Shown: positions 1-64,000 of the stretch, one piece after another
Numbering within the stretch: the first letter of the stretch is position 1
Layout: the number at the start of each line of letters is the position of its first letter
Assembly: GCA_017617235.1 (NCBI GenBank)
Contig: JAFZWQ010000041.1
Coordinates: forward strand, 20,144 to 84,143
Source: Bacteroidaceae bacterium
GTDB taxonomy: Bacteria > Bacteroidota > Bacteroidia > Bacteroidales > Bacteroidaceae
Length of the DNA: 64,000 nucleotides
Reading direction: 5' to 3'
The notes under the pieces: generated by a model
Database searches by the model: none
The model's input: the letters and a program-made list of their open reading frames with translations, nothing else
Told to the model about the DNA's origin: nothing
Translations under genes and position numbers: made by a program

Positions 1-823
1 CCACACCGACATTCAAACTGGCTTCGATACGAGTAGCCTGCGAGGTATTGCGTTTGGTGTTGATAAAGATAACACCATTGGCACCGCGGGCACCATACAA
101 AGCCGTTCCATTACTCATAACCTCGATACTCTCCACATCATTGGGGTTGATATTGGTGAGCATATCGTTGTAATAGCCCGTGTGTATCATCTGACGGCTA
201 TACTGTTGGTCGATGATAACGCCATCCAGAACAATCAGGGGTTGTGTATTACTCTGCAAGGAGTTAACACCACCGATATTCATATAATTGCCCACACCTA
301 TCACACCACTGCGGGCTATGGTACGGACATTGGCGCCCAATTGATTTCCTATTTCAGTGGAAACATTACGGGCAGAAGTGTATTCGAGAGCGGAAGTCTT
401 TACATTGTTCAAGATATTGTCGTCGGCACCGTACAGGGCACGTGCTGCATCGCTTTGCATGATGATGTCACGCAATTCCCCACTCTTGTTCAAGCCGACA
501 CGAACCATATTATAACCTGGAATGGTAATCGATACGGCACTACTATAAAGAGGAACTTGCATTTTGAAGGTTCCATCTTCTTCGGTCAAGGTAGAATACC
601 CATCCCCTGCAACAGACTGCACCAAGACACCAGCCAAAGGTTGACGACCAGCCTCGCTAAGGACACGTCCCTTTATCGTGCGTGTCGGCTCTGTTTTCTT
701 GGCCTTTGGAATCCGTCTTACGGCAACAGTATCCTCAGAAACTTCATCAGTCTCGGTCTGAGCGAAAAGGCTCAGGGGCGATGCCACCAAAAGTGAAAGG
801 CAAAATATACTAAGTCTTTTCAT
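1..823 (-). CDS. SusC/RagA-type TonB-linked outer membrane protein, N-terminal part
   Basis: The gene starts at 823 and runs off the left edge, so only about 274 residues are visible. The product begins with a signal peptide (MKRLSIFCLSLLVASPLSLF, then AQ). An acidic linker and a carboxypeptidase-regulatory-like beta-sandwich follow (RTIKGRVLSEAGRQPLAGV at about 48-66). Then comes the TonB plug domain, with the typical 'QPLIVLDGV' and 'NDVESIEVMSNGTALYGARG' segments. Family members form the outer-membrane pore that, with a SusD lipoprotein, imports oligosaccharides or peptides using TonB energy. The upstream fasciclin-type gene stops 1 bp before this start, so it belongs to the 1-13034 operon as a second SusC. 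Its SusD partner would lie outside the window. Family call is secure; substrate is unknown. Confidence 0.9.
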   Translation of the reverse strand, partial: MKRLSIFCLSLLVASPLSLFAQTETDEVSEDTVAVRRIPKAKKTEPTRTIKGRVLSEAGRQPLAGVLVQSVAGDGYSTLTEEDGTFKMQVPLYSSAVSITIPGYNMVRVGLNKSGELRDIIMQSDAARALYGADDNILNNVKTSALEYTSARNVSTEIGNQLGANVRTIARSGVIGVGNYMNIGGVNSLQSNTQPLIVLDGVIIDQQYSRQMIHTGYYNDMLTNINPNDVESIEVMSNGTALYGARGANGVIFINTKRNTSQATRIEASLNVGV

Positions 824-824
824 A

Positions 825-2693
825 TTACTCAACATTTTTATTTTTTTCATATTCTTCCAGGTATTCATCGTCGAACCGATAATGAGGCTGACCATCCAGA
901 CCAACAAAACGCCCGGCATTAGCCTTTGCCTCCTCTTCCGTCTCGAAGGGCACAAAGATAATCTCATTCAAACGAAGTGTACGGGTATATATCTTTTCAC
1001 GATATTGATTGCCCGAAGGACCCATCGAAGTAAAGTATACCTTTACTACTCCATCGCCAGCTCCCATACCCGAATAGGTGTATTTCACAGCGGACTGAAC
1101 CAATATGGTATCCACCTTATTGGCACTGGAAACAAAGAGGTTCTGTAAATCCGAATTATTGAATTTACTCTCTGCGCTGTTGGTTATGATGTCAAGGTTA
1201 TCTACGTCTGTGGACTCCGAAACAGGATATGGGTTGGCATACGATGCAAGATTCGTGAATGTGCCATCGGAGCGCAATTCCTGATGTTTCACACCAAACC
1301 AACAAGGCAAGGGTTTCGACACAGGAGGAATCGTAACGACATAGATGTTATAGTAGACATCTGACATCGTACTGGGCAACTGATAGGTCAATTGGGCATG
1401 GCCTGTTTCTTCCTCAGCCGTGATGGTTGCATAGTCGAATGACTTTACAATTTCGTGATTCTCGTCATAGATAACATAGCGTGTCGGAACAACCGTTACT
1501 GTAGGCTGATTCTTTTCATTCTTGGGAATACCATCCTGGAAATAACGATTTGCCGTTGCAGGATAGTCGTTACGGGTAAAGAATGTCGAACGAGGACTGA
1601 CTGCACCATGATTATCAATATAGGTATAACCATTGGAACACTCTACTTTCTCGAGCCCCTTCAGCAGATTCTGCTCAGGTTTGTAATAGACATCTGTACG
1701 AGGATTATGCTGCTGACGCTCATAATACATCGTATTTACCAACGAATCCTCGGGATTGCGATTGTAACGCGTTGAGCCACTCGTATTGAAGAAGCGTCCC
1801 ATTAGAATGCATAACTTAGCATGCACATTCAGAAGGGAGTCGGAATTCGTTACAACCTTACTATTATAATTAAAGTATTTCGAATACTTCTCGAGCTCCG
1901 TCTTCCACACATCGTTGGTAGGAGCAACGAATGAATAGGAACTGTCCTCGCGCTGGATATATCCATAAGAAGCCAAAAGCCTATTGTAAAGGACAGTAAC
2001 GGAGTCCAGATAAACGGTCTTTCCATCTACAACACCGCCAGCAACAGATGCCTGCTCGTCCAACTCATATTCGTCGAAAGACTTTATAAACTGGACTAGG
2101 CTATCCAAATCTGAACGCTGTTCCAAATATTCTTTGATATTCGGGAAGAAACGAAAAATATTGTCGGTCTTATAAAGTATGCCATTGCAGCTTAGAATAG
2201 CACTGTCGAACGCGTTGCCATCAATAGTTCCCGCCGAGGAGGACTTTCCGAGCAAATGCATATACTTCTTGCTCATCATCCGAATGGTATCATTGGTCAT
2301 TGAGGAAACCGTACGTGTAAACTGAGCCAGATGGTTATACAAGAACTGGGTTACAGCCCTGTTGTCCTCCCATTTCAGGTTCTGAGCCACATCGTCCTGA
2401 TAAACCTTAATGATACTGTCGGCCTGAATCTTACTGAGGTTACGGGGAGCCCATAAAGTAAGTTGCTGGGATGAATTCAACAAGTCAGATGCCCCAATGG
2501 CCTCGACCACACGATAGAATTGTTTAAGTTCCGTATCGTTTTCGATATTCTTCAAGATAGTAGGTTGGTCACTCATTCCACCTTGAGTTACATCGTAATG
2601 CTCGTTCCAGGCATCTGTACATGCTGTCCAGAAGACAGCCGTGCTAGCCAGCATCACAGCCACTATCGATTTATAGAATCTATTTGTCTTCAT
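825..2693 (-). CDS. Fasciclin (FAS1)-type domain lipoprotein, 622 aa
   Basis: I use the ATG at 2693 rather than an upstream TTG at 2711, because it places a short lipoprotein signal correctly: hydrophobic stretch, then WTAC with Cys25. The mature N-terminus has a FAS1-like pattern (ILKNIENDTELKQFYRVV, then LTLWAPRNLSK), matching the 'xTxFAPTNxA' core of fasciclin domains. A second such unit lies at about 215-300 (YGYIQREDSSYSFVAPTND). The C-terminal third is beta-rich without a recognised family. FAS1 domains mediate adhesion or ligand binding, and surface exposure is expected beside SusC/SusD. The gene is fourth after the SusC start in the operon and ends 1 bp before the second SusC. The substrate is unknown. 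Confidence 0.8.
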   Translation of the reverse strand: MKTNRFYKSIVAVMLASTAVFWTACTDAWNEHYDVTQGGMSDQPTILKNIENDTELKQFYRVVEAIGASDLLNSSQQLTLWAPRNLSKIQADSIIKVYQDDVAQNLKWEDNRAVTQFLYNHLAQFTRTVSSMTNDTIRMMSKKYMHLLGKSSSAGTIDGNAFDSAILSCNGILYKTDNIFRFFPNIKEYLEQRSDLDSLVQFIKSFDEYELDEQASVAGGVVDGKTVYLDSVTVLYNRLLASYGYIQREDSSYSFVAPTNDVWKTELEKYSKYFNYNSKVVTNSDSLLNVHAKLCILMGRFFNTSGSTRYNRNPEDSLVNTMYYERQQHNPRTDVYYKPEQNLLKGLEKVECSNGYTYIDNHGAVSPRSTFFTRNDYPATANRYFQDGIPKNEKNQPTVTVVPTRYVIYDENHEIVKSFDYATITAEEETGHAQLTYQLPSTMSDVYYNIYVVTIPPVSKPLPCWFGVKHQELRSDGTFTNLASYANPYPVSESTDVDNLDIITNSAESKFNNSDLQNLFVSSANKVDTILVQSAVKYTYSGMGAGDGVVKVYFTSMGPSGNQYREKIYTRTLRLNEIIFVPFETEEEAKANAGRFVGLDGQPHYRFDDEYLEEYEKNKNVE

Positions 2694-2760
2694 ATAATTG
2701 TCAATTTTCAATTATCTAATCGGATTTGCCGCTTGATTCATTCAAGAACTGTCAATTTCA
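2694..2760. repeat. Intra-operon repeat E, copy 1 (CTTGATTCATTCAAG core)
   Basis: This 67-bp gap between two fasciclin-type genes carries the motif TCTAATCGG, about 6 variable bases, then CGCTTGATTCATTCAAGAA and TCAATTTC. It is almost the same as the gap at 24539-24594. The CTTGA/TCAAG arms can form a short hairpin with loop TTCAT. Both copies lie between a stop and the next start on the minus strand. Confidence 0.7.
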
Positions 2761-4851
2761 TTAGTAATCATCCTCGGCCTTGCCTTCTCCTTCCACACCA
2801 AAGACGCTCTTAGGAACAATCTCGATGTAGTCAAGCATGGCTACAGTAGGACCAACCGCCCATACGCTCTTGATACGTATGGTGTGTTGAACATTTTCGT
2901 CAAGGTTTTCTGTACAGATTACACAACGAACCGTATATCCGCCACCACCATTGTTACAGAAGTAACTTCTCTGTACGGTTTCGTCACCATCCTGATGTCC
3001 TTCGCCAACAATATTAAACACACCACGTGGGCCATGATACCAACCCAGATTATGCATGTTTTTCTTTGCAGCTTCTGTCTCCTCCGCTGTTCGGTTGTTA
3101 CCGTCTGTCAACGCGAACCAACCTGTACGATCCACAAAATTGGTATTACGCATATCCAAAGGAATACCTCTGGGTATATCATCCAGATAGAACTGACAAA
3201 TACCTCTTGAGGCCATAGCACAGAATCCCAGGCGAATTTGATAGGTTCCCGTAGGAACACTGGGCAGATTAAAGGTAATGTCGTAACTTTCGTTTGCACT
3301 ATACAGGTTAAATTCATCACCTTCGTAGCTCCAATAGGTGTTATGTTGGCTCTGGAAGAGGAATACTCCATCCTCGTTAATCTTCACATTGTCCAAATAG
3401 CCGCTGGGGAACCAGTAGTTAGGACTTGCAACGCTAACATCCGGATTATCAGAATCGGCAATTCTATTCGCAGTACGTCCGTCACGAATGGTATTGTTCA
3501 ACATTTCAGGGAAGAACGTGTACAAATCCAAGCGCATACGTGTATTGAAGATATCATCTTTTGTTGACTCGTCATAACGTACAAGCCCATCTGTCAGATA
3601 ATAGACACCATTCAGGGCCTGATTCTCGTAATCACCAGATACTTCAGGGAAGACATGAACACCCAATGTCGAACTGCCGCGACGCATATCACCTCGGTTA
3701 AGGTAGAGCTCATTCTTCTTTCCACCTTTCAGGTACTGTTGAACCGTCAAACGTTCCACCTTAATCGTAGTCAGCGAATCCATTGTGCTATACCACTCAG
3801 TAGGATTAATGACCTTGGTATCAATAGAACATATCGAGGTCAAGTTATCATAAATTCCCAAACGATCCAAACAGTTATAGGCAATCAGGCGACGTAAGGG
3901 GTTGCGCCACTCCATCATTTTGTCGGGATTGGCCTGTACGGTCTCCCAGGTATCACCACCATATATACCACGAGCATATTCGTAGAAGGTCTTCAGGTCC
4001 GTAATATTATATGTCGCTGCCAAGACATCGTTGGGGCAGGCGAATGCGGTGAAACCATACTTCTTTTGTTTGGGTATATGGCAATAATCCGTTTGAGCAC
4101 CAGAGTATATGTGTAAATCCTCATACAAGTCGGGATTCCAGCTGGCATCCTTAATCTTATTGCGCATGATGAATGCAATTCCCGTAGCTTCCATAGCCTC
4201 GACAAACAGAGAAACACTCGGATTCTCCAGCATCAGGTCGGGCAAACTCTGGTTTGAAACGGAAAGCACAGCATTAATCGGCTGAACGATACCATTTTCC
4301 ACAGAGTCGTTACGCTGGGCATAAATAATTTCACCACTACGATTAAACACATAGTTTACATACAAAGTATCTTTTGTATCCTCATCAACCAAGGTATCTG
4401 GCTTAACCGTTAGATAACGGTCGTTCATATTCACCATGGGCAGCGAGGTATAGTTGGCAAAATCAACCGTATTGTAGGCTTTACCATTAATTAAATGCGT
4501 ACGTGCCAACGTATCACAGATATCCACGGGAATATCGTTTACACTGGCATAACCGTTTTGTGCCAAATACTTTTGTACAGCAGCATTTGTTGGAGCAAAG
4601 CATGTGAACTGACCGCGAACGGACAATAAATCCATGATGTTTACACCACGGGTACTGTTGGTGGCACGCTTCACGATGGTCGCAAACTCGCTATAATCCT
4701 CATGATTCTGCAAATAGTCACTCATCATCTCACCCGTAAAGGTGTAATAACTCTCCGCAGGAATATCATCACTACACGAAGAAACGAGCATCAGTCCCGT
4801 ACTCGCCAGAACAGCGGCGAGCCCAATATAGAAATTCTTTATCTTTTTCAT
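2761..4851 (-). CDS. Fasciclin (FAS1)-type domain lipoprotein, 696 aa
   Basis: The product has a lipoprotein signal ending LVSSC (Cys26) followed by SDD. A FAS1-like domain follows at about 45-200: YSEFATIVKRATNST, then 'QFTCFAPTNAAVQKYL' and a downstream 'LINGKAYNTVDF' strand region. A second, more diverged unit spans about 215-430 (KYGFTAFACPNDVLAATYNI). The C-terminal part (about 480-690) reads as a beta-sandwich ('SYDITFNLPSVPTGTYQIRLGFCA'-like region), resembling a carbohydrate-binding module. It lies 15 bp downstream of SusD, the place where SGBP-type surface glycan-binding lipoproteins usually sit. A surface capture role is my inference. The FAS1 assignment is by motif only. Confidence 0.8.
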   Translation of the reverse strand: MKKIKNFYIGLAAVLASTGLMLVSSCSDDIPAESYYTFTGEMMSDYLQNHEDYSEFATIVKRATNSTRGVNIMDLLSVRGQFTCFAPTNAAVQKYLAQNGYASVNDIPVDICDTLARTHLINGKAYNTVDFANYTSLPMVNMNDRYLTVKPDTLVDEDTKDTLYVNYVFNRSGEIIYAQRNDSVENGIVQPINAVLSVSNQSLPDLMLENPSVSLFVEAMEATGIAFIMRNKIKDASWNPDLYEDLHIYSGAQTDYCHIPKQKKYGFTAFACPNDVLAATYNITDLKTFYEYARGIYGGDTWETVQANPDKMMEWRNPLRRLIAYNCLDRLGIYDNLTSICSIDTKVINPTEWYSTMDSLTTIKVERLTVQQYLKGGKKNELYLNRGDMRRGSSTLGVHVFPEVSGDYENQALNGVYYLTDGLVRYDESTKDDIFNTRMRLDLYTFFPEMLNNTIRDGRTANRIADSDNPDVSVASPNYWFPSGYLDNVKINEDGVFLFQSQHNTYWSYEGDEFNLYSANESYDITFNLPSVPTGTYQIRLGFCAMASRGICQFYLDDIPRGIPLDMRNTNFVDRTGWFALTDGNNRTAEETEAAKKNMHNLGWYHGPRGVFNIVGEGHQDGDETVQRSYFCNNGGGGYTVRCVICTENLDENVQHTIRIKSVWAVGPTVAMLDYIEIVPKSVFGVEGEGKAEDDY

Positions 4852-4866
4852 AATTCGCGTCTGATA

Positions 4867-6693
4867 TTAATTGGTGCTCTTAAAACTGCCTTCATCGTCG
4901 CTGTCGCCATAATAGGCTTTCTGCTCTAACAGGCTGTTACACTTAAGTTCTGTCTTATTATAGGGCCAGAAGAAGGCCTCGTAGTTTACGGGAGTTGTAC
5001 CACCAGATTTCGCGGGTACAGCACTCTTGATATAATCCGGCGTACCTTCACGATGACAACGGCGCAACAGGTCGAACCAACGCTTTCCCTCGAACATCAA
5101 TTCGCGACGACGTTCCTTCATGCAAAGTTCGCGTAACTGGATTCTGGTCGGGGCATCCGATATCTTCAGTACACCTGTAGGTGTTGTCGTTGCAGAATTT
5201 GTCATGTAACTGCGACGGTTAACGGCATAAATCAGGCCGAAAGCCTTACGGAGGTCTTCGTCATAAATTTTATTTCCGCTGCCGTCAGTCAGTTGGGTTC
5301 CATTGTTATCACGAGGGTCTTGACGATCGTACTGAGCCTTCTCAATCAGAGCCTCAGCCTGCATCAGCATAACATCGGTCAGACGATAGAAAATCCAGTT
5401 GTGGTTGTCGTAATCACCACTAACCGAATATACCGTAGCCTCAAAAGGAAGCTCCTTACCAGTGACACTTTCTATCGAAACTTCCTCAGCTACGAATTTG
5501 TTGGTATAGGCCTTAGTAGAAGTCCCACTACCTGAGACTCCGATATTGGCGTAATATCGGCAATCATGGTCGTGATCGAAAACGGTCTGACTTGTTTTCG
5601 GGCTCGATGAAACTGACTCATAAACGCCCAAATAACCTTGTCCATCATTTCCTCCACTCAAATAATGATTGCCGTACAGGGCAGCACATGCCGTATTGCG
5701 CACGTAGCGATTGTCACTACCATCATAGGTAAAGGCCAGTTCAAAGAGGCTTTCAAAACTGTTACCTGTAGACGAGAATATGGTATTGAAATCATTACCA
5801 AACTCGTTTCCGCTATAGCAGGGATAAAGAGGATAGCCATCACCTGTATCTTCCGACCATTTATACAACGTCAGGTTGCCCGTACTGGTGCTAGTAGATT
5901 TACCCGCATAGTCCTCTTTATATTCGGCTAACTTGGCATCAATCACCTTCTGTGAGTAATCTATACACTTCTGGTACTGATTATCCCACAAGCACAAATC
6001 AGCGAGCAGAGCATAAATGGCATTCTGAGTAACACGGTTCACCGTACTGTTATAGTAGCGTCCCGTATCTTTTGGATATGCCTTCAAAGCACTTGTAACA
6101 ACAGATTCGAGGTCAGCAATCAAGGCCCGCACAATCACGTCGCCATCCGTTGCTGCAATGGGGGTTGCATCCTCGTCGCTCTGTACAGGATTGGTATAAT
6201 AGGGTACATCCTTGAAGGCACGCACCAAATAGAAATAACACAAATCGCGCAGGAATGACATCTCTGCTATCGTAGCATTTACATCGCTTTGGGTATAAAC
6301 AGGATCTATCTTACTTACTTCCGGAGCACGTGCAATGATAATATTACACTGATTGATGACTGAATAGAAATCGTACCAGGAAGTAAAGGTATTGGTAGAT
6401 AGGAGGTATTCCTTAAGGGTGCGATATAAGTCCGTATATTCTGAGGTCTTCAGACCATCTCCGATATTATCGCTGCGGACTTCGCCCCATACGATACAAC
6501 GACGAATGACAGCATCTGACTGCATTTTGACATACACACCCGTAACCATTTGGTCAATATCCGTTTTCTCGTTCCAGAAGTTATCCTCCGAAACGAAGGT
6601 CTTCGGCTCGATAGCAAGGAAATCGCCACAACTGGACAGTCCCAGACAGGCAACTGCTGCCAGCATTAATGATTTTATCATATTGTTCTTCAT
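4867..6693 (-). CDS. SusD/RagB family nutrient-binding outer membrane lipoprotein
   Basis: The 608-aa product has a lipoprotein signal (LGLSSC, Cys22) followed by the SusD N-terminal hallmark 'DFLAIEPKTFVSEDNFWN' and 'MVTGVY'. TPR-like helices follow. The C-terminal region has the RagB signature 'RELCMKERRRELMFEGKRWF' near residue 510-535, and LEQKAYYGD close to the end. SusD caps the SusC pore from outside and binds the ligand. It lies 18 bp downstream of the 1125-aa SusC. An unusually good Shine-Dalgarno for this phylum (AAGGAGA about 10 nt before the ATG) supports the start at 6693. Substrate cannot be deduced from sequence. Confidence 0.95.
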   Translation of the reverse strand: MKNNMIKSLMLAAVACLGLSSCGDFLAIEPKTFVSEDNFWNEKTDIDQMVTGVYVKMQSDAVIRRCIVWGEVRSDNIGDGLKTSEYTDLYRTLKEYLLSTNTFTSWYDFYSVINQCNIIIARAPEVSKIDPVYTQSDVNATIAEMSFLRDLCYFYLVRAFKDVPYYTNPVQSDEDATPIAATDGDVIVRALIADLESVVTSALKAYPKDTGRYYNSTVNRVTQNAIYALLADLCLWDNQYQKCIDYSQKVIDAKLAEYKEDYAGKSTSTSTGNLTLYKWSEDTGDGYPLYPCYSGNEFGNDFNTIFSSTGNSFESLFELAFTYDGSDNRYVRNTACAALYGNHYLSGGNDGQGYLGVYESVSSSPKTSQTVFDHDHDCRYYANIGVSGSGTSTKAYTNKFVAEEVSIESVTGKELPFEATVYSVSGDYDNHNWIFYRLTDVMLMQAEALIEKAQYDRQDPRDNNGTQLTDGSGNKIYDEDLRKAFGLIYAVNRRSYMTNSATTTPTGVLKISDAPTRIQLRELCMKERRRELMFEGKRWFDLLRRCHREGTPDYIKSAVPAKSGGTTPVNYEAFFWPYNKTELKCNSLLEQKAYYGDSDDEGSFKSTN

Positions 6694-6711
6694 GTTCTTG
6701 ATCTCCTTTCT

Positions 6712-9700
6712 TCAGAATTCGATATTTAAACCAAACGTATAAGCTCGTGCATGAGCCGGTGTATTTGCATTATCCGTAGAAATACTCATACCACCGTATG
6801 CGACCTCGGGGTCAACACCGCTATACTTTGTCAGGCAGAAAAGGTTACGTGCACTGGCATACAGCTTCAATTGGTTAAGATGCCACTTCTTGATGAGTTT
6901 GCTGTCGAAAGTATAGCTCAACTGCAAATAGTTAAGACGCAAGAATGAACCATCTTCAATGAAACGGTCGCTAATCAGCGTGTTGTAGTTCTTGGTATAA
7001 TAATTCGACAGGGCACGGGGGATATAGCTTCCATAGCCGCCATCTCCTTCTCTACGCCAACGATAGTTTACAGCCTCACTCTGGTTGTTATTGGAGTTCA
7101 TGGACTCTACATTCAAACGTGCCAGATTGAAGACATCGTAATCCACACGATAGTTGAACTGCGTGGAAAGTCTCCAGTGTCCATAATTCAAGGTGAAACC
7201 GAAACCACCCGTCAGTCTGGGCAATGAGTTACCCAGATAAACGATATCCAATTCGTTAATCTGTCCATCGTGATTGACGTCCTCGTACATGGCATCACCA
7301 CCATTGAACTTGGCAATAGAATTACCTTCCGTGTAACAGAACAGCATCTGCAGGGGCTCACCCTTTTCGTTGTAAATAACCTGATTATCAGCATTCAGGG
7401 CTATGGGGAACGTCACACCTGCATCGATGAACTGCTGCAACGTGGTAAGTCCAGGATAATCCTGTTGCAAACGCTTGGGGATACGGCCCTTCACGATGTT
7501 CTGTGCCGAGGAGAAGTTGTAATTATAGGTACCCAGACAACGGAATCCATAAATAGCGCCGAAGGGATTGTTAATCTGAACACGCTGCAAGGTTTTCGCA
7601 TTATCCTTGGCAAAATCGGTATTCAGGTTATCCAGCACATTGGCATCCATCTTAGTGATGACGTTGTGGTTGTTGGCAAAGTTGACATAGCAATCGAGGG
7701 AGAACTTACCCTTCTTCAACAAGCGGTTTCCATCGATATTGAATTCCCAACCATTGTTCTTCATGTCACCAACATTCATGAGCAAGCTACCGGCAGCGCG
7801 GCTTGAAGGTACTGCACCATTCATCATCATATTGGTGGTCAAACGGGAATAGAGGTCGAGACGGAACTTAAGACGGTCGTCAAAGAATCCCACATTGAAT
7901 CCAACATTCCAAGATGTCACATGTTCGGGGCCGAGAGCATTCAGTTTGAGACCACTTGAATTCATGGAGATAGAACCCAGATAAGCAGAACCTGTACTGT
8001 ATTTATTCATGTACAGATAGTCCTGATTGGGGGCATTACCTACCCTACCCCAACCGGCACTGACACCCAGCATGCTCATCTTGGCCTTGTTGCGTGCCCA
8101 TTCCATGAATTTCTCGTCGATAACGTTCCAACGTCCTGAAATAGAATAAGAAGCCAGCCAACGCTTGCTGGGTCCGAAACGCGACGTACCGTCCATACGC
8201 AGGGTACCATCCAACGAGTATTTGCTCTTGTATGAATAGTGACCTGTGTACATGTACATGAGGCCACGTCCCTGACCATATCCGGAGGTCATTCCACTAA
8301 TCAGACCACCTGCTGCAGGAGAGGATACTCCACTGGGCAGACGATAGGCATCGGTACTTTGGTTACTATTGCTACCGCTATACAACTCAAAGCGTGCCAA
8401 CATGGTCATGTAGTTGTCCTGATTCTTGAAATGAGGAATGAAGTTCAAGGAGTGACGCGTAGTGAACGAAAGACTCTTTGCACTATAAGAATATGCCGTA
8501 TGAGTATTGATGAAGTTTGCCGTACTCAATTCACGCGGATAGTCTTTGTCATCGTATTCATTAGAGACATTGACAAACAGCAAACCGTTGTACTTCAACT
8601 GATGATGCTCGGCGTCCAAGCCCAAAAGCTTATATTCCAATTCCAGTTTCGGAGCTAGTTCGTAACGGCGTTGGTTGTATTTAGCAAGTTTTGCACTGGC
8701 TAAGGGGTTCGCCAGTCCTTTTTGGTCGTCTAGCTTCGAAGTTCCACCAGCCGCATTCTGCAACATATAATAGTAGTCATCAGACTGCACTCCGTTCTGG
8801 TATTCATAATATGGAGAGAGGTTTGGCATCTTCACCATTGCTATACCCCATAGACCATCGTAGTTAAGGTCACGGTCGGTATAGGTCAGAGAGAAGTCGG
8901 AAAGAATCTTAATTCTATCGTTGACATAGTAGTCGAGTGCCATACGGGTAGAGAAACGATCCATCTTCTGTTTGATGATGTTACCCGTCTGATGGTCATA
9001 ACCACCACTGATACGGAACAGGGTCTTCTCGTCACCACCCGTTACACTGAGGTAATGATTCTGCAACGTACCATACTGCGAAACGAGTTCAGGCCAGTTG
9101 GTATTGTTGTCGTACATATAGGCCTCGGAGAAACCGGCATAGTCGTAATTGAGTTCAGGGATATTTCCATCCGTATCCGAAAGTCTCGGATTGAAATATG
9201 CCTCCTTCAACATCATGGTGTACTGGTCGCCATTCAGAAGTTTCACGGGACGATTCTTATCGTTAACCGTTATCTTGCCCGAATAAGAGATGCGAGCAGG
9301 ACCACGCGAACCACGCTTGGTGGTAATTTCGATAACACCATTTGCACCGTCCTTACCCCAAATGGCCGTAGCGGAAGCATCCTTCAGTACCTTGACTTCG
9401 AGAATATCCTCCGTATTTACCTTCAGCAGTTCTGCAAACTTTTCGTCTGTTGCCGTAGCCACATCAAAGTCAGAGAGGTCCAAGTCTGTTACCTTGTCAC
9501 CATTGACAACGATGAGCGGTTCGTTACTAGTTAAAGAAGAGATGGAAGACACACCACGCAGACGCATCTGAGAGCCAGAACCCACGTTACCCGATGAAGC
9601 GATGATGTCCAAACCGGCGATACGTCCCTGCAGAGCCTCATCGACAGAGGTGATACCCAAACCTTCGAATTCCTTGGCATCCAAACCCTGTGCCGAATAG

Positions 9701-10089
9701 CTGACTTCGCGTTCTGGGATAGCCAGACCCGAGGTCTTTGCCATCTTCTTTCCAGTAACCACAGCCTCTTTCATTATCTTAACATCGGCAACCATAGGGA
9801 TATGATAAACCTGTTTTGTAATGGGCTTGATGACATGCTGCTTCATGCCGACACAGGTGAACACGAGCTTGTTCTTCTTCGCATCCTTCAGCGTCATCGT
9901 GAAGTTACCGTTACCATCCGTCACCGTGGCACTTACTGTACGGTTCGACGGGTCAATCTCCTTTACCGACACGCCAGGCAGTTCTCCGAATTCATCGGAA
10001 ACAGTACCACTGACGCGCGTAATCTGTGCGCTGACAAGCGTAGATGCCAGACACATTATTATTAATAAGGTATATTTCAGTGTTTTCAT
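6712..10089 (-). CDS. SusC/RagA family TonB-linked outer membrane transporter
   Basis: The 1125-aa product is typical of the family. It has a signal peptide (cleavage near LVSAQ, residues 18-22) and a carboxypeptidase-regulatory-like domain at about 27-95 (SGTVSDEFGELPGVSVKE). The plug domain lies at about 125-260 ('ALQGRIAGLDI', 'MRLRGVSSI', 'IWGKDGANGVIEITTKRG'). A long 22-strand-type barrel ends in an aromatic residue (GLNIEF). It is the TonB-energised importer of the locus. Its start overlaps the stop of the upstream fasciclin-type gene (ATGA at 10086-10089), indicating translational coupling, and SusD follows after 18 bp. No sensor gene (ECF sigma/anti-sigma, HTCS, SusR) is visible next to the operon. 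Confidence 0.96.
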   Translation of the reverse strand: MKTLKYTLLIIMCLASTLVSAQITRVSGTVSDEFGELPGVSVKEIDPSNRTVSATVTDGNGNFTMTLKDAKKNKLVFTCVGMKQHVIKPITKQVYHIPMVADVKIMKEAVVTGKKMAKTSGLAIPEREVSYSAQGLDAKEFEGLGITSVDEALQGRIAGLDIIASSGNVGSGSQMRLRGVSSISSLTSNEPLIVVNGDKVTDLDLSDFDVATATDEKFAELLKVNTEDILEVKVLKDASATAIWGKDGANGVIEITTKRGSRGPARISYSGKITVNDKNRPVKLLNGDQYTMMLKEAYFNPRLSDTDGNIPELNYDYAGFSEAYMYDNNTNWPELVSQYGTLQNHYLSVTGGDEKTLFRISGGYDHQTGNIIKQKMDRFSTRMALDYYVNDRIKILSDFSLTYTDRDLNYDGLWGIAMVKMPNLSPYYEYQNGVQSDDYYYMLQNAAGGTSKLDDQKGLANPLASAKLAKYNQRRYELAPKLELEYKLLGLDAEHHQLKYNGLLFVNVSNEYDDKDYPRELSTANFINTHTAYSYSAKSLSFTTRHSLNFIPHFKNQDNYMTMLARFELYSGSNSNQSTDAYRLPSGVSSPAAGGLISGMTSGYGQGRGLMYMYTGHYSYKSKYSLDGTLRMDGTSRFGPSKRWLASYSISGRWNVIDEKFMEWARNKAKMSMLGVSAGWGRVGNAPNQDYLYMNKYSTGSAYLGSISMNSSGLKLNALGPEHVTSWNVGFNVGFFDDRLKFRLDLYSRLTTNMMMNGAVPSSRAAGSLLMNVGDMKNNGWEFNIDGNRLLKKGKFSLDCYVNFANNHNVITKMDANVLDNLNTDFAKDNAKTLQRVQINNPFGAIYGFRCLGTYNYNFSSAQNIVKGRIPKRLQQDYPGLTTLQQFIDAGVTFPIALNADNQVIYNEKGEPLQMLFCYTEGNSIAKFNGGDAMYEDVNHDGQINELDIVYLGNSLPRLTGGFGFTLNYGHWRLSTQFNYRVDYDVFNLARLNVESMNSNNNQSEAVNYRWRREGDGGYGSYIPRALSNYYTKNYNTLISDRFIEDGSFLRLNYLQLSYTFDSKLIKKWHLNQLKLYASARNLFCLTKYSGVDPEVAYGGMSISTDNANTPAHARAYTFGLNIEF

Positions 10090-13034
10090 CTCTTACGCTT
10101 GATTGGGTTAGGATTTGTCGGATTCAATGGATTGGCATCCACGATAGCCTTGACCTTGTTGTATTCATTCAGAGAATAGAGACTGCCGCTGGGACGAGTC
10201 TTTGCATCGGCCTTGAAGGGCATCAAAGGTGCGTCTATCTGATGGATGACTGCGAACGAAGACGAGTAGATACGTGAACAATCCTGCAACGACGCTTCGT
10301 TGAAGAAGTACTGACGTGTGAGAATGTTGCAGAGATTATTATCAACTGTACGAACGTTTCCTGCGGCATCCTTTACGGTCAGGTTTCCACCTTGACTATA
10401 AGACACGGTGATTTTCACGAAACGATTGGTAAGGGTGTCGATACATGCACTCTCGAATACGTCATCGTTGTGGTTCTCTCCTTCTACATATACCGAGTTG
10501 TCCTGGATGTGATAGCTGACAAAATTGGAAATCACATTCTTCATCACCTGTATCTGTGCCGTCAGATAGTCGTAGTCCTCTTTATCTTCTTCGGGATCCA
10601 TGACCGTCAGACAAGCAGATGCAGCATCGATTTCCTCCCAGGTGGGAAGCATCAGCGTATCAGCGGGATTTGTGCTCTGGGATACGTTTTCATAGAAGTA
10701 TTTGTCTATGGAAGCATTCGTGGGCACATAGATAGAATAATGATAGTTGTTGAGAGCGGTGATAGCCCTGTCCATTGTTGCGTGTGAAGCACCATCATTT
10801 CTCTTTACGAAATCCATGTTGGACAACAGTTTGGCAAATGACCCGAACTCGTTTTCGCGCAACGTGTCCGTGATAGCAGCATAGGGACTTACGAATGTAC
10901 TCATCAATGGTTCATCATCGATGATATAACTACGTCCATTACCTTCGGTACTCTTGTCAAAAATCTCTGTCACGGGGATAAAGTAGCCTCGCTCGTATTG
11001 GAATGAGCCTGCTACGCCCGTAACCTGTGTGCCGTTCCACTCAACAATAACAGGTCCACCATTCTTTGCGGTATAGAACTTCTGTCCGGGGATAAACAGC
11101 GTAGTGCACAGCGAACTATTCAGGATATCGGCAAAATGGTTGAAGACATCACCATTACGCGAGAAGTCCTTGGTCAGCGTAATGTTACTACTGCTGCGGT
11201 CTGCAATCTTACCACGTCCTTTCTCGTCGAGTGTGGTCCAATCAACCAGGTAGGGGAATGCAGAGATGGTCTTTCCATCCAGATAGAACTTATAGGCCAC
11301 CGCATTAGAGGTTTGATCTGTAGTTACACGCTTGTATGACACTGGGTCGTAATAGGTCTGCAGGGCACGGTCGGTAGGAATAATGAAACTGTATTTCGAA
11401 CCGTTGGCATTGTTCTTGCCACCCATATTATTGAGGTAAGCATAGAAACCTTCACCACCACTCTTCTTACTGTCCATATCCACAACGCTGTAAACACACT
11501 TGATATCGTCGTTAGCGCGGATAACACAAGGATAGTACACGCTGACATATTCGGGTGCCACAAAGACCTTGTTTGTCTTATAAATGAGACCATTACATGC
11601 CCACAACACCTCGTCTACATCAGTTTTCTGAATGCCCATCGATTCGCCAGCGGTATTATTTATGTTCGAAAACATGCTGGGAATAGATGCCTTAAGACTG
11701 GTGAGCTGTGTATTTCGGAGCAAAGGCAGAACCACCTCGTCCGGAGCATTGTCCCATGCTGTTGCACCTGGACCTGCCGTTCCGAAACGTTCCTTCAGGT
11801 CAGAGCCGTCAGTCTCCAGATAATCGAGCATTGCCTGGTCGGTGGGAACAAGCATTACACCAGCATTGTGCTGGTAGGTAATGGTGTTGTTGGCACTGGG
11901 CAACGTGTATCGGTTCCATCCCGGGTCGAAACGCAATGTTGTGGTCACCGTGGGTTGGTTATTTGCCCAATAACCATCAGTTTTACGAAAATCGTGGCTT
12001 TCCTGGTCATTGAAATAACGCTTCACAAAGACACTGTCTTCGCCACCATATTGACGCTGATACTCTGTACTTACCGTAGCATCATAAGCAGGATAGCTAA
12101 AACGATTGAGCAGGCGCTTGTAAATGCTGAACGAAGGCTCAGTATCGATAATACGTGCCATGTTGTCCAGTGGCAAAGCCACATCCTCGAGGATATGGAT
12201 ATAACCATTCTGGCAAGTGATGTCCTGCATTCTCTGTTCTGGTTTCGTCCCCTCGTCCTCGCGAATGACCTTGCCATTAATAAAGGCACCTACATTACTC
12301 TTAATCTCGCCATTTGTCAGGAATGAGACATCGTCACTCGTAATGCCGTTGTACTGCATAAACTTGGGCATGAAATGAATCATGGGTGCAACGCCATCGT
12401 CCTGCAAAACAAGAGCCTTAGTCTTGCCACGCAACTTTTTCCAATAGTCCACCTGATTACCGGCTGTATCCAGACGTACGGGATTCAGTTCAGGGAAACT
12501 GGAAGCAAGGACAACGGGCACCGAATCCATCAGGTCGACAGAACTTGAGCGACGCATACAAGCTCCCTCTTGCGGTTCATCATTAGCACTTGCAGATGGA
12601 ACGTTTCCAAGCAGTTCCACCAGATAAGCACTGTTAATCATGTTGGCCTTGAAGATGAGCTTCTTCTGTGCATTTGTCATATCCTCTAAGGATGTAACAC
12701 CCCAGGGATTGTTTGCATAGAAGCGCTGCCATGCCGCATCATCGGCTGCAAACAGCGTTTTGCTACCTGTTTTCTTCAGCACCGAAGCATAGTCCTCGTC
12801 CTGAGCATTGATTAACTTCAATGTCTCCGTGAAATTACCACGATGTTCCAGTTCTTCATAAATGCTCTCTCCCAGATACGAGGGTTGTCCTGTTAACAAA
12901 TCGTCGCTACAAGACGTGGTTAATCCGCCTAGGAGAAAAGCAGCACAGACAGGAATCACGGCATAGGTAATTCTTGCTCCGTCAGCTACGCAAGCGGCAA
13001 GCCGTTTACTTCGCTTTAGAATACTGTTTTCCAT
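10086..13034 (-). CDS. Large fasciclin (FAS1)-type multi-domain lipoprotein, 982 aa
   Basis: First gene of the operon. The lipobox is LTTSC (Cys42), with an unusually long n-region before it. That n-region (KRLAACVADGAR) is encoded by DNA sharing GCTACGCAAGCG with the repeat-derived insert in the RND adaptor at about 27.9 kb. At least two FAS1-like units follow in the first half: 'FTETLKLINAQDEDYASVL' with 'TLFAADDAAWQRFYANNP' (about 70-105), and 'YQHNAGVMLVPTDQAMLDYL' (about 385-405). Another is seen at about 545-580 ('KYSFIIPTDRALQTYYD') and one at about 765 ('YSIYVPTNASIDKYFYE'). Three or four tandem FAS1-type modules on a surface lipoprotein suggest an adhesive or capture role. It overlaps susC by 4 bp. 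Confidence 0.82.
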   Translation of the reverse strand: MENSILKRSKRLAACVADGARITYAVIPVCAAFLLGGLTTSCSDDLLTGQPSYLGESIYEELEHRGNFTETLKLINAQDEDYASVLKKTGSKTLFAADDAAWQRFYANNPWGVTSLEDMTNAQKKLIFKANMINSAYLVELLGNVPSASANDEPQEGACMRRSSSVDLMDSVPVVLASSFPELNPVRLDTAGNQVDYWKKLRGKTKALVLQDDGVAPMIHFMPKFMQYNGITSDDVSFLTNGEIKSNVGAFINGKVIREDEGTKPEQRMQDITCQNGYIHILEDVALPLDNMARIIDTEPSFSIYKRLLNRFSYPAYDATVSTEYQRQYGGEDSVFVKRYFNDQESHDFRKTDGYWANNQPTVTTTLRFDPGWNRYTLPSANNTITYQHNAGVMLVPTDQAMLDYLETDGSDLKERFGTAGPGATAWDNAPDEVVLPLLRNTQLTSLKASIPSMFSNINNTAGESMGIQKTDVDEVLWACNGLIYKTNKVFVAPEYVSVYYPCVIRANDDIKCVYSVVDMDSKKSGGEGFYAYLNNMGGKNNANGSKYSFIIPTDRALQTYYDPVSYKRVTTDQTSNAVAYKFYLDGKTISAFPYLVDWTTLDEKGRGKIADRSSSNITLTKDFSRNGDVFNHFADILNSSLCTTLFIPGQKFYTAKNGGPVIVEWNGTQVTGVAGSFQYERGYFIPVTEIFDKSTEGNGRSYIIDDEPLMSTFVSPYAAITDTLRENEFGSFAKLLSNMDFVKRNDGASHATMDRAITALNNYHYSIYVPTNASIDKYFYENVSQSTNPADTLMLPTWEEIDAASACLTVMDPEEDKEDYDYLTAQIQVMKNVISNFVSYHIQDNSVYVEGENHNDDVFESACIDTLTNRFVKITVSYSQGGNLTVKDAAGNVRTVDNNLCNILTRQYFFNEASLQDCSRIYSSSFAVIHQIDAPLMPFKADAKTRPSGSLYSLNEYNKVKAIVDANPLNPTNPNPIKRKR

Positions 13035-13163
13035 GTTTATTTTTGTTAGTTTTTATTGTTTTCACACAAAATAAGGGCAAAGAATACCCTTAATTTTCCC
13101 CAAATTTACTAAATCCGAGCGAAACGGCAAAAGGTTTCTTAACTTTTTTTGTAAAAAAGAATT

Positions 13164-13190
13164 AAAGCCAGACGATGAAAATCTGGCTTT
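13164..13190 (-). terminator. Terminator after panB
   Basis: AAAGCCAGA and TCTGGCTTT form a perfect 9-bp stem around a 9-nt loop. On the minus strand the stem is followed by a T-rich run. It sits just past the panB stop and upstream of the fasciclin/SusC operon, so it separates the two units. Confidence 0.8.
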
Positions 13191-13214
13191 TTATAAGGAA
13201 ATATTTTAACAGAA

Positions 13215-14033
13215 TCAGTATTTCTCTTCTTCGTTGGGGAAATCGCCCGACTTAACATCCGTAACGTACTGTCCTATCGCATCCGTCATTACGGCATTCA
13301 AATCGGCATAGCGACGCAGGAATTTGGGCGAAAAGCCTTTGTTCATACCTAACATATCGTGCAGCACCAGCACCTGTCCGTCGGCTGGTCCACCGCCAAT
13401 TCCGATGATGGGGGTATCCACTTCACGACACACGCGCTCTGTCAGCGCAGCAGGAATCTTCTCCAGTACAATGGCAAAGCAACCGGCATCAGACAACAGA
13501 TGAGCATCGTGCACCAGTTTTTCTGCCTCTGCCTCCTCACGGGCACGCACTGCGTACGTTCCAAATTTATTGATACTTTGGGGCGTCAGACCCAGATGTC
13601 CGCATACAGGAATTCCTGCAGCCAATATGCGCTTGACGGTTTCTATGATTTCTTCGCCACCCTCCAGTTTCAGCGCATCGCAGTGCGCCTCCTTCATAAT
13701 GCGGATAGCATTCTGAACGCCTTCGGTAGCATTTACCTGATACGAGCCAAAAGGCATGTCGCACACCACTAAAGCACGCTGTACGCCACGCACCACACTC
13801 TTTGCATGATAAATCATCTGATCCACCGTAATGGGCAACGTGGTCAAATTACCTGCCATTACGTTCGAAGCCGAGTCTCCGACCAGAATCACATCCACAC
13901 CAGCCCCGTCAACGATACGAGCCATGGTGAAATCATACGCCGTCAGCATGGCAATTTTCTTTCCCTGCTGCTTCATTTCCATAAGGCGATGGGTCGTCAC
14001 CTTACGTGTATCTTCTACTAAATATCCTGCCAT
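13215..14033 (-). CDS. panB: 3-methyl-2-oxobutanoate hydroxymethyltransferase
   Basis: The enzyme adds a hydroxymethyl group from methylene-THF to alpha-ketoisovalerate, giving ketopantoate, the first committed step to pantothenate and CoA. At 272 aa it has the usual length. Family signatures are clear: [22 protein letters not shown], the metal and substrate segment '[16 protein letters not shown]' (about 40-55), '[11 protein letters not shown]' (about 90-100), 'ALKLEGGEE', '[11 protein letters not shown]' and '[18 protein letters not shown]'. It is a soluble TIM-barrel decamer in known relatives. It stands alone, with its own promoter box (TACCTTTG, read on the minus strand, at 14063-14070) and terminator (13164-13190). 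Confidence 0.97.
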
Positions 14034-14062
14034 TGATTAAAGTTCCAAGTTCAAAATTGTCG

Positions 14063-14121
14063 CAAAGGTACAAAAAACTTTCAACTTTCAACTTTCATCT
14101 ATCAACTTTTTTATATCTTTG
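14063..14121. promoter_or_regulatory. Divergent panB / addA promoter region
   Basis: Two Bacteroidetes-type -7 boxes face away from each other: TACCTTTG on the minus strand (14063-14070) for panB, and TATCTTTG on the plus strand (14114-14121) for addA. The addA box ends 5 bp before the ATG, implying an almost leaderless mRNA unless another promoter is used. The DNA between them is a TTCAACT-type short tandem repeat. Confidence 0.65.
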
Positions 14122-14126
14122 CGTCT

Positions 14127-17100
14127 ATGGAGCCTCGATTCTTACTATTTAAAGCATCAGCAGGCAGCGGAAAAACCTATAATCTGGCCATTCAGTACAT
14201 CGCGCTGCTACTCGCCAAAGGCGAACACGAATTTCGACACACGTTGGCAGTCACCTTCACCAACAAGGCAACTGCCGAAATGAAAGACCGCATCCTTCAG
14301 TTCCTCTACGACATGTGGAAAGGAATGCCCAAAAGCGAGGAGAAGGTTGCGGACACCCAAAAAGTGCTGGAAAAATTGCATCAGAAGAAGATGACGGACG
14401 AGGAAGTTCGTCAGCATTGCCACTATGCTCTCAGCGCCATCTTACACGACTACAGCAGATTCTACGTTTCCACTATCGATGCTTTCTTCCAAGGGGTGCT
14501 TCGCAGCATGGCACACGAGCTGGGACTAACCGCCCGACTGCAAGTCGATATTGACGACAAGACCATCATCGAGTTGGCTGTCGAGAACCTGATCGACGAC
14601 CTACGGAACGACAATCGCGATGTATTGCCCTGGCTCAGCAGTTACATCGAACAGCAAATGATGGAGAACAAGCCATGGGATGTGCGGCAAGAATTGAAAA
14701 AGATGGCTCGAATGCTCTTCCAAGAGGAATACCTGAAGCGTTCACTTAACGACGAGAACCGACCTTTTAACATTGAAAATATCGGACATTTTCGCAAATT
14801 GTTACAATCCGAACGAGAGAACCTCATCATCCCCGTTCAGCGCGAAGCCGACAAATTCGAAGACATCTTGCACAACACGGGAGGCGACTACGAGGAGCTC
14901 CTTAATTACAGTTCCGACATTCAACACTATGTTAGCTACATGAAGGCGGGTAATATGGAGGCGAGTTACGGGAAGCGACTACAAGATTTGACAGCCGATT
15001 CTGTTAAGATGCTGAAGGCCCCGTTGCGCAAGGACACATCGCTCCACCCCATTGCCCAGCAATTGGCAGCACAGCTCAACATCATCCACCAGCAACAAGA
15101 ACTGGCCGCACGACGCATCGGCAGCATCGACCTGGCTCTGGCCAACCTGACACCCATGGGACTGTTTGGAGCCATAGACAACGAGATTAGCCGTTTGTCG
15201 AACGAGCGCAACCGTTTCATGCTGGCCCACACCCCTATCATGCTACGTCGGATGATTCAGGGCGAGGATGCCTCGTTCGTATTCGAGCGAATCGGCACTC
15301 AGTACAACAACATCATGATTGACGAATTCCAGGATACCAGCCGCCTGCAATGGGAGAATTTCCGCACCCTGCTCATCGACAATCTGGCTTCTGGCGGGTT
15401 CAGCATGATTGTGGGCGACATCAAGCAAAGTATCTATCGTTGGCGCAATGGCGACTGGCACATCCTTCACGAACTGGACTTGCACGGACACAACGGCATA
15501 CCCGTTATCCACAATCCGCTGGACAAGAACTTCCGGAGTTTGGGAAACATCGTCAACTTCAACAACTGGCTGTTCCCCCTAGCCGCGAAGGCGCTGGACA
15601 AGCTCGCCGGAGAGGAGAGCCATCACCTATCGGACCTTTATTCCGACAAAGGGCAAATCGTCACTAAAGATAAGGACAGCGGGTACGTGCGTATACAAAT
15701 CTGTCACAGCACGGAAAAAGCCGTTGCAGCGGCCTGGGAGGAAAACATGCTGGCCGACCTTTGTCAGCAAGTAGAGCTACTGAAGGCAGGCGGAGTTGCA
15801 TACAAGGATATGACCATTCTGCTGCGAAAGAACCGCTATATCCAACCCACCATTGCCTATTTTGCCGAACATCTGCCCCATGTGCGCTTGGTCAGCAATG
15901 AGGCCTTCCTGCTGGGTTCTTCCATCGCCGTAAAGATGATTGTATGTGCCCTGCAAGTTGTTGACGATATCGAACGCGACCCTGTGGCACTATACTATCT
16001 GGCCGACCAATATCGCCAACACGTCTGCAAACAAACAGGCATAATCCCTGCCGGCATCCAAGAAGACTACCTGAAGCTATTGCCCGACAGCTTTACGGAA
16101 AACCTCAACGAACTGCGCTGTCTGCCACTCTACGAGTTATGTGAAAAGATTTACCGCTTACTCGACCTCGACAAAATTGCCGACAGGCAGGATGCATTCC
16201 TGTTCACCTTCTTCGACGAACTGTCTGCCTATCTGCGCGAGAATCCGTCAGACATTCCTACCTTCATTCAATATTGGAACGAAAAGATGCAGACAACGCC
16301 CATCCCCAACGGCGAGGTCGATGGCATACGCATCTACACCATCCACAAGTCGAAAGGGTTGGCCTTCCACACGGTGCTGATGCCCTATGCCGACTGGGAC
16401 ATCGAAAGGGATATGGCAAGCGACCTGTATTGGTGCAAGCCACATGAAGCGCCCCTCAACGAGATGGGGTCGTTGCCCATCCGATTCACGTCAAAGAAAA
16501 TCAAGGGAACGGCCTTCGAGCAAAACTACAAGGACGAACACATCAACAGACGGGCCGATGAACTGAACACCCTGTACGTCGCCTTCACCCGTGCCAAGGA
16601 AAACCTGCTGGTATGGGGATTGAGCAAGAGCAATATGGATTGCGAGAAGCAAGACGAGAACATTGCCGACCTGCTCTACAAAATACTGAAAGGTGAGGCC
16701 CCCGCCGAGGAAGAACTTTTCACCTACGAACCCTATGGGGCCTATAAGGCCCATGAGCCACATGAGGCCCATGAAGCCAATGAGCCCTATAAGCAAGTAA
16801 CCATGTGCTCCTACGAGGGCAACCTGCAATTCCGCCAAAGCGGACAGGCTACGGAGTTCATCAAACAGGCAGGCGAGGAGGCCATCGACACCCAGACACT
16901 TTCCTACATCGAACAGGGCAAACTGCTGCACTATGTTTTCAGTCAGATAGAGACTGCACAGGACATAGAACGCATTACCAACCAATTTGCCCAACAAGGG
17001 ATATTGCAGTCAGCCAAACAACTGCAGCAGGTCCGCGACCTGGCCGCTCGCGGTCTTCGCAACACACGGGTTCAGGATTGGTTCTCGGGCCGCTACCAGC

Positions 17101-17378
17101 TATTCAATGAGTGCAACATCCTCATACCCGACCCCGAAAACCCAGGAAAGCTGCTGAAGAAACGCCCCGACCGTGTAATGATGTCCGAAGAAAGAATCAT
17201 CGTGGTGGACTTCAAGTTCGGAAAGCCCAACGAGGATTACCACGAACAAGTGAGAGAATACATGCGGATTCTGCAGAGCATGTATCCCACCAAGCAGGTC
17301 GAAGGTTGGCTGTGGTATGTCTATAGTAATAAGATAGAGGCGACCCCTCCCCCAACCCCTCCCGAGGGCGGGGGGTGA
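14127..17378 (+). CDS. addA: AddA/RecB-like helicase-nuclease (UvrD superfamily I helicase)
   Basis: This is the helicase-nuclease subunit that processes double-strand DNA ends for RecA loading. The 1083-aa product has the superfamily 1 motifs in order: Walker A ASAGSGKT (10-17), motif Ia TFTNKATAEMKDR (about 48-60), 'STIDAFFQGVLR', Walker B 'IMIDEFQDTSR' (about 395-405), motif III 'GDIKQSIYRWRNGD', 'TIHKSKGLAFHTV' (about 735) and motif VI 'LYVAFTRAKENLLVWG' (about 812-827). A C-terminal PD-(D/E)XK nuclease domain follows with 'IVVDFKFGK' at about 1023-1031. Residues about 868-890 are encoded by a 9-bp-unit repeat array (16729-16797) and look like an inserted charged linker. The last residues (TPPPTPPEGGG) come from a REP-like palindrome. 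addB follows after 49 bp. Confidence 0.9.
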   Translation: MEPRFLLFKASAGSGKTYNLAIQYIALLLAKGEHEFRHTLAVTFTNKATAEMKDRILQFLYDMWKGMPKSEEKVADTQKVLEKLHQKKMTDEEVRQHCHYALSAILHDYSRFYVSTIDAFFQGVLRSMAHELGLTARLQVDIDDKTIIELAVENLIDDLRNDNRDVLPWLSSYIEQQMMENKPWDVRQELKKMARMLFQEEYLKRSLNDENRPFNIENIGHFRKLLQSERENLIIPVQREADKFEDILHNTGGDYEELLNYSSDIQHYVSYMKAGNMEASYGKRLQDLTADSVKMLKAPLRKDTSLHPIAQQLAAQLNIIHQQQELAARRIGSIDLALANLTPMGLFGAIDNEISRLSNERNRFMLAHTPIMLRRMIQGEDASFVFERIGTQYNNIMIDEFQDTSRLQWENFRTLLIDNLASGGFSMIVGDIKQSIYRWRNGDWHILHELDLHGHNGIPVIHNPLDKNFRSLGNIVNFNNWLFPLAAKALDKLAGEESHHLSDLYSDKGQIVTKDKDSGYVRIQICHSTEKAVAAAWEENMLADLCQQVELLKAGGVAYKDMTILLRKNRYIQPTIAYFAEHLPHVRLVSNEAFLLGSSIAVKMIVCALQVVDDIERDPVALYYLADQYRQHVCKQTGIIPAGIQEDYLKLLPDSFTENLNELRCLPLYELCEKIYRLLDLDKIADRQDAFLFTFFDELSAYLRENPSDIPTFIQYWNEKMQTTPIPNGEVDGIRIYTIHKSKGLAFHTVLMPYADWDIERDMASDLYWCKPHEAPLNEMGSLPIRFTSKKIKGTAFEQNYKDEHINRRADELNTLYVAFTRAKENLLVWGLSKSNMDCEKQDENIADLLYKILKGEAPAEEELFTYEPYGAYKAHEPHEAHEANEPYKQVTMCSYEGNLQFRQSGQATEFIKQAGEEAIDTQTLSYIEQGKLLHYVFSQIETAQDIERITNQFAQQGILQSAKQLQQVRDLAARGLRNTRVQDWFSGRYQLFNECNILIPDPENPGKLLKKRPDRVMMSEERIIVVDFKFGKPNEDYHEQVREYMRILQSMYPTKQVEGWLWYVYSNKIEATPPPTPPEGGG
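16729..16797. repeat. 9-bp-unit repeat array A1 inside addA
   Basis: About seven imperfect copies of a 9-bp unit (consensus GCCCATGAG or GCCTATAAG) lie in frame. They encode YKAHEPHEAHEANEPYK-type sequence between the last helicase motif and the nuclease domain. The same unit occurs at 49471-49540, 62719-62769 and 63781-63860. Because 9 bp is three codons, copy-number changes preserve frame. Confidence 0.85.
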
Positions 17379-17490
17379 TTAGGTTAATGGCTTAGAGGCT
17401 TAGTAGGTTAGTAGATTATAGAGAGATATGAACATAAGAAAAGCGGATAATGATAACGCCCTCCCCTCGGGGAGGGATAGGGGTAGGGGT
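17344..17490. repeat. REP-like inverted pair B1/B2 at the addA-addB junction
   Basis: B1 (17344-17377, ending CCCGAGGGCGGGGGG) and B2 (17459-17490) are inverted copies of one GC-rich element. B2 contains the perfect hairpin CCCTCCCCTCGGGGAGGG (17459-17476), identical to the 18-mer at 40876-40893. B1 encodes the last residues of AddA; B2 encodes residues about 11-21 of AddB. The 80 bp between them holds a TTAGAGGCTTAGTAGGTTAG-type simple repeat and the addB start. Confidence 0.85.
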
Positions 17491-20274
17491 CATCAGTTCC
17501 TATATTATGTAGCCCAGGACCTGATTGGGCGATATGGCAACAACCTGTCGGGTGTAACGATTGTCTTTCCAGGCAAGCGTGCCCAGTTGTACATGAACTC
17601 ATTCCTGTCGCACATTGCACAGGGCCCCGTTTGGGCACCACGTTTCAAGACCATCGACGAACTGTTCCAGCAATTCTCACCCCTCACGCCCAGCGACAAC
17701 ATCCTGAATGTGTGCCGCCTCTATCGGATATATGCCGAATTGGCCCCCAATCCCGAACCGCTGGACACGTTCTACAGTTGGGGCGAAATACTGATGAATG
17801 ACTTTGGCGACATCGACAAACATCTGGTGGATGCCAACAAACTGTTTGCAAACACAGCCGACCTGTTGGCAATGGACCGGGTGGACTACCTCAATGACAA
17901 ACAAATCGAGGCGCTACACGACTTCTTCACCGACTTCGACCCAGAGAAACAGACCAAACTGAAACAGCGCTTCATGGAGATGTGGCAGCTGATGCCCGAA
18001 ATGTATCGCAGACTGAAGGAAGACCTGCGCCGCGACGGCCTGATGTATAAGGGTGCGCTCTACCGCGAAGTGGCAGAGCACCTCCCCCTACCCCCTCCCA
18101 AGGAGGGGACACGTCCTATTGAAGTAGAAAACATGGCGGCTCATGCCCCCTCCCTCGGAGGGGGACGGGGGAGGTTCTGTTTCGTGGGCTTCAATGTGCT
18201 GGACGAGGTCGAGGAATGCCTGTTCCAAGCCCTGAACGAATCGGGACAGGCGCTCTTCTATTGGGACTACGATGTGTATTATGCAGCCAAGAACAGCACG
18301 CACGAGGCCGGACAGTTCCTGCGTCACAACCTGGAACAATTCCCCTGTGCCCTGCCCGACGATATTTACGACAACCTCATCGACCCCAACAAGCAAATCC
18401 ATATCTTTTCGGCCAGCACCGACAATGCCCAGGTGCGCTACCTGGCCCAGTGGGTGCAGGAAAGGCCGGAAACAGGAACAGCCGTTGTGCTGTGCGACGA
18501 AGCGCTGATGCGCCCTGCCCTGCACGCCCTGCCCGATGACACGAAGGTGAACATCACCATGGGCTACCCACTCACGGACACAGCCATCTACGGCTATTTC
18601 TCAAGCCTTATCGACCTGCAGGTGAATGGGTTCAACGCCGACCTCAATCGTTTCCTGGCGACAGCCCAGGAGCGTGTCGAGAAGAATGCTTTCTTCGCCA
18701 CCTTCCCACAGGAGCAGCTACCCCTGCAACACCAAACCGATACACTCGCCCTTGTCGACTGGCTGCTGGCCGCAACGGAGGCCCTGGGCAAATCGCTCTC
18801 CGAAACAGAGGCACCCTCGCCCTACGACCAGTTGTATGCCGAAAGTGCGTTCCAACTGTACAAGATTCTGGGACAGTTCCGATGGCTCATCACAGAAGGC
18901 ACCCTCCAGGTCAGCCTCATCACCCTGCGCCGCCTCATCCGCCAGGCGTTGCAGTCGGCCAGCATCCCCTTCCATGGCGAGATGGACGAAGGCATTCAGG
19001 TAATGGGTCTCCTGGAAGCGCGCAATCTGGACTTCACTCACCTGATTATGCTATCTGTAGGCGAAGGTGTCATCCCCAGACGTTCCACCGACGTTTCCCT
19101 CATACCTTATATACTTCGTGCCCATTTCGGACTCGACACCGTCGAGCGTCAGGATTCCGTATATGCCTATTCCTTCTACCGTCTGTTGCAGCGGGCCCAG
19201 GACATCACCTTGGTGTACAACGAGAACAGCAGCGGAGCCACGCAACGCGAACAGAGCCGTTTCCTGCGCCAGCTCGTCATCGAGACCAACCTCAACATCG
19301 AACAGGCAAAACTGGATGCACCTTTCTCCCTGCCACCACAGGAGCCCATCTCCATCGAGAAGGATGAACACATCATGGACATCCTCTATCAAAAGCGCAG
19401 CCTTTCGCCCACGGCCATCAACCAATACATCGACTGCCGGCTGAAATTCTATTTCCAGTATGTGGCCCAGTTGCGCATGCCCTATCGGCCGCAGGACGGC
19501 ATCGATGCACCCACCTTCGGCACCCTGTTCCACGACACCTGCGAAAAATTCTATCGCCAGTTGCGCGAAAAGACGGGACGCAAACAGGTGCTGTGCTCCG
19601 ACCTCGAGCCCTTTGTGCAGACACCCGCGCTGCTCGCGCCCTACCTCGACGAGGCATTTGGCGAAATCCCCAGCGCCACGGGCGTAAACATGATTATCCG
19701 CAATGTCATCACCCACATGGTGCTCCAGTTACTGCAATGGGATATGGCACACACGCCCTTCACCATCTATGACTTGGAAATCGACGCATACACCCCGCTA
19801 ACCTTCAAATCCGCTGGTCGGGAAATCAGGCTGTCCGTGGGCGGACGCATCGACCGCATGGACATCATGCCCATCGACGGGCGCCCCACCCTGCGCGTCG
19901 TCGACTATAAGACAGGAAAGTCGAAAGGTAACCTGGCAGGCATCGAGGCCATTTTCGACAGTGCTTCGTCCGGCCCCCATGGCTACTACCTGCAAACCTT
20001 CCTCTATTCGCTCATCATGAGTCGCAAACAGGAACTGCCCGTCAGCCCGTGCCTCTTCTATGCCCTCGCGGCTACAGATGCCCAAGGCTACGACCCCACC
20101 CTGAAGTTTGGGAAAGACGCCATTACCAACATATCGGAATATGCCGAGGCCTATTGGGAGGGACTAAGCCGTGTGCTGACGGAAATCTTTAACCCTGCCA
20201 TTCCGTTTACCCAACAGACAGAAGACCAGAAACGCTGTCAATATTGCGACTTTGCCCGGCTGTGTGGAAAATAG
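17428..20274 (+). CDS. addB: AddB-like PD-(D/E)XK nuclease with predicted Fe-S cluster
   Basis: The 948-aa product is the partner of AddA in end resection. It begins near a degenerate helicase fold in which the Walker A position reads 'IVFPGKRAQLYMNSF', so ATP binding there is probably lost. The C-terminal nuclease is clear: 'TFGTLFHDTCEKFY' (about 690-705), 'GGRIDRMDIMP' (about 807-817) and 'RVVDYKTGKSKG' (about 821-832). An AddB-type iron-sulfur motif is suggested by the Cys in YIDCRLKFYF (about 669) and the closing CQYCDFARLC. Two repeat intrusions are in frame: residues about 11-21 (PSGRDRGRG) from REP copy B2, and about 218-250 from the inverted pair B3/B4. The true start could therefore be argued, but no better ATG is visible. 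Confidence 0.87.
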   Translation: MNIRKADNDNALPSGRDRGRGHQFLYYVAQDLIGRYGNNLSGVTIVFPGKRAQLYMNSFLSHIAQGPVWAPRFKTIDELFQQFSPLTPSDNILNVCRLYRIYAELAPNPEPLDTFYSWGEILMNDFGDIDKHLVDANKLFANTADLLAMDRVDYLNDKQIEALHDFFTDFDPEKQTKLKQRFMEMWQLMPEMYRRLKEDLRRDGLMYKGALYREVAEHLPLPPPKEGTRPIEVENMAAHAPSLGGGRGRFCFVGFNVLDEVEECLFQALNESGQALFYWDYDVYYAAKNSTHEAGQFLRHNLEQFPCALPDDIYDNLIDPNKQIHIFSASTDNAQVRYLAQWVQERPETGTAVVLCDEALMRPALHALPDDTKVNITMGYPLTDTAIYGYFSSLIDLQVNGFNADLNRFLATAQERVEKNAFFATFPQEQLPLQHQTDTLALVDWLLAATEALGKSLSETEAPSPYDQLYAESAFQLYKILGQFRWLITEGTLQVSLITLRRLIRQALQSASIPFHGEMDEGIQVMGLLEARNLDFTHLIMLSVGEGVIPRRSTDVSLIPYILRAHFGLDTVERQDSVYAYSFYRLLQRAQDITLVYNENSSGATQREQSRFLRQLVIETNLNIEQAKLDAPFSLPPQEPISIEKDEHIMDILYQKRSLSPTAINQYIDCRLKFYFQYVAQLRMPYRPQDGIDAPTFGTLFHDTCEKFYRQLREKTGRKQVLCSDLEPFVQTPALLAPYLDEAFGEIPSATGVNMIIRNVITHMVLQLLQWDMAHTPFTIYDLEIDAYTPLTFKSAGREIRLSVGGRIDRMDIMPIDGRPTLRVVDYKTGKSKGNLAGIEAIFDSASSGPHGYYLQTFLYSLIMSRKQELPVSPCLFYALAATDAQGYDPTLKFGKDAITNISEYAEAYWEGLSRVLTEIFNPAIPFTQQTEDQKRCQYCDFARLCGK
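18081..18175. repeat. REP-like inverted pair B3/B4 inside addB
   Basis: CCTCCCCCTACCCCCTCCC (from 18081) and its inverted partner CCCCCTCCCTCGGAGGGGG (from 18146) are separated by about 36 bp, all inside the addB reading frame. Together they add about 32 codons, reading LPLPPPKEG, then a spacer, then PSLGGGRGR. The pair layout matches B1/B2 and B6/B7. Confidence 0.87.
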
Positions 20275-20483
20275 TACCTTTGACTGCGTCGAAGGTAGGA
20301 GGCATCTCGGCAATATCTAATATATGAAGAGAACAGCTATGCTGTCTGGTCTTATCGGCCCTGATGCCGCCATGCATAAAATTAATCATGCAAGCACGTT
20401 ATTTTCATGCATGACGACATTTATCTCTTCATATATTTGGTATTGCGCTCGATTTTCACTACCTTTGCAGCCGATTTAAGGCT
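20275..20483. other. Gene-free stretch with nested inverted repeats upstream of tRNA-Arg
   Basis: A perfect 12-bp inverted repeat, TATATGAAGAGA at 20321-20332 and TCTCTTCATATA at 20424-20435, encloses smaller ones (CAGCTATGCTG; TGCAT/ATGCA around 20373-20392; TCATGCATGA at 20405-20414). At 20275-20297 TACCTTTG and CGAAGGTA can pair just past addB. No ORF of note lies here. It could be a small RNA, an addB mRNA 3' structure or an old mobile-element remnant. Confidence 0.45.
20436..20467 (+). promoter_or_regulatory. Promoter of tRNA-Arg
   Basis: TTTG (-33 element, 20436-20439) and TACCTTTG (-7 element, 20460-20467) are separated by 20 bp. This is the canonical spacing for the Bacteroidetes primary sigma factor. 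The tRNA 5' end is 16 bp beyond the -7 box. Confidence 0.8.
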
Positions 20484-20558
20484 GGTTCGGTAGCTCAGTT
20501 GGATTAGAGCAGCAGCCTTCTAAGCTGCGGGTCATGGGTTCGAGCCCCATCCGAATCA
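20484..20558 (+). tRNA. tRNA-Arg (anticodon UCU)
   Basis: A cloverleaf can be drawn. Acceptor GGTTCGG pairs with CCGAATC, with discriminator A at 20558. The D arm is AGCTCAGTTGGATTAGAGC. The anticodon stem is GCAGC/GCTGC with loop CTTCTAA, giving anticodon TCT (reads AGA). The T arm is ATGGG-TTCGAGC-CCCAT. CCA is not encoded (the next bases are CAC), so it must be added by the CCA enzyme encoded at 28790-30277. Confidence 0.95.
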
Positions 20559-20562
20559 CAAA

Positions 20563-20590
20563 AACCTCCCCACATCAGGGAGGTTTTTTC
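20563..20590 (+). terminator. Terminator after tRNA-Arg
   Basis: AACCTCCC and GGGAGGTT form a perfect 8-bp stem around CACATCA, followed by TTTTC. Because A residues precede it, it can also act on the minus strand for the converging DUF1080 gene. Confidence 0.9.
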
Positions 20591-20627
20591 GTGAATATGC
20601 GGCTCTCACCCTATGCCCCATCCGTTC

Positions 20628-21269
20628 TTACAAAAGTTTCAGCTGGAAGTTACGCCAGAGGACTTTGATGTCGTTCCCATCGTGGATTTGCAGCATCAGT
20701 TGCCCAGACACCTTGCCAATGAGTTCATCCTCCAGGTCAGCCATGGGAACACCATTCAACCAGGTCTGAACATGATTGCCCTGAACACGCAGGCGCAACT
20801 TGTTCCATTCACCCACCTTCAGCACCACCTCCTTCTCGTCGGGAATCTGCTGCAGCCAGCCACGTCCGTAGGACTCGTAGATGCCACCTGTATCATTACC
20901 CTTTGGGGCAACTTCGCACTGCCATCCATGCACCTTGTTGAACCCCTCGATGTAGGAATGGAAAAAGAGTCCGCTGTTGCCGTTTCTCTCCTGCTTGAAC
21001 TCCACAGTAAGGTCGAAATCCTTGTAGTCCTTAGTCGTACAGAGATAGCCGTACTGCTTGTTGTCGCCATTCTGGATAACCAGATTACCCTCCTTGTCCA
21101 CACTCCATTTGCCATCGCCACGAGGTTCCCATCCCGTCAGGTCCTTACCATTGAAAAGGCTCACCTTTTCCCCACTCTTTCCCAGGGCATTTTCCTTCGT
21201 CTTACACGAGACAAGCGTCACTCCCACCAAGGCCATTACAGCCACGAACAGAAATCTTGTATTCTTCAT
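20628..21269 (-). CDS. DUF1080 (3-keto-disaccharide hydrolase-type) lipoprotein
   Basis: I start at the ATG at 21269, giving 213 aa. The longer frame up to 21476 has a low-complexity extension and ignores the signal peptide. The product has a lipobox (TLVSC, Cys22) and then one concanavalin-like jelly-roll domain with the DUF1080 signatures 'SLFNGKDLTGWEPRGDGKWSV', 'FDLTVEFKQERNGNSGLFFHS', 'GWQCEVAP', 'GGIYESYGRGW' and 'WNKLRLRVQGNHVQTWLNG'. Family members act on 3-keto-glycosides or bind glycans; which applies here is open. A minus-strand promoter is visible (-7 box rc TATATTTG at 21316-21323; -33 TTGG at 21344-21347), so it is transcribed separately from the GH43 gene. Confidence 0.88.
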   Translation of the reverse strand: MKNTRFLFVAVMALVGVTLVSCKTKENALGKSGEKVSLFNGKDLTGWEPRGDGKWSVDKEGNLVIQNGDNKQYGYLCTTKDYKDFDLTVEFKQERNGNSGLFFHSYIEGFNKVHGWQCEVAPKGNDTGGIYESYGRGWLQQIPDEKEVVLKVGEWNKLRLRVQGNHVQTWLNGVPMADLEDELIGKVSGQLMLQIHDGNDIKVLWRNFQLKLL

Positions 21270-21315
21270 CTTTTCCCAATTATATTGTATACAGTTTCTC
21301 CGATTTTCCACACCA

Positions 21316-21347
21316 CAAATATAGTGAATATTTTCCAAATCACCCAA
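21316..21347 (-). promoter_or_regulatory. Promoter of the DUF1080 lipoprotein gene
   Basis: On the minus strand TTGG (21344-21347) is followed after 20 bp by TATATTTG (21316-21323), which matches the -33/-7 layout. The start codon is at 21269. Confidence 0.6.
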
Positions 21348-21390
21348 CCCCTCGCCGCGGAAAACTGTAAACTGTTTTTTTCGCGGGGGG

Positions 21391-23172
21391 TTACTTGGCG
21401 ATGTGCTTTTGCTTGCCGACGATGTAGAGGCCGCGTGGGTTAGAGATGCGACGGCCAGAGAGGTCGTAAGATTCATTTTTCACTTTTCCCTTTTCCATTT
21501 TCACCTCATCGATGCCGACTAACTCATCTGGCATGCGCAGGAGGGACAGGCTGGTGAAGCTGAGCCACTGGTGTATGCCAGAGCCAGAGCCAGAAAGCAT
21601 GATATCGACCGTGCGGGGTTCTGACAGTGTGAAGGGCAGATAGCGCCATTCCCAGCCGCGTCCGGCTCCATTGTTGGCATACTGACCATCGGGGGAGAAG
21701 TTGGCACGGCCTGAAGTGTCGATGCCATAGCCCACATCGCCCTTCGTGGGGAAGCGGACGGACTGGTCGTCGACAGACATGGTGGCAATGGTGGACTCGG
21801 AGGCGCTGCGTCCTGCGCACTTCAGCACATAGTTGCCAGCAGGCAGGCTGACGCTCGAGCGCATGTACATGGACCAAGAAGTATCGCCCCAACCCCAACT
21901 TTGTTCCCAGTAGGTGGTTTTGGACGTGCCGTCATAGTGCTGACCACTCATCTTATCGCTCCAGTTATACGTTTCCCACTCGCCCAGCGGGCTGGATTCA
22001 TCCTCTGTATAGTATTTGGTGACGACCTCATATTCCGCGAGATTCAGCTTCACCAAATACTCCTTCATCTCCGCAATAGTCATCTGTTGGCTGCTATCTG
22101 AAAGTTTGTGCCTAATCTCGGATACATCAACACCCAGTTGGCTGGCGATTTCTACCTCGCGAATCAGCTTTTCCAGGACCTCGTTGATGCGGTCGGCATC
22201 GATGGCGGCCTGAATGCCAGCCACCTCGGCATCCGTGACGGGGATAACGGTTCCGTGACGGGGCGTGAAGACACCGCTGGTATAGGTGTTCTGCTTGAAG
22301 GTGAAGGTCGAAAGGTCCGTGCTGGTGCAGAACTGATAGTAGCCGCTGGTGTAACAATCGTACATGAGCACCCATGTGCTGCCGTCGATGAGCTGGAAAA
22401 CACCAGCGCCCTCGACAGCCACATTCGTCTGCTGCAGTTTGCCCGAAGGCGCACTCCACTGGGTGCCCTCCTGTCCCACGGGCGCTGTCAGCTGTGTGGC
22501 AGTAACCTTGCTGATACCGCCGTCGTCCTCGTTCTTGTAGAAGGCATGATAGGTTCCGTTGTCGTACACGATGTCCATATCGATGGTGGACTTGCCACGA
22601 TCGAACAGCACCGTGGGTTCGCCCTCGAGGTCCGTAAAGTCGGCATTGGCATAGTTGTAATAAACCCTGTCGTAGGGAATGGTGCCGTCGTTGGTCAGCA
22701 GGGAGTAGTAAATCATGTACTTACCAGCCACGGGGTCGTAGATGGTCTCTGGAGCCCACACACGGGTGACATTGGCAAAATTCGTACCCTGGTACTTATC
22801 GGGGAAATGGATGGCAGAATGTTGCCAGTGCACCAAGTCGCGCGACTTCAGCAGCACCATGCCGCGATTCGAATCCCACCCTTCAGCACAGCGCATATCG
22901 GTAGCCACCATCAGAAACCAACCATCGTCGGTGCGCAGGATATGCGGGTCGCGCAGGCCCTTCTTCAGAGCCACCGTATCGGCAGCCAGAAAACGCTGTC
23001 CGTCGTTTATCGGGGTGTAGTCGAACCCATTGTCGGACAGGGCGTAATAGATGTTCTCGTCGCTGTTCGAAGGGAAGTAAACGAAGAGATACTTGGTGAA
23101 GGCATCGGCAGCCTTCAGGCCCATCGCTGCTGCCAGCAGGAAGAGCGCAAGAGACAGAAATCTACGTTTCAT
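21391..23172 (-). CDS. GH43-like five-bladed propeller glycosidase with C-terminal sorting-like tail
   Basis: I start at the ATG at 23172 (593 aa), where a signal peptide begins (cleavage near LKAAD). The N-terminal half shows the glycoside hydrolase 43 pattern: 'KKGLRDPHILRTDDGWFLMVATD' with the presumed base Asp75, 'DLVHWQ', 'VTRVWAPETIYDPVAGKYMIYYS', 'IDMDIVYDNGTYHAFYKNE' and an acidic residue in 'VEGAGVFQL'. Family 43 cleaves arabinans, arabinoxylans or xylans. A beta-sandwich at about 400-555 looks like a carbohydrate-binding module. The end carries YDLSGRRISNPRGLYIV, also seen in the 43538-45196 product. A repeat-type KMEKGKVKNE insert (21474-21502) sits just before that tail. It follows the TolC gene by 16 bp and may be cotranscribed. 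Confidence 0.8.
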   Translation of the reverse strand: MKRRFLSLALFLLAAAMGLKAADAFTKYLFVYFPSNSDENIYYALSDNGFDYTPINDGQRFLAADTVALKKGLRDPHILRTDDGWFLMVATDMRCAEGWDSNRGMVLLKSRDLVHWQHSAIHFPDKYQGTNFANVTRVWAPETIYDPVAGKYMIYYSLLTNDGTIPYDRVYYNYANADFTDLEGEPTVLFDRGKSTIDMDIVYDNGTYHAFYKNEDDGGISKVTATQLTAPVGQEGTQWSAPSGKLQQTNVAVEGAGVFQLIDGSTWVLMYDCYTSGYYQFCTSTDLSTFTFKQNTYTSGVFTPRHGTVIPVTDAEVAGIQAAIDADRINEVLEKLIREVEIASQLGVDVSEIRHKLSDSSQQMTIAEMKEYLVKLNLAEYEVVTKYYTEDESSPLGEWETYNWSDKMSGQHYDGTSKTTYWEQSWGWGDTSWSMYMRSSVSLPAGNYVLKCAGRSASESTIATMSVDDQSVRFPTKGDVGYGIDTSGRANFSPDGQYANNGAGRGWEWRYLPFTLSEPRTVDIMLSGSGSGIHQWLSFTSLSLLRMPDELVGIDEVKMEKGKVKNESYDLSGRRISNPRGLYIVGKQKHIAK

Positions 23173-23188
23173 GGCATTGTATTTTGAA

Positions 23189-24538
23189 TTAGTATTGTGT
23201 TTTGCGAATATAGTCGGCACGTTTCACCTGATAGGTGGCCAGCGCATCGGACAGCTGACTGTGGGCCTGACGGTTCAGGGTCTCGGCATCCAGCAGGTCG
23301 CTGAGCATCTCGGTTCCGGCTTTGTACTGGTCGGTGGACAGGCGCAGGTTCTCCTCGGCCGAACGGACACTAGCCTGCGCAATCTCTATCTGCTTGTAAG
23401 CCTCGATGAGGTTGCTCCAGGCCGATTCCACATCCACTGCCAACTGTTCGCGAACATCGTCGGCCTGGTTGCGGGCCTGCTGCAACTTCAGCTGCGTGCG
23501 ACGGATAGCGTGCCTGCCGCCCCACCACGACATGAGGGGAACAGACAGGGTGCCAAAGACCAAGCCGTTGGTCATGTTCGTGTCCATGTATTTCTTTGCA
23601 TTGTCCGAGAGTCCGCCAAAGCCCGTATTGTAGCCCATCAAGCCCACGGCCACGGTGGGCATATACTTGCCGCGCTCCATTTTCACCTGCCATTCGCCTG
23701 CCTCGACCTGTTTCTGCAGAAGGGCCGTTTCCTCGCGACGGCTCACTGCATCGTCCGTAGGAACAAGCACCGTGGAGGGCTCCTGCGCCTCGAGCGACGT
23801 GGCATCGATGTCAATCTGCTGACCCGCCATACCTATTTGCTGGGCCAACAGGAGCAGCAAGACGTGCTCGGCATTCTCCAACTTCAGGCGGTTCGAGGCC
23901 AGTTCCTGCTGTCGCAACTGCACCTTCAGCAGGTCGTTACGCGTGGTGACACCAGCATTCACATAGTTTTCCACCAGTTTCTGCACCTCGGCCAACTGTT
24001 TCTCAGCTGCTGCGATGGTTTCGAGGTTATACTTGACGCCAGCCACACGCCAATAGCATTCCGTGACTTTCTGCAGCACCTCCTTTTCCTGCATCCGCAA
24101 CTGCAACTGCACAGCCTCCTGCCCTATCTTGGCCAGTTTGTTTCCTGCCACAATGCGACCTCCGGCATAGAGCGGCTGCGTGAGGGTGACGGTGGCCGAA
24201 TAGGCCCGATTGAACTCGCTGTACGAAAAAGGTGTACCCACCAACGGGGCAAAGGACGGGCTGATGGCAGCAATCTCGGCAGGATAGACACCACTGCCGT
24301 TCACCATCTCGTCGAAAGCGTGGAAAGCCATCACATTGGCCTGGATATCGGGGAAGTATTTGGTATAAGCCTCCTTGCGCTGTTCCGTGGACATCTGTAT
24401 GTCGAGCGCCGCATTCTGCAGCGTGCGGTTGTTCTGTCGCGCCAAATCCAGACAACGCTCAAGACTCAACGTCTGGGCCGTTGCCAAGAAAATGAAAAAA
24501 TGAGAAAATGAGATAATCAAAAATATAGTACGCTTCAT
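23189..24538 (-). CDS. TolC-family outer membrane efflux channel
   Basis: The ATG at 24538 is preferred over the TTG 9 bp upstream, giving 449 aa. After a signal peptide (cleavage near LATAQ) come two outer-membrane-efflux repeats rich in coiled-coil helices: 'LSLERCLDLARQNNRTLQNAALDI' opens repeat 1, and 'YKAGTEMLSDLLDAETLNRQAHSQLSDALATY' lies in repeat 2. The trimer would form the outer-membrane exit duct for the RND pump encoded just upstream. The signal peptide core (ISFSHFFIF) is encoded by an ATTTTCTCATTTT-type low-complexity string (24485-24520, read on the minus strand), as in the PAP2 gene. The gap to the pump gene (24539-24594) carries intra-operon repeat E. Confidence 0.94.
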   Translation of the reverse strand: MKRTIFLIISFSHFFIFLATAQTLSLERCLDLARQNNRTLQNAALDIQMSTEQRKEAYTKYFPDIQANVMAFHAFDEMVNGSGVYPAEIAAISPSFAPLVGTPFSYSEFNRAYSATVTLTQPLYAGGRIVAGNKLAKIGQEAVQLQLRMQEKEVLQKVTECYWRVAGVKYNLETIAAAEKQLAEVQKLVENYVNAGVTTRNDLLKVQLRQQELASNRLKLENAEHVLLLLLAQQIGMAGQQIDIDATSLEAQEPSTVLVPTDDAVSRREETALLQKQVEAGEWQVKMERGKYMPTVAVGLMGYNTGFGGLSDNAKKYMDTNMTNGLVFGTLSVPLMSWWGGRHAIRRTQLKLQQARNQADDVREQLAVDVESAWSNLIEAYKQIEIAQASVRSAEENLRLSTDQYKAGTEMLSDLLDAETLNRQAHSQLSDALATYQVKRADYIRKTQY

Positions 24539-24594
24539 GTCTTTCAATCTTCAATTTTCTAATCGACGTAGTCGCTTGATTCATTCAAGAATCT
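24539..24594. repeat. Intra-operon repeat E, copy 2
   Basis: The gap contains TTCAATTTTCTAATCGACG, then GTCGCTTGATTCATTCAAG and AATCTTCAATTTC. It matches 2694-2760 over most of its length, including the fully identical CGCTTGATTCATTCAAGAA core. It starts at the stop codon of the RND pump gene and ends before the TolC start. Confidence 0.7.
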
Positions 24595-27500
24595 TCAATT
24601 TCGCTCTCGCTTATCCGTAAGTTTCCAGTATACGACGGGAAGGACGGTAACAACGAGGATGAGGGTACCGATGCCACCAGCAAAAATGGTGATGCCCACA
24701 GGCATCCAGAACGACGAGCCAGCAATAATCATAGGAATGACACCTACAGCCGTAGTGGCGGTGGTGAGGAAGATGGGTACCATACGGCGGCGACCCGCAT
24801 CGAAAGCGGCATCCTTCACCGTCCAGCCCTCCTTCACACGGTCGTCGGCATGTTCAAAGATAAGGATTTCGTTACGCATGATGATACCCATCAGGGTAAT
24901 GAATCCGAACAGGGAGGTCAGGCCCAGCGTCTTGTTGGCAATTGCCAGGCCTATCATAGCACCAGGGATGCTGAGGGCAATGGCCACCATGCAGATAGTG
25001 GTGATGCCAAAACGCTTGAAGTTGAACAGGATGAAGAAGAAGATAATGACCAGCGCTATGCCAATTCCGGCAGCAATCTGGGGCAGCATCTCGGCATTCT
25101 TCTCCACCTCGCCGCCAATCTCGCCACGAACGCCCTGGGGCAGGTCGAGACGCTTCATGATATTACCAATCTTCGCCTGAACGGGAGCTGCCAGCACATT
25201 GCGCTTGCCCTCGGCTGTGACACTGATGCAACGTTCGCCGTTGCGATGCACAATCTTGGATTCTGTCCATGTGGGCTTTACGTCTGCGACCTGGCGCAGG
25301 GCTACGCTCTGGCCCGTCGGAGTCGTCAGGTATGTGTTACCCACATCGCTCAGTTTCATGCTTTGTGTCGACTGATCCTTCACGATAATGGGCACTTCGT
25401 AGTTGCCTTCCCAAATACTGCCCACCTGCATCTCGCCCGTCTGCAACATCAATTGCAACTCGGCCGTTGTGCGGTTGATACCCAACTGAGCCGAGCTGAC
25501 GGGATCGAGCTGGACATCGAGAATGGGATGCGGCTGATCGTAGTCGGTATGTACCCATTCCAATTCGGGCATACAGCGCATCTCTGCCATCAGCAGGTCT
25601 GCAGCAGCACGTATGCTGTCCATATTGTCACCATAGAAGCGGTATTCGTAGGTGGGCACCATCAGGAAATCCATCTGTTTGAAACACACATAGGCACCAG
25701 GCCAGTGGTTGCTCCACTTGGGAGCATAGTCGTTCAGCACATCGAATGTACTCTGAATATCAGGCGTATTCACGATGAGCTGGGCAAAGTTCCTACCACC
25801 CAGCTGCGGAGCGTAGGATACTTGGAAACGCGGACTGCTACATCCGTAGAAAGTAGTTACGCTGGTTACACGTTCGTCGCGTCGGAGCAGATGGGTAATG
25901 CTGTCGGCAATCTCGCGGGTATGGTCCAATCCTTCACCCTCGGGCAGATAAACCTCGACGGCAAACTGGTTACGATCGGCGTAGGGGAACTGGCGCATCT
26001 TCAGGTGAGGGAAGATGAAACTGGTGGCAACAACCAGGGCTACAGCACCGAACATGGTCACATAGGGGTGTTTGAATGTCCACTTCAGGCACTTATCGTA
26101 GAACACCTGTACACGGTCCGTCAACTTCATTTTTCCCTCCTCCGACTTGTCCACTTTCTTTATCAGGGCAGCATTTAGGACAGGGATGACGGCAACAGCC
26201 ACAGCCAGCGAAACCATCAGGTTGATGGTAATGGTGATGGGGAAATAGCTAATGACATCGTGTGCCTCGGCCCGCATGGTCATTACCAACGGGAAGAAGA
26301 TGGCACAGATGCACACCGTGGCCAGCAACATGGGGGCAAAATACTGCTGGACGGCCTTCACTGCCGATTCACGGCGGCTCATACCCTTGCCCAAGTACTC
26401 CAGGTAGCCATCGATGACCACGATACTGTTATCGACAATCATACCCAGCACCACAATCAGGCAGGCCAGCGTGATGATATTCAACGGAATGTTCAGCGCA
26501 TACATGATGCCCACACTGGTGAAGGTGCTCAGGGGGATAGTGATGGCTGCAACGATGGCGGAACGAACAGGGAAAAGCACCATCATGACAAGGATGATGA
26601 CCACCATCGACTCGATGAGGTCGCGCAGGAAATCGTGGACAGAATCGCCAACAACCTGCGGAAGGTCGGTAATTCGGCGTATCTCGACATCCTGTGGCAA
26701 GTATTCCTGCTTGAATGTCGCTATCACCTCGTCGACCTGTTCGCCATAGTCCACGATATTGTTGCCGCTATTCATTTCCAGCGAGAGTACAACACAGCGG
26801 TTACCGTTATTTTCGATGTATTTCTCGCTGGTGTCGTATTCGCGTTTAACGGTTGCCACATCTCGTACACGCACTACCTTATTATCTGAAGAGAAGATGA
26901 TTTGGTTCATCAGTTCCTCCTCGCTGTTCTCAGTAGGCGAAACATGCAGTTGGATATTCTGCTCGCCACCCGTTACAGAGCCAGCAATTGTGGTCAGACC
27001 CTGACCGTTGATGGCCTGCATCAGAGCGCCCTGACCAATGCCATATGCGGCCAAGCGTTCACGATCGACATAGAGGGTGATTTGTTCCTTTACCTCGCCA
27101 TACTGGCGCACATTGCTTACGGACTTTACACGGCGCAAGCGGTCGGCCAGTTCATCACTATAACCCTGCAGTTCACGATAACTGCGCTGTTGGCTCTCCA
27201 AGGTGATGAGCAGGGCACAGGCATCGCCAAAATCATCGTTGACGATGAGGGCCACCACACCTGCGGGCAATTGGCTCTTGAAGGTGTTCAGCCCGTGCTT
27301 AAGCTTACTCCATATCTCGTCCTTCTGGTCGGCATCGTCCTGCAACTGTACCATCACAAAACACAGACCATTCTGACTGCTGGTGGTGGTTTGCGAACGC
27401 TTTACTTCCTTAAAGGTGAACAGATAGCGTTCCAACGGACGCGCTACCTGGGTCTCTACTTCCTCACTCGTAGCTCCAGGCATAACGGCAATAACCACAC

Positions 27501-27645
27501 CCTGTCGCACGGTGAACGGAGGAAACTCGTCTTTCGGCATCACACGCAAGCCATAGAGACCAAAAGCCAACAGCAACGCCGTTATCAGCAGCGTTATGCG
27601 GTAGTTATTGACAGGCCAAGCAGCCCAACTCTTATTCCATTCCAT
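24595..27645 (-). CDS. RND-family efflux transporter, inner membrane pump
   Basis: The 1016-aa pump has the AcrB/MexB-like plan. TM1 lies at about 18-35, with two large periplasmic loops and 12 TM helices in total. Porter sequences include 'MPGATSEEVETQVARPLE'. TM4 carries 'GMIVDNSIVVIDGYLEYLGKGMSRREA'-like sequence with the proton-relay Asp, and TM10-12 carry 'LFGFITLMGIIMRNEILIFEH' and 'RRRMVPIFLTTATTAVGVIPM'. It exports small molecules using the proton gradient; the substrate is not predictable. It sits between adaptor and TolC genes, overlapping the adaptor gene by 14 bp. The single Asp-Asn pair in TM4 (VDN) departs from the usual Asp-Asp of AcrB. Confidence 0.95.
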   Translation of the reverse strand: MEWNKSWAAWPVNNYRITLLITALLLAFGLYGLRVMPKDEFPPFTVRQGVVIAVMPGATSEEVETQVARPLERYLFTFKEVKRSQTTTSSQNGLCFVMVQLQDDADQKDEIWSKLKHGLNTFKSQLPAGVVALIVNDDFGDACALLITLESQQRSYRELQGYSDELADRLRRVKSVSNVRQYGEVKEQITLYVDRERLAAYGIGQGALMQAINGQGLTTIAGSVTGGEQNIQLHVSPTENSEEELMNQIIFSSDNKVVRVRDVATVKREYDTSEKYIENNGNRCVVLSLEMNSGNNIVDYGEQVDEVIATFKQEYLPQDVEIRRITDLPQVVGDSVHDFLRDLIESMVVIILVMMVLFPVRSAIVAAITIPLSTFTSVGIMYALNIPLNIITLACLIVVLGMIVDNSIVVIDGYLEYLGKGMSRRESAVKAVQQYFAPMLLATVCICAIFFPLVMTMRAEAHDVISYFPITITINLMVSLAVAVAVIPVLNAALIKKVDKSEEGKMKLTDRVQVFYDKCLKWTFKHPYVTMFGAVALVVATSFIFPHLKMRQFPYADRNQFAVEVYLPEGEGLDHTREIADSITHLLRRDERVTSVTTFYGCSSPRFQVSYAPQLGGRNFAQLIVNTPDIQSTFDVLNDYAPKWSNHWPGAYVCFKQMDFLMVPTYEYRFYGDNMDSIRAAADLLMAEMRCMPELEWVHTDYDQPHPILDVQLDPVSSAQLGINRTTAELQLMLQTGEMQVGSIWEGNYEVPIIVKDQSTQSMKLSDVGNTYLTTPTGQSVALRQVADVKPTWTESKIVHRNGERCISVTAEGKRNVLAAPVQAKIGNIMKRLDLPQGVRGEIGGEVEKNAEMLPQIAAGIGIALVIIFFFILFNFKRFGITTICMVAIALSIPGAMIGLAIANKTLGLTSLFGFITLMGIIMRNEILIFEHADDRVKEGWTVKDAAFDAGRRRMVPIFLTTATTAVGVIPMIIAGSSFWMPVGITIFAGGIGTLILVVTVLPVVYWKLTDKRERN

Positions 27646-28714
27646 ATTTCACGGGTGTTCCCTCTCCTACTTTCTGATAACCCTCAACAATCACTTGGTC
27701 GCCTTCCTGGAGGCCAGATTCGATGACCACACGGTTACCCACGGTCTGTCCAATGGTGACAGGTGTGCGATGAGCCTTTCCATCCTTGGGGACCCACACG
27801 AAGAGTGTTTTGTCCGTTGCCTGCTGCACAGCCTTCACGGGCAATGTCACTACCCCCTCATTTCTCATTTTCTCATTTTCTTGCTCCTCTTCGCTACGCA
27901 AGCGCTTCGCGATTACTCCATTTCTCATTTTCACCCTTGCCACCATACCTGGTAACAACTTATGACCTGGATTGGGAACCGTGATACGAATATCGTAGGT
28001 ATGGGTCAGCGGATCGGCACTGACACCCTTCTCGATTTTGCCGCCCTGGAACACTTCATCGCCCAAGGCATCCACAGTAATCTGTGTAGCTGTTCCTGCC
28101 GTAATGCCGGCAATCTCGCGTTCAGGGATGGCAACACGCACCTTCACACGGTCTATAGAAAGGATGGTGAGCACGGGTTCCGTGGGCAGCACGGTCTCGC
28201 CAACACTCATTATCTTCGTACCTACCACACCACTGACAGGGGCATAGATACGACAATCGTCCAGATTCTTCTTCGCCATATCGTAAGCCGACTGAGCCTG
28301 CTGCACCTTGCTCTCGACCTCGACCCACTTCATGTCAGCCAACGATTGGTTGTCGTGCAGGAGTTTCATGCGTTCATAGGCATCCTTGGCCTGATCCAGG
28401 GCAGCCTTAGTTGTTGCCAACGTATTGCGGGCCTGTGTCTCGTCGATAACAGCCAGCAACTGACCTTTTTTCACAGCCTGACCCTCGCTAACTGTCATGG
28501 TCTGCAGCACAGCCATTCCCGTAAAGCTGACAGTGGTGGAGCTTTCCTCCTCGACAACTCCTACATAGGGAATTTGGGCAACGTCGCTGGAGGGTGTTAC
28601 ACGCTCTACGACAACAGCCAGCGTCTCTTCCTCCGTCTTCTCCTGCTTCGTTCTGCAAGCACAGAACAGCATTACAGAACAAAGGACGGGAATGATTCCT
28701 TTCGTTGTTTTCAT
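27632..28714 (-). CDS. RND efflux periplasmic adaptor lipoprotein
   Basis: The 360-aa membrane-fusion protein starts with a lipoprotein signal (FCAC, Cys20). The lipoyl half-motif 'TVSFTGMAVLQTMTVSEGQAVKKGQLLAVID' (about 48-80) is followed by a coiled-coil hairpin (about 83-135) and the second lipoyl half 'IYAPVSGVVGTKIMSVGETV'. A beta-barrel and membrane-proximal domain complete it. It bridges the pump to the TolC channel. Residues about 262-288 (IAKRLRSEEEQENEKMRNE) are a highly charged insert encoded by ATTTTCTCATTTC and GCTACGCAAGCG repeat DNA (27850-27930), placed between the barrel and the membrane-proximal domain. No own promoter box was convincing in the 75 bp upstream. Confidence 0.94.
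   Translation of the reverse strand: MKTTKGIIPVLCSVMLFCACRTKQEKTEEETLAVVVERVTPSSDVAQIPYVGVVEEESSTTVSFTGMAVLQTMTVSEGQAVKKGQLLAVIDETQARNTLATTKAALDQAKDAYERMKLLHDNQSLADMKWVEVESKVQQAQSAYDMAKKNLDDCRIYAPVSGVVGTKIMSVGETVLPTEPVLTILSIDRVKVRVAIPEREIAGITAGTATQITVDALGDEVFQGGKIEKGVSADPLTHTYDIRITVPNPGHKLLPGMVARVKMRNGVIAKRLRSEEEQENEKMRNEGVVTLPVKAVQQATDKTLFVWVPKDGKAHRTPVTIGQTVGNRVVIESGLQEGDQVIVEGYQKVGEGTPVKYGME
27850..27930. repeat. Repeat-derived insert in the RND adaptor gene
   Basis: Two blocks of TTTCTCATTTTCTCATTTTC-type sequence flank CTTCGCTACGCAAGCGCTTC. The first type recurs in the TolC and PAP2 signal peptides; GCTACGCAAGCG recurs near 12990. All of it is in frame in the adaptor gene. Confidence 0.75.
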
Positions 28715-28764
28715 TATTATTTCATATTATATTTTTAATTCAATTATAACATACCAACATACTG

Positions 28765-28777
28765 GATGCCAAGCATC
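28765..28777. other. Short hairpin between cca and the RND adaptor gene
   Basis: GATGC and GCATC flank CAA. The stem is short and not followed by a clear T run, so it is at best a weak terminator. The rest of 28715-28789 is AT-rich, with no gene. Confidence 0.25.
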
Positions 28778-28789
28778 TATGAAATACAA

Positions 28790-30277
28790 TTATTTCACTT
28801 TTACAGCCAATCCCATCTCCTGAGCACGTTCCATCATGTAGGCATAGGCAGCCTCGTGGGTGTTGGGGATGTGGCTCTCCCAAATGGCATCCTTCACGGC
28901 CTGTTTGAGCAGACCAATCTCGCGACAAGGCGACAGTCCGAACGTCTCCATAATCTCCTCACCCGTGATGGGGTTTTGCCAGGTGCGATAGTTATCGCGT
29001 GCCTGCAAATCGGCAAGTTTCTCGCGAACAAGTTGGAAGTTCTGGAGGAAACGCTGTTTGCGTTCGGCATTCTTGCTGGTGACATCGGCTTCGCAGAGGG
29101 TCATCAGGTCGTCGATATCCTCGCCCGCCTCAAAAAGCAGACGACGCACAGCGCTGTCCGTAACCTCGTCGTCGGCAATGGCTATGGGCCGCATGTGGAG
29201 CCCCACCAGTTTCTCGACATAGTGCATACGCTCGTCGAGGGGGAGTTTCATACGACGGAAAATGGAGGAAACCATCTTCTGTCCGATGTAGTTGTGGTTT
29301 TTGAAGGTCCATCCGGCCTGTGGTTCCCAACGTTTGGAACGGGGTTTACCGATATCGTGCAACAGGGCTGCCCATCGCAACCAAAGGTTGTCGGAATGAC
29401 TCGCCACATTGTCGAGCACCTCGAGAGTATGGTAGAAATTGTCCTTGTGAGCACGTCCGTTACGGACCTCCACGCCCTCCATCGCTGCCAGTTCAGGGAA
29501 GATGATAGGGAGCAATTCGGCACGGGAGAGTTCTACGAAACCAATGCTAGGACGGGGCGAGAGCATGATTTTGTTCAGCTCATCGATGATGCGTTCCTGC
29601 GAGATAATCTTGATTCGATTGGCATTACGCACAAGGGCCTCTTGCGTTTCTTCCTCAATTTGGAAGCGCAACTGGGTAGCGAAGCGGACGCAACGCATCA
29701 TGCGCAGGGGGTCGTCGGAGAACGTGATATCGGGGTCGAGAGGCGTAGCAATTAGGCGGTCTTCCATATCCAAAAGTCCGTCGAAACGGTCTACGAGTTC
29801 GCCAAAATGGGCCTCGTTAAGGCAGACGGCCAAAGCATTGATGGTGAAATCGCGACGGTCTAAATCGTCCTCCAGTGTACCGTCCTCGACAATGGGTTTA
29901 CGCGAGTCGTGACTGTAACTCTCACGACGAGCCCCCACAAACTCCACCTCGAGTGGTTCCTGGGAAGTTTGAACTTTCAATTGTGCCGTACCAAAGTTCT
30001 TGAAGACGGAAAGATGGGCCTTGCGACCCAGTTTCTGTTTCAAGGTCTGTGCAAGGGCTATCCCTGGAGTCACGCTTCCCTTTCCTTTGGGGAGGGCGGA
30101 AGGAGGGGCCACTACCACACAGTCGATATCCTTCGAGGGGCGTTCCAGAAAAAGGTCGCGCACGAAGCCCCCCACCACATAACACTCCATGCCCAGTTCA
30201 TCGGCCGTCTGACCAATCTGGTGGAAGATGGGGGCAGCCAGCAGTTGCTGCATTTCATCGCGACTAATGTCCCTCAT
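28790..30277 (-). CDS. cca: CCA-adding tRNA nucleotidyltransferase with HD domain
   Basis: The enzyme adds or repairs the 3' CCA of tRNAs; the tRNA-Arg in this window lacks an encoded CCA, consistent with need. The 495-aa product has the class II nucleotidyltransferase motif 'VVGGFVRDLFLERPSKDIDCVV' (34-55) with the DxD pair Asp50/Asp52. Next come 'DLDRRDFTINALAVCL', the RNA-binding 'PLRMMRCVRFATQL' and an HD-domain motif 'LLHDIGKPRS' (about 303-312). An insertion right after the catalytic strand (about 57-70, PPSALPKGKGSV) is encoded by a REP-like copy (B5). The gene is last in the minus-strand housekeeping cluster, 4 bp after the small lipoprotein gene. Confidence 0.92.
   Translation of the reverse strand: MRDISRDEMQQLLAAPIFHQIGQTADELGMECYVVGGFVRDLFLERPSKDIDCVVVAPPSALPKGKGSVTPGIALAQTLKQKLGRKAHLSVFKNFGTAQLKVQTSQEPLEVEFVGARRESYSHDSRKPIVEDGTLEDDLDRRDFTINALAVCLNEAHFGELVDRFDGLLDMEDRLIATPLDPDITFSDDPLRMMRCVRFATQLRFQIEEETQEALVRNANRIKIISQERIIDELNKIMLSPRPSIGFVELSRAELLPIIFPELAAMEGVEVRNGRAHKDNFYHTLEVLDNVASHSDNLWLRWAALLHDIGKPRSKRWEPQAGWTFKNHNYIGQKMVSSIFRRMKLPLDERMHYVEKLVGLHMRPIAIADDEVTDSAVRRLLFEAGEDIDDLMTLCEADVTSKNAERKQRFLQNFQLVREKLADLQARDNYRTWQNPITGEEIMETFGLSPCREIGLLKQAVKDAIWESHIPNTHEAAYAYMMERAQEMGLAVKVK
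30073..30110. repeat. REP-like element B5 inside cca
   Basis: CGCTTCCCTTTCCTTTGGGG runs into AGGGCGGAAGGAGGGGCC. It is a diverged copy of the GC-rich palindrome family seen at 17.4, 18.1 and 40.8 kb, here single and in frame within the catalytic domain of the CCA enzyme. Confidence 0.7.
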
Positions 30278-30281
30278 AGTT

Positions 30282-30593
30282 CTATTCCTTAATTTCTAAT
30301 TCTTTCTGGTCGTGCTGCAACTTGCGGCGATAGAATTCAGTCTTCAAAGAATCACCCTCTGCCAATTGCAATTCCACACTATCCATCAGGAGTATGGCCT
30401 GACGACGGGCCTCGATGGCTCTGGGGCAGTTCTTACGCAGGCTCAGAATGGAATCGCGAGCTGCCTCGAAATTCCCTTGGGCATATGCTGCACGCGCCTC
30501 GTCGAGTTTCTGCAGGCCCAGTTGTTCGTCCGTGGATTCCTTCGCACACGCACACACCACGAAAAGTAGAGGTATAGTCAAAAACCTTTTCAT
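30282..30593 (-). CDS. Small lipoprotein with coiled-coil helix, function unknown
   Basis: I start at the ATG at 30593 (103 aa), where MKRFLTIPLLFVVCAC gives a lipoprotein signal (Cys16). The rest is helical, with a TPR-like piece 'KLDEARAAYAQGNFEAARDSILSL' and a charged C-terminal helix. It could be a periplasmic scaffold, but I do not recognise a family. It lies 4 bp from both rseP and cca, so it belongs to the housekeeping operon. Confidence 0.75.
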   Translation of the reverse strand: MKRFLTIPLLFVVCACAKESTDEQLGLQKLDEARAAYAQGNFEAARDSILSLRKNCPRAIEARRQAILLMDSVELQLAEGDSLKTEFYRRKLQHDQKELEIKE

Positions 30594-30597
30594 GTGC

Positions 30598-32121
30598 TTA
30601 CAGAATAAACCTTCGTATGTCGTTACCAAAGGCCAACACCATTAGTGCTAATATGAGGCCCAAACCAATGTATTCGAGCCAAACCATGACCTTTTCGCTG
30701 GGTTGGCGGCCCGTAATGGCCTCGTAGAGCAAGATAACAATGTGACCGCCATCCAATCCAGGAATGGGCAGGATATTCATAACTGCCAGAACGATGCTGA
30801 TGAGCGCTGTCATCATCCAGAAACGGAGCCAATCCCAACTGTCAGGGAACATATTACCAATGGCTATGAATGAACCCACTTCCTGGGCGCCGTCCTTTGT
30901 GGCAAGATATTTCATGCTATCGATATAGTTGACGAGTGTTTGCCAACCATAGCTGAAGCCAGCAGGAATACAAGTAAGGAGATTGTAATCGATGTGGGCA
31001 ACTTCGTAGTCGTTGATGACAAAGTGGCGAACCACGCCCATACGATACTCCTGGTCGAGTTGCAGTTTGACGGTATCGGGTGTCTCTGCCCCAGCATTCT
31101 GGAAGACAAGTGTCATGTTGCGCATACGCAGACTGTCGGCCTTGGTACAGTTCTTCAGGGAAAGAACATCCTGTTTGCGAACGAAGAGTGAATCGTAGTC
31201 ACTCCAATATGTAATGGCGGCACCATCCACTGCCAATATGCGGCTACCAGGCTTGACACCAGCCTTTGCAGCAGCACTGCCAGGAGCCACGCTGTCAATG
31301 AGTGCAGGCGAAGCCATCATCATGAAAGGCGGCACAGAACGAATCATGGATAGCAGATTCAAGCCATCTTCGGGCATAGGCAGCGTTACTTCCTTGCCCT
31401 CGCGCAGCACAGTAACCTTCTTGGCATTCGAGATGTCCTGCAGGATAGCAGAGTTCCAGCCCTCAATGTCCTCGTCGTCGATGCGCACGGGGATATCGCC
31501 ATCGCGGAAACCTACGGATTCAGCCTCCTGATTATAGGCAAAACCCTGTTTGATGTTCTGCATCGGCAGCCGGTCCTCGCCTACAAACAGCATGATACCG
31601 CAGTAGATAACAAAAGCGGTAATGAGATTCATGAGCACGCCCCCGAACATGATGAGGAAGCGCTGCCATATCTTTTTGGAACGGAATTCCCAAGGTTGAG
31701 GTTCAGCTGAAAGTTGCTGATTGGTCTCGTCTATCATGCCGGCAATGGCCACATAGCCGCCAATGGGCAGCCAGCCGATGCCGTATTCTGTTCCTGCATT
31801 TTCGTCGTATTCCTTATTACCAATATTCTCTGTTACAATCTTTTCCTTCTGACCAGTCAGACGATAGAAGAGGTTGCGCAGATAGGCAAAGAAATTCTTT
31901 CCTTCGTTGCCACGCTTGGTAACGAGGGGTTTACCCAACAAACGACGGAACCAGTTGTCGTAGGAACTGAACAAATGGAAGCCCCAGTTGGCAAACATAT
32001 AGAAACGCAGAACACGTGTTTTGAACAATTTGGCAAAGCCGAAATGCCCGCCTTCGTGCAATACCACGAGCAACGAAAGGCAAAGCATAAGCTGTAATGC
32101 TTTAATGACAATGATATTCAT
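30598..32121 (-). CDS. rseP: RseP-like site-2 zinc metalloprotease
   Basis: This intramembrane protease cleaves anti-sigma factors or signal-peptide remnants within the membrane. The 507-aa product has the zinc motif HEGGH at 22-26 in TM1, two PDZ-like regions in the centre (ALIDSVAPGSAAAKAGVKPGSRILAV is the clearest, about 275-300) and the C-terminal 'NILPIPGLDGGHI' motif that supplies the third zinc ligand (about 452-464). It is longer than E. coli RseP because of loops between TM1 and the first PDZ, which is common in Bacteroidetes. It lies 20 bp downstream of dxr, a neighbourhood conserved in many bacteria. Confidence 0.94.
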   Translation of the reverse strand: MNIIVIKALQLMLCLSLLVVLHEGGHFGFAKLFKTRVLRFYMFANWGFHLFSSYDNWFRRLLGKPLVTKRGNEGKNFFAYLRNLFYRLTGQKEKIVTENIGNKEYDENAGTEYGIGWLPIGGYVAIAGMIDETNQQLSAEPQPWEFRSKKIWQRFLIMFGGVLMNLITAFVIYCGIMLFVGEDRLPMQNIKQGFAYNQEAESVGFRDGDIPVRIDDEDIEGWNSAILQDISNAKKVTVLREGKEVTLPMPEDGLNLLSMIRSVPPFMMMASPALIDSVAPGSAAAKAGVKPGSRILAVDGAAITYWSDYDSLFVRKQDVLSLKNCTKADSLRMRNMTLVFQNAGAETPDTVKLQLDQEYRMGVVRHFVINDYEVAHIDYNLLTCIPAGFSYGWQTLVNYIDSMKYLATKDGAQEVGSFIAIGNMFPDSWDWLRFWMMTALISIVLAVMNILPIPGLDGGHIVILLYEAITGRQPSEKVMVWLEYIGLGLILALMVLAFGNDIRRFIL

Positions 32122-32141
32122 AGAAGTTATGAGTTACAAAT

Positions 32142-33299
32142 TTAGGAGTTACGAGTAATTAGTTCACTGGCGATGCGACGCGCTTCGGCATCGATGGCAA
32201 AATAGTCGTCGAGTGTGGGTTTGGCAATAAAAGTGGTACGCTGCATGGTTTCCCCAATGATGTCTGCCATTTCGAGGAATGAGCATTTTTCCTGTCGGAA
32301 CGCCAAGTTCACAATCTCGTTGGCCGCATTCACCACACAGGGAATAGTGCCGCCACGCTGAAGAGCCTCGAAGGCAAGAGCCAGACAACGGAACTTTTCC
32401 ATATCGGGGGCTTCGAAGGTGAGGTCGGCCATGTGGTACCAGTCCAGTCTGTCGAAATCACTTTGCAGGCGCTGGGGATAACTCAGGGCCAACTGGATGG
32501 GGACACGCATATCGGGTACACCCAGCTGTGCCTTTACGGCTCCATCGCGGAACTGAACGGCACTGTGTACCACACTTTGCGGATGCACCACCACCTGGAT
32601 TCTGTCTGCCCCAACTCCGAAAAGCCATTTGGCTTCGATGACCTCAAAACCCTTGTTCATCATCGTAGCCGAATCTATGGTTATCTTAGCGCCCATATCC
32701 CAATTGGGATGCTTGAGGGCCATAGCAGGAGTAACGATCTTCAGTTCATCCATCGAGAATTTGCGGAATGGACCACCACTGGCGGTAAGGATGATTTTCT
32801 CGATATCCGAATCCTCGCCCATCAGCGACTGGAAGATAGCCGAATGTTCGCTGTCCACAGGAAGAATGGCCGAGCGGTTCTCAACGGCCAACTGTGTCAC
32901 CAATTCACCTGCCACCACCAAAGTTTCCTTGTTGGCCAGTGCAATCTGTTTGTGACTACGAATGGCTGCAACCGTGGGACGCAGGCCAGCAAAGCCCACC
33001 AGCGCCGTCAGCACAATGTCCACCTCGTCGTTCTGTACCACCTGTTCCAAAGCATCGGCTCCCGTATAAACCTGAATAGGCAGATCGGAAAGTGCGTCGT
33101 TCACCTGTGGATAAAGGCTCTCGTCGGCAATCACCACGATAGCTGGATGGAAGCGGCGGGCCTGTTCAACAAGTAGGTCTGCCTGACGGTTTGCCGTCAG
33201 CACATAGGCTTCGTACAGGTCGGGATGTGCCTCAATTACTTGCAGTGTCTGTGTGCCGATACTGCCCGTAGAACCAAGTATTGCTATTTTCTTCTTCAT
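32142..33299 (-). CDS. dxr: 1-deoxy-D-xylulose 5-phosphate reductoisomerase
   Basis: The enzyme converts DXP to methylerythritol phosphate with NADPH, the committed step of the MEP isoprenoid pathway. The 385-aa product opens with the dinucleotide-binding 'KIAILGSTGSIGTQTLQVI'. It carries 'ALANKETLVVAGELV', the metal and substrate motif 'LPVDSEHSAIFQ' (about 148-159), 'ASGGPFR', 'HPNWDMGAKITIDSATMMNKG' and 'QSVVHSAVQFRDGA'. Length and motifs are complete. It lies between rimM (5-bp gap) and rseP. Confidence 0.97.
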   Translation of the reverse strand: MKKKIAILGSTGSIGTQTLQVIEAHPDLYEAYVLTANRQADLLVEQARRFHPAIVVIADESLYPQVNDALSDLPIQVYTGADALEQVVQNDEVDIVLTALVGFAGLRPTVAAIRSHKQIALANKETLVVAGELVTQLAVENRSAILPVDSEHSAIFQSLMGEDSDIEKIILTASGGPFRKFSMDELKIVTPAMALKHPNWDMGAKITIDSATMMNKGFEVIEAKWLFGVGADRIQVVVHPQSVVHSAVQFRDGAVKAQLGVPDMRVPIQLALSYPQRLQSDFDRLDWYHMADLTFEAPDMEKFRCLALAFEALQRGGTIPCVVNAANEIVNLAFRQEKCSFLEMADIIGETMQRTTFIAKPTLDDYFAIDAEARRIASELITRNS

Positions 33300-33304
33300 T
33301 TTCT

Positions 33305-33814
33305 CTAAACTTCTAGCAGCCCATCGGGCAACTGCATCTCCACGACACGCTTCTCGTGGTCGATATTGCGGATAAAGGTCTCTACGGCTGGTATCAGGGT
33401 TCCGTTTTCCAACTCGAACAGTACATTCATCGTTGAATTGTCCACACGAACAATTTTACCCAAGTCGCCAACCTTGTCATCTATAATATGGAAGCCCTCG
33501 AAATAGCCCCATGTGTAATCGCTATCATCGTCATCCGGAGTCAGGGCATAGGGGAAATACACCTCTGCGCCACTGAATTCCTGAACACTTTCTATGCTGT
33601 TCAGGTCCACGAACTTTAACAAAGCGGAATGTTCGCCACGAAAACGATATTCTTCGAGGAAGAAAGGCACCAGTATGCCATCGACCATCAATACCAGATA
33701 GTCGGCATCTACCCTATCCCACACATCTGTGGTGAAGGCAAAGGTGATTTCGCCATGAACACCATGCGGTTTACCTAACTGACCTATCTTATAGACCTCC
33801 TCGTCACGTATCAT
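33305..33814 (-). CDS. rimM: 16S rRNA processing protein RimM
   Basis: RimM assists maturation of the 30S subunit head with ribosomal protein S19. The 169-aa product has the N-terminal RimM domain ('IGQLGKPHGVHGEITFAFT', about 11-29) and a C-terminal PRC-barrel ('GYFEGFHIIDDKVGDLGKI', 'NGTLIPAVETFI'). Its start codon overlaps the murA stop in an ATGA at 33811-33814, implying coupled translation. Confidence 0.95.
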   Translation of the reverse strand: MIRDEEVYKIGQLGKPHGVHGEITFAFTTDVWDRVDADYLVLMVDGILVPFFLEEYRFRGEHSALLKFVDLNSIESVQEFSGAEVYFPYALTPDDDDSDYTWGYFEGFHIIDDKVGDLGKIVRVDNSTMNVLFELENGTLIPAVETFIRNIDHEKRVVEMQLPDGLLEV

Positions 33815-35118
33815 TTCACTCTGGTTATATGGGCACCAAGGGCATTCAGACGGCCCTCGATATTCTGGTAACCGCGGTCTATCTGACCAATATTGTCAAT
33901 CTGACTGATTCCCTGAGCTGACATTGCGGCAATGAGCAGGGCAATACCAGCACGGATATCGGGACTAGTCATGCGTCCGCCATGCAGAGGCATACGTTTG
34001 TCGTGTCCCACAACGACGGCACGATGCGGGTCGCACAGGATAATCTGCGCCCCCATGTCGATGAGTTTGTCCACAAAGAACAGACGGCTTTCAAACATCT
34101 TCTGGTGGATGAGCACAGAGCCTTTAGCCTGTGTGGCCACGACCAACAGAACACTCAATAAGTCTGGTGTCAGGCCCGGCCATGGAGCATCGGCTAGTGT
34201 CATGAAAGAGCCGTCGATGAAGGAGTCTATCTCGTAGTGTTCCTGTTCGGGGATAAAGATATTGTCGCCTTCGTGGCGCACCTCGATACCCAGACGACGG
34301 AATGTATAGGGAATAATGCCCAACTGATCATAGCCGGTATTCATGATGCGAACTCCCTTGCCACACATAGCCGCCATGCCAATAAACGAACCCACCTCAA
34401 TCATATCGGGCAGAATGGTATGCTCGGCTCCGTGCAGCTCCGTAACGCCCTCGATGGTGAGACGGTTGCTGGCAATACCCGAGATGTGTGCTCCCATCTT
34501 GTTCAACAGCGTGCACAACTGCTGGAGGTAGGGTTCGCATGCGGCATTATAGATGGTTGTCGTTCCCTTGGCAAAGACGGCAGCCATAACGATGTTGGCC
34601 GTTCCCGTCACCGAAGCCTCATCCAGCAGCATATAGCTGCCTTGCAGTTCCTTGGCCTTGATTTCGAACACGCCACGTTCCTTATCATAGATAAAGTCGG
34701 CACCCAATTTCTTGAATCCCAAGAAATGGGTATCGAGACGACGACGTCCTATCTGGTCGCCACCCGGACGAGAAACACAAGCCAAACCATAACGAGCCAA
34801 CAGCGGGCCCAAGAACATGACACTGCCCCTGAGGTGCGAGCAACGGGTCAAGAACTCGTCGCTTCGCAAATACTCGAGGTTAATGTTGTCTGCCTGGAAC
34901 GTATAGTCGCCAGGAGCGTTTTGGGTAATCTTCACCCCTATTTCCGACAACAGATGTATCTGGTTGTTGACGTCGGCAATGTTGGGGATATTCTTGATGC
35001 GAACCGGCTCGCTGGTCAACAACGTGGCACAAAGCACCTGCAATGCCTCGTTTTTCGCACCCTGGGGCTGTATCTCGCCCTGCAATGCATAACCGCCTTC
35101 TATTATAAATGATGCCAT
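33811..35118 (-). CDS. murA: UDP-N-acetylglucosamine 1-carboxyvinyltransferase with Asp in place of the catalytic Cys
   Basis: MurA transfers enolpyruvate from PEP to UDP-GlcNAc, the first step of peptidoglycan synthesis. The 435-aa product has the EPSP-synthase-like fold with 'QGAKNEALQVLCATLL' at its start and 'MGAHISGI', 'DMIEVGSFIGMAAM' later. The loop that holds Cys115 in E. coli reads 'RPGGDQIGRRRLDTHFLG', so Asp121 replaces the Cys that fosfomycin alkylates. The same change is known from Mycobacterium tuberculosis and Chlamydia MurA, where it gives fosfomycin resistance with activity kept. It lies 6 bp after DUF4290 and overlaps rimM. Confidence 0.96.
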   Translation of the reverse strand: MASFIIEGGYALQGEIQPQGAKNEALQVLCATLLTSEPVRIKNIPNIADVNNQIHLLSEIGVKITQNAPGDYTFQADNINLEYLRSDEFLTRCSHLRGSVMFLGPLLARYGLACVSRPGGDQIGRRRLDTHFLGFKKLGADFIYDKERGVFEIKAKELQGSYMLLDEASVTGTANIVMAAVFAKGTTTIYNAACEPYLQQLCTLLNKMGAHISGIASNRLTIEGVTELHGAEHTILPDMIEVGSFIGMAAMCGKGVRIMNTGYDQLGIIPYTFRRLGIEVRHEGDNIFIPEQEHYEIDSFIDGSFMTLADAPWPGLTPDLLSVLLVVATQAKGSVLIHQKMFESRLFFVDKLIDMGAQIILCDPHRAVVVGHDKRMPLHGGRMTSPDIRAGIALLIAAMSAQGISQIDNIGQIDRGYQNIEGRLNALGAHITRVK

Positions 35119-35124
35119 AACCGT

Positions 35125-35712
35125 TTACTTCTTCTTTTTCTTCTTGCCGCCATCCTGACGAGGCAGGGCTTGTACAGGAGCAAAGTGGAAATTATCGAGA
35201 TCCAGCTCCACTTGGCCCTTCGTGTAACGATAGATGTCGCTGGCCACCTTTTCCTCGTCCATTGCATCGCGATTCCACACAAACAGGCTCTGCTTCATCT
35301 GGTTGGCCGTCAACGCCAACAATTCGTCGCGTTCCTCTCCCTCTGGCATTTCAACCAACTGACGCAAGGATTCTTCAATAAGGAATCCATACTGACGCTG
35401 ACGGATGTTCTTCATCGGATACTTCACAGGTTCGGGTGCCGGAGCATCATCGCCCAAACGATTGATCTCGAATGGATAGTCCACATCGAGTTTGTAACCT
35501 GAGATGTAGGCGATGTGATCCCAAATACGATGTTTGTAGTCGGGTTGTTCACGTAACTGGGGTTGCATGTTTATCATGATGCTGAAGATGGACTCAGCAC
35601 AACGCTGGCGCTCTTCTCTGTCTTCAACTGTTACTGCATAGGCTATCATATCCTGGATGCCACGACCATATTCGGGCATCTGCAGTTTATCACGTTGGGT
35701 ATTATATTTCAT
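35125..35712 (-). CDS. DUF4290 family protein
   Basis: The 195-aa soluble protein is helical and has no signal peptide. It begins 'MKYNTQRDKLQMPEYGRGIQ', which I recognise as the start of the Bacteroidetes-specific DUF4290 family, commonly next to murA. Further conserved-looking parts are 'WDHIAYISGYKLDVDYPFE' and 'RQRQYGFLIEE'. The tail ends in a lysine run (GGKKKKKK). The function is unknown. Its start overlaps the tsaB stop (ATGA, 35709-35712) and it precedes murA by 6 bp. Confidence 0.9.
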   Translation of the reverse strand: MKYNTQRDKLQMPEYGRGIQDMIAYAVTVEDREERQRCAESIFSIMINMQPQLREQPDYKHRIWDHIAYISGYKLDVDYPFEINRLGDDAPAPEPVKYPMKNIRQRQYGFLIEESLRQLVEMPEGEERDELLALTANQMKQSLFVWNRDAMDEEKVASDIYRYTKGQVELDLDNFHFAPVQALPRQDGGKKKKKK

Positions 35713-36407
35713 TTCATTAAAACATTTTTCGGTTTCACTGCCACAAACTCTTTCAGATAGAAAGGTTCGCTATAGGCTACATCAGTATATTCCGCACGCA
35801 CATAACGCCGTTCGGCCAAAGGATACATATACTTTGCCAACGGGTTAATATCGTCGAGGAAGCGGGCATTGGGATGCTGAATCACGGTTCGTAACTTATT
35901 ACTGCCGTCGCCAAAGAAGTAGACAGGCCCACGGTCCAGGTATTCGCGATAGGTATCGCCATCCACCACGTCGGCCTGAATGCCACGAACGGGTTTCAAA
36001 GCCCTGTCGTAAACAGCACTGTACACTTCCATACGCCGTGCATCGATAGTGGGGACCAACAAAGCATCGTCTTCCAACTCGCCGCGATACAGCAACACCG
36101 GCACACACATAATCTCCAATGTGGGCAGGGCTATCAAGGGGATGTTGTAACCATAACAAACGCCCTTGGCCATTGAATATCCAATACGCAAACCCGTGTA
36201 ACTGCCAGGTCCCTCGCTTATGGCCACAGCATCCACGGGAATGGCGTGGCTGTTGGCAAACGAAAGGGCGTTCTCGACAAACACGCCACAGCGTGTAGCG
36301 TGATTCGGGCCTTCGAAATCTGCCTCCTCAAATAAGCATGCTCCATTCTCACTCAGAGCCACGGAACAAACCTTTGTACTAGTCTCAATATGTAATATGC
36401 AAGACAT
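35709..36407 (-). CDS. tsaB: tRNA t6A biosynthesis protein TsaB
   Basis: TsaB dimerises with TsaD in forming threonylcarbamoyladenosine at tRNA position 37. I use the ATG at 36407 (232 aa), since it begins directly with the ASKHA-fold strand 'ILHIETSTKVCSVALSENG'; the longer frame adds seven unlikely residues. 'AISEGPGSYTGLRIGYSMAKG' (about 66-86) is the family signature. It opens the eight-gene housekeeping cluster. A minus-strand -7 box (TATCTTTG, 36426-36433) lies 19 bp upstream. Confidence 0.94.
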   Translation of the reverse strand: MSCILHIETSTKVCSVALSENGACLFEEADFEGPNHATRCGVFVENALSFANSHAIPVDAVAISEGPGSYTGLRIGYSMAKGVCYGYNIPLIALPTLEIMCVPVLLYRGELEDDALLVPTIDARRMEVYSAVYDRALKPVRGIQADVVDGDTYREYLDRGPVYFFGDGSNKLRTVIQHPNARFLDDINPLAKYMYPLAERRYVRAEYTDVAYSEPFYLKEFVAVKPKNVLMK

Positions 36408-36425
36408 TTCTTTCCAAATTGTTGG

Positions 36426-36453
36426 CAAAGATACAAAATAATTTGTATTTTTG
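36426..36453. promoter_or_regulatory. Divergent tsaB / yicC promoters
   Basis: CAAAGATA (36426-36433) reads TATCTTTG on the minus strand for tsaB. TATTTTTG (36446-36453) is the plus-strand -7 box for the YicC gene, with TTGG 20 bp upstream at 36422-36425. The two boxes lie within 28 bp, so the polymerases would compete. Confidence 0.65.
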
Positions 36454-36478
36454 CACCATAAAATGCTGAAATAACATT

Positions 36479-37357
36479 ATGATACTATCAATGACGGGGT
36501 ACGGCAAGGCTTGTGTCGTATTCAACGGAAAGAAGATAACGGCTGAAATAAAGTCGTTGAACAGTAAATCGTTAGACCTCTCGACACGCGTAGTTGCGAT
36601 GTATCGCGAAAAGGAAATGGAGATTCGCAACATGATTTCCACAGCTTTGGAACGTGGAAAGGTTGAATTCAACCTGTGGACAGAAACGGAAGCCGCCACA
36701 CAGGCTGCTTCTATCAACGGGGCTGTTGCCGAGAACTATCGCAAACAGATACGCCACATCTGTGGCCAATATGGCATGCCCGAACCCGAAAACTGGTGGG
36801 GATTGCTGATGCGCCTGCCCGATGTGGTGTGTCGCGAAGAGGCGGTTGCAGAACTTACCGACGAAGAATGGAGTGTGGCTCGCGGTGTCATTGAGCAAGC
36901 CATCCAACAGCTTGTGGATTTCCGCAAACAGGAGGGTTTGGCCCTGCAGCATAAGTTCGAGGAGAAACTCGACAACATAGCCCAACTCATGGCAGCCATC
37001 GAACCCTTCGAGAAGGGACGTGTGGAGAAGATTCGCCAGCGGCTTGAAGAGAATCTGGAGAAAATCAAGACTGTCGAATACGACCGTAACCGTCTGGAAC
37101 AAGAGATGATATACTACATCGAGAAGCTGGACATCAACGAGGAAAAGCAACGTTTGGCCAACCACCTCCGCTATTTCCGCGAAACGATGGCCGACGGACA
37201 CGGTCAGGGAAAGAAACTTGGTTTCATTGCTCAGGAGATGGGACGCGAGATAAACACCACCGGTTCGAAGTCGAACGAAGCCGAGATGCAGAACATCGTT
37301 GTCCGAATGAAGGACGAATTGGAGCAAATTAAGGAACAAGTATTAAATGTAATGTAG
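36479..37357 (+). CDS. yicC: YicC-family endoribonuclease-type protein
   Basis: The 292-aa protein starts with 'ILSMTGYGKACVVFNGKKITAEIKSLNSKSLDL', the family N-terminal signature, and ends with the DUF1732-type C-terminal domain ('LGFIAQEMGREINTTGSKSNEAEMQNIVVRMKDELEQIKEQVLNV'-type region). E. coli YicC is an RNase that affects small-RNA turnover. The middle is a long coiled coil. It precedes gmk by 1 bp, a pairing seen widely in bacteria. Confidence 0.95.
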   Translation: MILSMTGYGKACVVFNGKKITAEIKSLNSKSLDLSTRVVAMYREKEMEIRNMISTALERGKVEFNLWTETEAATQAASINGAVAENYRKQIRHICGQYGMPEPENWWGLLMRLPDVVCREEAVAELTDEEWSVARGVIEQAIQQLVDFRKQEGLALQHKFEEKLDNIAQLMAAIEPFEKGRVEKIRQRLEENLEKIKTVEYDRNRLEQEMIYYIEKLDINEEKQRLANHLRYFRETMADGHGQGKKLGFIAQEMGREINTTGSKSNEAEMQNIVVRMKDELEQIKEQVLNVM

Positions 37358-37358
37358 G

Positions 37359-37928
37359 ATGCAAGGACGTTTGTTAATTTTCAGCGCGCCCAGCGGTAGC
37401 GGAAAGAGTACCATTGTACAGTACCTGATGCAGGAACACCCCGAATTTAACCTAGCTTTCAGCATCAGCGCCACCAGTCGTCCCCCACGTGGAAAGGAAC
37501 AGGACGGGGTGGAATACTTCTTCCTGTCGCCCGAAGAATTCAAAAAGAAGATAGGAGACAACGAATTCCTGGAATACGAGGAAGTATATCAGAATCGTTT
37601 CTACGGCACCCTGAAGAGCCAAGTGGAACGACAGTTGGCAGCTGGACAGAATGTAGTTTTCGACGTCGATGTCAAAGGAGGTTGTAATATCAAACAGTTC
37701 TATGGCAACCGCGCCCTCAGCATTTTCATCCAACCACCATCGGTCGACGAACTGCGTCGCCGTCTGGTGAGTCGTGCTACAGACGATGCCGAACAAATCG
37801 AACGTCGGTTAGCCAAAGCCGAAGAAGAGATGTCCTATGCCCCACGCTTCGACAAAATACTGGTCAACGACGATTTGGAGACTGCCAAAGCAGAAGCCGT
37901 AACCTTGCTAAACGATTTCTTGAAATGA
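37359..37928 (+). CDS. gmk: Guanylate kinase
   Basis: The enzyme phosphorylates GMP to GDP. The 189-aa product has the P-loop 'FSAPSGSGKSTIVQYLM' (about 6-22), the GMP-binding 'SISATSRPPRGKEQDGVEYFF' and 'NEFLEYEEVYQNRFYGT', and 'DVDVKGGCNIKQFY'. It has the standard length. It overlaps the next gene in an ATGA (37925-37928). Confidence 0.97.
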   Translation: MQGRLLIFSAPSGSGKSTIVQYLMQEHPEFNLAFSISATSRPPRGKEQDGVEYFFLSPEEFKKKIGDNEFLEYEEVYQNRFYGTLKSQVERQLAAGQNVVFDVDVKGGCNIKQFYGNRALSIFIQPPSVDELRRRLVSRATDDAEQIERRLAKAEEEMSYAPRFDKILVNDDLETAKAEAVTLLNDFLK

Positions 37929-38107
37929 CGAATTTACGACTAACCGGTTTTCTGATTATGGGACTTGCCCTCACCATGGGCATCATCCTCTGGTTCATGC
38001 ACGAAAAGGAATGGGCCGCCATGCTTTTTGTGCTGGCCCTGTTACAGGCTCTCATCATTGTGCTCAATTGGAACAAAGAGCGTAAGCGCAAACGATACAG
38101 CAAATGA
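37925..38107 (+). CDS. Small two-helix inner membrane protein, unknown function
   Basis: The 60-aa product has two hydrophobic segments (about 7-25 and 31-48) followed by a very basic tail (NKERKRKRYSK). By the positive-inside rule the tail is cytoplasmic. Start and stop are both in ATGA overlaps with gmk and nadD, which strongly supports that it is translated. I do not recognise a family. Confidence 0.75.
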   Translation: MTNLRLTGFLIMGLALTMGIILWFMHEKEWAAMLFVLALLQALIIVLNWNKERKRKRYSK

Positions 38108-38679
38108 GAATAGGCATCTTCGGCGGATCTTTCAATCCCATCCACACTGGCCATATCCGGCTTGGCGAATCGCTGTGCCGCAAGGGTTGGGTGGACGAAT
38201 TGTGGTTTTTGGTATCCCCACTAAACCCGCTGAAGCAAACATCCACCGACTTGCTGGCCGACGAGGCTCGTCTCCATTTAGCCGAACTTGCAGTCCAGGG
38301 GAAGCCCCATCTGCAAGTTTCCGACTTCGAAATGCATCTGCCGCGTCCCTCGTATATGGTGCGTACACTCGAACTGTTGCGTAGTCAGCATCCCACCGAC
38401 GAATTTCTGCTCGTCATTGGAGCCGACAACTGGCTGCGTTTCCCCCAATGGCGCGACAGTCAGGAAATATTACGCCACCATCGCATTCTGGTTTATCCCC
38501 GACCCGGCTATATAATCGACATCAACACTCTGCCGACAGGCGTGCAGGCCGTCGATACTCCCCTATTCGATATCAGCTCCACCCAAATCCGTCAAGCTAT
38601 CCACCAAGGCAGTTATCGCGGACGTGGACTGAATCCCAAAGTATGGAAAGAAATTAAACAAAAACAATATTATCTATGA
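38104..38679 (+). CDS. nadD: Nicotinate-nucleotide adenylyltransferase
   Basis: NadD makes deamido-NAD from nicotinate mononucleotide and ATP. The 191-aa product has the nucleotidylyltransferase motif 'GIFGGSFNPIHTGHIRLGE' (4-22) with the HxGH, 'FLLVIGADNWLRFPQWRD' and the C-terminal 'DISSTQIRQAI'. Overlapping ATGA junctions on both sides tie it to the small membrane protein and the MORN protein. Confidence 0.96.
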   Translation: MRIGIFGGSFNPIHTGHIRLGESLCRKGWVDELWFLVSPLNPLKQTSTDLLADEARLHLAELAVQGKPHLQVSDFEMHLPRPSYMVRTLELLRSQHPTDEFLLVIGADNWLRFPQWRDSQEILRHHRILVYPRPGYIIDINTLPTGVQAVDTPLFDISSTQIRQAIHQGSYRGRGLNPKVWKEIKQKQYYL

Positions 38680-39344
38680 AACGCATTGCACTTATCCTTT
38701 TTCTTTTGACATTTGCCGTTAGTCGCGAACAGAGTTCGCTCCACGCCCAGCGCACACCGTTGGAGAAATACGAACTGGCTCCTGGAGGATTCGAAAACGT
38801 GTACATCGACCATGTCAAAGGGTTCGCCAGCCACACCATCGACATTGGCGACAACCAGTACCTGGGTCAGGTGTCGCGCGACCACCAGTTCTATGGATAC
38901 GGGATGTTCATCAACGGCGACGGTTCACTCATTATTGGTAAATTCCGCGACAGCCAGCTTTTGTTCGGCATCACGCTGACACAGACAGGTGCCGTAGTGG
39001 GCAATCAGGCCAACCACGCAGCTTACAGCCTCACCAGCGGACGACTGGAATATATCATCCGCAACGGAGAAAAACTGCTGCCCGAACAACTATCGACGCT
39101 TGATTATGGTTTCGTAACCATGAAATACAGCAACGGCGATCAGTATGTGGGTGAGGTCTATCAGCGCAAGCGTCACGGCTATGGTATTTACTACTATCGC
39201 AACGGCGACTTCTGGTTTGGCGAATACGACGGCGACATCCGCAATGGTTTCGGTGCGTATTTCACCGTCGATGGCGACATCCAAATCGGCGAATGGCAGG
39301 GCGAGGATGAAAAACGCGTCATCCAAGTCAAGAAGCGCCGCTAA
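38676..39344 (+). CDS. Secreted MORN-repeat protein
   Basis: The 222-aa product has a signal peptide (MKRIALILFLLTFAVS; cleavage probably after LHAQ). About four MORN-type beta-hairpins follow: 'QYLGQVSRDHQFYGYGMFI', 'QYVGEVYQRKRHGYGIYYY', 'DFWFGEYDGDIRNGFGAYF' and 'DIQIGEWQGEDEKR'. MORN repeats form extended sheets that bind partners; the role here is unknown. It is the last gene of the yicC-gmk-nadD operon and converges with the beta-helix lipoprotein gene, 12 bp away, without an obvious terminator. Confidence 0.8.
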   Translation: MKRIALILFLLTFAVSREQSSLHAQRTPLEKYELAPGGFENVYIDHVKGFASHTIDIGDNQYLGQVSRDHQFYGYGMFINGDGSLIIGKFRDSQLLFGITLTQTGAVVGNQANHAAYSLTSGRLEYIIRNGEKLLPEQLSTLDYGFVTMKYSNGDQYVGEVYQRKRHGYGIYYYRNGDFWFGEYDGDIRNGFGAYFTVDGDIQIGEWQGEDEKRVIQVKKRR

Positions 39345-39356
39345 GCAAAATCCGAT

Positions 39357-40844
39357 TTATTTTCCTTCGTAAGCTCCTGCATCGGGCTCTCCGTCGGCCA
39401 AACGGCTGACGCCACGTCTGTCGATGGGGAAGAGTTTACTATACTCAGAATCTGCCAGACCACGAATGGCAGAGAGGGAATCTGGTGCAAAGTCGTAAAG
39501 GAAATTGTCCGTATCAAAGAGGACGAAATGGTCCTTACCAGTAACCTCCAACGAATCGGGCAGGTCGTATCGTATGTCCACGAAACGCGAGTCGTCGGAC
39601 ACGACGGTGCGCAACAGTGAGTTCTGGAACAGAAAATCGACATCATCGAAGGTATTTTCCGCCAGATTTCCCATCACCACATCGTCGGCATAGCCCGTAA
39701 TGACACAGTTTACGAAGTAGCACCACAGCAGCGGACGATAGATGTCCTCTCCCTCCATATCTGCCATATAGAGGGCGTCGTCGCGACTGGCAGAGAGGGG
39801 ATAGAACTGAGCAATGGTGCAGTGGACAAAGACGTGTGCCCCACCCTCGATGTCGACACAGCGGCCCAGGGTGTTACTGATTTGGGTACCCGTAACCTGT
39901 GTGCGGCAATGGGTGAATACCAGACCTGGGCCTCCAATGTTGTGGACGATACAGTCCTCCATGAGCAGCAACGGGTCGCTATCCTCCGTCAGGGCAGTGC
40001 TGTCGCAGATGATGCCATAATCTCCACTATGTATGTCGCATTGTGTCAGTTCGTTGTTCTTGGAATCAGCAAAGAAATGGACACCTCCCCAACGGTTGGG
40101 TGTGTTGTCGTAGGGTAGATAGGGGAACATACGGTCTGTGCGATCACCCCGCAAGGTTACCGGCTGCGCCAGCGTACCGTTGGCTTTCAACGTACCATGA
40201 ACCAGTAACGAGGTTTGGTCGTGGAACATGAGGGTGCAGCCCTGGGGCAGCGTGAGCGTGACGCCTGAAGCCACCACCAACGAGTCGTATATGACGTAAG
40301 GACGTTGGGCATCGAGGATACGGTCGGACGTAATGGTTTCGCCACGCAGGACGATGACATCCATTCCAGAAGCTGTAAGCACGACCTTTTGCTGGACTCC
40401 GCTTTCCAACGTAAAGAGCAACTGATCCTCAAAGTCACGGATGGCATCGCTGTCGGCATCGGGTAACAACACCTCAATACGAACGTAGATGCTGTCCTTG
40501 CGTCGGACCTCGAAGTCCTCCCCCACTCCAGCAGCTAGATACTGCCCATCGACATTGATGCGGAAATGCGAGGCGGCACCCTGAGCCAACTCTACCCGAC
40601 TGATGCGCAGTCCTTTGTCATTATCGTTGTGGACAATAAGGGTCTTGGTGGCTGAACCCTGTTGCGTAATAATAGTGTCGAACGCCACCGTATCTGCAGA
40701 CAGCGTCAGCTGCGCCGTTGGTGCCGTCGTCCACGAATCGTAGTCATCGCACGAGATAAGCAGGAACGCCAAAAGCAACCCCACCCCCAATCCCCTCCCG
40801 AGGGAAGGGCGTATATACTTTTGTAGTTTATCTATTAAAAGCAT
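39357..40844 (-). CDS. Lipoprotein with right-handed beta-helix-like repeats
   Basis: The 495-aa product has a lipoprotein signal with lipobox LLISC (Cys32). Residues about 12-20 of that signal (RPSLGRGLG) are encoded by REP-like copy B6. After an N-terminal Ig-like part ('TKTLIVHNDNDKGLRISRVEL') come repeated strand-turn units such as 'ASGVTLTLPQGCTLMFHDQTSLLVHGTLKANGTLAQPVTLRG', a polymorphic right-handed parallel beta-helix pattern. The end (GVSRLADGEPDAGAYEGK) matches the 'PDxGAxE' close common in Bacteroidetes beta-helix proteins. Such proteins bind or cut polysaccharides, but no catalytic residues can be picked out. No nearer alternative start removes the repeat part without losing the signal. 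Confidence 0.8.
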   Translation of the reverse strand: MLLIDKLQKYIRPSLGRGLGVGLLLAFLLISCDDYDSWTTAPTAQLTLSADTVAFDTIITQQGSATKTLIVHNDNDKGLRISRVELAQGAASHFRINVDGQYLAAGVGEDFEVRRKDSIYVRIEVLLPDADSDAIRDFEDQLLFTLESGVQQKVVLTASGMDVIVLRGETITSDRILDAQRPYVIYDSLVVASGVTLTLPQGCTLMFHDQTSLLVHGTLKANGTLAQPVTLRGDRTDRMFPYLPYDNTPNRWGGVHFFADSKNNELTQCDIHSGDYGIICDSTALTEDSDPLLLMEDCIVHNIGGPGLVFTHCRTQVTGTQISNTLGRCVDIEGGAHVFVHCTIAQFYPLSASRDDALYMADMEGEDIYRPLLWCYFVNCVITGYADDVVMGNLAENTFDDVDFLFQNSLLRTVVSDDSRFVDIRYDLPDSLEVTGKDHFVLFDTDNFLYDFAPDSLSAIRGLADSEYSKLFPIDRRGVSRLADGEPDAGAYEGK

Positions 40845-40907
40845 ATCCGTAATAGTAATGAATATGTAATCACTCCCCTCCCCTCGGGGAGGGTTAGGGA
40901 AGGGGTT
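40779..40907. repeat. REP-like inverted pair B6/B7
   Basis: B6 (40779-40809, ACCCCACCCCCAATCCCCTC then CCGAGGG) and B7 (40873-40907) are inverted copies separated by about 63 bp. B7 contains CCCTCCCCTCGGGGAGGG (40876-40893), identical to the 18-mer in B2. B6 lies inside the signal peptide of the beta-helix lipoprotein; B7 fills the gap up to the pepD stop and may act as a transcription terminator. Confidence 0.85.
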
Positions 40908-42356
40908 TTAAATGTTTTCCAGGATGGCAAGAAGGTGATCCCAAACCATCTGGACGGTGGGGATAAGGAGCTTCTCGTCAGGCGAATGCACACCACGCAA
41001 AGTGGGACCGAAGCTCACCATATCCAAAGCAGGATACTTCTCGCTAAAGAGACCGCACTCGAGACCCGCATGAATACCGCGAACGATGGGTTCCTTGCCA
41101 AACAGACGCTTGTACTGGGCTACAGTAACCTTCAGCAGATGGCTGTCGGGATTGGGTTTCCAGCCAGGATAGCCCTCACCGGTTTCTGTCTCGGCACCTG
41201 CCAATTGGAAGATAGCGGCGAAGGTGTCTGCCACGTTGTGACGGGCACTGAGCAGGGAACTGCGCTGACTGCTGTTAATCTCTATTGTCTTGCGCTCGGG
41301 CACCATGTGGATACTGGCCAGATTGGTGCTGGTTTCCACAAGGGCAATATCTTGCGACATCGCGAAGACACCGTTGAACACACCCTGCAGAGCTGTTATC
41401 AGGCGCTGACCTGTCTGACTGTCCACAACGGTAGGTGTGGCGTCAGCCGTCTCCAGCAGGAACTCCATCGTGGGCTCTGTTACACGATACTCCTCCTCGA
41501 CATCGGCTGCGAACAGGTTCCAATCAACGCGGATGGTCTCCTTCATCGATACGGGAATGGCGATGGTGGCACGCGCCTCACGAGGAATGGCGTTGTGCAA
41601 TCCACCTGCCTGTATGTCTGCAATGAGCACAGGCATCTTCTTCTGTTCCATATAGAGGAAGCGGGCCAAGAGTTTGTTGGCATTGGCGCGTTTTTTATCG
41701 ATATCATCGCCCGAATGACCACCTGTCAGACCCTTTATGCAGAGCGATACAAAGAACTGGCCGCTGGGTGCAGGCTGATCCTCGTAGTGGAAGGTTGCTG
41801 TAGTGCGACATCCACCGGCACAGCTGACGAACATTTCGCCTTCGTCCTCAGAGTCGAGGTTGATGAGGTACTGGCCCGTCATAAAGTCGGACTGCATGCC
41901 CTCGGCACCCGTCAGCCCCGTTTCCTCGTCGCGTGTGAAAACGCATTCCAGCGGACCGTGCTTCAAGGTGTTGTCAGCCAAAATGGCCATCTCCATAGCC
42001 ACACCTATGCCGTCGTCGGCTCCCAAAGTAGTACCTTTGGCTTTCATCCACTCACCATCGATGTAGGTCTCGATGGCGTCCTTGTCGAAGTCGAACTCGC
42101 GGTCGGCATTCTTCTCGCACACCATGTCCATGTGGCTCTGCAGGACAACGGTTGGCTTCGACTCCATACCTGGCGTAGCAGGTTTGCGGATGATGACGTT
42201 GCCCGTCTCGTCGCGACGGGTCTCCAGGCCCAGTCCCTTGCCATATTCCAACAGGAACTCTATCATCTTCTCCTCACGCTTCGAGGGGCGAGGGACCTTA
42301 TTCACCTGTGCAAAGCACTCGAACACACTCTTGGGGGTCAACATTGTTTCATTCAT
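40908..42356 (-). CDS. pepD: Aminoacyl-histidine dipeptidase (M20 family)
   Basis: The 482-aa metallopeptidase has the M20 motifs: 'VVLQSHMDMVCEKN' (about 68-81, His and Asp ligands), the bridging Asp in 'LGADDGIGVAMEMA' (about 113-126), the catalytic Glu pair in 'TRDEETGLTGAEGM' (about 143-156) and the distal His near 'GIHAGLECG'. It cleaves Xaa-His and other dipeptides in the cytoplasm; no signal peptide is present. It has a minus-strand -7 box (TATTTTTG) at 42383-42390. Confidence 0.95.
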   Translation of the reverse strand: MNETMLTPKSVFECFAQVNKVPRPSKREEKMIEFLLEYGKGLGLETRRDETGNVIIRKPATPGMESKPTVVLQSHMDMVCEKNADREFDFDKDAIETYIDGEWMKAKGTTLGADDGIGVAMEMAILADNTLKHGPLECVFTRDEETGLTGAEGMQSDFMTGQYLINLDSEDEGEMFVSCAGGCRTTATFHYEDQPAPSGQFFVSLCIKGLTGGHSGDDIDKKRANANKLLARFLYMEQKKMPVLIADIQAGGLHNAIPREARATIAIPVSMKETIRVDWNLFAADVEEEYRVTEPTMEFLLETADATPTVVDSQTGQRLITALQGVFNGVFAMSQDIALVETSTNLASIHMVPERKTIEINSSQRSSLLSARHNVADTFAAIFQLAGAETETGEGYPGWKPNPDSHLLKVTVAQYKRLFGKEPIVRGIHAGLECGLFSEKYPALDMVSFGPTLRGVHSPDEKLLIPTVQMVWDHLLAILENI

Positions 42357-42382
42357 ATGGGTAAATATTACTTTTATCGGCT

Positions 42383-42535
42383 CAAAAATACAAAATATAC
42401 CTTATATATTATAACGGATACAAAGTTTTTTTCGTATAAGCACACGCATTTATTTACAAGGCCGTTAAAAAAACATAAAACACCTATCTATTTTTAGTTT
42501 TTAATTTTCCATTTTTAATTTACTTCGTACCTTTG
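42383..42535. promoter_or_regulatory. Divergent pepD / 42544 promoter region
   Basis: CAAAAATA at 42383-42390 is the minus-strand -7 box for pepD. TACCTTTG at 42528-42535 is the plus-strand -7 box for the small membrane protein, 8 bp before its ATG. Between them lie AT-rich simple sequence and a TTTTTAATTTTCC-type string of the AT repeat family. Confidence 0.6.
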
Positions 42536-42543
42536 CACCCGAT

Positions 42544-42753
42544 ATGATGAAACTGATGCTCATAGTCCTGGCCATAGTGGCAATTAGCATGTTGCTGCTG
42601 ACGGTGAACATATGGCTTCGCGGAGGCGAATTTCGCAGCCAGCACATTGGGCAGAGCAAAGAGATGCGCCGTCGCGGCATACACTGCGTGCAGTCGATGG
42701 ATGCGATGGAGAGAAAAGAAAAGAGAAAGCAGCGAGTAAGCGAGAGCAGATGA
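42544..42753 (+). CDS. Small conserved-looking membrane protein
   Basis: The 69-aa product has one TM helix (about 4-23) and a short cytoplasmic or periplasmic part with 'GGEFRSQHIGQSKEMRRRGIHCVQSMD'-like composition. This resembles a small Bacteroidetes family I have seen as hypothetical; the single Cys and the HIG and GI motifs stand out. The C-terminal KEKRKQRVSESR is low-complexity and the stop falls at the first base of a palindrome (42751-42766). It heads a two-gene unit with the OmpH-like gene. Confidence 0.6.
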   Translation: MMKLMLIVLAIVAISMLLLTVNIWLRGGEFRSQHIGQSKEMRRRGIHCVQSMDAMERKEKRKQRVSESR

Positions 42754-42783
42754 AAACTTGTTTTCAGTATGCCGAGCGAGAGC
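42740..42783. repeat. Palindrome with flanking GCGAGAGC direct repeats
   Basis: TGAAAACTTGTTTTCA (42751-42766) is a near-perfect palindrome (7-bp arms, TT centre) flanked by GCGAGAGC at 42740-42747 and again at 42776-42783. The palindrome starts at the stop codon of the small membrane protein gene. It looks like a dispersed intergenic repeat. Confidence 0.45.
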
Positions 42784-42835
42784 TGGTTAGAACGAAGTAC
42801 AAAACTGAGATAAAAGATAATAATTAAATATTAGA

Positions 42836-43468
42836 ATGAAGAAGTTTTATTTAATGGCCCTCGCTGCAGGGCTGATGGGTTTGACAAGTTGTGGTAACAA
42901 GGCAGAAGTTGCCCCTGAAACAGAGGCAGAACCCGAAGAGACCAAGGAACTGAAGATTGCCTATGTCGAAATCGACACACTGATGGCCCAGTATCAGTTC
43001 TGCAAGGACTATACCGAACTGGCCAACGTGGAAGGCGAGAACATACAGCGCACGCTCACTGGCAAACAGCGCACACTGGAACAGCACGCTGCCGCCATGC
43101 AGAAGAAATACGAGTCGAACGGCTTTACCAGCCAAGAAGAACTGACCCGCGCACAGCAGTCGCTGCAGACCGAACAGCAGGCTCTGCAGGAACTGTCGGA
43201 ACGCCTGCAAGCATCTTTCATGGAGGAGCAGGCCAAGTACAACGAAGAGATGCGCGACTCTATCCAGCAGTTCCTGAAGTTGTACAACAAGACCAAGAAA
43301 TACGACTTCATCATGGCTAAGGCTGGCGACAACATGCTGCTGGCCAACCCCAAGTACGACATCACCAACGAAGTGCTGAAGGGTCTGAACAAACGTTACA
43401 AGATTAAGCCCGAAGTTGCCGAAAAAATCAAGAAAGACGACAAAAAGTCCGACGAAAAGAAGAAATAA
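42836..43468 (+). CDS. OmpH/Skp-like periplasmic chaperone lipoprotein
   Basis: The 210-aa product has a lipoprotein signal (GLTSC, Cys19), an acidic linker and then the OmpH pattern: 'KIAYVEIDTLMAQYQFCKDY', a long coiled coil rich in Gln and Glu (about 65-140), and 'YDFIMAKAGDNMLLANPKYDITNEVLKGLNKRYK' closing the core. Skp trimers hold unfolded outer-membrane proteins. Being a lipoprotein is a departure from E. coli Skp but common in Bacteroidetes paralogues. The tail is Lys/Asp-rich. Confidence 0.88.
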   Translation: MKKFYLMALAAGLMGLTSCGNKAEVAPETEAEPEETKELKIAYVEIDTLMAQYQFCKDYTELANVEGENIQRTLTGKQRTLEQHAAAMQKKYESNGFTSQEELTRAQQSLQTEQQALQELSERLQASFMEEQAKYNEEMRDSIQQFLKLYNKTKKYDFIMAKAGDNMLLANPKYDITNEVLKGLNKRYKIKPEVAEKIKKDDKKSDEKKK

Positions 43469-43484
43469 CGAACCAACACAACAT

Positions 43485-43516
43485 AAAAAGAGGATGCACG
43501 GATGCATCCTCTTTTT
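43485..43516. terminator. Bidirectional terminator between ompH-like and cohesin-like genes
   Basis: AAAAAGAGGATGCA and TGCATCCTCTTTTT form a perfect 14-bp stem with loop CGGA, with T runs in both directions. It serves the two converging genes. Confidence 0.92.
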
Positions 43517-43537
43517 CTTTGCCCTTTCAATCTGCTC

Positions 43538-45196
43538 TTACTTCACCAGCACCTTGCGGCGATTGCGGATGTATATACCCGTGGTGGGTTTTGCTATCCG
43601 GCGACCGCTCAGGTCGTAGTAAGTCTGTGCTTCAGTATCTGAGGCGTGAGCGGAAAGGATGGCATCGTCCAAATCCTGTGCTTCTTCTACACGGAAGGTG
43701 GAGCCATTGTCCGTCAAACTACCATTGGCTGTCCAGAACTGCAGGGGACCGCTATTGCCACCGAACTGGTTGATACAGGTGTTTTCTGTGCCTGTTACAC
43801 GCAGCACGAAACCATCGCCATTGGGCAGCAAATCCCAACTATAGTCGCCTGCACGCATCACGGCATTGTCGCCGTCCTTTGTCAGTGTCTCGTCGAAACC
43901 AGTCGTGCGGTTATATACCTTCACATAATAGGGATTGCCGCCAAAGGCCCAATGGTATTCCTTCGTCTTCAACGCATCACCAGCATTCTGTGTGGGATAG
44001 TACGGCTCTGTGGCCTGCTTGCCCACATAGTAGCCGCTGCGGATGTGCATATTGTACCACTTGGCTGCATCGAGCGTCTTCGAGAACTGGAAGGGACCGT
44101 TCCACGTAGCCGTGTAGGTGACTGTGATGTCATCATTGACCGTTGTGGGCTGATTGCCGGATTTCTCCAGCGTAATAAAACTGTTGTTCAGCAAGGCTGG
44201 CGGTTCAGGCAGAGCGTCACCAATGGATACTTCCGCTGTTGCCGTTGCCACAACCTTACCATCATATTTTACTTCGTAGGTTACCGTACAGATTTGTTTG
44301 GCAGCCAATGCTAGAGCCTCTTTCGGGTCAAAATCGTCTATATACTCAATCTGCCAGCGATTACCGTCATCGGGAGCATTCCAGGCATCGATAACGATGT
44401 TACCGTTGTTATTGAAATAAAGTGTTTCGCCTGCTGCGTTCTTGGTAAAGAGCATGTACTTGTAGTCGCCATCGGCATGGGTGTCGTCGAAGGTGATGGG
44501 CGAACCCAAGCGGTTGACGAAACTACCATCATAGAGCAGGTACTTCTTGTTCACAGGGCTGTACAGGTACTGCGCACCATTGTAGGTGATGATGGCGAAG
44601 CACTTGTCTTCTTCCGTTGCATCCGTTCTCGTCTGACCTGCTGCCAGTCCTGTTGCGTCTGCGTTCAGCACCAGTCCGCCACGTCTGCAAGTCAGGGCGT
44701 ACAGTACTTCGTTGCTGAATCCTTCCGGTTCAGGCTCTGTCACCGTCACGTTAAACTGGGCATTGCTGCACTCGTGGCTTACGGCATCCTCGCCACTGAT
44801 GGAGGCCGTGCGGATGGTGTAGAGCTGGCCAGTAGCGTTTGTGGCAGCGTTGCCTGCTGTCACTGGGATGCGCAGCAGCTCGCCGTCCTTGAACTGCTTC
44901 AGGTCCATGCTGTAGAGCACAAAGAGCAAGTCGCCCGACTCGAGCGTTTGCACACTGAGGGTATGCCCGTCGGTGGCTGCGCCAAGGGTTACGTTATCCG
45001 TTGTGGCTGTCAAGCCAGTAGGAAGTTGAAGGTTGAATTGCAGGGCGGTCATGGATGTTGCGCCCGTGAGCGACACCGTCAACTCCGTCTGCTCGCCCGT
45101 CTGCACCTCTATCGGTTGCACTGAGAGCGTCTGGGCACTCACGCTGCCGACTATCGCCAATAACGCGATTATAATATATTGTATTCGATGTCTCAT
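43538..45196 (-). CDS. Secreted protein with N-terminal cohesin-like domain and C-terminal sorting-like tail
   Basis: The 552-aa product has a signal peptide (cleavage near SVSAQ). Residues about 22-150 show a cohesin-type beta-sandwich pattern: 'LSVQPIEVQTGEQTELTVSLTGATSMTALQFNLQLPTGLT', then 'LLRIPVTAGNAA'. Two similar regions follow (about 170-290 and 385-505) with 'YNGAQYLYSPVNKKYLLY' and 'WDLLPNGDGFVLRV', suggesting lectin-like beta-trefoil or sandwich modules. The end reads YDLSGRRIAKPTTGIYIRNRRK, close to that of the GH43-like protein. It lies 14 bp downstream of a gene with a half-dockerin. Binding between the two is inference. Confidence 0.72.
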   Translation of the reverse strand: MRHRIQYIIIALLAIVGSVSAQTLSVQPIEVQTGEQTELTVSLTGATSMTALQFNLQLPTGLTATTDNVTLGAATDGHTLSVQTLESGDLLFVLYSMDLKQFKDGELLRIPVTAGNAATNATGQLYTIRTASISGEDAVSHECSNAQFNVTVTEPEPEGFSNEVLYALTCRRGGLVLNADATGLAAGQTRTDATEEDKCFAIITYNGAQYLYSPVNKKYLLYDGSFVNRLGSPITFDDTHADGDYKYMLFTKNAAGETLYFNNNGNIVIDAWNAPDDGNRWQIEYIDDFDPKEALALAAKQICTVTYEVKYDGKVVATATAEVSIGDALPEPPALLNNSFITLEKSGNQPTTVNDDITVTYTATWNGPFQFSKTLDAAKWYNMHIRSGYYVGKQATEPYYPTQNAGDALKTKEYHWAFGGNPYYVKVYNRTTGFDETLTKDGDNAVMRAGDYSWDLLPNGDGFVLRVTGTENTCINQFGGNSGPLQFWTANGSLTDNGSTFRVEEAQDLDDAILSAHASDTEAQTYYDLSGRRIAKPTTGIYIRNRRKVLVK

Positions 45197-45210
45197 AAGT
45201 CAAATATTAT

Positions 45211-45681
45211 TTATTTTTTCCAGGTTATTGTAAATGTTTCTCCTGCAAGATTATCAATTTGTACCCATGAACTTCTATATCCTGCAGGAACAGCTATATC
45301 AGTATTAGCAAGCCAGCCATTTGTTGCATCATTACCACCTGAATCTATAATTGTTGGAGTACCCCATGAGATTGGGAATACAAATGCTGTTACCGTATCA
45401 CCAGTAGTATGATTTGCATGTATTTTTGTGATAGGTGTTTCAGAATAATGATTGAAATCCGATTCCATAATTACATAACCATCTGTTTCACCGAAATAAT
45501 AATTATTCTTAGGAGTAGTATCATTACCTTTCTTCATAATGGCGATAATGGCGGCGATGTCAGCTACATCCACTTTGCCATCACCATTCACATCCCCCTT
45601 GACGGGTGTGTTCTCACTCTGTGCAAATGCACCTACACTCACAAGCAGCATTGCTGCAAAAATCATTAAGAATCGTTTCAT
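45211..45681 (-). CDS. Small secreted protein with one dockerin-type calcium repeat
   Basis: The 156-aa product has a signal peptide (cleavage after AFA, residue 20) and then 'KGDVNGDGKVDVADIAAIIAIMKKG' (about 28-52, shown here as family pattern). This is the calcium loop and helix of a type I dockerin repeat, with Asp30, Asn32, Asp34, Lys36 and Asp41 in EF-hand-like positions. Only one of the usual two repeats is present. The remaining 100 residues are beta-rich with no family I recognise. It lies directly upstream of the cohesin-like gene. Confidence 0.75.
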   Translation of the reverse strand: MKRFLMIFAAMLLVSVGAFAQSENTPVKGDVNGDGKVDVADIAAIIAIMKKGNDTTPKNNYYFGETDGYVIMESDFNHYSETPITKIHANHTTGDTVTAFVFPISWGTPTIIDSGGNDATNGWLANTDIAVPAGYRSSWVQIDNLAGETFTITWKK

Positions 45682-45715
45682 AGTTGTTAAGTTTTTAATT
45701 ATTTGGTTAATAGAA

Positions 45716-46048
45716 TTATTTGAGATATTCTTTCAATTTGTTAGGCTGCATATTGGGATAAACATGATTGATGTTCTTTTCATGTTCTTTAGCCCTTTTT
45801 CGCATTTCCACTTGTATGTCCTTTGGGGGCGCATCTTTTCTATTTTGCATTACAGCGAGATACTCTTGTTCTAAACAATAATAAGCCATCGTTTGTTCTG
45901 CAAGGCTTTGAAAAGTTTCTTTTCGTTTAGTAAACCTGTAAATTTTCACAGTCAAAAAGGTTCCAAAGATGGTTAAAACACCTAAAAAAATTTCTGCGAT
46001 TGGCTTTAGATAAGAAGCTACAATCTGAATGATTTGTAAAGTATCCAT
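45716..46048 (-). CDS. Orphan small membrane protein, 110 aa
   Basis: One TM helix (about 12-36, in LKPIAEIFLGVLTIFGTFL and flanks) is followed by a basic stretch (KIYRFTKRKE) and a helical, charged cytoplasmic tail. I recognise no family. It stands just below the structured non-coding element at 46091-46289 on the same strand, so that element could be its leader. Its codon use looks more AT-rich than its neighbours', as do the DUF2442/DUF4160 genes, which may indicate acquired DNA. Confidence 0.6.
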   Translation of the reverse strand: MDTLQIIQIVASYLKPIAEIFLGVLTIFGTFLTVKIYRFTKRKETFQSLAEQTMAYYCLEQEYLAVMQNRKDAPPKDIQVEMRKRAKEHEKNINHVYPNMQPNKLKEYLK

Positions 46049-46090
46049 GTTTGTTTCGTTTTAGGAATCTTAGTTCGGTGCTTTGCAACA

Positions 46091-46289
46091 GGACACAAAA
46101 AGAAAACGTGGACTTGTTACTTCGTCTACGTTTCTCGAGGCATCGCCAAACACCTATGCAATCATATCCGAGTAAAAGCCCACGCCATCGGCGTGAGCAT
46201 CCGTGCTCTTACTCTTGATTGCTTCTTGATTTTGGCGAAATTTCGAGAAACAAGAATCTAAGCGGACGCTTCTTCCAATATGTCCTTTT
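46091..46289. ncRNA. Strongly structured non-coding element (candidate RNA or MITE-like)
   Basis: Nested complementary arms are visible in this gene-free stretch. AACGTGGAC (46104-46112) pairs with GTCTACGTT (46124-46132). GTTTCTCGAGGCATCGCCAAA (46130-46150) is an imperfect inverse of 46231-46251. GCAATCA (46158-46164) pairs with TGATTGC (46216-46222). GAGTAAAAGC (46170-46179) pairs with GCTCTTACTC (46205-46214) with one mismatch. CACGCC-ATC-GGCGTG (46181-46195) forms the tip. GGACA (46091-46095) and TGTCC (46285-46289) could close it. No ORF fits. Strand of function is unknown. Confidence 0.55.
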
Positions 46290-46316
46290 TATGTTATCTT
46301 AGCCCATAGGCAATTC

Positions 46317-46358
46317 TGGTTATTAGGTTAATAGTTTAATCGCTTATTAGCTTAATGG
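46317..46358. repeat. TTAATGG/TTAG-type simple repeat
   Basis: GGTTATTAGGTTAATAGTTT and the following bases repeat a loose 9-10-bp unit. The same kind of sequence lies at 17383-17415 between addA and addB. Both are intergenic. Confidence 0.5.
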
Positions 46359-46676
46359 TTATTGAATATCTTCGGCGACACAAGGGACTGCGCTTTCTTG
46401 AATAGAATAATTTACGACTCGTTCCTTTGTTACACTTCCTGAATGCAGTTGCTCGATAGGAAATATCAGATCCCAGTTCTTGCCCCAGACGATGTTTCCA
46501 TTCTCCAGTTTAAACTGGCTGAATTTCTTTTCATCGAGGTATTTGTTGTATTGCGGATGGGGGTGACGACGGATAAACTCACCGATATTGACTGTCTGTG
46601 AGGTGTTGTCACTGAACTGCAGGGTTACCGACAGGTTTCCAGCATTCGTGGCATCTGTAATATACAAGCGTCCCAT
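46359..46676 (-). CDS. DUF2442 domain protein
   Basis: I start at the ATG at 46676 (105 aa), where 'MGRLYITDATNAGNLSVTLQ' opens a beta-strand domain. The earlier part of the longer frame overlaps the upstream gene. 'TVNIGEFIRRHPHPQYNKYLDEKKFSQFKLENGNIVWGKN' is the typical DUF2442 order (a strand giving the ceiling residues, then 'G.I.WGKNWDLIFP'). It lies 2 bp after a DUF4160 gene. The pair is often listed as a toxin-antitoxin-like module; evidence for activity is thin. Confidence 0.78.
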   Translation of the reverse strand: MGRLYITDATNAGNLSVTLQFSDNTSQTVNIGEFIRRHPHPQYNKYLDEKKFSQFKLENGNIVWGKNWDLIFPIEQLHSGSVTKERVVNYSIQESAVPCVAEDIQ

Positions 46677-46678
46677 CT

Positions 46679-46981
46679 TTACAACTTTTTCCGTATGTTT
46701 GTGCTTCTGACTACCTGTTTCATCACAAAGAACCGAACCCACTTTGAAATGATGTTCTTCTGATATTTACAAATGAATGCTTCGGCTGTCTTCTTATCTT
46801 TTCCCGATAATGGCTCCTCTCCATCCTTTTCCCTTACTTTTATTTCCACGAGTTCGCCATTCAGCATAATGAGCTCAAAGATGCTTTGGCATCCACCATG
46901 AGTAACGTGCACATGAATGGGTTCATGCTCGTTGGAGTAGAAAAAGAAAATGAATCCGAAGTATTCAAATATCTTTGGCAT
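46679..46981 (-). CDS. DUF4160 domain protein
   Basis: I start at the ATG at 46981 (100 aa), matching the family start 'MPKIFEYFGFIFFFYSNEHE'. The motif 'EPIHVHVTHGGCQSIFEL' (HVHV) is the family signature, and the C-terminal half is helical and basic. The function is unproven; DUF4160 commonly precedes DUF2442 as here. The translated sequence is AT-rich and Lys/Phe-rich compared with the flanking glycosidase genes. Confidence 0.78.
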   Translation of the reverse strand: MPKIFEYFGFIFFFYSNEHEPIHVHVTHGGCQSIFELIMLNGELVEIKVREKDGEEPLSGKDKKTAEAFICKYQKNIISKWVRFFVMKQVVRSTNIRKKL

Positions 46982-47705
46982 TTCCACATGGATTAGGTTT
47001 CTCGTGACAAAGATACGATTAAGTGAGTGAAAATGCAAATGTATTTGCAGAAAATCGTTTCATTAGTACGCTTGCGTAATACAATAGAGCAAGAATAAGT
47101 GAGTAAAAAGCCAAATATATTTGAGTTTTTTCGAGCGAGAGTATCTAAAACCGCAGGTTAAAGATACAAAGAAAAAGAGAAAGTTTGCTGCAAAAAATGT
47201 TTTTGAAAAAAGATGCTAACACCTCATGGAACAGGGCCGAAAGTACGATAAATAGAGGGGAGAAGGCCTATGAGGTGTTGTCTGAACACCTCATGCAGAC
47301 CTCATGTAGACCTGTTGATGAGGTGTTGATGAGGTGTTGGAGAAACACCTCATGCGGTTAGAAGGCCGATAAACAAAGGGATGTAAGGCTGTTCTATGAG
47401 GTGTTAGTATTTTTTTTGAAAAAGGCTAAGGGCTAAAGGCAAAAGGCTAAGGGCAAAAGGATTTCCAGCGGAGCGACGTGTTGATGGGGATGAGATGACG
47501 CGTGAACTGGTGCGGAGCGACACATCGTTTCGCTTGACACACAATTGTGTGACAAGGGAAGCGATACTAATCCTACATGCATAGGAATACTAATCCTTCC
47601 GAGGGAGGAATACTAACGCTACCGACGGAGCGTTGCAACGCTAGGCGCCTAACGATGTGACGCTCGGGCGGTAGCGTTGGGACGCTCGGTGGAAAAGACA
47701 AAACG
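46982..47705. other. Gene-free mosaic of palindromes, 724 bp
   Basis: No ORF of useful length is present. Parts, left to right: AT-rich leader of the DUF4160 gene; a hairpin array built from AACACCTCAT/ATGAGGTGTT (47216-47407); AAGGCTAAGGG-type short repeats (47420-47460); the palindrome CACACAATTGTGTG (47538-47551); three ATACTAA repeats (47564-47616); GCGTTGCAACGC (47629-47640), AGGCGCCT (47643-47650) and ACGCTACC/GGTAGCGT (47616-47623 with 47670-47677). It sits downstream of the GH105 gene. Confidence 0.7.
47216..47417. repeat. Hairpin array of AACACCTCAT / ATGAGGTGTT
   Basis: The 10-mer AACACCTCAT occurs at 47218, 47285 and 47344, and its exact complement ATGAGGTGTT at 47270, 47318, 47329 and 47396. 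Two perfect 10-bp hairpins result: 47270-47294 (loop GTCTG) and 47329-47353 (loop GGAGA). The outermost copies form a 12-bp pair (CTAACACCTCAT, ATGAGGTGTTAG), and on the plus strand that pair is followed by an 8-T run at 47410-47417. Confidence 0.85.
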
Positions 47706-49082
47706 TTATTTCACGGCCTCGCCCTTGCCGTCCTCGGTGAGGTAGAAGAGGGGGGCCTCGTTGGTCTGCGGCTGTTCGTAGTAGTGCAGGCCGGAGTCGT
47801 TGGTGCGGGGGTGCCAGTTATCCAGGAGTCGCAGCATTTCGGCAGCGGCCCAGATGGCAGGTCCGTAGCCGTGGGCAGCAGCTGCGCTGACGGGACGATA
47901 GTAGTAGAAGGCGGGGTCGAAGGCCATGCCGGTGCCCACACAGGTGCCTGCAACACGTCCGTCGCGGGTGATTTGGGTGGCCAGGGCGTTCCAGCCGAGC
48001 TGTGCCACAGGACCATAGGTGATGCCTTCGAGCCAACCCTGGTTCACGGCACGGGCTATGGCATAGGTGTAGATGGCTGTGGCGCTGGTTTCGAGATAGG
48101 AATCGTTGCGGTCCAGCAGTTGGTGCCAGAATCCCTCGCTGGACTGGTAGGAGGCCAGGCCGCGCACGTGTTTGCGGAGTTGTTCGAGGATGAAGGGGCG
48201 GTCGGGATGCGACTCGGGCAGCATGTCGAGCAGTTCGACGGTGGTGAGCAGGGCCCATCCGTTGGCACGTGCCCAGTGATAGGTGGGCTGGTCCTGCAGG
48301 CCCTCGACATAGCCGTGACGGTAGATGCCCTTTTCGGGAACCCACATGCGGCTGACGAAGTTACGGTACATGGTGGCAGCCTCGTCGAAGTACTTGCTGT
48401 CGCCGGTATATACGCCGCGATAGGCGATGGTGGGGATGCCCATGTACATATCGTCGAGCCAGATGGTGTTGCGCTGGGGACGATGACGGGCAAAGGTGCG
48501 GTCGGGCAGGCGGTACTGCTGGTTCTCGACGAAATCGAAATAATTCTCGATTATCGGATTTAATTCTTCACTTTTAATTTTTAACTTTTCATTTTTCACT
48601 GCTTTCATCATCGCTGTACACATGGTGCCGCAATCGTCCAGGGCACGCGGGTGCAGAATCTGTTCCATCTGGGCATCCTGGCATTCGGCCTGCTCGCGGA
48701 ACTGCGGAGCCACCTCGGCAATGAACTGGAAACGGGTCTTCACGTAATCGCTGTAGCGTTGGTCGCCCGTAACCTCGGCTGCTGCCAACAGTGCCTGATA
48801 GGTGATGCCCCATTCGTAGGAACCGATGCGGAAAGCGCCACGTTCCAGCGTGCCATCGTCCTTCAGGGCATGGGGTGTCTGTTCGTCGACATAGCGGAAG
48901 ATGCGGTCGAGGGCATCCAACACGCTGTCCTTCTGCACTTCCCCGTACGGAATCTTATAGTCGGGCTTCAACAGATGCAGGGGGGTGGTAGAATCGTTGA
49001 CCTCTTCTTCCTGCACATTTTGTTTGGTACACTGTACACTGAGGGCTGCCAGAAGCAGCAGAAACATGGATTTTGCTTTCAT
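47706..49082 (-). CDS. Unsaturated rhamnogalacturonyl hydrolase-like lipoprotein (GH105/GH88)
   Basis: The enzyme removes the unsaturated uronic acid left by pectin or rhamnogalacturonan lyases. The 458-aa product has a lipoprotein signal (SVQC, Cys18) and the (alpha/alpha)6-barrel pattern: 'YEWGITYQALLAAAEVTGD', 'WLDDMYMGIPTIAYRG' with the Asp pair that includes the catalytic acid of YteR-type enzymes, 'YHWARANGWALLTTVELLDMLP', and 'SATAIYTYAIARAVNQGWL'. Residues about 161-174 (VKNEKLKIKSEELN) come from AT-repeat DNA (48556-48603). It is divergent to the PL26-like gene, which fits a shared RG-I role. Confidence 0.88.
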   Translation of the reverse strand: MKAKSMFLLLLAALSVQCTKQNVQEEEVNDSTTPLHLLKPDYKIPYGEVQKDSVLDALDRIFRYVDEQTPHALKDDGTLERGAFRIGSYEWGITYQALLAAAEVTGDQRYSDYVKTRFQFIAEVAPQFREQAECQDAQMEQILHPRALDDCGTMCTAMMKAVKNEKLKIKSEELNPIIENYFDFVENQQYRLPDRTFARHRPQRNTIWLDDMYMGIPTIAYRGVYTGDSKYFDEAATMYRNFVSRMWVPEKGIYRHGYVEGLQDQPTYHWARANGWALLTTVELLDMLPESHPDRPFILEQLRKHVRGLASYQSSEGFWHQLLDRNDSYLETSATAIYTYAIARAVNQGWLEGITYGPVAQLGWNALATQITRDGRVAGTCVGTGMAFDPAFYYYRPVSAAAAHGYGPAIWAAAEMLRLLDNWHPRTNDSGLHYYEQPQTNEAPLFYLTEDGKGEAVK

Positions 49083-49106
49083 CGTCTAATTCATTAGTTT
49101 ACGGGA

Positions 49107-49166
49107 CAAAGATAGTAATTTTTTTTCAATGCCAATTGGTCTTGTCAGGAAAAAACACTAACTTCG
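49107..49166. promoter_or_regulatory. Divergent GH105 / PL26 promoters around CCAATTGG
   Basis: CAAAGATA (49107-49114) reads TATCTTTG on the minus strand for GH105. TAACTTCG (49159-49166) is a weaker plus-strand -7 box for the PL26-like gene. The palindrome CCAATTGG (49132-49139) offers a TTGG -33 element to both, at spacings of about 17 and 19 bp. Confidence 0.5.
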
Positions 49167-49192
49167 CAACATGATTCTTTACGCATGAACCT

Positions 49193-51823
49193 ATGAAACG
49201 AAACATCGCACTGTGGATTACTCTGTTTGCCGCCACCTGCCTGAAGGCGCAAGTTCTCCTGCATTGGGTGGGAAACACGCCCCAATCGCAACAACCCGTA
49301 ACGCTGGGCATTCCCTTCGACAAAGGGGAGATGAAAGCCGACCAGGCAGGATGCATCACCAACAACGGAGAGGCACTGCCTACCGACTGCTGGCCCCTGG
49401 CCTACTGGCCCGACGGCAGCGTGAAGTGGATGGCAGCCGCCACAGTAATTCCCCAGGGAGCCGGTCGACTGGCCTATGAGCCCAATAAGCCCCACGAGGC
49501 CTATACGACCTATGAGGCTCATACGGCCTATAAGGCCCAGTCCTTGCTGATAAACACCGGAGCGCTGCAGGCCTACATCCCCTGCAAGGGCAATGCGCTG
49601 ATAGACAGCCTGGTACTGAACGGCACACGGGTGGCGCAGAACGGCACGCTGGTTTGCACCACACAGGACGCGCCCTATCAGGACAACCTGCAGCAGCAGA
49701 GTTTCTGCCACTTCCAGAGTCGGATTGATACGGCCTACATTGAGCGGCAAGGACAGGTGCGCACCGTGGTTCGCATAGACGGACACCATGCGGGAGGCGG
49801 TCGGCAGTGGCTGCCCTTCACCGTGCGTCTGTATTTCTATCAGAGATGCAACGAGGTGAAGATGGTGTATTCGTTTGTCTATGACGGCGACCAGCAGCGC
49901 GACTTCATCTGTGCATTGGGAGTGCGTTTCGAGGTTCCCATGCGCGAACAACTGTATAACCGACACGTGGCCTTTGCCACAGGCAGCGGCGTGTGGGCCG
50001 AGAGTGTGCAGCCCCTGAGCGGCAGACGCATCCTGGCCAACAACCCGCAGTTGGAAGTGCACCAGGTGGCCGGCAAGCGCATCCCCGAACCCGAGACATT
50101 CGACGAGATGGGGCGCAGCCTGTTGCGCAACTGGGCCTCGTGGGGTTCGTTCCGACTGACTCAGCCCAACGACCAGGGTTTCTCGATAGCTAAACGCGCC
50201 CACCCCAACAACCCGTGGATAGGCACACAGACAGGACACAGGGCACAGGGTTACGCCTTTGTGGGTGACGTGAGCGGCGGACTGGGCATCGGCGTGAAGG
50301 ATTTCTGGCAGAGTTATCCCGCATCGCTGCAGGTGGACAGCGCCACAAGCGATGTTGCCCTGTTTACCGCCTACCTGTGGAGCCCCGATGCACCCGCCAT
50401 GGACCTGCGCCACTACGACAACGTGGCACACGACCTGAATGCCAGCTACGAGGATGTGCAGGAAGGCATGTCCACCCCCTACGGCATTGCCCGCACCTCT
50501 ACCCTCACCCTCGTACCCCAGATAATTAAAAATGAAAAATTAAAAATTAAAAATGATAACTCGGAACTCGGAACTCGGAACTCGGAACTGAAAGAGATTG
50601 TCTTCCAAACGGCAAAGCGTCTTTCCGAGGACACTCCCCTACTGCCCACGCCGCAGTACGTGCACCAGAAACGCGCCTTCGGCATCTGGGCACTGCCCGA
50701 CACGTCGACCCCCAAACGCCGACAGGTAGAGGAACTGCTGGACCAGTACCTCGACTTCTACCTGCGCCAGCGCGAACAGCACCATTGGTACGGGTTCTGG
50801 AACTATGGCGACTTCATGCACCAGTACGACCCGGCCCGCCACGAATGGAAATACGACGTGGGCGGCTTTGCCTGGGACAACACCGAGTTGGGCAGTATCT
50901 CGTGGCTATGGTACAGTTTCCTGCGTACGGGACGGGCCGACCTATGGCAACTGGCAACGGCAATGACGCGCCACGTGTCGGAGGTCGATGTCTATCACAT
51001 CGGTGAGATGGCAGGACTAGGGTCGCGACACAACGTATCGCACTGGGGATGCGGAGCCAAGGAAGCACGCATCAGTCAGGCCGCATGGAACCGTTTCCAG
51101 TATTACCTGACCGCCGACGAACGGTTGGGTGACCTGATGACAGACGTGCGCGATGCCGACCAGAAACTGTACAGCATAGACCCCATGCGACTGGCTCTAC
51201 CCCGCGAGAAATATCCCTGCACCGCTCCGGCCCGACTGCGTGTAGGTCCCGACTGGCTGGCCTATGCCGGCAACTGGATGACGGAATACGAGCGCACGCG
51301 CAATCCTATATATAAAAAGAAGATAGAGGCCGGCATGAAGAGCATATCGCGACTGCCCAACGGCATATTCACAGGTCCGGGCGTGTTGGGATTCGACCCC
51401 GCAACGGGAATCCTGTCGTGGGAAGGCGACAAGAACGTAACCCACGCCGAACACCTGACCACCATCATGGGAGGCTTCGAGATACAGCACGAAATAGACG
51501 AGATGCTGCCCAACAAACAATGGCAACGCACGTGGCTGGATTACTGCCGCCAATATCACCTGCGAACCAAAAACACCTTCCGCATAAGCCGACTGAAGGC
51601 ATACGCCGCATGGAAGCTGCAGGACAAACAACTGGCCGAGGAGGCATGGAAGGATATGTGGACATACGGACACAAGCTGCAGCACTACCCCTTCCAGATG
51701 CAGCACATAGCAGGCAGCCAGGTGCCCGAGCCTCTGGACGAAAGCCCGCTGACCACCACCAACGACTGCGCCCTGTGGAGTCTGGAAGCCATCTTCATGC
51801 AGGAGGTGATTCCCCAGGAGTAA
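49193..51823 (+). CDS. PL26-like exo-rhamnogalacturonan lyase (PcRGLX/YetA-type)
   Basis: The 876-aa product has a signal peptide (cleavage near LKAQV). An N-terminal RIFT-barrel-like domain follows ('VTLGIPFDKGEMKAD', 'LPTDCWPLAYWPDGSVKWM') as in PcRGLX/YetA-type proteins, then a long (alpha/alpha)-barrel part with 'YGFWNYGDFMHQYDP', 'HVSEVDVYHIG' and 'GSRHNVSHWGCGAKEARIS'. The family includes exo-acting rhamnogalacturonan lyases. Two repeat inserts are in frame: 9-bp-unit array A2 (residues about 94-116) and AT-rich plus GGAACTC repeats (about 444-467). GH105 next door would process its unsaturated products. Lyase activity is by family only. Confidence 0.75.
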   Translation: MKRNIALWITLFAATCLKAQVLLHWVGNTPQSQQPVTLGIPFDKGEMKADQAGCITNNGEALPTDCWPLAYWPDGSVKWMAAATVIPQGAGRLAYEPNKPHEAYTTYEAHTAYKAQSLLINTGALQAYIPCKGNALIDSLVLNGTRVAQNGTLVCTTQDAPYQDNLQQQSFCHFQSRIDTAYIERQGQVRTVVRIDGHHAGGGRQWLPFTVRLYFYQRCNEVKMVYSFVYDGDQQRDFICALGVRFEVPMREQLYNRHVAFATGSGVWAESVQPLSGRRILANNPQLEVHQVAGKRIPEPETFDEMGRSLLRNWASWGSFRLTQPNDQGFSIAKRAHPNNPWIGTQTGHRAQGYAFVGDVSGGLGIGVKDFWQSYPASLQVDSATSDVALFTAYLWSPDAPAMDLRHYDNVAHDLNASYEDVQEGMSTPYGIARTSTLTLVPQIIKNEKLKIKNDNSELGTRNSELKEIVFQTAKRLSEDTPLLPTPQYVHQKRAFGIWALPDTSTPKRRQVEELLDQYLDFYLRQREQHHWYGFWNYGDFMHQYDPARHEWKYDVGGFAWDNTELGSISWLWYSFLRTGRADLWQLATAMTRHVSEVDVYHIGEMAGLGSRHNVSHWGCGAKEARISQAAWNRFQYYLTADERLGDLMTDVRDADQKLYSIDPMRLALPREKYPCTAPARLRVGPDWLAYAGNWMTEYERTRNPIYKKKIEAGMKSISRLPNGIFTGPGVLGFDPATGILSWEGDKNVTHAEHLTTIMGGFEIQHEIDEMLPNKQWQRTWLDYCRQYHLRTKNTFRISRLKAYAAWKLQDKQLAEEAWKDMWTYGHKLQHYPFQMQHIAGSQVPEPLDESPLTTTNDCALWSLEAIFMQEVIPQE
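49471..49540. repeat. 9-bp-unit repeat array A2 inside the PL26-like gene
   Basis: Units such as GGCCTATGAG, CCCCACGAG and GCCTATAAG repeat with 9-bp spacing and encode YEPNKPHEAYTTYEAHTAYK. It lies within the N-terminal RIFT-barrel region, between 'GAGRLA' and 'SLLINTGAL'. Confidence 0.8.
50521..50592. repeat. AT-rich and GGAACTC repeat insert in the PL26-like gene
   Basis: AATTAAAAATGAAAAATTAA leads into four copies of a 7-bp unit (TCGGAAC). They encode KNEKLKIKND then SELGTRNSEL. The KNEKLKIK part also occurs in the divergent GH105 gene, encoded from the other strand of the same kind of DNA. Confidence 0.8.
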
Positions 51824-51877
51824 AATTGATTTATATCAAGAAACTGCCCACTTTGTGTTAATTTGTGTAAAGTTTCG

Positions 51878-51909
51878 TTGCACAGATTGGCATAAAGTGT
51901 GTACCTTTG
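51878..51909 (+). promoter_or_regulatory. Promoter of the FadL-like gene
   Basis: TTG (51878-51880) and TACCTTTG (51902-51909) are separated by 21 bp. The ATG is at 51980, leaving a leader of about 60 nt. Confidence 0.65.
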
Positions 51910-51979
51910 CACTCGAAATTCGAAATAGGTATCGAAAAATAAGGTAAAAAGATTAAGTTTAATTGAAACGAATAAAACT

Positions 51980-53440
51980 ATGAGAAAGGTATTAATGGCA
52001 GCTGCAATCCTTGGTTTTGCATTTTCTGCTAACAACACGGTAAAGGCCGGTGGTCTGGTAACTAACTCGAACCAGAACGTAAGCTTCCTGCGCCAGATGA
52101 GCCAGGACGGTATCATTGACATCACAGGTCTGTACCTGAACCCCGCAGGTACCGCTTTCCTGAAGGACGGCTGGCACGTATCGGCCAACTGGCAGTTCGC
52201 CACACAGAGCCGCGACATTACCACAACGTTCCCCCTGTTTGCCCAGAATCTGGACAACCCCACCACCACCCACAAGTTCGAGGGTGACGCTTTGGCTCCT
52301 GTTGTTCCCTCGATTCACGTCAGCTACAACAAGGGCAAGTGGAGTGTAAACGGTAACCTGTCGCTGGGTGGCGGCGGTGGTAAGTGCGAATTCGACCAGG
52401 GTATCGGTTCGTTCGAGGCTGCCTATGCCGGCGCTTTGGCTACAAATGTTCCCGCTGCATTGCCCACCCTGCTCACATCCAAACTGATTGAAGCAGGCAT
52501 TCCCGCAGCTGCTGCTCCCACAATAGCGGCTCCCGCCACCTACGACGGTTATTCGCTGAACAGCTATATGAAGGGCCGTCAGTATTATTTCGGACTGTCC
52601 GCCGGTGCCACCTATAAGTTCCTGGACAACTTGGCCGGTTACGTAGGTCTGCGTGCCGTATATGCCACCTGTAACTACAACGGTTTCGTTGAGCCCAGCA
52701 TCGGTTACACCATTCCCGCAAATGCCGGCCTCGGTTTCCCTGGCACAACAGGCAGAGCCGATATGGCAAGCTATGGTATCGACCTGAACTGCGACCAGAC
52801 CGGTTTCGGCCTGACCCCCATCCTGGGTATCGACTACAAGATTAACAAGCACTGGAACATCGCTGCACGTTTCGAGGCAGAGACCAAGTTGCGCCTGAAG
52901 AACAAGACCGAAGCTCGTATTCCCGCTATGGTTGCCGCTAACCCCAGCGCAACGGCTCTGCTGGGTCAGTTCGATGACGGCAAGAAGGTGCCTGCTAACA
53001 TCCCTGCCATTCTGAGTGCAGGTGCCCAGTACAGCCCCATCGAGAAGGTTCGCATCATGGCCGGTTGGCACTACTATTTCGACAAGGCTGCCAAGCAGTA
53101 TAACGGCAAGCAGCACCTCATCGACAAGAACACGCAGGAATTCTCGGCAGGTGCCGAATGGGACTGCTGCAAGTGGGTTACCGTCAGCGGTTCTTGGCAG
53201 AACACCCGTTACGGACTGTCCGATGCTTACATGAACGACCTGTCGTTCAACCTGTCGAACAACATGCTGGGTGTGGGTGTTCGTGTACACGCCAGCAAGA
53301 AGGTTGATGTAGATGCCGGTTACATGCACACTTTCTACAAGGACCGCACGGTTACTACAGCCACAGCCGCTGGTGCCAAGACAGACAAGTACGAGCGTAC
53401 GAACAAGGTATTCGGTGTAGGTGTAAACGTTAACTTCTAA
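51980..53440 (+). CDS. OmpP1/FadL-family outer membrane transport protein
   Basis: The 486-aa product has a signal peptide (cleavage near VKAGG) and the FadL N-terminus 'FLRQMSQDGIIDITGLYLNPAGTAFL', the plug region containing the NPA motif. A 14-strand-type barrel rich in Gly, Tyr and Asn follows and ends in an aromatic residue (VGVNVNF). Relatives pass long-chain fatty acids or other hydrophobic molecules across the outer membrane. Codon choice is strongly biased (many GGT, AAG, AAC), which suggests high expression. It is probably monocistronic; a weak hairpin (TTGCAGT-AATAT-ACTGCAA, 53449-53467) follows. Confidence 0.92.
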   Translation: MRKVLMAAAILGFAFSANNTVKAGGLVTNSNQNVSFLRQMSQDGIIDITGLYLNPAGTAFLKDGWHVSANWQFATQSRDITTTFPLFAQNLDNPTTTHKFEGDALAPVVPSIHVSYNKGKWSVNGNLSLGGGGGKCEFDQGIGSFEAAYAGALATNVPAALPTLLTSKLIEAGIPAAAAPTIAAPATYDGYSLNSYMKGRQYYFGLSAGATYKFLDNLAGYVGLRAVYATCNYNGFVEPSIGYTIPANAGLGFPGTTGRADMASYGIDLNCDQTGFGLTPILGIDYKINKHWNIAARFEAETKLRLKNKTEARIPAMVAANPSATALLGQFDDGKKVPANIPAILSAGAQYSPIEKVRIMAGWHYYFDKAAKQYNGKQHLIDKNTQEFSAGAEWDCCKWVTVSGSWQNTRYGLSDAYMNDLSFNLSNNMLGVGVRVHASKKVDVDAGYMHTFYKDRTVTTATAAGAKTDKYERTNKVFGVGVNVNF

Positions 53441-53448
53441 ACACTTTC

Positions 53449-53467
53449 TTGCAGTAATATACTGCAA
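53449..53467 (+). terminator. Weak terminator hairpin after the FadL-like gene
   Basis: TTGCAGT and ACTGCAA form a 7-bp stem around AATAT. The T run (53483-53490) is 16 bp away, so termination is uncertain. Confidence 0.4.
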
Positions 53468-53489
53468 AGTTGCAAAGTCCAGTTTTTTT

Positions 53490-53536
53490 TCGTACTTTTG
53501 CTGCTAATTATGTAATAATTAATGGCAAAAGTACGA
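53490..53536. promoter_or_regulatory. Promoter and inverted repeat before the CotH gene
   Basis: TCGTACTTTTGC (53490-53501) and GCAAAAGTACGA (53525-53536) are perfect 12-bp inverted copies with a 23-bp spacer. The left arm contains the plus-strand -7 box TACTTTTG (53493-53500); the right arm contains the same box pointing the other way. It may be a bidirectional promoter or an operator. Confidence 0.5.
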
Positions 53537-53542
53537 TTTTTT

Positions 53543-56500
53543 ATGTCCAATTATAATATTTTTTGTAAACGAGGCGTGGTTCTGTTGGCTATGTTGCTGA
53601 CCCTGATTGGCGGAACCCGAGCTGCTCAATGGATTGACGTAACAAAATTCATTGTAAACCCCTCGTTCGATGGCGACGATGTGCACACCGGATGGTCGGG
53701 TACCGCCTTCAACGCTGTCGGCCCGAAGGAAAATGCCGAGCACTTTTCGAAAATCTATGATACGTATCAGGTGATTACGGGACTGAAGGAAGGTCTGTAC
53801 CGCGTGAGCCTCAGTGCCTTCTATCGCATGGGTAACGCCAACGAGGACTATTCCCGCTACACATCGGGCGACTACGAAGAATTCCAGCATGGCAAGCTAT
53901 ACGCCACATCGTCGGACGGTGATTTCGAAACCAGCATTGTGCCTTTGTCCAGTGCGGCCTTGCAGCAGAGTCTGGGCGGCGGTACCAGCACCGTTGGCAA
54001 TGGAGGATGGTGGGGCGGCAACAGCTACTTCGTGCCCAACAACATGGAGGCAGCCCACTATTGGTTCGAAGCCGGATACTACCTGAACCAGCTGGAATGT
54101 ACAGTGGGCAGCGACGGTGTTCTGCAAATCGGCATACGTAAATACACCACATTGAACAACGACTGGACCTGTCTGGACAACTGGAAACTGGAGATGTGGG
54201 GCGAAATGGTGAAGGCCACCGGCATCAAGTTAAACAAGACAAGCATATCGGCAACCGTGGGCGAAATCATACAGTTGTCTGCCACCATCACACCTGCCGA
54301 TGCCACCATCACCCAAGTGGAATGGAAAAGTAGCAACGAAAGCGTTGCCACCGTGGACAAGAACGGTGTGGTAACCATACATGATGCGGGAAAGTCAAAG
54401 ATCACAGCTACCACCACCGATGACAGCAACCTTTCCGCAACATGTACCATAACGGCTACATACAACGAAAGCGGGCTGAAGAACCTAATCATCACCGAAT
54501 TGCAGTCCGAGAATATCGACCAGTTCATGGACCCTTCGTGGAACTACGGCGGATGGGTGGAGTTCTATAACCCCAGCGCCAGCGCTGTTTCGCTGAAGGG
54601 ATGCTGGCTGAGCGACGACCGCGAGAACCTGAAACTGATACACATTACCGAACCCATAGCCATACCCGCAAACGGATACAAAGCCCTGTGGTTCGATCAC
54701 CACGACCAGTACTACCCCACGCAGGTGGACATGAAGCTGGACGTAGAGGGTGGCGCCATATACCTGAGCGACAATAGCGGCAACCTGCTGACCTCGCTGG
54801 TATATCCGACAGCTATCAGCAGAGCTTCGTATGCCCGTGTGAAGCTGGACGAAGACGGATACATGTGGTCCTCGACCCCAACACCCGAAGCACCCAACGA
54901 CGGCATGACGTTTAGCTACGTACAACTGCCAGCACCCGTTGTGGACCTGAATTCGCAAATATTCGGTGCCTCGCTCAACGTCTGCGTGAACATCCCCGCG
55001 GGAACCACCCTGCGCTATACCACAGACGGTACTACACCCACGTTGGAAAACGGACAGGTGTCGACGGATGGACTCTTCCGACCCAGTGAAACCACCGTTT
55101 ACCGGTTCCGCCTGTTTGCCGACAATTATCTGCCCAGCCCCGTTGTCACCCGCAGCTATATCCTGGAGGACAAAACCTTCGCCTTGCCCGTAATGAGCAT
55201 AGCCACCGACTGGAACAATCTGTACAGTCAGGAATACGGAATCTTTACTAAAGGTAACGGCAACGGGCGTCCGGGTAATGGTAAAAACGAACCCTGTAAC
55301 TGGAACATGGACTGGGAGCGTCCCATCAACGTGGAATACATCAACACCGAAGGCGAGATGGTTATCAACCAAGAGACAGCAATGGAGCGCTGCGGCGGAT
55401 GGAGTCGTGCATGGACTCCGTTCTCGTTCAAGGTAAAGGCCAACAAACAGTACGAACTGCAGAACTTCCTGCCCTACGATTTCTTTGAAGAGAAGCCCTA
55501 CCGCAAGCACAAAACACTGCAGGTGCGCAACGGCGGTAACGACAATACATGCCGGTTCAAAGACCCAGCCCTGCAGGAAATCGTGTTCCGCTCGGGACTG
55601 GATGTGGACTGTCAGGGATACCAGCCTGTCATGCACTATTTCAACGGCACCTATGCTGGCGTCATCAACGTACGCGAACCGAATAACAAGCACTATGTCT
55701 ATGCAAACTACGGACTGGACGACGATGAGATAGACCAGTTCGAAATGTCGCCCGACTCGGGTTACATTCAGAAGTGCGGCACCTACGCCAGCATGCAGCA
55801 ATGGTACGATTTGGCTGCCGCCTGCAGCGACGACCGAGCCTACGACGCCATTAAGGAAATGGTGGACATCGACGAATACTGTAACTACATGGCGGTTCAA
55901 CTGTATCTAGGCAACTGGGACTGGCCCCAGAACAACGTGAAAGGTTGGAAACCCATCATGCAAGGCGGCAAGTACCGATTCATCCTGTTCGACATGGACG
56001 GTTCGCTGAACACCACCGATGCCTTCAATACATTCGCCAACAAGCAATACTACACCTTCGACCCGCTGTACGGACAGCCCATAGACCGCTATTATAATAA
56101 GGAAATAGAATTTGTGACTATTTTCAAGAACATGCTGCAGAATGCCGAATTCCGCAAGCAGTTCATCGATACCTACTGCCTTGTGACAGGTTCTGTATTC
56201 GAACCCGAACGCTGTACGGAAATCATCAACGAACTGGCCAACCGCGTAAGCAACAGCCAGAACATCTACAACCCCTTCTACGGAGCACAAAGCACCCCGT
56301 GGAGTACGGCAAATTCACTGATTAGCGGACTGTCGGCATCGCGCCAGAGCACCATGTACGGCACACTACAGAACTACAGCCCACTGGAACTGAAGAACCA
56401 GACGGCACAGTCCATAGGTCTCTGCGCCAACATTCCCGAAGCACGTCTGCTGGTGAACGGACTGCCCGTTCCCACGAACCGTTTCAGCGGAAAGCTCTTT

Positions 56501-57976
56501 GCCCCCATCACCTTACGCGCTCAGGCCCCTGCCGGCTATAAGTTCCTGGGATGGAAGATGACCGAAGGCACCGGACTGACGGAAACCGAGTACCTGATGT
56601 CCACAGAGAGCACATGGAAGTATTACGACAAAGGGTCGCTGGACGGCGAGGAATGGTATACCACCAGCTACGACGATTCGGCATGGGGAATGGGCCAGTC
56701 ACCTCTGGGATATTTCGTGGGCGGAAGCCGATTCACGAACACCTATCTGGACTATGGCGACGATGCCAACAACAAGTATCCCACCTATTACTTCCGCAAC
56801 AACCTTTATTTGGATGAGATACCAGAGGGGAAGATACAGTTGAACTACATCATCGACGACGGATTCATCATCTACATCAACGGTACAGAGGCAGGCCGCT
56901 ACAACATGCCCAGTGGCAAAGCCACCTACAACACATATGCCACCAGTTACGCCAAAGGCAATCCCGACAGCGGCACACTGGACCTGGATGCCAGTCTGTT
57001 CCATAGTGGTAACAACACCATCGCCGTAGAGGTTCATAACAACAATGCCAACTCCACCGACGTACACTGGGAATGCAGCATTTCGCAGAGCGTTACCCAC
57101 AGCGATGGCATAATCGTATGCACCGACGAGGAATACAAGATTCCCGAAGGAAACATGGTGCTCATAGCCTGCTACGACGAAATGTCGGCTCAGGAACGCC
57201 AAGAGGCTGGTCTGTCATCGGCTCCCGTAGTCATCAACGAGGTATCGGCTGGCAACAGCATCTACGTAAACGATTATTTCAAGAAGGACGACTGGGTGGA
57301 ACTATACAACACCACCGACCAGGACATCGACCTGCAAGGCATGTACCTGACGGACCGCAGCGCGAAGCCCGATAAATACCAGATTACAGCGAAGGGAACG
57401 CAGGCCAGCACCATCATCCCCGCACATGGTTACAAGATTATCTGGTGCAGCAAGCGCGACACACAGAATGAGCTACATGCCAACTTCAAACTTGACAATG
57501 AGGACGGCACCGTAATCCGCATTATGGCACAGGACCGTTCGTGGGCCGATAGTCTGGTATACTGCGCACATAATGGTGACCAGACCGTGGGCCGCTACCC
57601 CGATGGTGGCAGCGCTGTTTACTTGATGCCGCAACCCACCATCGCCAAATCGAACCTGCTGAACACATATGCCAAGGTATGGGAATATGTGTCACCCGAG
57701 GACACCACAACGAACACCATACCCACCCTGGCTAGTCGCACGGGTGGCATGAGCATCGCCTATGTGGGTGAGCAGTTGCTTGTCAAGAGCGAGGACGACC
57801 CCTTCATTAACGTATCTGTCTTCACCGCATCGGGTGCCCTCGTCATGTCACAGTCGCTATACCTCGAGACCGGACATGAACGTGTCGGTCTGTCCACCTT
57901 GCCTGCTGGCATCTATGTGGCTCGTGCCCGCGACCGCGAAGGAAATGAATGTGCTACCAAGTTTGCAAAAAAATAA
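53543..57976 (+). CDS. Giant T9SS-type surface protein with CotH kinase-like and lamin-tail domains
   Basis: I prefer the ATG at 53543 (1477 aa); the ATG at 53522 lies inside a promoter-like inverted repeat. After the signal peptide (cleavage near GTRAA) come a beta-sandwich (to about 225), a BIG2 Ig-like domain ('GIKLNKTSISATVGEIIQLSATI', about 230-305), and lamin-tail domain 1 ('NLIITELQSEN', 'GWVEFYNPSASAVSLKGCWL', about 312-450). A chitobiase-like module follows ('TLRYTTDGTTPTLENG'), then a CotH-like region (about 530-860) with 'FNGTYAGVINVREPNNK' and 'FILFDMDGSLN'. A second lamin-tail domain is 'VVINEVSAGNSI' onward (about 1225-1375). A type A T9SS tail ends it ('VFTASGALVMSQSL', 'LPAGIYVARA'). 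CotH proteins can phosphorylate proteins. It heads a three-gene operon. Confidence 0.85.
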   Translation: MSNYNIFCKRGVVLLAMLLTLIGGTRAAQWIDVTKFIVNPSFDGDDVHTGWSGTAFNAVGPKENAEHFSKIYDTYQVITGLKEGLYRVSLSAFYRMGNANEDYSRYTSGDYEEFQHGKLYATSSDGDFETSIVPLSSAALQQSLGGGTSTVGNGGWWGGNSYFVPNNMEAAHYWFEAGYYLNQLECTVGSDGVLQIGIRKYTTLNNDWTCLDNWKLEMWGEMVKATGIKLNKTSISATVGEIIQLSATITPADATITQVEWKSSNESVATVDKNGVVTIHDAGKSKITATTTDDSNLSATCTITATYNESGLKNLIITELQSENIDQFMDPSWNYGGWVEFYNPSASAVSLKGCWLSDDRENLKLIHITEPIAIPANGYKALWFDHHDQYYPTQVDMKLDVEGGAIYLSDNSGNLLTSLVYPTAISRASYARVKLDEDGYMWSSTPTPEAPNDGMTFSYVQLPAPVVDLNSQIFGASLNVCVNIPAGTTLRYTTDGTTPTLENGQVSTDGLFRPSETTVYRFRLFADNYLPSPVVTRSYILEDKTFALPVMSIATDWNNLYSQEYGIFTKGNGNGRPGNGKNEPCNWNMDWERPINVEYINTEGEMVINQETAMERCGGWSRAWTPFSFKVKANKQYELQNFLPYDFFEEKPYRKHKTLQVRNGGNDNTCRFKDPALQEIVFRSGLDVDCQGYQPVMHYFNGTYAGVINVREPNNKHYVYANYGLDDDEIDQFEMSPDSGYIQKCGTYASMQQWYDLAAACSDDRAYDAIKEMVDIDEYCNYMAVQLYLGNWDWPQNNVKGWKPIMQGGKYRFILFDMDGSLNTTDAFNTFANKQYYTFDPLYGQPIDRYYNKEIEFVTIFKNMLQNAEFRKQFIDTYCLVTGSVFEPERCTEIINELANRVSNSQNIYNPFYGAQSTPWSTANSLISGLSASRQSTMYGTLQNYSPLELKNQTAQSIGLCANIPEARLLVNGLPVPTNRFSGKLFAPITLRAQAPAGYKFLGWKMTEGTGLTETEYLMSTESTWKYYDKGSLDGEEWYTTSYDDSAWGMGQSPLGYFVGGSRFTNTYLDYGDDANNKYPTYYFRNNLYLDEIPEGKIQLNYIIDDGFIIYINGTEAGRYNMPSGKATYNTYATSYAKGNPDSGTLDLDASLFHSGNNTIAVEVHNNNANSTDVHWECSISQSVTHSDGIIVCTDEEYKIPEGNMVLIACYDEMSAQERQEAGLSSAPVVINEVSAGNSIYVNDYFKKDDWVELYNTTDQDIDLQGMYLTDRSAKPDKYQITAKGTQASTIIPAHGYKIIWCSKRDTQNELHANFKLDNEDGTVIRIMAQDRSWADSLVYCAHNGDQTVGRYPDGGSAVYLMPQPTIAKSNLLNTYAKVWEYVSPEDTTTNTIPTLASRTGGMSIAYVGEQLLVKSEDDPFINVSVFTASGALVMSQSLYLETGHERVGLSTLPAGIYVARARDREGNECATKFAKK

Positions 57977-57985
57977 TTCAAAACC

Positions 57986-58525
57986 ATGAAGAAAATCTAT
58001 CTTGGCATCGTGGCCGCTCTCGTGCTGGCCGGTTGCACCCCCAAACAGAGTAAGCAACAAGAGTCGCAGGACACACCTGCCACAGAGGACACCCAGACGC
58101 AGGTTGCCACCGAAGGTAAAGAAGCCCCCGACTTCACCCTGCCCGGTCCCGATGACAAACCCATCTCGCTATCTAGTCTGCGCGGCCAGTATGTCGTACT
58201 CGACTTCTGGGGAACCTGGTGCAAATGGTGTGTCAAGGGCATTCCCGACATGAAACGATACTACGATAAATACGAGGGAATGTTCGAGATACTTAGCATC
58301 GACGTAGGCGACGACGAGGACACCTGGCTCCGCGCTATCGATTCCTACGAGATGGACTGGAAACACGTCATCACTGATGAGGAGAGTGCTCAGGAACTGA
58401 ACGAACTATATGCCATCGAGGGCTATCCCACGAAGATTGTCGTAGACCCCATGGGCATTATCGTGAAAGTCGTAGTGGGCGAAGACCCCGAATTCTACAA
58501 ATTCCTCGACGATCTCTTCGAATAA
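57986..58525 (+). CDS. TlpA/ResA-like thioredoxin lipoprotein
   Basis: The 179-aa product has a lipoprotein signal (VLAGC, Cys17), a Gln/Thr-rich linker and a redoxin domain with 'GKEAPDFTLPGPDDKPISLSSLRGQYVVLDFWGTWCKWC'-type order. The active site is C79-K-W-C82, with the cis-Pro in 'IEGYPTKIVVDP' (about 147). Such proteins reduce disulfides or haem-binding cysteines in the periplasm. Here, 9 bp after the CotH protein and 21 bp before GH16, it might help fold exported cysteine-containing products; that is inference. Confidence 0.92.
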   Translation: MKKIYLGIVAALVLAGCTPKQSKQQESQDTPATEDTQTQVATEGKEAPDFTLPGPDDKPISLSSLRGQYVVLDFWGTWCKWCVKGIPDMKRYYDKYEGMFEILSIDVGDDEDTWLRAIDSYEMDWKHVITDEESAQELNELYAIEGYPTKIVVDPMGIIVKVVVGEDPEFYKFLDDLFE

Positions 58526-58546
58526 CAACTAGTCCCCCTGTAAGCC

Positions 58547-59545
58547 ATGAAAAAAGCTATCGCACTGCTAACCCTCGCGGCTGCATCTGCTATGCAGGTG
58601 TGCGCACAAATCAGCGTGCAAGGCTATTCGTTGGTCTATTCTTCGGAAACGCCAGAGAGAGCCGCATCATTACTCACCCTCACCGACGAGGAACTGTCCT
58701 ACTGCACAGGCGATTTCATGAGCACGGAGAACCTGGAACGCAACTGGTACTACAGCCCCCGCCAAACATCGACATGGAACAAACGCATGGGAACCACCGC
58801 AGAGGAACACGCCCTGGTACATAAGCCACAGGACGGACATCTGCACATGCTGGCAGTCAGCACCGACGGAACACCAGAGGGTTTCATCACCAGTGGTGTG
58901 AACATGCGGCAGGGATATAAATATGGAATATTCGAAATCAAGGCCAAATGCTATCCTCACGAGTCGAACTTCCCTGCCATTTGGATGATGCCTGTGGACC
59001 AAAGCGACGGGTGGCCCAACTGTGGCGAGATTGACATCATGGAGCAGATTGGCACCAGCAGCACTGTATGGAGCACCGTACACCTGGGAGCCCGATACGA
59101 CAAGCCCGTGGGCAAAACATACGAATACAGCGGTAACCTGGAAGCATCGGACGACTGGCACATATATTCACTGCAATGGACTGAAAAGTCGCTCGTTTTC
59201 TATTGCGACGGCAAACGCGTGTTCCGATACAAAAAAGATAGCACACTAGATTTCGAGTCGAACCCGGACTACGAGAAATGGCAATTCCCATACAACAAGG
59301 AATTCTATGTCATCCTGGATCAAGCGCTAGGCATGAACACAAAGTGGGGAGCCGAGGAACCTGACCCCGAATTTACCTATGAAATGGATGTGGAATACGT
59401 GCGCATTTGGCAACCCACGGAAACGAACTACATCCAGGAACTTGAGAGTCCCGTCGCACGTACCTATAAAATCATCCGAAACAACCGTCTCGTCATCATC
59501 TCCGGCGGCAAACAATACACCCCAGAAGGTCTCCTCCTGAAATAA
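58547..59545 (+). CDS. GH16-family endo-beta-glucanase-like enzyme
   Basis: The 332-aa product has a signal peptide (cleavage near VCAQI) and the concanavalin-like fold of family 16. The catalytic motif is 'GEIDIMEQIG' with the E-x-D-x-x-E spacing (about 160-165). 'YKYGIFEIKAKCYPHESNFPAIWMMP' and 'DWHIYSLQWTEKSLVFYCDG' flank it as in laminarinases and licheninases. It probably hydrolyses beta-1,3 or mixed-link glucans; other family activities (porphyranase, agarase) cannot be excluded. The tail (TYKIIRNNRLVIISGGKQYT) resembles short sorting-like ends of this group. Confidence 0.9.
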   Translation: MKKAIALLTLAAASAMQVCAQISVQGYSLVYSSETPERAASLLTLTDEELSYCTGDFMSTENLERNWYYSPRQTSTWNKRMGTTAEEHALVHKPQDGHLHMLAVSTDGTPEGFITSGVNMRQGYKYGIFEIKAKCYPHESNFPAIWMMPVDQSDGWPNCGEIDIMEQIGTSSTVWSTVHLGARYDKPVGKTYEYSGNLEASDDWHIYSLQWTEKSLVFYCDGKRVFRYKKDSTLDFESNPDYEKWQFPYNKEFYVILDQALGMNTKWGAEEPDPEFTYEMDVEYVRIWQPTETNYIQELESPVARTYKIIRNNRLVIISGGKQYTPEGLLLK

Positions 59546-59560
59546 CCCAATCCGTCGAAA

Positions 59561-60361
59561 TTAGCGAAGAACGAGGGAACAGGAAAGGCCGGCAGAACGG
59601 GTGTCGTAAAGGTAGAAGGGCGAAGCAACGACAACTGCTTTGCTCTCGCGACGAAGCCGACGCTGTTGGTCGCGCTGGTCAATGTGGAAGAGGCGTTTCC
59701 ACACTGGCAACATCCAATAGCCGGCATTGGCACAAAGGATACCCGTTCCAGCACCAGCCAGCACATCACCCACCCAATGACGTTTGTTGTAGACACGCAG
59801 GAAGGCAACGCTGGTAGCAACCGCATAAGCGGCAGCTCCATAACCCCATCCGTATTCAATGCGCACAAGTTCGGCACCCGTAAATGCAGTAGCTGTGTGC
59901 CCCGAGAAGAACGAATTGCGTTTACTGGAATCCGGACGGGTTTCTTTGACAGTGTACTTGACAGTGTTTGTAATGCCCGCCATGAACAGATGAGCAGTAG
60001 CAGAAGCCAAGAAACGGTCGCGAAAGTTATTCCGTGCCTTGACACCCGGGATAAAGCCCAGTGCCAAGTGTGTTGCCGTGGGTACGTATTGTAGATATTC
60101 ATCGGCCTTGCAATGATGCCAATTAGGATTCATTTCCTCACAAGCCTTCTCTTCAAGCCAGTCGATGGGGCTTTGCTCGGCTAGTCCCCAAGTTCCAATG
60201 CCTATCAGCAGGGCCGGGGCCACGAGTTGTTTGGGACGGAAACGATATTCCGCACTTGCACCATCCTTTTGGACAGACAGCGTATCTTCTTGCGCATGCA
60301 AGGGAAAATGATAAATGAATATTAAATGAAAAATGAATAGTATTTGTGTCGCTTTTTTCAT
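59561..60361 (-). CDS. PAP2-family phosphatase
   Basis: The 266-aa membrane-associated phosphatase carries all three PAP2 motifs: K-x6-RP in 'KYTVKETRP' (about 134-142), 'SFFSGHTATAF' (about 149-159) and R-x5-H-x3-D in 'RVYNKRHWVGDVLAG' (about 185-199). Substrates in the family are lipid phosphates such as undecaprenyl pyrophosphate or lipid A. A signal peptide precedes (cleavage near PLHAQ), and its core (LFIFHLIFIYHF) is encoded by ATTCATTTTTCATTTAATA-type repeat DNA (60300-60345). It converges with GH16 (15-bp gap). Confidence 0.92.
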   Translation of the reverse strand: MKKATQILFIFHLIFIYHFPLHAQEDTLSVQKDGASAEYRFRPKQLVAPALLIGIGTWGLAEQSPIDWLEEKACEEMNPNWHHCKADEYLQYVPTATHLALGFIPGVKARNNFRDRFLASATAHLFMAGITNTVKYTVKETRPDSSKRNSFFSGHTATAFTGAELVRIEYGWGYGAAAYAVATSVAFLRVYNKRHWVGDVLAGAGTGILCANAGYWMLPVWKRLFHIDQRDQQRRLRRESKAVVVASPFYLYDTRSAGLSCSLVLR

Positions 60362-60375
60362 TTAGTTATGTTTTA

Positions 60376-60411
60376 TCTCTCCTCTCCATCATGGGGGAGG
60401 TCGTGAGAGGG
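60376..60411. repeat. Single degenerate REP-like element B8
   Basis: CTCTCCTCTCCATCATGGGG continues as GAGGTCGTGAGAGGG. It is a diverged copy of the GC-rich palindrome family in the 51-bp gap between the barrel protein and PAP2 genes. Confidence 0.5.
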
Positions 60412-60412
60412 T

Positions 60413-62782
60413 CTATATATCTATTTTTAAAGTGCCGAGAATGCCACGAGGAATAGTGAGTGTCATGTTGGGACCACGATTCAATGGCCCGCGATAGCCC
60501 TGTGGGAAACACATCTCGGTATATACATTTCCAAAGTCGTATAAGTTATAACAAAGGAGCGCAAGGCTCATTGGATGCTGTTTGAGGGTCCAACGGAAAC
60601 GGGCATGCAGGTCAACATTGAAGAGAGCACTCTCCCGACACCCGAAGTTTCCATCCGTGGGATTGATGCCACGTGAAGAACCCGGACGGATACCAGCCTG
60701 TGTGTTGCCTGCCGCATCGGTGTAGGTGGCAGTATTGAAATAGGTGAAAGGCTGCCCATCGGTCCAGCGGAGGTTCAGTCCGAACTGAAACCATTGGCAA
60801 ACATTATAAGCTAAGTAGATACGGCACACGTAGGCCTTGTCCTGGTCCAAACGCCCCACACCAGGATAGCGTCCGTTAGGATTTTCCAACGTAGCCTGGG
60901 TGTTGGGATTGGCTGTAGATTCGCTGAGCACCCCAATGTTGTTCGAAGCAGGACCGTTGCCAAGTGCCGACAGGCCCACTCCCATCATTGACTGCCACGA
61001 TAGACTGAACAGCACTTTGCGACCCCTATAGGTGTAGCGCGAGGTCTGAGACATATAATAAGGAGTGTAGGTAGAATAGTCCACGATGTATTCGTGGACA
61101 CCAGGATTCATAAAGTAGTAACCGTTGGCATCCGTAAATCCGTTGACCGCCGCCCCTCCCTGGAACTGTGCCATCCATGTGTGATAGAAACGTTTATATG
61201 TCTGCAGCAAGGCAATCTCGTGCCGCCCGAAACGCAGGTGAATGGGCACGTCGATAGAAAAATAGGCGGGTTGCTGCAGGTGACTGGCATAGTGGTGATG
61301 ACTGCCGCCGGTGGTAGTAAACAGGTTGTTGGAAGCCGTGTACAATACACGAGCATTCATGTAGTCGGGACTCATGAAACGGATGTCCTCGATGTTATAA
61401 CTCACACGCTCGTGGCCCAACGTCAGTTCCACCTGGAACCATTTGGCTGGACAGTAATCGAGGTGAAAGGCAGCACGCAGGTTGGGCGACACCTTGGTGT
61501 GTTCGCGTAGCAGCATACCATCGAGGGTGAAGGCAAGTTCGCCATCTATCGACAAAGTCTTCGACACTCGGCGACGGGCCTCGAGTCCTACCCTATTCTC
61601 CAACAAACCAGAAGTGAAAGCATTGCTGGTCCAATCGTAACGATAGAGTGCAGTGGGTGCCAAATCTTGCATATGCTGCATGTAGACTTCATTGCTGAAC
61701 TGGGTGGTTTGGGGATGGAAATATAACAAGGAATTATAGCCATCAGCCAGCAGTCGCAACCACGGCTTCAAGGGCTTTTCATAAATCAGCGACCACGACA
61801 GTTCATGCCAATTGCCATCAGCCATCCAAGGTTCCAACGATTCTCCGTCTTGGTCCACTATATTTCTGCGGAATTGCAGATCATCGTGCCGCACCACATT
61901 GGTAGCCCACGTCAACCCCGTCGTCAATCCCTGTCGTTTGGCATATAACGAAGCACTATAGGTGTTCAACTGCATGACCTCATTAGGATTGTAGTAGAAC
62001 TCCGAACCATAGTTGTCCTTACCCGAAAAGTTCAACAGGTAACCCATCTTATCAAAGTAGCGTCCCGCTGGTAATTGTCCATCCATCTGCAGCTTATAGT
62101 ATTCGGCTGGATACAACGGGTTACTCTGTATAAGTCCGTTCTCATCATAGTTGGGATAAGTCTGTTCGCCCGCACTGGCATACAAATGTTGACGATACGT
62201 GCGGCCCCTGCTATCCTTCAATGTATAGGCAATATCGGCAGTTCCCTGTCCCCGTACAAACTGACGACGATGAATGGTCGATGGGTCGTAGGCCCCTTCC
62301 GTTCCCGTCCCATGAAAAAGATGTACAATAGCCGCAGTTCCACGCGATATACCACCCACATTTCCTCGATTCCACGACAGCGAGGCATAGTCGCTAGACA
62401 AGGTGTCCAGTTCGAAACTGAGTTCCGAACTGCGAGCATTGATGCGCAGATTATAGTGCTCCATATTGGGAACATAACTGGTGGAGCCGGCTGTAAAGCG
62501 ATTATCGATGCGGAAACCATCCATATAATAGCGATTCCAACGGTATGAATTCCCATCGACGGAAAACATCAGTTGACCCGACTCGTCCCATTGTCCGACA
62601 TGCAGGCCTTGATACACCGTGCGGTCGCTATAGCCATCAAGCCAGTGCGCCAGGTGCCCTTGATGGTAGAAGTCGCGGAAGAACTCAGCATTCACCGAGT
62701 CTTCCTGCGCCCTAGCACTATGACCGATGAGGCACATTAGTCCCACAAAGGCTATGAGTCCTATATGCCGCTTTCTTCCCAT
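60413..62782 (-). CDS. Large outer membrane beta-barrel protein, TonB-receptor-like
   Basis: The 789-aa product has a signal peptide (cleavage near ARAQE). Plug-like sequence with 'YYMDGFRIDNRFTAGS' follows, then a barrel of alternating aromatic strands with many Tyr, Trp and His. It ends 'RGILGTLKIDI'. It lacks the carboxypeptidase-like domain of SusC. The best guess is a TonB-dependent receptor or a related barrel; no family-specific motif settles it. The signal peptide (HIGLIAFVGLMCLIG) is encoded by 9-bp-unit repeat array A3 (62719-62769) read on the minus strand. It lies 1 bp after the 307-aa gene. Confidence 0.7.
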   Translation of the reverse strand: MGRKRHIGLIAFVGLMCLIGHSARAQEDSVNAEFFRDFYHQGHLAHWLDGYSDRTVYQGLHVGQWDESGQLMFSVDGNSYRWNRYYMDGFRIDNRFTAGSTSYVPNMEHYNLRINARSSELSFELDTLSSDYASLSWNRGNVGGISRGTAAIVHLFHGTGTEGAYDPSTIHRRQFVRGQGTADIAYTLKDSRGRTYRQHLYASAGEQTYPNYDENGLIQSNPLYPAEYYKLQMDGQLPAGRYFDKMGYLLNFSGKDNYGSEFYYNPNEVMQLNTYSASLYAKRQGLTTGLTWATNVVRHDDLQFRRNIVDQDGESLEPWMADGNWHELSWSLIYEKPLKPWLRLLADGYNSLLYFHPQTTQFSNEVYMQHMQDLAPTALYRYDWTSNAFTSGLLENRVGLEARRRVSKTLSIDGELAFTLDGMLLREHTKVSPNLRAAFHLDYCPAKWFQVELTLGHERVSYNIEDIRFMSPDYMNARVLYTASNNLFTTTGGSHHHYASHLQQPAYFSIDVPIHLRFGRHEIALLQTYKRFYHTWMAQFQGGAAVNGFTDANGYYFMNPGVHEYIVDYSTYTPYYMSQTSRYTYRGRKVLFSLSWQSMMGVGLSALGNGPASNNIGVLSESTANPNTQATLENPNGRYPGVGRLDQDKAYVCRIYLAYNVCQWFQFGLNLRWTDGQPFTYFNTATYTDAAGNTQAGIRPGSSRGINPTDGNFGCRESALFNVDLHARFRWTLKQHPMSLALLCYNLYDFGNVYTEMCFPQGYRGPLNRGPNMTLTIPRGILGTLKIDI
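62719..62769. repeat. 9-bp-unit repeat array A3 forming a signal peptide
   Basis: GGCACATTAGTCCCACAAAG and flanking units repeat the A family with 9-bp spacing. Read on the minus strand they encode GLIAFVGLMCLIG, the hydrophobic core of the signal peptide of the 789-aa barrel protein. Confidence 0.75.
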
Positions 62783-62783
62783 C

Positions 62784-63707
62784 TTACTTCTTCAATTTCA
62801 GAATATCAATATTGTACGCCACTCCTAGGCGAGCCTGCTGATAAGGATAGTCGCGAATTCCATACTGATAGGCCGCGACAATCTCCCACTGCTTTATCTT
62901 ATAAGTGAAGTTTGTCTTCAGCGTCATGGGACAGTCGTGGGCAATATTGCCACCATTGCCGGCATTATGTTCCCAACCATTATATCCACCTAAAGCCTCA
63001 GACAGGGCAAAGTAACGGTTTTCCCACTTCAACATAGCGCCATACTGCACGGCATCGTTTTGTCTACCATTATCGGTCTGCCAACACAGGAAACCCGTTG
63101 AAGCAACTAAACGTAGGCGATGTTTCCACTTACCCTTACCCAAGGTGAAAGACTTGGCTAGCGATGTATCGAAAAAATATCCTGGGCCATCGTAGTAACG
63201 GGCAAGATAGAATCCACCACCCGAAGCGGTCTTCAGGGCTGCACGAATCGTCCAATCGGGACGGAATTTCTTGTCCTTCTTTTCTTGTAGCAATTGCATA
63301 TCAGCACTAACATACACATCACCGCCCAGATGTCCCTTCTTTGCTTCGCTCTGGTGAGCAGGCTGTATACGGCAAGCCGTAATATTACGATTCGAATTAT
63401 GGTACCATTCCATTACAGGCATCCACACCGACAGGTTCGCACGGCGCGTCCACAGGGGAACATTCACCTTCAATGCCGCATCCGCCGTATGGTCGCCACG
63501 ATTCCCGTGAAAGTAGTCACCTGTCAATTCAACACGCAACTCACTCTGCACCCGTCCGTCCAACATGTCGGGTACGGCAAAGGCATTCGGACCAAAATAA
63601 TATGGGGATATCAGAGTTACATTACGCAACACAGGTTTGTCCAACGCAGTCTGTGCCGCTGCAACCAGCGCCATAGATAACATGAATGGCAATATCAGTT
63701 TCCTCAT
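62784..63707 (-). CDS. Predicted outer membrane protein, 307 aa, unknown family
   Basis: The product has a signal peptide (cleavage near AAAQT) and is beta-strand rich with aromatic alternation ('RWTIRAALKTASGGGFYLARYYDG'-like region, 'GVAYNIDILKLKK' end), suggesting a small barrel. It is translationally adjacent to the 789-aa barrel gene, so both may serve one uptake or secretion function. I do not recognise a family. The minus-strand promoter is good: -33 TTTG (rc of CAAA, 63751-63754), 19 bp, then TATCTTTG (63724-63731). Confidence 0.75.
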   Translation of the reverse strand: MRKLILPFMLSMALVAAAQTALDKPVLRNVTLISPYYFGPNAFAVPDMLDGRVQSELRVELTGDYFHGNRGDHTADAALKVNVPLWTRRANLSVWMPVMEWYHNSNRNITACRIQPAHQSEAKKGHLGGDVYVSADMQLLQEKKDKKFRPDWTIRAALKTASGGGFYLARYYDGPGYFFDTSLAKSFTLGKGKWKHRLRLVASTGFLCWQTDNGRQNDAVQYGAMLKWENRYFALSEALGGYNGWEHNAGNGGNIAHDCPMTLKTNFTYKIKQWEIVAAYQYGIRDYPYQQARLGVAYNIDILKLKK

Positions 63708-63723
63708 AAATCTATTTTGACTA

Positions 63724-63754
63724 CAAAGATACGAATATAATTCGACATATCAAA
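63724..63754 (-). promoter_or_regulatory. Promoter of the 62784-63707 operon
   Basis: On the minus strand TTTG (63751-63754) and TATCTTTG (63724-63731) are 19 bp apart, which is the canonical layout. The ATG at 63707 follows about 17 bp later. Confidence 0.75.
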
Positions 63755-63780
63755 GCCACATCCAAAATCACTCTCCATCC

Positions 63781-63860
63781 GCCCCATTGGTCCCATTAGA
63801 GCAATAAGCCCCATTGGTTCTAATCCCTATTAGGCTCATTAGGCCTATTAGACTCATCCG
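63781..63860. repeat. 9-bp-unit repeat array A4 (intergenic)
   Basis: CCCCATTGGTCCCATTAGAG and following units (AATCCCTATTAGGCTCATTA, GGCCTATTAG) repeat with 9-bp spacing. This is the same family as in addA, the PL26-like gene and the 789-aa barrel signal peptide, here in non-coding DNA next to the rRNA operon. Confidence 0.85.
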
Positions 63861-63874
63861 GCACATAAACAAAG

Positions 63875-63904
63875 AAGCCTCCACATCGTATGATGCAGAG
63901 GCTT
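63875..63904 (-). terminator. Terminator of the rRNA operon
   Basis: AAGCCTC (63875-63881) and GAGGCTT (63898-63904) form the stem. On the minus strand it is followed by TCTTTGTTT. It lies 14 bp past the 5S rRNA 3' end. Confidence 0.85.
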
Positions 63905-63917
63905 ACTACGGAAAAAA

Positions 63918-64000
<83 letters not shown>

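Follow-up and report, generated by a model that had tools for sequence, protein, structure and literature searches.

Pairs of repeats bracketing the junctions between co-directional genes are the larger pattern in the genome of this Prevotella-family bacterium, and one that was missed by an earlier note describing repeats dispersed into coding regions in frame. Two kinds of dispersed repeat are present, G-rich palindromes and tandem arrays with units of 7, 8 or 9 nt. Scanning of 815 kb identified 135 such arrays, compared with none in each of five block shuffles under the identical rule, nor in further shuffles, so that array number clearly exceeds the shuffled expectation. A strict rule yielded 89, 31 and 7 arrays of period 7, 8 and 9 in the 815 kb (none after shuffling), with period 9 giving the weakest signal (15 arrays under a loose rule, compared with 11 at period 12 and 1–6 at most other periods). 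Array units are diverse, mixed arrays combine unlike units, and sister species have units other than those found here. The G-rich pattern was matched 58 times in the whole genome (some matches overlap) versus 5 times with the pattern reversed. A palindrome model derived from arms of this same genome returned 55 nhmmer hits, with 23 pairs among them, in 815 kb, all in the same, outward-facing orientation, with inverted arms of about 25–43 nt and spacers of 16–80 nt; eight of the 23 pairs come from four stretches selected for holding a palindrome match. Rfam comparison of five sources gave tRNA and 5S rRNA as the only matches.

Both kinds of repeat meet at the AddA–AddB locus of the window, the whole 64,000-nucleotide stretch of Bacteroidaceae DNA that was analyzed:

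14075–14107, no strand assigned: 7-nt array (AACTTTC) in the intergenic DNA upstream of AddA
14127–17378, plus strand: AddA-like UvrD helicase (Pfam PF00580, PF13361), with a tail encoded by a palindrome and a linker that contains a 9-nt array
16722–16789, plus strand: 9-nt tandem array, translated in frame within AddA (EPYGAYKAHEPHEAHEANEPYK), with no net increase over L011
17342–17375, plus strand: G palindrome arm 1 (nhmmer), coding for the AddA tail; the L011 junction is compact
17456–17491, minus strand: G palindrome arm 2, coding for part of the AddB leader, with an ATG between both arms
17428–20274, plus strand: AddB-like PD-(D/E)XK nuclease (Pfam PF12705), bearing a leader of 23 residues and an insert in a linker
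18078–18175, plus strand: G palindrome pair in frame in the AddB linker, arm 1 at 18078–18109 and a second palindrome at ~18147–18170 that is absent from the nhmmer hits used

Read directly off the sequence, the AddA and AddB genes of L011 overlap by ATGA, and an insert comparable to that in the AddB linker is found in G017. Further sites in the window are:

21472–21502, minus strand: 7-nt array close to the C-terminal end of the “GH43” protein (array scan), to which Pfam assigned no family
24487–24519, minus strand: 8-nt array in a TolC-like signal peptide region (array scan and relatives)
27860–27940, minus strand: 8-nt-type repeats in an HlyD-like adaptor that exceeds two compared relatives by 12 and 15 residues
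40777–40817, plus strand: G palindrome arm in the leader of a predicted beta-helix lipoprotein (MLLIDKLQKYIRPSLGRGLGVG; palindrome model)
40876–40906, minus strand: G palindrome arm ending at most 2 nt from the stop codon of an M20 peptidase (palindrome model)
47421–47462, no strand assigned: 7-nt array, intergenic
48559–48596, minus strand: 7-nt array in GH105 (VKNEKLKIKSEEL); G016 has equal length at this site
49473–49539, plus strand: 9-nt units in PL26, first site; G013 has similar units in a different frame
50522–50593, plus strand: PL26 second site, two joined 7-nt arrays; nine of ten relatives have no array there
60300–60361, minus strand: weak 7-nt-like repeats coding for a PAP2 signal peptide region (76% match)
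63792–63860, no strand assigned: 9-nt units near the 5S rRNA gene, intergenic

The note is borne out in part: the phenomenon it described, dispersed repeats in coding regions in frame, is real and genome-wide. Eleven of the 14 intrusions it had named are indeed repeats in translated sequence (two each in AddA, AddB and PL26, and one each in the HlyD adaptor, TolC, the “GH43” protein, the beta-helix lipoprotein leader and GH105). That in PAP2 is a weak match and was missed by the array scan, and two find no support, since the CCA site is a G-rich stretch in a loop of variable length among same-genus relatives with no match to the palindrome model, and the 789-aa protein contains a single short G-rich match and no palindrome hit. 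Comparison with relatives, covering ten of the 11 sites, identified six as extra sequence (AddA tail, AddB leader, AddB linker, HlyD, the second PL26 site and the lipoprotein leader), and four as replacing or sharing a variable stretch with no clear net gain (AddA linker, first PL26 site, TolC and GH105). The Pfam check bearing on the claim that the window holds no transposase covered 20 of its proteins.

Arrays occur inside genes less often than expected and are enriched at the 3′ ends of genes. Only 30 of 135 lie within genes, compared with 82.6% of random segments (24 of 119 when the four chosen stretches are left aside), counts that rest on called genes, with broken genes not called and frame-breaking insertions uncounted. 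Genes were called with a purpose-made heuristic caller whose start positions are approximate, which makes 5′ gene-edge counts unreliable. With this reservation for 5′ edges, 16 arrays overlap the end of a gene, in 15 cases the 3′ end, and 13 of 14 gene-end arrays with 7- or 8-nt units have a stop-bearing unit on the gene strand. Inside genes, 8-nt arrays are rarer than 7-nt arrays (1/31 versus 26/89, p = 0.002); units closed on both strands make up 14/31 and 17/89, respectively, and stop content accounts for only part of the difference. The claim of in-frame placement above chance thus finds no support, and, because coding placement is rarer than random, the in-frame appearance is best explained as survival of harmless insertions, not targeting. 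A preference for termini likewise does not hold for arrays (five of 30 inside-gene arrays lie within 10% of a protein end), but junctions do dominate for the palindrome pairs.

All 20 palindrome pairs located outside genes lie between co-directional genes (P 0.004 by neighbor counts, gap length disregarded). The usual order is upstream stop, arm 1, spacer and arm 2, and in 16 of 23 pairs the outer end is at most 12 nt from the upstream stop. In 13 of the 20 pairs, an in-frame ATG precedes arm 2 and no stop interrupts the frame from there across the arm to the gene, so that arm 2 would form part of a translated leader; six of 20 have an ATG after arm 2, so that no leader is needed there. Leader-bearing genes include AddB-, CoaD-, TrxB- and FolC-like enzymes and lipoproteins, where the names CoaD, TrxB, FolC, LpdA and ParE are presumed from the appearance of the proteins, the Pfam matches being to wider families. 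Arm 2 ends at residue 21–26 in 12 of 13 leader cases, and the next Met lies at residue 85 or beyond in seven of the 13 (CoaD-like 124, TrxB-like 85, FolC-like 118), with the Pfam domain starting at residue 28 in both the CoaD- and TrxB-like proteins. Another Met is found inside arm 2 in three of the 13 and at residues 38–56 in three more. Open frames and missing Met codons suggest that the leaders are translated, the predicted starts being MDKSKNIISSS... in the CoaD-like and MNNMNEQTTNATT... in the TrxB-like protein; there is no single conserved leader peptide, because the arm is read in different frames in different leaders. Folding of four junctions predicted hairpins of −61.9 to −76.0 kcal/mol, values that carry no shuffle control.

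A scan for inverted repeats only, applied to 260 sampled co-directional junctions, revealed 11 at a score of at least 30 and none after shuffling, namely six palindrome pairs and five inverted pairs of 7- or 8-nt arrays. Elsewhere the junction scan gave 2/28 in the outgroup G026, 1/28 in G016 and none in six other genomes. Inverted pairing is true of a subset of the 7/8-nt arrays; it was rejected as their general rule, as close pairs from the strict finder are about equally direct or inverted. Samples of G020, G003 and G021 contained no 7- or 8-nt arrays. Two junctions differ among relatives. ParE and CoaD overlap or lie at most 8 nt apart in 9/15 same-genus genomes and are separated by 66–173 nt in 6/15; the M20–lipoprotein junction is compact in 7/17 same-genus relatives, contains G pairs in G000 and G016, and has 7-nt pairs in inverted orientation in G006 and G018. 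The same junctions are compact or overlapping in several relatives and filled in others with different repeats, including 7-nt arrays. Among the fetched stretches and L011, adjacent orthologs of palindrome-pair neighbors were found for AddA–AddB only, twice, both compact.

With respect to mobility, 12 of 253 spacer comparisons score above 27, the maximum reached in shuffles, with 52 as the highest value, and the rest do not; as most spacers are unlike, the evidence for copying as a unit extends to a subset only. Target duplication was not detected, the 23 flank pairs being indistinguishable from re-paired flanks. Co-evolution of the two arms of the G palindromes was not seen (likeness 0.719 within the same element versus 0.739 between different elements); arms no more alike within an element fit old pairs or separately inserted arms.

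These observations probably reflect REP-dimer-like palindrome pairs and slipping arrays that are inserted and then filtered, with junction pairs supplying stop, start and leader. The palindrome pairs would be REP-dimer-like elements that are not autonomous and depend on some machine for their copying to new sites, and the 7/8/9-nt arrays would lengthen and shorten by slippage. Insertions would land more broadly and be filtered afterwards. Inside genes, survivors would be copies that preserve the frame, introduce no stop codon and lie in a stretch that tolerates them; at junctions, the element would take over stop and start functions at the cost of an extra N-terminal peptide, and since it supplies both, even an overlapping junction would tolerate insertion. 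In some secreted proteins, the arm would become part of the signal peptide.

Junction pairs might instead be kept for function, with a start-codon hairpin that insulates or tunes downstream translation in the operon and for which unrelated repeats are recruited. Such a role could account for the identical layout built from G pairs or inverted 7-nt pairs at M20–lipoprotein, for the six filled ParE–CoaD junctions and for the strong predicted hairpins, yet the pairs are lacking in the many same-genus relatives with compact junctions, and three sampled genomes do without 7- or 8-nt arrays; we consider it rather unlikely. Pure replication slippage plus chance, with arrays arising in place and nothing mobile, is improbable: it agrees with diverse units, mixed arrays and the other units of sister species, but leaves palindrome pairs with shared spacers unexplained.

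The earlier note had placed the driver in trans or in replication slippage; for the 7/8/9-nt arrays the latter is plausible. A REPIN system driven by a RAYT transposase would match the inverted palindrome pairs, their spacer lengths and the lack of target duplication, and two PF01797 hits occur in G012, which has the highest number of palindrome matches (45), with one weak hit each in G002 and G009 (9 and 8 matches). Against this, G015 and G014 (22 and 16 matches) have none, G021 has two hits and one match, and the own genome gave no PF01797 hit, an absence that is not final because this genome is 85.5% complete. In a search of this genome plus 40 relatives, no clear relation emerged between RAYT hits and repeat number among the relatives; RAYT thus finds no support as the driver, and a REPIN system is very doubtful. 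A trans-acting machine targeting coding sequence in frame, the strong form of the note's proposal, is barely credible: in-frame copies do occur in many genes, but arrays lie inside genes in 22% of cases versus 83% of random segments.

Beyond insertion followed by filtering, we suggest tentatively, at somewhat less than even confidence, that interchangeable inverted-repeat modules (G-rich palindromes or 7/8-nt arrays) may repeatedly and independently colonize tight or overlapping stop–start junctions throughout the genus, as a portable stop–ATG–leader cassette that rewrites core enzymes at their N-termini and secreted proteins in their signal peptides. Such junctions, empty in some species and filled by different repeats in others with the frame preserved, amount to an experiment, replicated by nature, in the conversion of mobile or slipping repeats into protein sequence, and offer a test of how overlapping operon genes come apart. 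They also carry a warning, as start sites and N-termini in such genomes are prone to misannotation.

The closest known kinds are REP dimers and Rickettsia palindromic elements; the literature covered contained no description of the present elements in Prevotella, which does not prove that none exists. Rickettsia palindromic elements were reportedly described by Ogata in 2000 as inserting in frame in genes. Sequence comparison likewise identified in-frame insertions absent from orthologs here, in the AddB leader and linker and in the lipoprotein and CoaD-like leaders. The covered parts of PMC10969869 describe in-frame palindromes in many unrelated genes, translated and tolerated there, which resembles the in-frame copies here; the host differs, the present elements sit mostly at junctions, their leaders share no single peptide, and the likeness is one of description. 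REP dimers with GTAG/CGTC tags are small, often opposite-facing palindromes, mostly between unidirectional or convergent genes near upstream 3′ ends, which sometimes supply a stop and sometimes lie within genes, including recB and UvrD/REP helicases (PMC3733652, in the parts covered). Palindromes of 20–40 bp, many copies and dimers are shared (here 55 hits and 23 pairs in 815 kb). In contrast, GTAG/CGTC occurs in the outer 18 nt of 0/55 arms (inner 7 nt: GTAG 6/55, CGTC 1/55), no pair in our sample lies between convergent genes, RAYT was not found, and the covered parts of PMC3733652 make no mention of an ATG placed between the arms. REPINs, as far as PMC3116915 was covered, share the inverted palindrome pairs but differ in that RAYT was not found here. 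Terminal inverted repeats (arms of about 25–43 nt) are MITE-like, unlike the lack of target site duplication at the 23 pairs. Likeness of the interior, a further MITE trait, extends to a subset of the spacers, and the search for an autonomous relative covered PF01797. BrickBuilt, a MITE of Porphyromonas gingivalis with 23-nt tandem units inside an always intergenic inverted-repeat element (PMC4596501, in part), also combines tandem units and inverted repeats in Bacteroidales, but in a subset of cases here the arrays themselves are the inverted arms. TAACTGA heptamers, also present in some Bacteroidetes, form intergenic 7-nt arrays with the stop-bearing strand confined to gene ends and the stop-free strand within ORFs (PMC4679880, in the sections covered). 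The present arrays differ in their many units, among which TAACTGA is absent from the 7-nt consensus units listed, in 8-nt and some 9-nt periods and in some inverted array pairs, but they share the intergenic 7-nt arrays, stop-bearing at gene ends and stop-free within ORFs.

Two kinds of repeat, tandem arrays and G-rich palindromes, were analyzed in an 815 kb sample comprising the window, which is part of contig C13, and 40 further stretches of the same draft genome (2.54 Mb, 50 contigs, 85.5% complete). Four of the 40 stretches were picked for palindrome matches and are the source of 8 of the 23 palindrome pairs, so pair density is overestimated; layout counts should be less affected. The earlier note saw something real in repeats that enter genes in frame, but its emphasis on coding entry is misplaced: only 30 of 135 arrays lie inside called genes, compared with 82.6% of random segments of array length. 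The repeats reside mainly in intergenic DNA, the palindrome pairs chiefly at gene junctions.

Arrays of period 7 (89), 8 (31) and 9 (7) were identified in the sample, with units as diverse as AAAATTG, AAAAGTG, AACTCAG and AAAATGAG, among others. A block shuffle of the same 815 kb yielded no array of these periods. A looser rule for period 9 gave the working set of 135, against none in five shuffles under that rule; period 9 is nevertheless the weakest signal (15 arrays versus 11 of period 12, same loose rule). Array content differs among same-genus genomes: samples of G020 (70 kb), G003 (80 kb) and G021 (76 kb) contained no period-7 or period-8 array and that of G005 one, an 80 kb sample of G016 had eight of period 7 and three of period 8, and smaller loci harbored 19 period-7 arrays across 181 kb. 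Five genomes of other families displayed one array altogether (G026). Within the window, 35-nt inverted arms (89% complementary) flank tandem ATGAGGTGTTG units at 47200-47423, a region without confident genes that looks like another small inverted-repeat element.

With the chosen stretches left out, 24 of 119 arrays are inside genes. Sixteen more arrays overlap a gene end, the 3' end in 15 cases, the 5' figure being unsafe as gene starts were roughly called. Neither 7 nor 8 is divisible by three; by simple arithmetic, an array with such units therefore encodes one cyclic peptide common to all three frames of a strand, and a perfect array is open or closed on a given strand in its entirety. Where a 7/8-nt array overlaps a 3' end, it is closed on the gene strand in 13 of 14 cases, and in 20 of 27 in-gene arrays the consensus unit lacks a stop on that strand; the other seven are, by inference, open through variant units. 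Arrays of 8 nt are rarer in genes than those of 7 nt (1/31 vs 26/89, p=0.002). The unit carries stops on both strands in 14/31 and 17/89 of them, respectively, and stop content thus explains this difference only in part. The 30 in-gene arrays include two of period 9, at L099:11571 (TEEDEDDED) and L108:8778 (AAAPAAAP), which are probably ordinary protein repeats. This placement matches the outcome expected if copies are filtered once inserted, frame-breaking ones being beyond a direct count, and the in-frame copies appear to be survivors of a process that acts throughout the genome.

The palindrome approximates (A)CCCC-nn-CCCC-n-AT-CCCCTCCC-GA-GGGAGGGG, its GGGAGGGG end being most commonly followed by AGTAT, CGTAT or AGTAG. 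Allowing up to 3 mismatches, the pattern CCCCTCCCnnGGGAGGGG matched the whole genome 58 times (some overlapping) versus 5 for the reversed pattern; at up to 2 mismatches, whole-genome counts were 27 here, 45 in G012, 22 in G015, 16 in G014, 9 in G016 and 0 in G020. A model trained on the own genome's arms (cut-off E 0.1 or better) gave 55 matches in the 815 kb and none in samples of ten other genomes. Among the 55 are the 23 pairs, with arms 16-80 nt apart and C-rich ends outward in all.

Three of the 23 pairs lie within called genes, and all remaining 20 sit between co-directional genes (co-directional neighbors in the sample, 405/531; P 0.004, gap length ignored). An upstream stop is found within 12 nt of the pair's outer end in 16 of 23. 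In 13 of the 20, an in-frame ATG precedes arm 2 and the frame stays open across it into the gene, arm 2 ending at residue 14 in one and at residues 21-26 in twelve; six have the ATG 10-17 nt downstream of arm 2, and one is ambiguous. Arm frames differ among the predicted leaders (PSLGRGLGVG, PLPREGQGGG, SPSGEVGRG). In 7 of the 13 the next Met comes no earlier than residue 85 (CoaD-like 124, TrxB-like 85, FolC-like 118), and the Pfam domain starts at residue 28 in the CoaD-like and TrxB-like proteins. Judged on these predicted proteins, translation should therefore include a leader, barring the use of a rare start codon. Of the other six, three have a Met inside arm 2 and three have one at residues 38-56. 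Three pairs occupy co-directional junctions within ~6 kb at L106:13878-19999, two with similar spacers; at L074:8130-11940, two successive elements precede ParE-like and CoaD-like genes, with predicted leaders on both; and at L108:12599-12706 a pair lies in frame at a gene's 3' end, directly followed by the next gene's ATG.

Relatives carry these sites empty or filled. In L011, a locus of an uncultured Prevotellaceae MAG (its AddB 71% identical to the window's), AddA and AddB overlap by ATGA, whereas in the window's genome (G000) a ~150 bp palindrome pair keeps them apart, adding an AddA tail and a 23-residue AddB leader; the junction is compact in G020 too, and G019 (L036) has a similar pair. 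ParE and CoaD were seen together in 15 of 19 same-genus genomes searched. The CoaD core overlaps the ParE stop or starts within 8 nt in nine, and 66-173 nt separate them in six: by reading, palindromic leaders in G000, G002, G015, G017 and G018 (a single, imperfect palindrome in G015 and G018) and 7-nt arrays in G013. Three other-family genomes have 33-126 nt there, judged by length only. The junction between M20 and the beta-helix lipoprotein, likewise read by eye, is compact in 7 of 17 same-genus genomes, holds palindrome pairs in G000 and G016 and inverted 7-nt array pairs in G006 and G018, and is longer or unclassified in six; in G018 the second array encodes the core of the lipoprotein signal peptide. 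In-gene sites recur as well. G000 shares the AddB linker site with G017 and, of 11 genomes, PL26 site 2 with G013 only; the GH105 loop is occupied in G000, G017 and perhaps G016. At PL26 site 1, G013 and G000 have similar 9-nt units in different reading frames.

Spacer comparisons exceeded the null maximum of 27 in 12 of 253 cases (best 52). This likeness between the spacers of a few pairs supports the view that some pairs were copied as units; most spacers show none. Within an element, the two arms resemble each other no more closely than arms of different elements do. Neither target duplication at the pairs nor an outer GTAG/CGTC tag on the arms was found. RAYT had no match in the own genome (85.5% complete), and in relatives showed no clear relation to repeat number.

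In the literature searched, we found no description of the stop-arm-ATG-arm layout, or of one junction filled by unrelated repeats in different species. In-frame entry is classically exemplified by the palindromic elements of Rickettsia (PMC10969869), and 7-nt TAACTGA arrays have been described as confined by stop codons to the ends of genes or to the strand that reads open (PMC4679880). REP dimers show most of the properties of the elements described here: they form opposite-facing pairs at unidirectional junctions with repeat-supplied stop codons, and REP copies occur inside genes, including recB and UvrD/REP helicases (PMC3733652). As the tags and transposase of REPs were not found, we do not class the elements as REPs, though they are REP-like in their working.
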